Shown piece after piece: positions 1-64,000 of a DNA stretch of 64,000 nt (its first letter is position 1; every line of letters starts with the position of its first letter). This DNA comes from Monarcha castaneiventris obscurior (lineage: Eukaryota > Chordata > Aves > Passeriformes > Monarchidae). The translations under genes and the position numbers were made by a program. The stretch covers positions 1 to 64,000 of the forward strand of contig JAMPIT010000687.1 in the NCBI GenBank assembly GCA_026261815.1, written 5' to 3'. The notes below the pieces were generated by a model. The model worked only from the letters and a program-made list of their open reading frames with translations, did no database searches and had not been told where the DNA came from.

Positions 1-340
1 AAGGTCGGAGGGAGAGGAGGAGAAAAGAGCGGGGGGGAAGGGCGGAAAGAGAGGGGGAGGGAAGGAGAAAGGGAAAGGGAGGGAACACGAAGAGAGAGAA
101 AGTGGCGAAAGGAGAGTGCACGCGCCAGAGTTTGAAGAAAGAAACAGAGGTGAGTGGCCCACCATTTCACATTGGGAAATAACGCACAGGATCTCCGGGA
201 ACACCAATCGAGCGCACACAACGAGAAACGGTAGAGGCCCCCTCGAACAGGAGGGCCAAACGCAGTGTACTTCCTTCGTGAGTTCCAGACGTACAAGAGA
301 GAGGATAAAAGCATTCTTTTTTTTTTGTTTGTTTGACACC
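1..340. other. Unresolved low-complexity and unique sequence at left edge
   Basis: The first 120 bases are almost pure purine (GGGAGG/GAGAAA type). Bases 120-340 look unique and end in a T-rich run. On the gene model this is still EIF3I intron 4 sequence (minus strand). I looked for the next EIF3I exon and did not find it, and I recognise no gene here. Confidence 0.4.
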
Positions 341-351
341 AATTGCAACTA

Positions 352-438
352 GAGGCCACCCTGCACCCCCGAAGCCCCATCCAACCCAGCCTTGGGCACT
401 GCCAGGGATCCAGGGGCAGCCACAGCTGCTCTGGGAAT
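352..438 (-). repeat. CR1 LINE 3' fragment
   Basis: The plus strand reads as the reverse complement of the conserved avian CR1 3' region: CCATCCAACCCAGCCTTGGG followed by GCAGCCACAGCTGCTCTGGG. The fragment runs directly into the EIF3I minisatellite. Seen by recognition of the consensus only; no alignment was run. Confidence 0.6.
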
Positions 439-439
439 T

Positions 440-1112
440 CCTGGGCATGGCCTCACCTGTCCCAGAGTCCCACAGGGGGATTTGGGCATGGCCTCACCTG
501 TCTCACAGGGAATTTGGGCATGGCCTCACAGCCCCACAGGGAATTTGGGCATGGTCTCACCTCTCTCACAGCCCCACAGGGAATTTGGGCATGGTCTCAC
601 CTCTCTCACAGTCCCACAGGGGAATTTGGGCATGGCCTCCCCTGTCTCACAGGGAATTTGGGCATGGCCTCACCTCACAGTCTCACAGGGGGATTTGGGC
701 ATGGTCTCACAATCCCAGAGGAGAATTTGGGCATGGCCTCACCTGTCTCAGAGTCCCCCAGGAGAATTTGGGCATGGCCTCACCTGTCTCAGAGTCCCCC
801 AGGAGAATTTGGGCATGGCCTCACCTGTCCCACAGCCCCACAGGAGAATTTGGGCATGGCCTCACCTGTCTCAGAGTCCCACAGGGAATCTGGGCATGGC
901 CTCACCTGTCTCACAGCGAAATTTGGGGAATTTGGGCATGGCCTCACCTGTCCCACAGCCCCACAGGGGGATTTGGGCATGGCCTCACCTGTCCCACAGC
1001 CCCCCAGGGGAATTTGGGCATGGCCTCACAGTCCCACATGGAAATTTGGGGAACTTGGGCATGGCCTCACCTGTCTCACAGGGAAATTTGGGGAATTTGG
1101 GCATGGCCTCAC
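440..1112 (-). repeat. EIF3I intron 4 minisatellite carrying copies of the exon 4 donor
   Basis: About 18 tandem units of roughly 31-43 bp. On the minus strand a unit reads TGTGAGACAG, GTGAGGCCAT, GCCCAAATTCCC. The first part equals the last bases of EIF3I exon 4 and its 5' splice site (ACAG then GTGAGG); the rest is intron. The array starts directly at the true donor (1112/1111) and extends into the intron. Some units have lost the ACAG-GTG core, but most keep a complete donor. Unit length is not a constant multiple of three. Confidence 0.9.
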
Positions 1113-3449
1113 CTGTCTCACAGTCCCAGAGGCGGCAGCTGTTGTCTGCAGAGCCAGTGAGGACGTGCCTCGTGTCCCCTGGGTCACAGTTAGGGAATTT
1201 CAGCCCCAAATCCCACAGTCTGGGCACCCAGAGAATGTCCCCACACCCCATTAAAAAGGGAGTTTTTTTTCAGGCAAAATCCATCCCAAGGAAAGGAACT
1301 TCCATCATGGGCACGGAGCCTTTGCCAAACCCCATCATTTCCCCGTGGAATTTGAAGGAAAAAGCTCAGTTTGTTGCATTAAAAGAACTTTTCCACTGTT
1401 TTGCCCCTCAAGGTCTTCCCAAAAAATCCCCAGGGAAGCAGCACAAAGCATAACAAATCCAAAAATCCCATTTGGATGTTGTCCCAAATCTCGGGATGGG
1501 AGGAAAACCACCCAAAAGCAGGGAAAAAAAGAGGCAGGAGAAGAGTTAAAGGCTCCTCTGGGAGAGGAAAATTTTGGGAGGAAAACCACCCAAAATCAGG
1601 GAAAAAAAAGAGGCAGAAGAAGAGTTAAAGGCTCCTCTCAGAGAGGAAAATTTTGGGAGGAAAACCACCCAAAAGCAGGGGGAAAAAGAGGCAGAAAAAG
1701 AGTTAAAGAAAGCAAAACTTTGGGAGGAAAACCACCCAAAAGCAGGGAAAATAAGAGGCAGCAGGAGAGTTAAAGGCTCCTCTTGAAGAGGAAAATTTGG
1801 GGAGGAAAATCACCCAAAAGCTCCTCTGGAAAAGCAAAACTTTGGGAGGAAAACCACCCAAAAGCAGGAAAAAAAAGAGGCAGCAGGAGAGTTAAAGGCT
1901 CCTCTTGAAGAGGAAAATTTGGGGAGGAAAACCACCCAAAAGTAGGAAAAAAAGAGGCAGCAGGAGAGTTAAAGGCTCCTCTTGGAAAGCAAAACTTTGG
2001 GAGAAAAACTACCCAAAAGCAGGGAAAAAAAGAGGCAGCAGAAGAGTTAAAGAAAGCAAAAATTTGGGAGGAAAACCACCCAAAAGCAGGGAAAAAAAGA
2101 GGCAGCAAAAGAGTTAAAGGCTCCTCTCAAAGAGGAAAACCACACAAAATCAGGCAAAAAAGAGGCAGCAGGAGAGTTAAAGGCTCCTCTTGGAAAGCAA
2201 AACTTTGGGAGGAAAACCACCCAAAAGCAGGAAAAAAAAGAGGCAGCAGAAGAGTTAAAGAAAGCAAAAATCTGGGAGGAAAACCACCCAAAAGCTCCTC
2301 TGGAAAAGCAAAACTTTGGGAGGAAAACCACCCAAAAGCAGGGAAAAAAAGAGGCAGCAAAAGAGTTAAAGGCTCCTCTCAAAGAGGAAAACCACACAAA
2401 ATCAGGCAAAAAAGAGGCAGCAGGAGAGTTAAAGGCTCCTCTTGGAAAGCAAAACTTTGGGAGGAAAACCACCCAAAAGCAGGAAAAAAAAGAGGCAGCA
2501 GAAGAGTTAAAGGCTTCTCTCAGAGAGGAAAACTTTGGGAGGAAAACCTCCCAAAAGCAGGGAAAAAAGATGCAGCAGAAGAGTTAAAGAAAGCAAAACT
2601 TTGGGAGGAAAACCACCCAAAAGCAGGGAAAAAAGAGGCAGAAGAAGAGTTAAAGAAAGCAAAACTTTGGGAGGAAAACCACCCAAAAGCAGGGAAAATA
2701 AGAGGCAGCAGGAGAGTTAAAGGCTCCTCTTGAAGAGGAAAATTTGGGGAGGAAAACCACCCAAAATCAGGGAAAAAAAGAGGCAGCAGAAGAGTTAAAG
2801 GCTCCTCTGGGAGAGGAAAACTTTGGGAGGAAAATGACCCAAAATTAGGGGAAAAAAAAGAGGCAGAAGAAAAGTTAAAGGCTCTTCTCGAAAAGGAAAA
2901 CCTCGGAATGAATCAGCCACTAAAACACGGCACGAACCGGTTTTTGTTTTTTTGTGGGGGATCAAAGGATACAATCGGCATCCACACACCACACAGCTCC
3001 CGTGTGCCCATTGTAGGTTCCCAACCTCTCCCCGTTCACCGAGTACCACACGTTGACAATCTACGAGGAGGAAAAAAAATGATTAAAAATGAACAAACGC
3101 CATTAATTACACCGGGAAGGTTTCTCGAGGAGAACTCACGGGATCCTTAGCCACGGTAAACAGCAGGTCTCCCTCGCGGTTGTATTTGATCTGCGTGATG
3201 GAGCGCTCATGGCCCTGCAGCAGGATCGGCTTCTGCAATTAATTATTAAATAAAATTGGGTGAGGGAGAGGGGGATGAGGGGGAAGGGGCGAGCGCGGCC
3301 CCCGGTTCGGGGCTCCTGGGGCGCGGGGGGGCGGCTAAGCCGCCCCCCCGCGCCCCAGGAGCCCCGAACCGGGGGCGTAAAGTCGCCAAATCGCCGCTGG
3401 CCACCACAAATCGCGACCACCGCGGCCACAGCGACCTCGCTCTCACCAT
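1113..3449 (-). CDS. EIF3I: EIF3I, eukaryotic translation initiation factor 3 subunit I, exons 1-4 (partial)
   Basis: EIF3I is a WD40 beta-propeller subunit of the cytoplasmic eIF3 complex, which loads mRNA on the 40S ribosome. Coding exons on the minus strand: 3447-3449 (ATG alone, then GTGAGA), 3140-3232 ([14 protein letters not shown]... to AKDP), 2973-3060 ([14 protein letters not shown]... to CVDAD) and 1113-1178 ([22 protein letters not shown]). Phases join exactly (0, 0, 1, 1) and give the first 83 residues, covering the first WD repeat and most of the second; GH and WD dipeptides are visible. An initiator codon alone in exon 1, with KPILLQ opening exon 2, fits the family. The remaining exons lie left of base 1. 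The gene is head to head with TMEM234. Introns 3 and 4 are filled by minisatellites, and intron 4 copies the exon 4 donor many times. Identity is very secure; only the end is missing. Confidence 0.95.
1495..2895 (-). repeat. Minisatellite in EIF3I intron 3
   Basis: About 1.4 kb of tandem units. The plus-strand core is GGGAGGAAAACCACCCAAAA, then GCAGGGAAAAAAAGAGGCAG and a variable AGAGTTAAAGGCTCCTC segment. Units come in short and long forms, and blocks of several units are repeated as higher-order copies (for example 2100-2250 against 2345-2490). No splice site is included. Long open frames across it are a by-product of periodicity. Confidence 0.9.
3298..3376. repeat. Perfect 39-bp inverted repeat with one-base centre
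   Basis: The left arm 3298-3336 is the exact reverse complement of the right arm 3338-3376, with a single A at 3337 between them. The arms are GC-rich (begin GCCCCCGGTTCGGGGCTCC). The palindrome sits in EIF3I intron 1, about 70 bp from the coding part of exon 1 and close to the bidirectional promoter. It could form a cruciform or RNA hairpin, or it could be an assembly fold-back artefact. Confidence 0.85.
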
Positions 3450-3572
3450 GGCGGCCACGCTGAGGCCTGAGGGGGGCTGTCGCTTCCGGTTTGGAAGCGG
3501 AAACGCGTCACCGTCGCCATGGCGATGAGGGCGCGTTCTGGTTAAACACGGAAGTGAAGCGGCGTTGCCATG
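3450..3572. promoter_or_regulatory. Shared EIF3I / TMEM234 promoter, cut from TMEM234 by an ERV
   Basis: This is the GC-rich gap between the EIF3I start codon (3449, minus) and the point where TMEM234 began before the ERV insertion. It contains ETS-like motifs: CACGGAAGTG at about 3548-3557, and CTTCCGG at about 3483 (CCGGAAG on minus). There is no TATA box. This is typical of a bidirectional housekeeping promoter. The last five bases, 3568-3572 (CCATG), are the left copy of the ERV target-site duplication. Confidence 0.7.
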
Positions 3573-4900
3573 TGTAGCGGGTTGGGATTTGGTTCCCCGT
3601 ACGGGCCACCAATTCGTGCAGCAGTTTAAGGGTTAATTATGGGCATTAGCCCTCCCCGATGTCCTTGCAGCGAGATAAGCTAGTAGGAGGCAAAGCAAAG
3701 CAGGCACACAACTTGGAAGAAAAGGAAAAAAAAGTTTAATCAACACCCAGATGGTCGAGAACAGGACAAACTTGCAGAGCTTACCCCCCCGTTTTTCCCC
3801 TTCCCCAAAATCAGGATCACAGTCCTAGGAAAGGGGGGAACAGGGGTCTCCCCTTTCTTACGTGGGTTTCCAAACTGCCACTTTTTGCAGATTTGCTTAC
3901 AATTAAACATTCTCTGCTATAGTGTAACACATCTCTTTTCATGAGCCCTCACAGCCCTTGTGACTGCTAATACAACAGGCTTTTACATGGGTTTTTTAAG
4001 GATGAAACATTTTCCCTTTCGGCTTGAACGTACGGGTTTCCTCTGCCACCAGGTCTTGAAAGCCTTCCCCTGCTTTCACATATATCCTGGCATTCGGCAC
4101 TCTCCCCCCTCTTTACAAGCCATTTGATGAAAATGCCCATTCCCCCCATTTAACATGAACTGAAGAGACGTAACAGTTTGTAATAGTAATAGTTCATCCC
4201 ACAGCAAGGCAGGGAAATGTTTAAGCTTCCCGCCGAGTCACACACCCACAGCGCTGCCGCAGCAGCTCCGTCTCACGTGACTCCGCCTTCTCCTTCTCCC
4301 TGGCTCTGAAGCCGCCATGTCCAGGGTGTTTCCTCTGCCTCTCTGCAGGGTTTTCTTCTTGCCGCGCTGCACCGTGTAGAGAGAGGGTGTCTCTCCTGTT
4401 CGCCGCGAGGTTTATTAGCGGTCCGGAGGCTCTGTCTCGGACGACCTCAGCCCTGGAGCCCGCAGCCATCTCCACAGCTCGGGAGAACAATCCCCCTCCC
4501 ATAAATCTGAGTCCATGCTGCAGCAAGGAAATCCCCAGGGGGCAGAAGGCAGGAGCCCTGTCCCCAGCCGCGCAGGCCGGGGGAAGGGGGGCCACCCCTC
4601 CGTTTCTGCCGTCCCCGCACCGAGCCGGAACGGAAGGCCGGGGGCCCCCGAACTTTGCCCCCCTCCTCACCGGGAGGAGGAGGGGAGGAGGCAGGGGGCA
4701 GGGGCGCCCCGTCCCCGGGCCCACAGGCTCCAGGAACGGGGCCGACCCCTCTCCATTTTACTCCCGGCCCTCCACCCACCTGGGCCCGGAAAACCGCGAC
4801 TCCTAAAAACTCCCGCCCTCCGTGGGGCTTAAATATGTAAAATTTCGAGAAACGCATTGGCTTAGAGGGCTGTCTGTCAAGTTCTGACTAACCCACGACA
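3573..4900 (-). mobile_element. 3' LTR of the ERV (minus sense)
   Basis: 1328 bp. On the minus strand it opens TGTCGTGGGTTAGTC and closes CCCGCTACA. A TATA-like CATATTTAAG is near 4830 and an AATAAA in CCGCTAATAAACC near 4410, so U3, R and U5 are present. Open frames inside the LTR at about 4221-4857 are GC-rich chance frames, repeated in the other LTR at about 5836-6421. Confidence 0.9.
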
Positions 4901-4919
4901 ATCCACCCCTCGCTTCTCG
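4901..4919 (-). promoter_or_regulatory. Polypurine tract of the ERV
   Basis: On the minus strand CGAGAAGCGAGGGGTGGAT lies immediately 5' of the lower LTR. A purine-rich run directly before the 3' LTR is the expected plus-strand primer and fixes the element's sense as minus. Confidence 0.75.
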
Positions 4920-5115
4920 AAATTTATACATTTGCAAAGTTACAGCAGAAGGGAAAAAGAAAAACAAAGTTAAGGCAATTACATACATTTTCACCCCTAG
5001 ACACTTCACTACAGTTACAGTATACATTTCCACTACAAGTTCTACTTACTTATAACCTACAACTTGCTTTGCTTATCAGCTCCTAATTAACTTTATCTCA
5101 CAGCTTTCATCGGGT

Positions 5116-5133
5116 TGCCCGCATTCTCCACCA
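5116..5133 (-). promoter_or_regulatory. Primer binding site, tRNA-Ala type
   Basis: The minus strand reads TGGTGGAGAATGCGGGCA, 18 nt that are complementary to CCA plus the 3' acceptor/T-arm end of vertebrate tRNA-Ala(AGC) as I know it. It lies 4 nt from the end of the upper LTR, the canonical distance. This orients the element and identifies the upper LTR as the 5' LTR. Confidence 0.8.
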
Positions 5134-5137
5134 ATTT

Positions 5138-6463
5138 TGTAGCGGGTTGGATTTGGTTCCCCGTACGGGCCACCAATTCGTGCAGCAGTTTAAGGGTTAA
5201 TTATGGGCATTAGCCCTCCCCGATGTCCTTGCAGCGAGATAAGCTAGTAGGAGGCAAAGCAAAGCAGGCACACAACTTGGAAGAAAAGGAAAAAAAAGTT
5301 TAATCAACACCCAGATGGTCGAGAACAGGACAAACTTGCAGAGCTTACCCCCCCGTTTTTCCCCTTCCCCAAAATCAGGATCACAGTCCTAGGAAAGGGG
5401 GAAACAGGGGTCTCCCCTTTCTTACGTGGGTTTCCAAACTGCCACTTTTCGCAGATTTGCTTACAATTAAACATTCTCTGCTACAGTGTAACACATCTCT
5501 TTTCATGAGCCCTCACAGCCCTTGTGACTGCTAATACAACAGGCGTTTACATGGGTTTTTTAAGGATGAAACATTTTCCCTTTCGGCTTGAACGTAAGGG
5601 TTTCCTCTGCCACCAGGTCTTGAAAGCCTTCCCCTGCTTTCATATATATCCTGGCATTCGGCACTCTTCCCCCTCTTTACAAGCCATTTGATGAAAATGC
5701 CCATTCCCCCATTTAACATGAACTGAAGAGACGTAACAGTTTGTAATATTAATAGTTCATCCCACAGCAAGGCAGGGAAATGTTTAAGCTTCCCGCCGAG
5801 TCACACACCCACAGCGCTGCCGCAGCAGCTCCGTCTCACGTGACTCCGCCTTCTCCTTCTCCCTGGCTCTGAAGCCCGCCCTGTCCAGGGTGTTTCCTCT
5901 GCCTCTCTGCAGGGTTTTCTTCTTGCCGCGCTGCACCGTGTAGAGAGAGGGTGTCTCTCCTGTTCGCCGCGAGGTTTATTAGCGGTCCGGAGGCTCTGTC
6001 TCGGACGACCTCAGCCCTGGAGCCCGCAGCTATCTCCACAGCTCGGGAGAACAATCCCCCTCCCATAAATCTGAGTCCATGCTGCAGCAAGGAAATCCCC
6101 AGGGGGCAGAGGGCAGGAGCCCTGTCCCCAGCCGCGCAGGCCGGGGGAAGGGGGGCCACCCCTCCGTTTCTGCCGTCCCCGCACCGAGCCGGAACGGAAG
6201 GCCGGGGGCCCCCGAACTTTGCCCCCCTCCTCACCGGGAGGAGGAGGGGAGGAGGCAGGGGGCAGGGGCGCCCCGTCCCCGGGCCCACAGGCTCCAGGAA
6301 CGGGGCCGACCCCTCTCCATTTTACTCCCGGCCCTCCACCCACCTGGGCCCGGAAAACCGCGACTCCTAAAAACTCCCGCCCTCCGTGGGGCTTAAATAT
6401 GTAAAATTTCGAGAAACGCATTGGCTTAGAGGGCTGTCTGTCAAGTTCTGACTAACCCACGCA
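5138..6463 (-). mobile_element. 5' LTR of the ERV (minus sense)
   Basis: 1326 bp, co-linear with 3573-4900. Differences are single substitutions and one-base indels (for example near 5151, 5397, 5450, 5545, 5873 and 6041). The end next to TMEM234 has TGCGTGGG where the other LTR has TGTCGTGGG, a one-base loss. It abuts the CCATG that contains the TMEM234 initiator. Confidence 0.9.
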
Positions 6464-6465
6464 CC

Positions 6466-11082
<4,617 letters not shown>

Positions 11083-11310
11083 AGGAGGAGCAGAGCAGCA
11101 GAATTTGATCCAAGGTACCTTTTCCCACCATGGCTGAGGGAATTCCTGCCTCTGGCACACCTTGGGAGTTGTGTTTGGATGGGAAAAAATCCATGGATTG
11201 CATTCCCTGAGCACCAGGGTGGGAGCAGGACAAAGCCAGTTTGGTGCCTTAAAAGGAATTTTTGGTGGTTTTTTTTGGAATTCAATTGTCCTGGGCAGCA
11301 CTGGAGGGAT

Positions 11311-11316
11311 AATAAA
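11311..11316 (+). terminator. Candidate TMEM234 polyadenylation signal
   Basis: AATAAA about 230 bp after the TMEM234 stop codon, giving a short 3' UTR. A second near-match (CATAAA) follows closely. The signal is canonical; use is inferred. Confidence 0.6.
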
Positions 11317-11865
11317 TGGTTCATAAATCCTCCAGGGTGACCTCCTGCTGATGGGTTTTGGATTTTAAAAGGAATTTTTAGCATTTTCCAGAGGGATGAT
11401 GACACAACAAAAATTTCTTTATGAGAAACATCCGACACAGAGCAGATTTTCCCGGCTGATGTTGGGTTATAAAAACCAAAATAATATTAAAAAAAAATAT
11501 AAAATCAGTTTGGTGATTCTTCTTCAGCTGGATCTCTCAGCTCCTCTGATTCCTCAGCTGAACCAGAGCTTGGAAAAGCAGCATTTCCACTAAAAAAAAA
11601 TGGGAAAACCTTCCTTATTTTATCCATTGATTCCCTGCTCACTGATCCTCTGCTCCTCAGGAGGATGAGGATGAGGGACTTGAATTCATCACAGAAGTTG
11701 GGATGTGACAGAAATCAGGGATTCACTTCCCATTATCTGTGCTGTGTTCCAAACCATCCCCTTTTCCCATCACATTCCCACTGGGAACTCTCCAGAGCTC
11801 TTTGCTGTCAAAGCAAAGGTTTTGGGGGTTTTTTGGGGTTTTTTTGATCCTTGGGATCACTGGCA
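11317..11865. other. TMEM234-IQCC intergenic stretch, no gene seen
   Basis: Mixed unique AT-rich sequence with short homopolymers. Human DCDC2B would lie between these genes, but no doublecortin-like exon was recognised here or in the arrays that follow. Confidence 0.5.
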
Positions 11866-12215
11866 TCCCTCAAGGATTTCATCCCTCAAGGATTTCATCC
11901 AGGCCCCTGAGCTCTGGGATTTCATCCCTCAAGGATTTCATCCCTCAAGGATTTCATCCAGGCCCCTGAGTTCTGGGATTTCATCCCTCAAGGATTTCAT
12001 CCAGACCCCTGAGCTCTGGGTTTTCATCCCTCAAGGATTTCATCCCTCAAGGATTTCATCCAGGCCCTTGAATTCTGGGATTTCATCCCTCAAGGATTTC
12101 ATCCAGGCCCCTGAGCTCTGGGATTTCATCCCTCAAGGATTTCATCCCTCAAGGATTTCATCCAGACCCCTGAGCTCTGGGTTTTCATCCCTCAAGGATT
12201 TCATCCAGGCCCTGC
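11866..12215 (+). repeat. Minisatellite between TMEM234 and IQCC
   Basis: Units combine CCCTCAAGGATTTCATC, one or two times, with CAGGCCCCTGAGCTCTGGG. About eight units. No gene feature overlaps it. Confidence 0.9.
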
Positions 12216-12381
12216 AGCCATGAGGATTTATGGATCAGCATCTCCATGGTGCTGTCACCTCCTGGGAAATCCCAAAATCCTGTCTGGACAGGAAAAACCA
12301 CGCCATGGACACTCCTGGCTCCAGCCAGGAGAAATCAGGAAGGCAGGAACAGGTTCAACATCAGGGAAAGTTTGTTGTTTT

Positions 12382-12412
12382 TTTTATTTATTCACAATAA
12401 AGTAATAAAAAT
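12382..12412. terminator. AATAAA-type signals on both strands
   Basis: The plus strand has AATAAAG and TAATAAAA, and the minus strand has GAATAAATAAA. The minus signals could end a long IQCC 3' UTR that would then consist mostly of the 12.5-14.0 kb array; alternatively they are chance AT-rich matches. Confidence 0.35.
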
Positions 12413-12529
12413 AATCCCAGAATGGAAGGATCCACATCTGCAGGACCTCTGGGAATGTGGAATTATCCCTGGGCTGGAATGTCCCTGAGCTGAAGGAATT
12501 GGCAAAGCACCAGGTGTTCCCCAAAATCC

Positions 12530-14050
12530 CTCACCTGGATCCTGGATGTTGCAGCTCCATCCCAAATGCACAGCTCCAATTCCTAAAAATCCACCACTCA
12601 GAGATCCCAAATCCATCCCAAACACACAGCTCAGATTCCCAAAAATCCACTGCTTGGAGATCCCAGCTCCATCCCAGACACACAGCTCCAAATTCCCAAC
12701 AATCCGCCACTCAGAGATCCCAAATCCATCCCAAACACACAGCTCAAAATCCCAAAAATCCACCATTTGGTGATCCCAGTTCCATCCCAAACACACAGCT
12801 AAGATTCCCAAAAATCCACCACTCAGAGATCCCAAATCCATCCCAAACACACAGCTCAGATTCCCAAAAATCCACTGCTTGGAGATCCCAAACACAGCTC
12901 CAATTCCCAAAAATCCCCCACCTGGACATCCTGGATGTTGCAGCTCCATCCCAAACACAGCTCCAATTCCCAGAAATCCACTGCTTGGGAGATCCCAAAC
13001 ACAGCTCAGATTCCCAAAAATCCACCACTGCTTGGAGATCCCAAATCCATCCCAAACACAGCTCCAAATTCCCAAAAATCCACCACTTGGAGATCCCAGC
13101 TCCATCCCAAACACAGCTCAGATTCCCAGAAATCCACTGCTTGGAGATCCCAAACACAACTCCAATTCCCAAAAATCCCCCACCTGGACATCCTGGATGT
13201 TGCAGAGCCATCCCAAACACACAACTCCAAATTCCCAAAAATCCACCACTTGGAGATCCCAAATCCATCCCAAACACACAGCTCAAAATCCCAAAAATCC
13301 ACCATTTGGTGATCCCAGCTCCATCCCAAACACAGCTCAGATTCCCAAAAATCCACCACTGCTTGGAGATCCCAAATCCATCCCAAACACACAGCTCAGA
13401 TTCCCAAAAATCCACTGCTTAGAGATCCCAAATCCATCCCAAACACACAGCTCAGATTCCCAAAAATCCACTGCTTGGAGATCCCAGAGCCATCCCAAAC
13501 ACACAGTTCCAATTCTCAGAAATCCACCATTTGGTGATCCCAAATCCATCCCAAACACAGCTCCAATTCCCAAAAATCCACTGCTTGGAGATCCCAGATC
13601 CATCCCAAACACAGCTCAGATTCCCAAAAATCCCCCACCTGGACATCCTGGATGTTGCAGCTCCATCCCAAACACACAGCTCAGATTCCCAAAAATCCAC
13701 TGCTTGGAGATCCCAGGTCCATCCCAAAAACAGCTCCAATTCCCAAAAATCCACTGCTTGGAGATCCCAAATCCATCCCAAACACAGCTCAGATTCCCAA
13801 AAATCCACCACTGCTTGGAGATCCCAAATCCATCCCAAACACAGCTCAGATTCCCAGAAATCCACCATTTGGGAGATCCCAAACACAGCTCAAATTCCCA
13901 AAAATCCACTCCTTGGAGATCCCAAATCCATCCCAGACACACAGCTCAAAATCCCAAAAATCCACCACTTGGGAGATCCCAAACACAGCTCAGACTCCCA
14001 AAAATCCACCATTTGGAGATCCCAGCTCCATCCCAACCCCACAGCTCAGA
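12530..14050. repeat. 1.5-kb minisatellite downstream of IQCC
   Basis: About 26 units of roughly 55-58 bp. The plus-strand core is CACACAGCTCAGATTCCC, AAAAATCCACTGCTTGGAG and ATCCCAAATCCATCCCAAA, with a variant block CACCTGGACATCCTGGATG. It lies 3' of IQCC and could be partly transcribed as 3' UTR. Long open frames on both strands result from the period. Confidence 0.9.
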
Positions 14051-14372
14051 TTCCCACATGGAATCCCCACGTTTTTATGGGAAGAGCTCGTTCCTGCAGG
14101 TCCCTGCTGCCCTCAGCCATTCCAGTTCCACAGCAGCACCTGCTGGAAGGGAAAAATCCTCCATTTCCCACTGGGATCATCCAGCTCAGCCAAGAAAAAC
14201 CGGGATCTTGTGGGATGGATCCCTCCAGGACACACCCTGGCTGAGGATGTTTAATCCTTCTTGGATCAAATATCCACATTCCAAAGAAATAAAACGTTTT
14301 CTTCCCGTGTTTTTTTCCGGAGTGAAAAACCTCCCACGGAGCTGGAGCTGCTCCTGAGCCGCCCCTGGCACA

Positions 14373-17300
14373 TCAGGATTGGTGCTGCAGCTCCAGGGCT
14401 TCTCCACACCAATCCAAGAATTCGGGAATGTTCCTGGAGTGGTTGGGAATTCCCAGCTTCTGTTTCAGCATCAGGAACTGCGAGGGAAAGAAATGAAACC
14501 GGTGATGAAATCCCACAGCAAAAATCCCTGCTAAATGCACCCAAATCCCTGGAAAACTCCAATCCCTGGCACTGCCCAGCCCCAAATCCCTGGAAAACTC
14601 CAATCCCTGGCACTGCCCAGCCCCAAATCCCTGGAAAACTCCAATCCCTGGCACTGCCCAATGCACCCAAATCCCTGGAAAACTCCGACCCCTGGCACTG
14701 CCCAATGCACCCAAATCCCAGGAAAACTCCAATCCCCTGGCACTGCCCAGCCCCAAATCCCTGGAAAACTCCAATCCCTGGCACTGCCCAATGCACCCAA
14801 ATCCCTGGAAAACTCCAATCCCTGGCACTGCCCAGCCCAAATCCCTGGAAAACTCCAATCCCTGGCACTGCCCAATGCACCCAAATCCCTGGAAAACTCC
14901 AATCCCTGGCACTGCCCAGCCCAAATCCCTGGAAAACTCCAATCCCTGCCAAATGTACCCAAATCCCAGGAAAACTCCAATCCCTGGCACTGCCCAATGC
15001 ACCCAAATCCCAGGAAAACTCCAATCCCTGGCACTGCCCAGCCCAAATCCCTGGAAAACTCCAATCCCTGGAAAACTCCAATCCCTGGCACTGCCCAGCC
15101 CAAATCCCTGGAAAACTCCAATCCCTGCCAAATGCACCCAAATCCCAGGAAAACTCCAATCCCTGGCACTGCCCAATGCACCCAAATCTCTGGAAAACTC
15201 CAATCCCTGCCAAATGCACCCAAATCCCAGGAAAACTCCAATCCCTGCCAAATGCACCCAAATCCCTGGAAAACTCCAATCCCTGGCACTGCCCAGCCCC
15301 TGTTTCCCCTTTGGGAAGAGGCAGGAGCAGCTCCTCACGTTTTTCCTGCTGGAAATGGCCTGCTGGATCCACAGCAGCTCCATCAGGAGATGCTTCCTGT
15401 GGGATTGCAGCTCCGAGTGGGAAAGGCCCTGCAGGTCCCGTGGGATTTCTGCCCAAAAAATGGGAGAAAACCCCATTTTTAGCACAAAAAAATCCGGATT
15501 GTTGGAGCTGTTCCAAGCTTGCCAGGATATTCCCAAGGTTTTGGCTGTGTCCCTTACCCGGGCTGGCTCCGAGGTCGCTGCTGTCCTTGTCCCACTCCAA
15601 GGCTCTTCCCTCTTTTTCCGGGCTTTTATCAGCACCAGACCCCAAATTTGGGGGGTTTGGGGTTGTCCCTCTGGGCAGGGGGGATGAGGAGGGGGTGCTC
15701 CCACAGCCCCAGGATCCAGGGGGATCCAGCTTTTCCGGGGTTTTTTTGGGAATGGTTTCCTTGTTCTCTGCAGCTTTCCCTGGATCCAAGGGTTTCTCTG
15801 TCTGCCCAAGGGAAAACGGGAAAAAAAAAAAAAACTCAATACAGGGGGAGGGAAAGAAAACCTGAGGGAAATATTTAAAAAATCAGGGAAATCTAAAAGA
15901 AAATATGAAACACGAAGAAAATATGAAGAAAATACGAAGAAAATAAGAAGAAAATAAGAAGAAAATAAGAAGAAAATACAAAGAAAATATGAAGAAAATA
16001 TGAAGAAAATATGAAGAAAATATGAAGAAAATGAGAAGAAAATATGAAGAAAATACGGAATGTTCCCCGAGCCCTGGGAATGTTCCCCGAATCCCGGGAA
16101 TGTTCCCCAAGACCTGGGAATGTTCCCCGAGTCCCGGGAATGTTCCCTGAATCCCGGGAATGTTCCCGGAGTCCCGGGAATTCCCCGGCTCCCCGAGTCC
16201 CGGGAGTGTTCACTCCCCCGGCCCCGAGTCCCGGGAATGTTCCCCGAATCCCGAGAACGTTCCTCCCGCTCCCCGAATCCCGGGAATGTTCCCTGAATCC
16301 CGGGAGTGTTCCCCCAGCCCCGAATCCCGGGAACGTTCCCCGCTCCCCGAGTCCCGGGAATGTTCCCCCAGCCCCGAATCCCGGGAATGTCCCCGCGCAC
16401 CTCGGTGCCGAAGCGGGGCCTCTGCAGGACGCGGCCGCCCCAGCGCAGGTGGCTCAGGTCGCCCTCGATCTCCAGCACCACGGCCTCGAACTCCTCCCGC
16501 ACGCTCCGGAGCCGCCGCCGCAGCAGGAAACCGCGGGCACCGGCCTGGCACGGCCCGGGGGCAGCGCTGCAGCGGCGGGGCCGGACCGCGGAGCCCCGGA
16601 GCCCCCGAACACCGGCACCGAGCGCGGCCCGGCCGGGGCGGGGCGGCTGCGCCCGCTGGAGCATCATCCCCGCTCCAGATGTGCCCGCTCCAGATGTGGC
16701 CCCTCAGCCCCACCCAAAGGCCCCCGCTCCAGATGTGCCCGTTCTAGAGGTGCCACCCGCTCCAGATGTGCCCCCGCTCCAGATGTGCCCCCGTTCCAGA
16801 TGTGCCCCCTCAGCCTCACCCAAAGGCCCCGCTCCAGATGTGCCCCCGCTCCAGCTGTGCCCATTCCAGATGTGCCCCCTCAGCCTCACCCAAAGGCCCC
16901 TTCCATATGTGCCCATTCCAGATGTGCCCCCGTCCCAGATGTGCCCGCTCCAGATGCGCCCCCCCATTCCAGCTGTGCCCCCTCAGCCTCACCCAAAGGC
17001 CCCTTCCAGATGTGCCCCCCGCTCCAGATGTGCCCCCTACTCCAGATGTGTCCCCCGCTCCAGATGTGCCCCCTACTCCAAATGTGTCCCCTCAGCCCCC
17101 CCAAAGGCCCGTTCCAGAGGTGCCCCCCGTCCCAGATGTGCCCGCTCCAGCTGTGCCCGTTCCAGCTGTGCCCCCTCAGCCCCACCCAAAGGCCCCGTTC
17201 CAGCTGTGCCCGTTCCAGCTGTGCCCGTTCCAGCTGTGCCACCCTCAGGGTCCCTCCCACGCAGCCGTGCCCCCCCCAAAGGCCCCATCCAGCCCCCCCC

Positions 17301-17469
17301 CGACACCCCCAGCCCTGCTCCCCCGCCCTCCCCGCGTCCCCCCGGCCCCGGCCCGCACCTGCAGCCGGGTCACGGCGCGGAGGAGCCGCCGCCGCCCCTC
17401 AGCCTCAGCCTCAGCCTCAGCCCCGGTGCCGGTGCCGGTCCCGGCCCGCGGGCCCAGCGCGGCCGCCAT
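14373..17469 (-). CDS. IQCC: IQCC, IQ motif-containing protein C
   Basis: IQCC is a little-studied protein with one IQ (calmodulin-binding type) motif. Minus-strand exons: 17359-17469 (MAAALGPRAG... to RAVTRLQ), 16401-16544 (AGARGFLLRRRLRSVREEFE... to RFGTE), 15558-15801, 15339-15448 (HRKHLLMELLWIQQAISSRK, N) and 14373-14477 (FLMLKQKLGIPNHSRN... stop). All phases close: 714 nt, 237 residues. The IQ motif LQAGARGFLLRRRL spans the exon 1-2 junction (about residues 36-49). The MELLWIQQAISSRK block is the second conserved segment of the family. Human IQCC is about twice as long, mainly in its tail, so this copy is short. Intron 1 (16670-17240), intron 2 (15895-16390) and intron 4 (14540-15296) are filled with arrays. 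The ATG is 109 bp downstream of the CCDC28B stop codon. Exon 3 is the least certain. Confidence 0.85.
14540..15296 (-). repeat. Minisatellite in IQCC intron 4
   Basis: About 18 units. The plus-strand core is AAATCCCTGGAAAACTCCAA, then TCCCTGGCACTGCCCA, followed by GCCCC or ATGCACCC linkers. The array stops about 40 bp short of the exon 4 donor and about 60 bp from the exon 5 acceptor, so it does not copy a splice site. Confidence 0.9.
15893..16056 (-). repeat. GAAGAAAATAT simple array in IQCC intron 2
   Basis: Tandem GAAGAAAATAT/GAAGAAAATAA units on the plus strand, next to the GGGAATGTTCCC array. On the minus strand it is a long pyrimidine-rich tract with ATATTTTCTTC units, lying about 90 bp upstream of the exon 3 acceptor. 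Confidence 0.85.
16058..16390 (-). repeat. GGGAATGTTCCCCGA minisatellite in IQCC intron 2
   Basis: About 16 units near 20-22 bp: GAATGTTCCCCGAATCCCGG with CCGAGTCCC variants. The unit contains the palindrome GGGAATGTTCCC. It begins about 10 bp inside the intron from the exon 2 donor (16400) but does not include it. Confidence 0.88.
16668..17242 (-). repeat. CCAGATGTGCCC minisatellite in IQCC intron 1
   Basis: Units of about 15-20 bp, TCCAGATGTGCCCCCGC and TCCAGCTGTGCCCGT, interrupted by a longer module CTCAGCCTCACCCAAAGGCC repeated about every 100 bp. It contains neither splice site of intron 1. Confidence 0.88.
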
Positions 17470-17487
17470 GGCCCCGGCGCCGCCTGC

Positions 17488-17495
17488 TGACGTCA
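17488..17495. promoter_or_regulatory. CRE palindrome at the IQCC promoter
   Basis: TGACGTCA lies 18 bp upstream of the IQCC start codon (minus) in a CpG-rich 109-bp gap after the CCDC28B stop. This is the consensus CREB/ATF site; function is inferred. Confidence 0.6.
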
Positions 17496-17578
17496 TCGGG
17501 GCGCGACCGGCGGCGCCATGGCGGGAGGGGCCCGGGCTGAGGGGCCCGGGGGCGGCGGCGGCCGGGGCTGGGCCGGGG

Positions 17579-22330
<4,752 letters not shown>

Positions 22331-23301
22331 GAGTGTTTCTATTGGATACAGGATACACACAACAGCCCCCGCGGAGGTTTCTGTACCGTAACAGGGAAAA
22401 GATGGGGGGAAAAAAAGGGGGGTTTGGTGAATTTCTAAGGGGTTGTCCTTTTACTGAACGAGCGGGAGGAGAAGTCCAGATCCCGGCAGGAGCCCTGGCT
22501 CAGCCCGGCTGCTGGGAATGGGGCGGTCCCAGCAGGCCAGAGCTACATTCATGGATCATCCCGGGGGAACCGCGCTGAGGGCGAGGGGCTGGAAGACAAA
22601 GCCACGCTCGGCTCCAGGGATTGTCCCAGTGGATGTCCAGCCACGGCTCCGTGGAGACTCAGGGCTCGTCCCTGCTGCCTTCCTTAGACCTGGATTCCCT
22701 GGGATCCCCTGGAGGAGAAGAGGACATGGAGGCAGGGTCCTGCATGGAGGGAAGATGTGAGAGCAGCTGCGTTGCCAGAAGAGAATTCCAGACTGATGCA
22801 CTGGACACATCCACGGTGGGGAAGGTCTCCAGCCAGCTGGGTTCAGCTTCCAGCACGAGGAAGGCAATGCTGGGAGTCAAGTCTGTCACAAAGAGAAGCT
22901 GCAGCGAGGTTTGAAGCGAGTCAAGTCTTCCAAAAGAACAGCGAAAAGAGAAAAGTCTTGAGAAACCAAAGAAAATCCCAAAACCCGGTGCCAGCAGGTC
23001 CCACGTCTGTCCCTAAACTCCCTCCCAGCACATCCAGGCCCCGTGGGCTGAGGCAGCGCTGGGGGAGATGCTTTTCCAGGCAGAGAGGGGAAGGAAAAGC
23101 AGGGCTGGGAGGAGCAGCCCCACGGAGCAGTCCCGGAGCTGATCCCGGCGATCCGGCCGCAGCAGCAGCTCGTGGAGCACGCACAGCTCTGAGCTTGGAT
23201 CCTTCCTGGAGTCCCCGGGGCTGGGGGGCTCGGGGGGCACCTCCCCAATCCCTGTGCACAACGATGCCAAACACTTGGGAATGAGACCTTTGGATTAACT
23301 G

Positions 23302-23307
23302 TTTAAT
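23302..23307 (-). terminator. Candidate TXLNA polyadenylation signal
   Basis: ATTAAA on the minus strand, about 720 bp after the TXLNA stop codon. The 3' UTR may instead extend to about 22330, where the minus strand reads CCAATAGAAACACTCCC; I cannot decide between the two. Confidence 0.4.
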
Positions 23308-23825
23308 ACACTTTGTGCACGTGTGCGTTCAGCAAAGAGGCAACTGTGAATCGTAAGGCGGTTGAGACATTGGCAGGGCCTGGGAAGAGCAAAAATTCCC
23401 GGGGGTTGGGACCAGGCACCCCCTTTCCTGCTTCTCCTCGTCCCCATTCCACACACAGAACCCACAGAGAGGAGGGGAACGGCCTCTTGTGCCCTCAGCT
23501 CACGCAGGAGCTGCCAGCAAGAGCCAGTCCGGGAGCTCCCTCCTGCCTGGCAGAGGGAAGAGGGAGAATCCAGCACTGGGAATGCTCTGGAATTCTCCCA
23601 GCTCTGCTTTCACTGCAGAGTGGGGTCGTTGTGTCCCTTGTCCCTGTGCAGGGGCACAGATCTCTGGATCTGCTTTCCTGAGCCTGCCAGTGCCAAGGTC
23701 TTTTAGTGAGAGGGACGATCGGTTGAGGCTCCATAGATTCAATATTCCCACAGGCAGGGAGCTGGGGCCCTTCTGCTTCTCATGGATATCCACAGATTTA
23801 AAAGAGTTGCCCTGCACATTTTTAT

Positions 23826-23832
23826 ATATCTC

Positions 23833-23867
<35 letters not shown>

Positions 23868-23870
23868 AAA
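23826..23870. repeat. (AT)n microsatellite in the TXLNA 3' UTR
   Basis: Alternating TATATA on both sides of a TATGTATA centre, so the run is also a hairpin. It lies about 160 bp after the TXLNA stop codon on the transcript side. Confidence 0.9.
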
Positions 23871-24029
23871 TCTTAAAAAAACCCCTCCAAAAACCTAAGC
23901 TAGGAAATCTCACATCCCCAGGAGGGCTGTGTCCTGTCCTTTTCCACCTGTCCCAGGACTGGGAGAGAGGAATCAAAAGCAGCTCCCAGGCCACCCTCCC
24001 TCACCCCACCTCAGTGCCCTGCCTGGGCC

Positions 24030-28973
<4,944 letters not shown>

Positions 28974-29504
28974 CACAGCCTTTCCACCCTCTCAGGCTCT
29001 GCAGAAACACAAAGGGAGCGACTTTAAGGACATCTGGAGGATTTTAGGAGCCTGTCCTGGGCAGGAGCTCTGTGCTGGTTCCCAGTTTGTGGCAGGATAA
29101 CTCCTGTTCCAGCTGTGGAGAGCTGGGATCCCCTCCTGGAGCAAGGCAGCACCTCCCAACCCCACAGATCACAGAATTTTCCCACCTCAGCCCTTTCTAA
29201 CTCTTGGATTTCAAACCTGACCCAGAGAACGGAGCCTGCACAGCACAGAGACCAATTCCTGCTGAATTCCCCCGGCAGAGGAGAGCCTGAAATCCCAGCT
29301 CCTCATCCTCATCCTCATCCTCATCCCCGCTCCCTCCGAGGGGTTTGGATGCTCTCAGCCTTCCCACCCTGGGGTTATCACGTTAATTAGGAGCTGAGGA
29401 TGCTGCTGGCCCAGAGGGAAGGGAGGGGCTGTTCCCAGAGAAGGCCGAGCCCCTTCCCGTGCCCCGATCGCACCGGGACCGGCCCCGCCGCCGGGGCTCC
29501 TGGA

Positions 29505-29560
29505 AGGAAATCCCGAGGGAAAAGCAATCCCGAGGGAAAAGCAATCCCGAGGGAAAAGCG
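29505..29560. repeat. Short triplicate CCCGAGGGAAAAGCAAT
   Basis: Three copies of a 17-bp unit in the CpG-rich region 5' of the first coding exon of TXLNA. Confidence 0.8.
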
Positions 29561-29671
29561 GCGGCAGCGCCCGGCCCGTGGCAGCTCCCACGTGCGGGAT
29601 CTCCGGGGCAGCGCCCTTCACCCGCGCCCCGGGCGCTCCTTTTCCGCTGCTGCCGCCAGCGCGCAGCTCCC

Positions 29672-29935
29672 GGGAGAGAACCGGGGCTCGGGGGAGCAGA
29701 ACCGGGGCTCGGGAGAGCAGAACCGGGGCTCGGGGGAACAGAACCGGGCCTTAGGGGGACAGAACCGGGGGTCGCGGGGACAGAACCGGGGCTCGGGAGA
29801 GCAGAACCGGGGCTCGGGGGGAGAGAACCGGGGCTCGGGGGAGCAGAACCGGGGCTCGGGGGAGCAGAACCGGACCACAGAACCGGGCCTTAGCAGGGAC
29901 AGAACCGGGCCTCAGGGAGCCAGAACCGGGGTTCG
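29672..29935. repeat. GAACCGGGGCTCGGGGGAGCA minisatellite upstream of TXLNA coding exons
   Basis: About 12 units of 20-21 bp in plus orientation: GAACCGGGGCTCGGGGGAGC, with variants carrying CCTTAGGGGGAC or GTCGCGGGGAC. It sits within TXLNA intron 1 or 5' flank, in a CpG-rich domain. Confidence 0.88.
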
Positions 29936-30194
29936 TGGTGCGAACCGGCCCCGCAGCACCCCGGGACGCCCCGGCCCCCCATGGCTCCCTCGGCACCGGC
30001 ACCCCCGGCCGGGCCAGCCCCGCTGCCCCGCCGCAGCACGGCCCGAGCCGCCCGCGGAGCCCCCGTTACACCGGGAACCGGCGGCTCCGGCCTCGCCCCC
30101 ACCCCCGGTAGGGCCCCGGGCGCGGCCCAGCCCCCGGTGCAGCCTCCGCCCTCACCGCCCTCACCCCCCCCGTTAAAGCAGCCCCCTCCCCGCA

Positions 30195-30245
30195 CCGCCG
30201 TGACGTCACGCGCGCACCCCGTGACGTCAGCGCCGGCGGTCTGAC
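30195..30245 (-). promoter_or_regulatory. TXLNA promoter with two CRE palindromes
   Basis: TGACGTCA occurs at 30201-30208 and 30222-30229, 21 bp apart (two helical turns), in a CpG-rich stretch about 1.2 kb upstream of the first coding exon. The position fits a TXLNA transcription start. The sites are seen; the promoter role is inferred. Confidence 0.6.
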
Positions 30246-30509
30246 GCAGGTGTGGCCTCGCTCCTCAGCCCACGGGCGCGGCGGCGGCCCGGCGCATCGG
30301 CGGGGCGGGGGGTGCCGGTGCCCGGCCGGGGCCGCTGCGGTTGCGGCGGTTCGGTTCCGGCGGTACCGGCGCTGAGGGAGCGGCTCGGGCCGGGGCCTCC
30401 AACGGCCGCGCCTGCGCCCGCCCGCGCCGCCGCCCAATCAGCGCCCGCCGCGCGGGGGCTGCCGGGAAGCACCGGGGAGACGCGGCAACGGCGGCGGGAG
30501 GCGCTGAGG

Positions 30510-30676
30510 GAACTACAGCTCCCGGCATGCTCCGCGAGAGAGCGGCCATAGGAACTACAGCTCCCGGCGTGCTCCGCGAGAGAGCGGCCATAGGAACTAC
30601 AGCTCCCGGCGTGCTCCGCGAGAGAGCGGCCATAGGAACTACAGCTCCCGGCATGCTCCGCGCGGGGGTCGCCATA
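30510..30676. promoter_or_regulatory. Four tandem ZNF143-like sites, 42-bp unit
   Basis: The unit AACTACAGCTCCCGGCATGC, then TCCGCGAGAGAGCGGCCATAGG, starts at 30511, 30553, 30595 and 30637. The ACTACA-CTCCC-CATGC core is the known long motif bound by ZNF143 (Staf) at vertebrate promoters; a GCGGCCAT YY1-like half is repeated with it. Four near-perfect tandem copies imply recent amplification of a regulatory element. Confidence 0.75.
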
Positions 30677-30715
30677 GCAACTAGGGCCTGCAAGGAGAAG
30701 AGGTGGAAGAGGAGG

Positions 30716-31287
30716 TGTAGTGTATAATACAAAATAATTCGTGCTAAAATTTGAAAGATGACAGCATTTTGCTGAGGCTGAGAAAAGCACAAACAGGTGA
30801 CCGCCAGAATTGTGCTGTTCAAGGGATTTCTGTCTGAAGAAGCCCTGAGAAGGTACATTCCAGAGATAAGCATTTGGTGGGATTTCCTCGTCTGGCAGAG
30901 CTCCAGGATGTGTATGTTTGTACAGAAATGCAGTCCCAGAATGTATGTGTAAGCGACAATAATATACTTGCACCAGAAACTGATTCCAACAGCAAAAATC
31001 GAATATTGATTTCAGGAACTGTCGTCAGACGTGGTGGAAAAAACAGGAAAATCATATTGTTGTATTGAAAAGATAAAGCTAAACAAAGGAGAAAAAAGCT
31101 ATAAAAGGACACCTGAGAGAAGCCGAAATTGTGAACCAGCGAGATTGGAACCGACAGAGGTCGGAACTCAGCTCACCCAGCGCCCATCGCCTGGCTCGGT
31201 GTCGCTTTGCTCCGTGGCTCCTTCCCAATTTTATACTTTATTAATAAATTCTCCTTAATTATAATATTGATTGGCTCATTTATAACA
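30716..31287 (+). mobile_element. Probable solo LTR between TXLNA and KPNA6
   Basis: AT-rich block that begins TGTAGTGTATAATAC and ends CATTTATAACA. It has a TATA box (GCTATAAAAGG, about 31098) and then AATAAA at 31243-31248, the expected U3-R-U5 order in plus sense. It interrupts a GC-rich region with ZNF143-like sites on both sides. I found no convincing target duplication, so the exact limits are uncertain. Confidence 0.55.
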
Positions 31288-31377
31288 AAGGGAGGAAAGG
31301 AAATTTGGGCCTAGAATCCCACCGTGCCTTGGGGAATGGGGAGGAAAAAGAGGAAGGAGAGAAAAAGAGAAAATAGC

Positions 31378-31442
31378 GCCTACAACTCCCAGCATGCCTG
31401 CAGCATGGCGGCCCTGGGGAACTACAACTCCCAGCATGCCCT
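31378..31442. promoter_or_regulatory. Two further ZNF143-like sites
   Basis: CTACAACTCCCAGCATGCC at about 31380 and ACTACAACTCCCAGCATGCC at 31421, both closer to consensus than the 30.5-kb set. A CATGGCGGCCC YY1-like site lies between them. Confidence 0.7.
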
Positions 31443-31562
31443 GCGTGCGGCCCCGCCGTTACCGGGCACCGGGAGCCCCTCACGGCCTGCCCAAGGTCAC
31501 GGAGCCCCACAGAGCACCCCCGAGACCCCCACAGAGCACCCCCGGGCCCCTCACAGCTGAGG

Positions 31563-31568
31563 TTTATT
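31563..31568 (-). terminator. KPNA6 polyadenylation signal
   Basis: AATAAA on the minus strand (CGAATAAACC), about 1.4 kb after the KPNA6 stop codon. A second AATAAA at 31789-31794 could give a shorter 3' UTR. The interval 31545-32968 has poly-T and poly-A runs and no other gene, consistent with 3' UTR. Confidence 0.65.
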
Positions 31569-32968
31569 CGTTCCACACCAAGGGCTCGGCTCCCCCCAAA
31601 CCCCACAGCCCAGAAGGCGCCATTTTGCTTCCTCAGTTTTTAATGAAATCGTGGTAAAATCACTCAAAAGGCGCCGAGGGGGGGCTCAGGCAGCTCCCTG
31701 ATCCCTGCAGAGGAGGTGAGGGAACAGGAGGAGCAGCAGGACCAGCCCTGAGCCCCGGGGGTTTCCAGGTGTTCCTGCCTCACAGTGCTTTATTTACAGG
31801 AATTACAGTAATTTCATCTATAGTTTTCTCTGTGGCCCAATTAGACAAATTATCTACCTTACGTATCATATAAAAAATACAGAGATTTGCCGTTTTTGGA
31901 AGTAAAATGTGCAGTATCCGACTGTGAGCAGGAGGTAAACCTGAAAACCTGGTGCTCTGCTGGAGCTCCCAGCACTGCTCTTAGGTGGAGCCAAATCTTC
32001 CTCCACCCCAAACCACCCCAAAAAAGGCAGGAAAAAACCCAGAATTCAGACCACGTTTCTCATGGAAAATAAAGTATTTCAAGTAAAGATGAAGGTGGGT
32101 TTCAGCATTTCAGAGCTCTGGTATCAGTCAGTACAACGCAAACCAAACCTGTGCAACAGCAGCTGTGCTTCCTGCTCCAAAAAAATCCACCCCAGTTCCC
32201 ATCTTTGGGCTCTTGTTGCTTTTTTTTTTGTTTTTTTTTTTGAATCCTTGGAAAGACCACTAGCAGTTCTTCAAAAAACAACCAAAAAAAAAATCTAGAC
32301 AAAGGGAAGCAGCAGGAAAAAAAAAAAAAAACAAAACAAAACTTCCCAGCAGTGAGAGAATTTCTCATTTTTTCTGTCCATTTTCAGTATTTTTCATCAG
32401 GGAACTGACCCTGGGAGGAAGGCCAGGGCTAAAACTTTGCTCTTGGCATATTAAGAGTCTTTAATAAAGAGTAACATGTGCAAAAACAAAACCAAAAAAA
32501 AAAAAAAGAAAAAGAAAAAAAAAAGAAAAAAAAATTTTTTAAATAGATCAACCCAGGTTTTGCAGAATTACTGTGGCCAGAACAGCTCCCTCCTCTCCTC
32601 TCCTCTCCGTGTCCTCACCCAACCCAAGGCTGGAGCACCCGAGGTAAGAACTGCATTTGGGGAGACACCACCACAAAGAAGAAGCCACCAAGAGGTGCCA
32701 CCTTGTCACCTCCGTGTCCTTCCTGTCTCCAAAGCCACGTGGAGCAGCAGCCCAAAGAAACAAGGAGCAGAAATTTCCCCTTCTTTCCACGAGGACGCGA
32801 GTGCTCTTTGTATTTGCAGAGTTTTCCTAAACGAGGTGGAGTCCAAGCCTTTTCCCAGCCAGGACCAGCAGCTGCTCTCCCAAACTTTCCAGAAAGTTTG
32901 TGGTGGGTTTTTTTTGGGGGGTTGTTATTTTTTTTTTGGAGGGGGGGGATTCTCCCCAAGGGGGATTA

Positions 32969-51660
<18,692 letters not shown>

Positions 51661-51845
51661 CGCGGCGGCGGCGGCGGCGGCTCCGCTGGTGGTGGCGGCG
51701 GCCAAAATATGGCGGCACCGGGCGGGGCGCGGGCCGGACGGCGGCCGCGCGGGGACAAACCTGTGCGCGCGGAGGGCGGCGGGGCGCGGCCGCGGCGCTC
51801 GGGTGCCCCCAGCGGGCGGGGGAGGAACTGCGCTGGGGGAGCGTC
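51661..51845 (-). promoter_or_regulatory. KPNA6 first-exon 5' UTR and CpG promoter
   Basis: GC-rich stretch immediately 5' of the KPNA6 initiator, with a GCC/GCG triplet run (51661-51690) and a YY1-like GCCGCCATATT on the minus strand near 51715. It is abruptly replaced at about 51850 by a minisatellite. Confidence 0.55.
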
Positions 51846-51849
51846 CGGT

Positions 51850-52965
51850 GCTCGGGTTCTGCCGGCTCCGTTCTGTTCCCTCTGTTCTGTTCCCTCTGTT
51901 CTGTCTCCGTTCTGTTCCCTCTGTTCTGGCTCTGTTCTGTTCCCTCTGTTCTGTTCCTTCTGTTCTATCTCCGTTCTGTTCCCTCTGTTCTGTCACCTCG
52001 GGTTCTGCCGGCTCCGTTCTGTTCCCTCTGTTCTGGCTCTGTTCTGCCCCCTCGGGTTCTGCCGGCTCCGTTCTGTTCCCTCTGTTCTGTTCCTTCTGTT
52101 CTATCTCCGTTCTGTTCCCTCTGTTCTGTTCCTTCTGTTCTATCTCCGTTCTGTTCCCTCTGTTCTGGCTCTGTTCTGCCCCCTCGGGTCCTGCCGGCTC
52201 CGTTCTGTTCCCTCTGTTCTGTTCCTTCTGTTCTATCTCCGTTCTGTTCCCTCTGTTCTGTTCCTTCTGTTCTATCTCCGTTCTGTTCCCTCTGTTCTGG
52301 CTCTGTTCTGTTCCCTCTGTTCTGTTCCTTCTGTTCTGTCTCCGTTCTGTTCCCTCTGTTCTGTTCCTTCTGTTCTATCTCCGTTCTGTTCCCTCTGTTC
52401 TGGCTCTGTTCTGCCCCCTCGGGTTCTGCCGGCTCCGTTCTGTTCCCTCTGTTCTGTTCCTTCTGTTCTGTCACCTCGGGTCCTGCCGGCTCCGTTCTGT
52501 TCCCTCTGTTCTGTCACCTCGGGTTCTGCCGGCTCCGTTCTGTTCCCTCTGTTCTGTTCCTTCTGTTCTGCCCCCTCGGGCTCTGCCAGCTCCGTTCTGT
52601 TCCCTCTGTTCTGTCTCTGTTCTGTCCCCTCTGTTCTGGCTCTGTTCTGTCACCTCGGGTTCTGCCAGCTCCGTTCTGTTCCCTCTGTTCTGTCCCTGTT
52701 CTGTCCCCTCGGGTTCTGTCCCCTCTGTTCTGCCTCTGTTCTGTCCCCTCTGTTCTGCCTCTGTTCTGTCCCCTCGGGTTCTGCCACCTCTGTCCTGTCC
52801 CGTTTGGTCACCTCTGTTCTGTCTCTGTTCTGTCCCATTCTGTCACCCGTATTCTGTCCCCTCTGTTCTGCCTCTGTTCTGCCACCTCTGCTACCTCTGT
52901 TCTATCCCCTCTGTTCTGTCCCCTCTGTTCTGCCACTTGTGTCCCTTCACTCGTGTTCTGCCACC
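51850..52965. repeat. TTCTGTTCCCTCTG minisatellite between KPNA6 and BSDC1
   Basis: About 1.1 kb of GTTCTGTTCCCTCTGTTCTG units, with higher-order modules containing CACCTCGGGTTCTGCCGGCT. It decays toward 53060 (CACTCGTGTCCCATC). Pyrimidine-rich on plus, purine-rich on minus. It lies upstream of KPNA6 and beyond the BSDC1 3' end, at the point where gene order departs from human. Confidence 0.92.
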
Positions 52966-53521
52966 TCTGTCTCTTTCTGTCCCCTCAGTTCTGCCACTCG
53001 TGTCCCATCACTCCTGTGCCATCACTCTCGTCACATCATTTGTGTCCCATCATTCATTTTCTGTCACTCGTGCCCCAGCACTCAAATCCCAGCCCCTCCT
53101 CCGTGTCCCGTTCCTTTGGCTGCAGGGAAGGAAAAGAGCTGCTGGAGCCCTGCATTCCCCCACAAGGAGCATCCCTTGGGAATGGTGCCAGGCTGTAAGG
53201 AACCCTTGGGACAAATTCCCTCCAGTGCCAGCAGCTCAGTGGTGTCATGGAATCATGGAATATCCCAGATTGGAAGGGATTGCTGGATGGAGTTTTCCAT
53301 CTATCCAGGCTCGTGGGTGATGTGCCAGGCAGAGACAAGCCTGGCTCACACTGGGTGGTTTTTTGGGTTCACTCAAAGCCCTGAAAAGTGGGGGACAGAG
53401 CTCGGAGGAGCCTGAGGCATTGGGGGTCCCTTTCCTTTTCCTGAGGGAGATGGGAGGAAAGAAAAATTGTCTGGCAGAGGAAATGAGAACACCCGGGACT
53501 GGCAGAGACTCTGAGAATTCC

Positions 53522-53527
53522 TTTAAT
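53522..53527 (-). terminator. Candidate BSDC1 polyadenylation signal
   Basis: ATTAAA on the minus strand about 1.7 kb after the BSDC1 stop. The interval 53510-55192 has no other gene that I recognise and is read as BSDC1 3' UTR. A CR1-like trace lies at 53245-53300 beyond it. Confidence 0.4.
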
Positions 53528-55192
53528 TGCTGTTAACTGCAAGTCTGTAAAAGGTTTGGAGAAAGTCTTCGTTACAAAACTACCCAGCTGTTAGAATTGC
53601 TCCTGGTTTGTCACCCCAGCTAGAAAAGGCTCAGGGAGATGTGGAATAGCTCAAGAACAGAGAATATTGCACAACCAACCCAACGGTTAATTCGACTAAA
53701 GAAGAAAAGAAAAGTGACACAGACGCTGCAGCCTCGAGCTCTGCTGTGGCATCAGCTGGGACTCACAGCAGCCCCAGGTCCCCACTGGTGTCCCCTGTGT
53801 CCCCTGCCCACCACAGCCTGAGGCAGGACAAGGTGAGGCTCTGCTGGACCCAGCACACCCCAAGCAGGAGCTGAGCTGTCCCCGATCCCCTCGGCAGGAC
53901 AGGGATGCTCCCACCAGGAGTCACCCCAAAGGAGGAAAAACCAACCCTAAAACCTCAACTCTTGTAAGTGCACCTCGTTTAGTGCTGTCCAAACCCAGCA
54001 GGAAAACCCCCAGCCCCAGTGGAGCAGCCCTGGAAGGGGCAGGACAAAGGCAGAAAGTGTCACCCCACCACCCCAAAGGCCAGGACCCCCCCTTGGGGTA
54101 ACTGTGCATCAGCAACATCTTGTGTCATGACAAGGAAACGGCCCCAAAAAAAGGCTGTGGGGCCAAAGGAAGGATCACAAGCAGTCACGGGGGCTTAAGT
54201 GAAGGAACCCAAGTGAGCACAGCAAAGCTCGTGGTGGCTGCAGGGCCTAGCACGGGGGCAGAGGGGGATGGCCTCAGCCAACAGGGACCACCCACATTTG
54301 GGGGCTTCTCTCTCCCCAGGCTGGGAGAGGGAATGGCCAAGCAGAGGTTGAAGTGGTCAGCGGGGCTTTGCAAGGGCTGGACTGGGCACCACAACCAGGG
54401 GTTCTGTACCAGGGTGACCCAAACCTCTGCCAGCCCAGCAGGGCTCAAGTAAGAGCAAGCCACGAGGATTTTGCTTGGAGAACTTAACTAGAAAGACACA
54501 AAACCCAGTGCAGGAAGAAGGTGGTGCAGCTGCAAAGGGGAGGGGGGGAGCAGCAGGCCTTGGCTCTTTGAGGAACTGCTGGAAACGGGAGTTTCCATGA
54601 GAAAAAGCTTCCAAGACAAAAAGCCAGGCAGAAGCTCAGGGTTTGGCAGGGAGTTTGGCTCCTTCCAGGGTCAAAGCCACAAGCCAAGTGCCTTTTTCTG
54701 CAGCACCTCCAGCCCCCAGGCCCTCCCTGGGTGTCGCTTTCCAGGTGGGAATTGTGGAGCAGCGAGCGGAGCAGGCACAGCCACATCCAGGAGCCTCTCA
54801 GCTGTAGGTTAAATGTGCACACACAAGCAAGGAAGGAGCCAGCCTGGCAGCCTGGCAGCCCCCAGCACACCCTGGCAGGGCTCTGAGTGCCCAGCTGGCC
54901 CCAGGGACCCCTCACTCTGCCTCTTCCCGACACGTCGGGGTCAGTTTTGGCTTTGCCAGTCTCTAGGACCTGTGGAGAAGTCGGGCTCCCGTGTGCCAGT
55001 GATCTCCTGCTTCCTTCCTCCTGGATCTGAAGGGGTCACTTGAGTTGCCCACAGGTTTTAGCAGGAATGGAACTCCTCCAGCCTGGAACTGCAATCCCCA
55101 GCACAGTCACACACAAAGGAACAGCCGGTCCGTGATTGAATTCACATTCGATGGTGGAAATGAGCCTGTGACACACGCTGGAAGCAGCTGCT

Positions 55193-58100
55193 TTACTCCC
55201 AGTCTTCCCACTCTTCATCTTCCAGCTGCAAACAGGAGGAAGTTTGTTTCTGAGCTGTTCCTGAGCTGTTTCTGAGCTGTTTTCAACAGTTTGTTTCTCT
55301 AACTCAACAGTTCCTCCTGCCCAGGGCACCTGACTCGGGACGAAGCCCCACATATCCTCATGCTCCCACCCCTTCCCAACAGGGATTTGCCTGCTCTGTT
55401 CCCCTTGGGAAACCTCAGCACTCTCAGCCCCTCTCTGCTCATGCAGCATCACCCCGAGGGGTTGGTGATGCTTTTGGGGAGCACTTTTGCCTCTCCTGAC
55501 TCACCTCCCCAGACATTTCCACCTTGGAGAGTGCCAGCTGCACCTCCTCTTCGGTCATGTCCAGATCAAAGTCCTTTTCCCAGTCCTCGCTGATATCTGT
55601 GCTGGAGCCTGGAAGCACAAACATCCCCACTGAGCCACCAGAGCTGCTCCCAAAGCCCTGCAATTCCCAAGGCTCAGAGCCACCAGGGAAAGCCTCCACA
55701 TTCCCAAGCACAGCTCCCTGACAGAGATGGGATGGACTGAGCTTGTTTCCCTGAGGGAACAAGTGAGAGAGGTGGATGCTCAAACGTTTTCTCCTCTGGC
55801 CTGGGAGAATTTGGACGTGTCAGCTTCCAGTGAGACAGAAAATGCAGCAGGTAAAGAATGACAGGAGGGACTTAGATATGGGGACTGTCATTGTCCCACT
55901 CCTAGGGCTGAGAGAGGGAAGGAATCACCACATTCCCTGCACAGAGCACAGCCTTTCCTGGCATCCAAGGACCAAAGGCCTGTTCTGCTCATCCAGCAGA
56001 CCTTTGATTTCTTTCCCTTTCCTCTCCCCCATCCCCATAAACCCAGAGCCCTTTCCCTAAGAGCTGCCTCCCCCAGAAGGCTCCCAGGCCCCACACAAAC
56101 CTTTCTTGCCGTTGTTGGAGGGTGTGGATTTGCCACTATCCGAGTTGAGCTCGAAGACTCTCAGATCTGTGGGCCCTTCCTCTCTCAGAGTCTCTGTCCT
56201 GGCCTGGCCTTTGCTCTCCAGCTCTCTGAGCTCTGTTCCAGCTGCTGGCTCCGAGGATGCTGCTGATTCCTGGGCAGGTGCAGAAGGCTGAGCAGCTTCT
56301 GGGGGCTTTGGCAGGGAGCTCTGCTCTTCCAAGGTGGCCTCCACCAGCCTCTGGGAGAGGTCCCCGGTGCCCGTGGCTGGAGCTGCAGTCTGTAGCTGGG
56401 TGGCAGGCACAGAGGCAGGGTTTGCAATCTGAGTCACAAGGGACACGCTCTCGCTGCTCTCCGAGGGGCTCTGCTCCACTGGGACCAGCTCTGGGGGCAG
56501 CACAGCCCAGCTCTCCCCAGAGGGACCCTGGGCAGCAGTGGGGTGCTTTCCCTCTGGGGTTGCCAGGGTGGGTTCTTTCTGTGCTGCTCCTGGAAATGTG
56601 ATGTTTGCACAAGGCAGGGGGGACATCCCCAAGAACTCCTCTGTAGGGAGGCAGAAGAGAAGCGAGAGATGTTTCAGCAAGTGCAGCAGCAGCAGGGCTG
56701 GGAGCTGCGTTTCACAGAATCAAGGAATGGCCTGAGCTGGGAGGGAGCCACGGGGATCATGGAGTCCAACCCCTGGCCCTGCACAGACACCCCAACAATC
56801 CCCAGCTCTGTGCATCCCTGAGAGCATTGTCCTGCAGCTCTGGCAGCTTTGGGGCCGTGCCCATTCCCTGGGGAGCCTGGGCAGTGCCCCAGCACCCTCT
56901 GTGTAAAGAGCATTTTTACATCCAACCTAAATTATATCCAACCCAAACCACCCCAGCACAGCTCCAGCCATTCCCTCAGATCCCAGAGATTTGCTTACAC
57001 TGAGATCAGAGCTGCCCCTTCACTGCCCCTTGTGATTTGTGGGAGTGAGGAGGATGATGAGCTCTCCACAAAACCTCTCAGAGCCCCAAAACCTGACCCA
57101 CCTTCATCCTCCTCCCAGCCTGGCTCCTCTTGGTGCATGCTCTGCTCTGCTCGCTGCTTCAGAGCCTCCCTCCGGGCTTCGTCCTGCAGGGAATTCCACA
57201 TCAGCAGCTGCTCACATCCCCAATCCCTTTCTTTCCCCAGGCATTTTGGCATCACTGACTCCAAGAAGGGCAGCCCAGATCCCTGTTTTCCTGGAAAAAA
57301 CACCCCCATGGAGCCCCCCCAGCCTGACCCACCTGCTCCAGGCGATGCACTTTGTAGAAGTAGCGTTGCCAGAACTCCGAGTGGGAAACAGCCACAGGCA
57401 CCTGGGAAAGGGATCAGGAAAGGGATGAGCCCCTCAGGAGGAGACCTGCAGCTGCTGCTGTGCCCCTCTCTCCTCCCAAAGCTTGCAGCTGCCATTTTAT
57501 TGCAATTATTTTACCATCATTGACCACGCAAGCACAGTTGTTTCTGTTCCAGCTGCAGGGATTAAACAGCTCAGGGCTTCCCTGCAGCATTCCCCAAGTC
57601 AGGAATTGCCCAGGCAGGGCCTCACCATTTTGGTGTAGAGTGCCCTGATGGAAGGGCTGGTGGCCAGCAGCTCTGCAATCTCCCCTTTCTTCTCCTCCAG
57701 GTTGAACTGAGCAAGCCAGGCCTCAAGCAGCTCAGCAGGGCCTGTTTGGGATGAGCACAGGGATAACAACCCTCGGCATAAAAGGGCAGGAAGACTTTGA
57801 GAAGTTTCACTGGAAAGATGCTGGGGTAAAGGAGGAGGGAGACACAGGGCTCAGAGCTCCTCTGCCAGCCCAAGGCCACGTGGCACCAGTTTAAACTGGG
57901 CCAGGAAACTCAGCCTAAGCTGGTCCTTGATGTAAGAGCCAGATCTGCTCTCCATAGCTGGCCCCAGCTACAGCCAAACCAGCCCTGCTGGCCAAAGGCT
58001 TCAGGGAATTCCAGCTGACCCTCAGACCCCCCAGGGGCAGCACCCTGGACCCCCCTGGGCCCCCCTGGAGCCTCCCATACCATCAGGCTCGTTGCAGTAG

Positions 58101-61031
58101 GTGGCTGGGTCGGACTGGAGGCTGTAGAGACGAGCCTGAAGGAGACACACGGGGACAGCAGTCAGGGGAGGGCCAGCAGCAGAGCCAGGGAACAGGGCTG
58201 AGGATTCCCCACCCCAGAGCTTCCCCCAGGAGTGGGACACTCACCTTGGCACTGTCGTAGGGCTCCGTGGTACCTGAGGGTGTTGCCATCAGTGTTATCA
58301 CGTCACAGTCAATGGTCTTGTCAGGTGAGGGAGCAAAGGTGTCCGAGATGACCCCCAGGAAGTCTGACAGCCCCTTCCTCACCTTTTCCGTGGCACCTGA
58401 GGAACCTTCTGTCCTCTTCAAGGGAAGAGGCAGCACAGTGTCAGTAACAGCCCAGAGTTTCTGGGTAGGATCCTTAAGGAAGCAGGATCTCTGCCCTCAG
58501 AAGAGTGCTACAGAGGGGACTGGGCTGAAAGGATGCAGTGGGAGGCACCTGCCTGAGGTGGGGAACTGAGCTGAGGCTCTGTGGGAAGGCCACAGCCAGG
58601 TTTGGGGTTGGCCCAGCCCAGGGCTGAGGCTCATGGATGGTGTGGAGAGCCCCTGTCACCCCACAGTGACACCACCAGAGTCCCACCTGCTCAGAGCAAG
58701 GGGAGAGGCAACCACAGGAACCCCCCTCTGCTCATCTGCAAGGGCACTGAGAGACAGGACAAGGGGGAACGGCCTCAAGCTGAAGGAAGGAGGGCTTAGA
58801 TGGGATATTGGGAAGAAATTCTCCCCCAGGAGGGTGGTGGGATGGAATTCCCAGAGAAGCTGTGGCTGCCCCATCCCTGGAAATGTTCCAGGCCAGGTTG
58901 GATGAGGCTTGGGGCAATCTGGGATGGTGGAAAATGTCCCTGCCCATGGCACTGGATGATCTGAAGCTCTCCCAGCCCCTACTCACTGCCAGCTTGTCCT
59001 TGACCACGCTGGCCGTGGCAGCAATGGTGCAGGCTGTGTCGTGCTGCACCACCTGGGTGAACTCAGCCAGGTCCCTCTTCATGAATTCCAAAGCCTCTGA
59101 GGACTGCAAGGAGACAGCAGATGGATTGTCCAGGTTTTTGGTTCTCCCACAAAGCCAGGGTCGCTCCCTGAATGTTATAAAAACTCAAGTGTGGGAGTTT
59201 AGCTCAGCTGAGCCCTCACCCCAAGCTGGGCAATGCATGAGACCAGAATAACCCGAATAAAAGCAGCGTTTGCTCTGCCCAAAACACATTCCAGGAGGTT
59301 TTTAAGCCAAGGATAGAAAAACACAGGTTGGGAAAAGCCTGGTTTTAAGTTTTGTGTGTAATTAACACAAGCAATGCTGCCACAGGCAGGAAATGACAAA
59401 CCACGGAGCCATGCTGGAACCACAACCCCCCCATGCTCAGGGGGTGATTTTCACATGACAGAGCCCAGCATGACCCAGGGCTCGCTCATCCACAGGAAAA
59501 ACATCCCGATCCCACTCTGGGGACAGCGGGGCCGCCCCACAAGCCCCGCCCGGCCCCGCCCGGCCCCGCCCGGCGCCGGCCGTTCCCACCTTCTCCTTGA
59601 CGGCCTGGTAGCTCTGCTGGAGCCAGCTCCGCCACCAGCCGCCGTCCTCCCTGCGCGGGAGGGACACGGCGGCGTCAGGGCACACACACAGCCCGAGCCC
59701 GAGCCCGAGCCCCAAGCCAGGCCCAGAGCCGCGTCCCGGCCCCAGAGCCAACCCCAGAGCCCAAATCCCGCCCCAACCAACCCCAGAGCCCAAATCCCGG
59801 CCCCAGAGCCCAAACCCCCCCAACCAACCCCAGAGCCCAAATCCCGGCCCCAGAGCCACCCCAGAGCCCAGATCCTGATCCCAGATCCCAACCCCAGATC
59901 CTGATCCCAGATCCCAACCCCAGATCCCAGATTCAGACCTCGACACCCCAAAGCCCAGATCCCAAATCCAGACCGCAGGATCCCAGACCTCAGATCCCAG
60001 CCTCACACACAGAGCCCAGATCCTGATCCCAGATCCCAACCCCAGATCCCAGATTCAGACCCCGACACCCCAAACCCCAGACCCAAATCCAGACCCAGAC
60101 CGCAGACCAGACCCAGATCCCGACCTCACACACAGACCCCAGAGCCCAGATCCTGATCCCAGATCCCAACCCCAGATCCTGATCCCAGATTCCAGATTCA
60201 GATCCCAGATTCAGACCCCGACACCCCAAAGCCCAGATCCCAAATCCAGACCCAGACCCAACCTGATTCTGATCCCAGACCCCACACATAAACCCCAGAT
60301 CCCGATCCCGATCCCAGATTCAGACCCCGACACCCAAACCCAGACCCAAACCAGCCCCCCACCGCAGGATCCCAGACCTCAGATCCCAGCCTCACACACA
60401 GAGCCCAGATCCTGATCCCAGATCCCAACCCCAGATCCCAGATTCAGACCCCGACACCCCAAACCCCAGATCCCAAATCCAGACCCAGACCGCAGATCCA
60501 GACCCAGATCCCGACCTCACACACAGACCCCAGAGCCCAGATCCTGATCCCAGATCCCAACCCCAGATCCTGATCCCAGATTCCAGATTCAGATCCCAGA
60601 TTCGGACCCCGACACCCCAAAGCCCAGATCCCAAATCCAGACCCAGACCCAGACCTGATTCTGATCCCAGACCCCACATCCCGACCTCACACATAAACCC
60701 CAGATCCCGATCCCGATCCCAGATTCAGACCCCGACACCCCGAACCCAGCCCCGCCCGGGCCCCGCTGCGCTCTCCGGGCTCCACCGCCCCGGCCCCGCT
60801 CCCCGTGCCGCTCCCGCCCGTTCCCGGCCCGCTCCCAGCCCCGTTCCCGGCCCCGTTCCCAGCCCCGCTCCCTCCCGGTGCCGCTCCCTGTCCCGTTCCC
60901 GGCCCCATTCCCGGCCCCGTTCCCGGCCCCGCTCCCCGTGCCGCTCCCAGTCCCGTTCCGGGCCCCGTTCCCGGCCCCGCTCCCTCCCGGTGCCGCCGCC
61001 CCCGGCCCAGCCCCGCTCACCCCTCCGCCAT
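55193..61031 (-). CDS. BSDC1: BSDC1, BSD domain-containing protein 1
   Basis: BSDC1 has one BSD domain, a three-helix module with a conserved Phe-Trp pair; its cellular role is poorly known. Minus-strand exons: 61021-61031 (MAEG), 59590-59650 (EDGGWWRSWLQQSYQAVKEK), 58987-59103, 58245-58415 (VRKGLSDFLGVISDTFAPSP), 58081-58135, 57626-57741, 57333-57401, 57102-57183, 56101-56640, 55505-55608 (DISEDWEKDFDLDMTEEEVQ) and 55193-55225 (LEDEEWEDWE, stop). Phases close to 1359 nt, 452 residues (human 430). The BSD domain is about residues 139-198, with the hallmark in HSEFWQRYFYKVH. Exon 9 is long, Ser/Pro/Glu-rich and the fastest changing. Its donor (AAAG then GTTTGT) is weak, but the next exon continues the conserved sequence in phase. 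Intron 1 carries two arrays. Head to head with ZBTB8B. Confidence 0.95.
56710..56945 (-). repeat. CR1 LINE fragment in BSDC1 intron
   Basis: CACAGAATCAAGGAATGGCC, GGATCATGGAGTCCAACCCC and GTAAAGAGCATTTTTACATC are reverse-complement CR1 sequence of an older subfamily. It lies just upstream of exon 9 on the transcript. Confidence 0.75.
58776..58975 (+). repeat. CR1 LINE 3' end in BSDC1 intron
   Basis: GGGATATTGGGAAGAAATTC, CCAGAGAAGCTGTGGCTGCC and GGCACTGGATGATCTGAAG: CR1 3' end in plus sense, ending about 12 bp from the donor of the exon at 58987-59103. Confidence 0.85.
59690..60772 (-). repeat. CCCAGATCCTGATCCCAGAT minisatellite in BSDC1 intron 1
   Basis: About 1.1 kb. Short units (CCCAGATCCTGATCCCAGAT, CAGATTCAGACCCCGACACC) are organised in higher-order blocks of roughly 250-300 bp that repeat with CTCACACACAGAGCCCAGAT. 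It starts with CCCGAGCCCGAGCC and CCCAGAGCCCAAATCC forms nearer exon 2. No splice site is copied. Confidence 0.92.
60778..61012 (-). repeat. GTTCCCGGCCCC minisatellite in BSDC1 intron 1
   Basis: GC-rich units of about 12 bp (CCCGTTCCCGGC, CCGCTCCCAGC), ending within 20 bp of the exon 1 donor. It is likely part of the CpG island of the divergent promoter. Confidence 0.85.
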
Positions 61032-61196
61032 CTTGCCCGTGTGACGTCACCAATATTTACCGACCCCTCACCCCGCGGGCCCCGCCCCGCACCGGGGCCC
61101 TCCTGACGTCACTTCCTGCCCCCGCCCCGGGGGCGCGGCCCGGCTACGGCGGCCGGGAGGGACCGGGAGCGGGGCCGGGAGCGGGGCCGGGCGGAG
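61032..61196. promoter_or_regulatory. BSDC1 / ZBTB8B bidirectional promoter and ZBTB8B exon 1
   Basis: Two CRE palindromes TGACGTCA, at 61042-61049 and 61104-61111, the second fused to an ETS-like ACTTCCT. CpG-rich between them. A donor GCGGAG then GTGAGC at 61196/61197 suggests a ZBTB8B non-coding first exon ending at 61196. AAGATGGCGGA at the BSDC1 start is YY1-like. Confidence 0.65.
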
Positions 61197-61424
61197 GTGA
61201 GCGATGGGCACCGAGGGGCACCGAGGGGCACCGAGCGCTCCCCGGGGAGAGCAGGGATGCGTTCCGGGCCACCCTGCTACCGGGAAGGGCGGTGCTTGCA
61301 GCAGGGAGGGGTCCCGGTACCGGGAGGTCGGTCCTTGGCGCGGCCGGGGATCCCGGGACCGGGCAGGGCGGTGCTGGGCGTTCTGGGGGATGCTGGTAGT
61401 GGGGAGGATGGTCCTTGGTGTGCC

Positions 61425-61712
61425 GGGATATCCCGTGGGTACGGGGCAGGACGGAGCCCCGGTACCGGGCAGGACGGACCCTGGAGGGGTGTGAGAGCCC
61501 TGGTACCGGGCGGGACGGACCCTGCAGGGGTGTGAGAGCCCCGGTACCGGGCGGGACGGACCCTGGAGGGGTGTGAGAGCCCCGGTACCGGGCAGGACGG
61601 ACCCTGGAGGGGTGTGAGAGCCCCGGTACCGGGCAGGACGGACCCTGGAGGGGTGTGAGAGCCCCGGTACCGGGCGGGACGGACCCTGGAGGGGTGTGGG
61701 ACCCTCGGTACC
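61425..61712 (+). repeat. ZBTB8B intron 1 minisatellite A
   Basis: Six to seven units of about 41 bp: GGTACCGGGCGGGACGGACC, then CTGGAGGGGTGTGAGAGCCCC. Each carries a KpnI-type GGTACC. Confidence 0.9.
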
Positions 61713-61779
61713 GAGCAGGACAGTCCTTGCCGGTGTCTCCGGGGCGCTGGCGCGGCTCCCCCTGTCCCCGGTAGCCCCG

Positions 61780-62166
61780 GTGTCCCCGGTACCGGGAGGG
61801 GTGGCAGCGGCGGTGTCCCCGGTACCGGGAGGGGTGGCTGTGGCAGTGTCCCCCCCCGGTGTCCCCGGTACCGGGAGGGGGTGGCCATGGCGGTGTCCCC
61901 GGTACCGGGAGGGGGTGGCAGCGGCAGTGTCCCCGGTACCGGGGGGTGGCACGGCGGTGTCCCCACCACCAGTGTCCCGGTACCGGGAGGGGTGGCTGTG
62001 GCAGTGTCCCCGGTAGCCCCGGTGTCCCGGTACCGGGAGGGGGTGGCTGTGGCGGTGTCCCCGGTACCGGGAGGGGTGGCTGTGGCAGTGTCCCCGGTGT
62101 CCCCGGTACCGGGAGGGGGTGGCTGTGGCAGTGTCCCCGGTGTCCCCGGTACCGGGAGGGGTCCCC
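61780..62166 (+). repeat. ZBTB8B intron 1 minisatellite B
   Basis: Units of about 32-38 bp: CCCCGGTACCGGGAGGGGTG, then GCTGTGGCAGTGTCC. It shares the GGTACCGGG core with array A. The array ends about 40 bp before the acceptor of the coding exon. Confidence 0.9.
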
Positions 62167-62208
62167 GCGGGTGCCGGTGCTGACGCTCGCTGTGTTGCCG
62201 GCAGAGCC

Positions 62209-63097
62209 ATGGAGGTGCAGTCGTACTACACCAAGCTGCTGGGGGAGCTGAACGAGCAGCGCAAGCGGGATTTCTTCTGCGACTGCAGCATCATCGTGGA
62301 GGGCAGGATCTTCAAAGCGCACAAGAACATCCTGTTCGCCAACAGCGGCTACTTCCGAGCGCTGCTCATCCACTACATCCAGGACAGCGGGCGCCACAGC
62401 ACGGCCTCGCTGGACATCGTCACCTCCGAGGCTTTCTCCATCATCCTGGATTTCCTCTACTCCGGGAAGCTGGATCTGTGCGGGGAGAACGTGATCGAGG
62501 TGATGTCCGCCGCCAGCTACCTGCAAATGACCGACGTGGTGAATTTCTGTAAAACTTACATCAGGTCCTCCTTGGATATCTGTAGGAAAATGGAGAGGGA
62601 AGCTGCTTTTTACCAGGCTGACAGCGGCAGCTCAGCCAGGGAGGGAACCTCCAAGAGCCAGTGCTCCACCTCCGTGTCCTCCCTGCAGGAGAAGATTCCA
62701 GAATGCCAGAGGGAACCTCCCTGTGGGGATTGCAGCAGTTGCCACCCTTTGGAGCTGGTGGTCAGGGACCCCCTGAGCAGCGAGTCCCCTGATGAAACCT
62801 CGTTGCCCAAAGGGCTACAACCCAAAGTGGAATTTGACCCCGATGAGGTGGAGGTGGGCGAGCCTCAGTACCCAGCACCCATCTCCCTGGAGCAGATGGA
62901 AGAGGGGCAGCCCGTGGAGCTGGCCTGCAATAATTATCACATGAAGCAGTTTTTGGAGGCTCTGCTACGTAACAGCTCGGCCCCGAGGAAGGAGGATGTG
63001 GTGCATCACTTTGTCCGGGGATTTGAGGGTAGGGCTGAGGATGCAGCCATGAGTTCCATGATGGACATTCACAGCGACTGGTATGGTGAGGACACAG
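62209..63097 (+). CDS. ZBTB8B: ZBTB8B, zinc finger and BTB domain-containing 8B, first coding exon (partial)
   Basis: A BTB/POZ zinc-finger protein, presumed nuclear transcription regulator. The exon is 62205-63097, with acceptor TTGCCGGCAG and donor ACAG then GTGAGAGG (phase 1), and encodes residues 1-296. The BTB domain is about residues 10-125: FFCDCSIIVEGRIFKAHKNI, LFANSGYFRALL, FLYSGKLDLCGENVIEVMSA. The match to ZBTB8B is near identity over the BTB domain and the later WYGED block, and clearly weaker to ZBTB8A. A run of alanines seen in human after the BTB domain is missing. The two C2H2 fingers and the C-terminus are encoded right of the window. Reading through the donor adds 37 codons and a stop at 63208-63210, followed at once by AATAAA. 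Confidence 0.95.
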
Positions 63098-63210
63098 GTG
63101 AGAGGACTCGAGGGGGTGCAGGATGTGCAGTTGGAGGAGGGAACAGCTTTGGGACACTCCTTTTGTTACTCTTGTTCAGGAATATCTTGCTGAATCTTTT
63201 GGCACAGTGA

Positions 63211-63217
63211 AATAAAC
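63211..63217 (+). terminator. Intronic polyadenylation signal in ZBTB8B
   Basis: AATAAA directly after the read-through stop codon, followed within 15 bp by a TTTGTTGTG GU-rich element. It could terminate a BTB-only transcript. More AATAAA signals occur near 63342, 63756 and 63966. Confidence 0.4.
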
Positions 63218-64000
63218 TCTTTGTTGTGCACTTGAAAAAGCAGCTGTGCTCGTTTGTTCGCTGCAGCTCGTGGGAGGTGAGTATTCCTGACAGCTTTGGA
63301 GCAGCAACTGGAGCTCCCAAATCACCCCCAAACTCTCTGCTTTAATAAAAAAACTCACTGGGACCTCGTGGAATGGCAGGTGCAATTTTTTGAAAAGAAT
63401 TTTTCCCTCATGATGGTTGTAAAGAGCAATCCAACAGGAGCTGGGCTGCCACACGACCTGCTGCAGCAGGAGCTCATCCCACTGGAGCTGCTCCTGTTTG
63501 GAATTTCAGAGGGCAGGAATCAGTTTTATCCAACACTGAGGGATCCCTGCAAGTCCTTTAGGAGCACTGAAAGCTTTAAACTCGGTGGTGTAGCATAAAG
63601 ATGAGGCTTTTTTTGCTTTTCAGCTGCTGCTCAGTGAGGTTCTGCTCCTGCCCCCAGCCCAGCACCAGTTGGAATATCTCAGGAATATTTCCTGGCAGCA
63701 GTGTCAGGCACTTGGAGAAGAAGAAAATCCCATGTGCATTTCTCCTGATGTGGACAATAAAGATTGGGGCATTTAATCTGGTTTTTTGCTAAGTGCTTTG
63801 TCCAAAGAGCCTTGTGAAGACAGGAGGTGGCTCTGACAAGCTGCAAGTGCCACGGGTGCTGAGGATGTGACAAAAGCCCCAGTGCCCTGGGGCTGGCACT
63901 GAGTGGAGCCAGCGAGTTTATTTTCATGTCATCTCCAGCTCAAGCTGCCTGTGTGGTCTCAAAGCCAATAAAACTGACAAATCCTCTCCCTGCTTTCCAA
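63218..64000 (+). other. ZBTB8B intron 2 (start)
   Basis: Moderate-GC sequence without a recognised exon or array. It has several AATAAA signals (about 63342, 63756, 63966), so part of it could be 3' UTR of a short isoform. The zinc-finger exons of ZBTB8B are not reached. Confidence 0.5.

What the first reader, a model, noticed from the sequence alone, without database searches (positions are those of the whole stretch)
1..64000. Recurrent tandem arrays whose unit contains a real splice junction
Four independent arrays (EIF3I exon 4 donor, TMEM234 exon 3 donor, CCDC28B exon 3 acceptor, KPNA6 terminal acceptor) and one two-copy duplication (KPNA6 internal donor) all have one edge 10-40 nt inside an exon and the rest in the intron, so each copy reproduces an authentic splice site. 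Units differ in sequence and length (about 31-43, 54, 41, 185 and 227 bp), so they arose separately. Several other arrays in the window do not touch splice sites, which makes chance possible. Even so, four in six intron-rich genes suggests a mechanism: exon edges seeding slippage or break repair, tolerance of duplicated splice sites, or a role in splice-site choice.
Basis: partly seen in the sequence, partly recalled or inferred. Interest (0 to 1): 0.9.

Follow-up and report, generated by a model that had tools for sequence, protein, structure and literature searches.

The report
Minisatellites that copy splice sites
In a gene-dense stretch of an animal genome (likely a bird), five tandem repeats each copy a real exon-intron junction, and two of them differ in length between two assembled contigs; they likely arose by ordinary repeat slippage, and a similar repeat is already known in a human gene.

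Summary
In detail: four arrays (EIF3I exon 4 donor, TMEM234 exon 3 donor, CCDC28B exon 3 acceptor, KPNA6 last acceptor) and one two-copy duplication (KPNA6 donor) each repeat 10-40 nt of coding exon plus its GT or AG. New here: a second contig (C580, likely the other allele) carries the EIF3I and TMEM234 arrays at the same exon edges but with other lengths (about 1,240 vs 715 nt; 24.1 vs 20.1 copies), so these two are real, length-variable minisatellites. Enrichment is not established. Arrays cover 31% of the window but only 5 of 73 mapped splice sites. A seeding model expects 2.0 to 4.4 junction-spanning arrays, depending on how the unit is defined (P for 5 or more: 0.04 to 0.46, before allowing for post-hoc choice); the next 80 kb has 0 of 40 sites. 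The best inner copies equal or outscore the authentic site, and inner copies are not preferentially broken. The kind is known: human ABCA7 has a 25-bp VNTR that includes an exon donor, and a site one unit downstream is used in some transcripts. Best reading: chance-seeded minisatellites in repeat-dense DNA, tolerated because one whole exon with its own splice site always remains.

The parts
421..1135 (-). EIF3I exon 4 donor minisatellite, unit mostly about 41 nt (copies 31-42 nt), about 17-18 copies; 11 carry CAG|GTGAGG, the authentic one included
1113..1178 (-). EIF3I exon 4 (coding), donor after 1113
   Evidence: donor set by hand because exon 5 lies outside the window
8463..8529 (+). TMEM234 exon 3 (coding), donor after 8529
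8517..9653 (+). TMEM234 exon 3 donor minisatellite, 54-nt unit, 20.1 copies, 19 donors of the authentic type counting the authentic one; 93% of the intron
18673..18815 (-). CCDC28B exon 3 (coding), acceptor before 18815
18806..20006 (-). CCDC28B exon 3 acceptor minisatellite, 41-nt unit, 29 copies, CCCTCAG|GGAAGG
32972..33153 (-). KPNA6 last coding exon, acceptor before 33153
33134..34791 (-). KPNA6 last-exon acceptor array, copies of 176-194 nt, about 9 copies, AAAG|GTTTGG
38199..38362 (-). KPNA6 exon 8 of the alignment (coding), donor after 38199
37802..38238 (-). KPNA6 two-copy tandem duplication (210 and 227 nt) that repeats 40 nt of exon and its donor AAT|GTGAGT

Best explanation
These are minisatellites (four arrays and one two-copy duplication) whose unit straddles a real splice junction; each likely began as a chance tandem duplication by slippage or short-homology repair across an exon edge, and would be tolerated because one complete exon with its own splice site always remains at the array's edge. 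Shown: the unit includes the last or first 10-40 nt of a coding exon plus the GT or AG. Shown: the copy joined to the full exon is the 5'-most one for donors and the 3'-most one for acceptors, so the exon itself is left whole. Shown: arrays make up 71-93% of three of the introns. Shown: the EIF3I and TMEM234 arrays have different lengths in a second contig. Inferred: that contig is the other allele; the outermost copy is the one mainly used; occasional use of an inner copy would lengthen the exon by whole units, in frame for the first five TMEM234 inner donors on this contig. The window lies in a repeat-dense contig end (31% arrays against 6% in the next 80 kb), so a few such hits are expected there without any attraction of arrays to exon edges.
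For: Array and exon coordinates. 5 of 73 splice sites in arrays although 31.4% of bases are. Seed-model expectation 2.0-4.4. 0 of 40 sites in the next 80 kb at 6.2% array content. No spanning array identified at 60 myosin and kinesin exon loci, 197.7 kb, 4.2% array, nor at 10 matches in five kinase loci. Inner copies keep splice cores at these mean identities against the rest of the unit: EIF3I 0.918 vs 0.769, TMEM234 0.957 vs 0.960, CCDC28B 0.989 vs 0.897, KPNA6 last acceptor 0.966 vs 0.939; shares of same-length stretches at least as conserved are 29%, 65%, 4.9% and 61%. Second contig: same exon edges, other lengths, flank identity 96.6%, 99.05% and 100%. TTGGC occurs at both founder ends in TMEM234. 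The KPNA6 last-exon and CCDC28B units were found only at this locus (that search skips simple repeats).
Against: With the smallest-unit definition 5 is borderline (P=0.039-0.050), the exon-avoiding overlay null gives P=0.033, and a pooled 144-kb seed test gave 1.49 expected, P(>=5)=0.013, so a modest excess remains possible. The samples outside the window hold few arrays and have little power. Clear microhomology was seen for TMEM234 only. The best inner copies score as high as or higher than the authentic sites (KPNA6 last acceptor 10.0 vs up to 13.7; CCDC28B 6.4 vs up to 8.1), so why the authentic copy should win is not explained by its own sequence. The intron-side flank of the EIF3I array on C580 gave no match here, which weakens the allele reading.
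Confidence: 0.72

Rival explanations
1. Exon edges actively seed arrays: splice-site sequence or exon-edge chromatin promotes slippage or break repair, giving more junction-spanning arrays than chance.
For: 5 observed against 2.1 expected with the smallest-unit null (P=0.050; 0.039 for units of 30 nt or more), 1.87 with the overlay null (P=0.033), and 1.49 in the pooled 144-kb test (P=0.013).
Against: Expectation rises to 2.9-4.4 with other unit definitions; unmapped exons would raise it further; strong depletion under circular shift; 0 of 40 sites in the next 80 kb; no spanning array identified in the other exon loci read; chosen after the fact.
Confidence: 0.15
2. The arrays are kept because extra splice sites tune exon length or expression, a splice-site-number polymorphism as at human ABCA7.
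For: Length differs between the two contigs; many inner sites are intact and strong; in ABCA7 a donor one unit downstream is used and VNTR length affects splicing (PMC5954066, passages read).
Against: Splice cores are not clearly better conserved than the rest of the unit in 3 of 4 arrays; most EIF3I inner donors give a frameshift or a stop; no RNA evidence.
Confidence: 0.1
3. The arrays are assembly artefacts.
For: The window is at a contig end in repeat-dense DNA.
Against: The EIF3I and TMEM234 arrays are in a second contig with different internal copy order; copies within arrays differ from one another.
Confidence: 0.03

Closest known systems
Human ABCA7 intron 18 VNTR (PMC5954066; passages read)
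   Same: Minisatellite array beside an exon, including the exon's donor site; many near-identical donors; length-variable between alleles
   Different: There the array starts at the GT itself (25-bp unit, about 12 to about 427 units) and effects on splicing are measured; here 10-40 nt of exon are in the unit, acceptors are involved too, and nothing is known about splicing
Internal tandem repeats at exon-intron boundaries in human segmental duplications (PMC2812944; passages read)
   Same: Variable minisatellites at exon-intron boundaries; 27 intron modifications reported, most of them also with a transcript that retains the repeat
   Different: Those were found among recent paralogs and interpreted as forming novel introns; here the introns are taken as pre-existing
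Intron gain by tandem duplication across an intron-exon boundary, potato RdRp (PMC4974935; passages read)
   Same: A tandem duplication that includes the 3' part of an intron and the 5' part of the next exon, copying the acceptor
   Different: There the duplication made a new intron; here the copies appear to lie inside an existing intron and, in four of five features, are many

Membership tests
Splice-site-containing VNTR (ABCA7 type) | Tandem array of a minisatellite-size unit next to an exon | tested here: met
   four arrays (the KPNA6 unit of 176-194 nt is long for a minisatellite); the KPNA6 donor feature has two copies only
Splice-site-containing VNTR (ABCA7 type) | Unit includes the exon's authentic splice site | tested here: met
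   five of five
Splice-site-containing VNTR (ABCA7 type) | Copy number varies between alleles | tested here: inconclusive
   Length differs for EIF3I and TMEM234 between C537 and C580, but that C580 is the other allele is inferred; the CCDC28B and KPNA6 last-exon units were found at one place only; the KPNA6 donor duplication was not tested
Splice-site-containing VNTR (ABCA7 type) | Inner copies are used, or array length changes splicing | not testable with these tools
   No RNA data
Introner elements (dispersed intron-generating elements; definition recalled) | Same unit dispersed at many genes | tested here: not met
   Four of five units searched; matches only at this locus or at C580; the search skips simple repeats and scores best candidates only; the KPNA6 donor unit was not searched
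Tandem-duplication intron gain (Rogers model) | A new intron inside a formerly continuous exon | not tested
   Intron positions were not compared with another species here

The most novel reading that the evidence does not exclude
Repeat-dense bird microchromosome ends carry a recurrent class of splice-site minisatellites, seeded at exon edges more often than chance, that give each allele its own number of near-identical donors or acceptors (19 against 24 for TMEM234, 11 against 19 for EIF3I by the motif counts; 19 against 22 and 11 against 16 by the stricter motifs) and so act as a natural dial of splice-site number; in TMEM234 inner donors would add 18-residue units in frame.
Probability: 0.13. 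Interest if true: 0.72.

Novelty: new member of a known kind. Interest (0 to 1): 0.42.

Why it matters
If inner copies are used at all, these arrays are a natural form of a duplicated-splice-site experiment, with up to about two dozen near-identical sites in a row and, for two genes, two contigs of different number. They would show how the spliceosome picks one among equal sites, and how introns in gene-dense repeat-rich DNA grow without harming exons. As it stands, the main lesson is that duplication across a junction leaves the exon whole, so such arrays should be expected wherever minisatellites are dense.

Tried and rejected
Rejected: dispersed element carrying splice sites (units are local); assembly artefact for two arrays (second contig). 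The pooled 144-kb seed test (expected 1.49, P(>=5)=0.013) is against my reading; I give it less weight because it mixes a 31% and a 6% array region. Three single-stretch rows (expected 0.87, 1.24 and 0.59 with the best-scoring unit; observed 3, 2 and 0) test the parts, not the sum; their sum is 2.7. Pfam scans of parts without a mapped gene (53.0-62.0 kb plus strand; 10.8-18.6 kb minus strand) gave no family. Recalled TMEM39B gave no match in the window and KHDRBS1 only low-complexity ones; recalled AK2, HPCA, FNDC5 and AZIN2 gave no match at E 1e-4 in 144 kb. The mapped site list is incomplete (for example UTR exons, and coding parts of EIF3I, TMEM234, CCDC28B and TXLNA that did not align). 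For the myosin and kinesin loci exon edges were only the edges of Pfam matches, several loci come from one gene cluster, and 4 of 60 had an array at or near the match: L006 (ends 36 nt before it), L066 (one overlaps its start by 6 nt, one begins 39 nt after it), L008 and L052 (inside matches that contain stop codons, so an exon edge there was not resolved). At four of ten kinase matches an array lies within 60 nt; none copies the junction, though one in L074 ends at the acceptor and one in L075 starts about 7 nt after a donor. Paper searches: no listed title describes such arrays in birds; that covers only the listings of an open library.

Full report
What was checked. Tandem Repeats Finder reports 170 rows, and its listing says 20 more are not shown; rerun in a script and merged with abutting duplications they make 58 arrays covering 31.4% of the window, against 6.2% of the next 80 kb. 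Genes: EIF3I (-), TMEM234 (+), CCDC28B (-), TXLNA (-), KPNA6 (-), BSDC1 (-), plus an open frame at 62.2 kb that I take from recall to be a BTB protein like ZBTB8. Exons were mapped with my own spliced aligner and human proteins recalled from memory: 113 internal splice sites over 144 kb, 73 in the window; GT/AG holds by construction except for the hand-set EIF3I donor, which is GT as well.

Anatomy. In each of the five features the unit contains the last (donor) or first (acceptor) 10-40 nt of a coding exon and the neighbouring intron. The exonic parts encode residues matching recalled human proteins (for example LAST of TMEM234, LWDCETG of EIF3I, LDKIEF of KPNA6), so the exon is the source. 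Units differ fully between genes, so the origins are separate. The arrays fill 93% of TMEM234 intron 3, 90% of CCDC28B intron 2 (merged arrays) and 71% of the last KPNA6 intron. TTGGC stands at both ends of the TMEM234 founder unit, as slippage or short-homology repair would leave; no clear match was noted for the others.

Chance or not. Circular shifts of the sites against the arrays give a mean of 22 of 73 sites inside arrays; observed 5, P(null<=5)=0.0017: arrays avoid splice sites and exons. Placing whole arrays at random with at most 45 nt of exon overlap gives 1.87, P(>=5)=0.033 (300 placements). The null I find most realistic collapses each array to one unit and places that seed anywhere that leaves the exon intact: 2.11 expected with the smallest unit, 2.94 with the best-scoring, 4.44 with the longest; P(>=5) 0.050, 0.159 and 0.463; over nine window settings the lowest P is 0.039. 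A pooled test over 144 kb gave 1.49 and P=0.013. Missing exons would raise the expectation. The next 80 kb: 0 of 40 sites, 0.18 expected. Sixty 3-kb loci around myosin and kinesin exons (30 of 113 and 30 of 36 matches listed) show no array that spans an exon edge by 8 nt or more as judged from Pfam match ends; four had an array at or near the match and two of those are unresolved. Ten kinase-exon matches in five further loci show none that copies the junction; at four of them an array lies within 60 nt, one ending at an acceptor (L074) and one starting about 7 nt after a donor (L075). So a mild excess is possible but not shown, and the finding was picked because it was noticed.

A second copy of the locus. 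The TMEM234 unit also matches C580:188369-189684 and the EIF3I unit C580:183238-184473. C580 is 196,391 bp long, so its end seems to overlap the start of C537. Flanks are 96.6% (TMEM234 5' side with exon 3), 99.05% (3' side with exon 4) and 100% (EIF3I exon 4 side) identical; the intron-side EIF3I flank read (about 130 nt) gave no match. The TMEM234 array has 24.1 copies there against 20.1 here and starts at the same exon base. The EIF3I array is about 1,240 nt there (TRF) against 715 here, and TRF places its start 10 nt inside the exon there and 20 nt here. By exact copy types the TMEM234 arrays share most of the intron-side end while the exon-side part differs; EIF3I shares three types. EIF3I has 11 exact CAGGTGAGG donors here and 19 there, authentic one included. 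I infer that C580 is the other allele. This makes these two arrays real and length-variable. The CCDC28B and KPNA6 last-exon units matched only C537.

Inner sites. Scored with matrices built from the session's own sites, the best inner sites equal the authentic donors of EIF3I (11.8), TMEM234 (10.4) and KPNA6 exon 8 (10.0) and exceed the authentic acceptors of KPNA6 (10.0 vs up to 13.7) and CCDC28B (6.4 vs up to 8.1). Splice cores are conserved like the rest of the unit in EIF3I, TMEM234 and the KPNA6 acceptor (29%, 65% and 61% of equal stretches are at least as conserved) and more in CCDC28B (4.9%). So inner sites are neither disabled as a class nor clearly kept. In TMEM234 the first five inner donors on C537 (54 to 270 nt downstream) are in frame and stop-free; on C580 the first is 53 nt away and out of frame. 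Retaining the whole TMEM234 intron stays open until 9828 but leaves the normal frame of exon 4. No RNA was available.

How it most likely works. A tandem duplication that spans a donor leaves the complete exon and its donor at the 5' edge; one that spans an acceptor leaves the acceptor and complete exon at the 3' edge. Either way the mRNA can stay unchanged, so such duplications should be about as acceptable as intronic ones, and expansion into an array follows as for any minisatellite. That the outermost copy is preferred (by exon definition and exonic enhancers that are not duplicated) is inference. Reed and Maniatis's work on duplicated splice sites is recalled, not read.

Known kind. Human ABCA7 has a 25-bp VNTR that includes the exon 18 donor; use of a donor one unit downstream and length effects on splicing are reported (PMC5954066, passages). 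Variable minisatellites at exon-intron boundaries are reported for human segmental duplications (PMC2812944, passages), and a duplication across an intron-exon boundary for a potato gene (PMC4974935, passages). In chicken, minisatellites and tandem arrays are more abundant on some chromosomes, among them 16, 21-23 and 25-28 (PMC4992247, passages). Hence: new members of a known kind, of interest as a cluster with two length variants, not evidence of a new mechanism.

Noticed in passing
C580:179800-181700 (L077, bases 435-1558): Matches window 8243-7120 in inverted orientation at 97.5% identity, although the TMEM234 array itself lies further on in C580; a local inverted copy or a dispersed repeat.
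   Followed up: no
window 1135-8517 against C580:184473-188369: The interval between the two donor arrays is 7.4 kb on C537 but 3.9 kb on C580; the window copy contains a roughly 1.56-kb tandem duplication (same open frames at 3636 and 5200).
   Followed up: partly
window 8463-9828: All three forward frames are open through the TMEM234 array; exon 3 read on into the intron stays open for 455 codons.
   Followed up: partly
window 30509-30683: Four copies of a 42-nt unit with ACTACAGCTCCCGGCATGC between TXLNA and KPNA6; the motif resembles, from recall, a ZNF143 promoter site.
   Followed up: no
L074 about base 1273; L075 about base 758: Arrays that abut a kinase-exon acceptor (L074) and begin about 7 nt after a donor (L075) without copying the junction.
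   Followed up: partly
G000: Dozens of similar kinase-domain matches (profile positions about 45-160) on many contigs: a large amplification of a kinase exon, perhaps PIM-like (recalled).
   Followed up: no
C537:64001-144000: Array content falls from 31% in the window to 6% right after it; the repeat-dense part is the contig end.
   Followed up: yes
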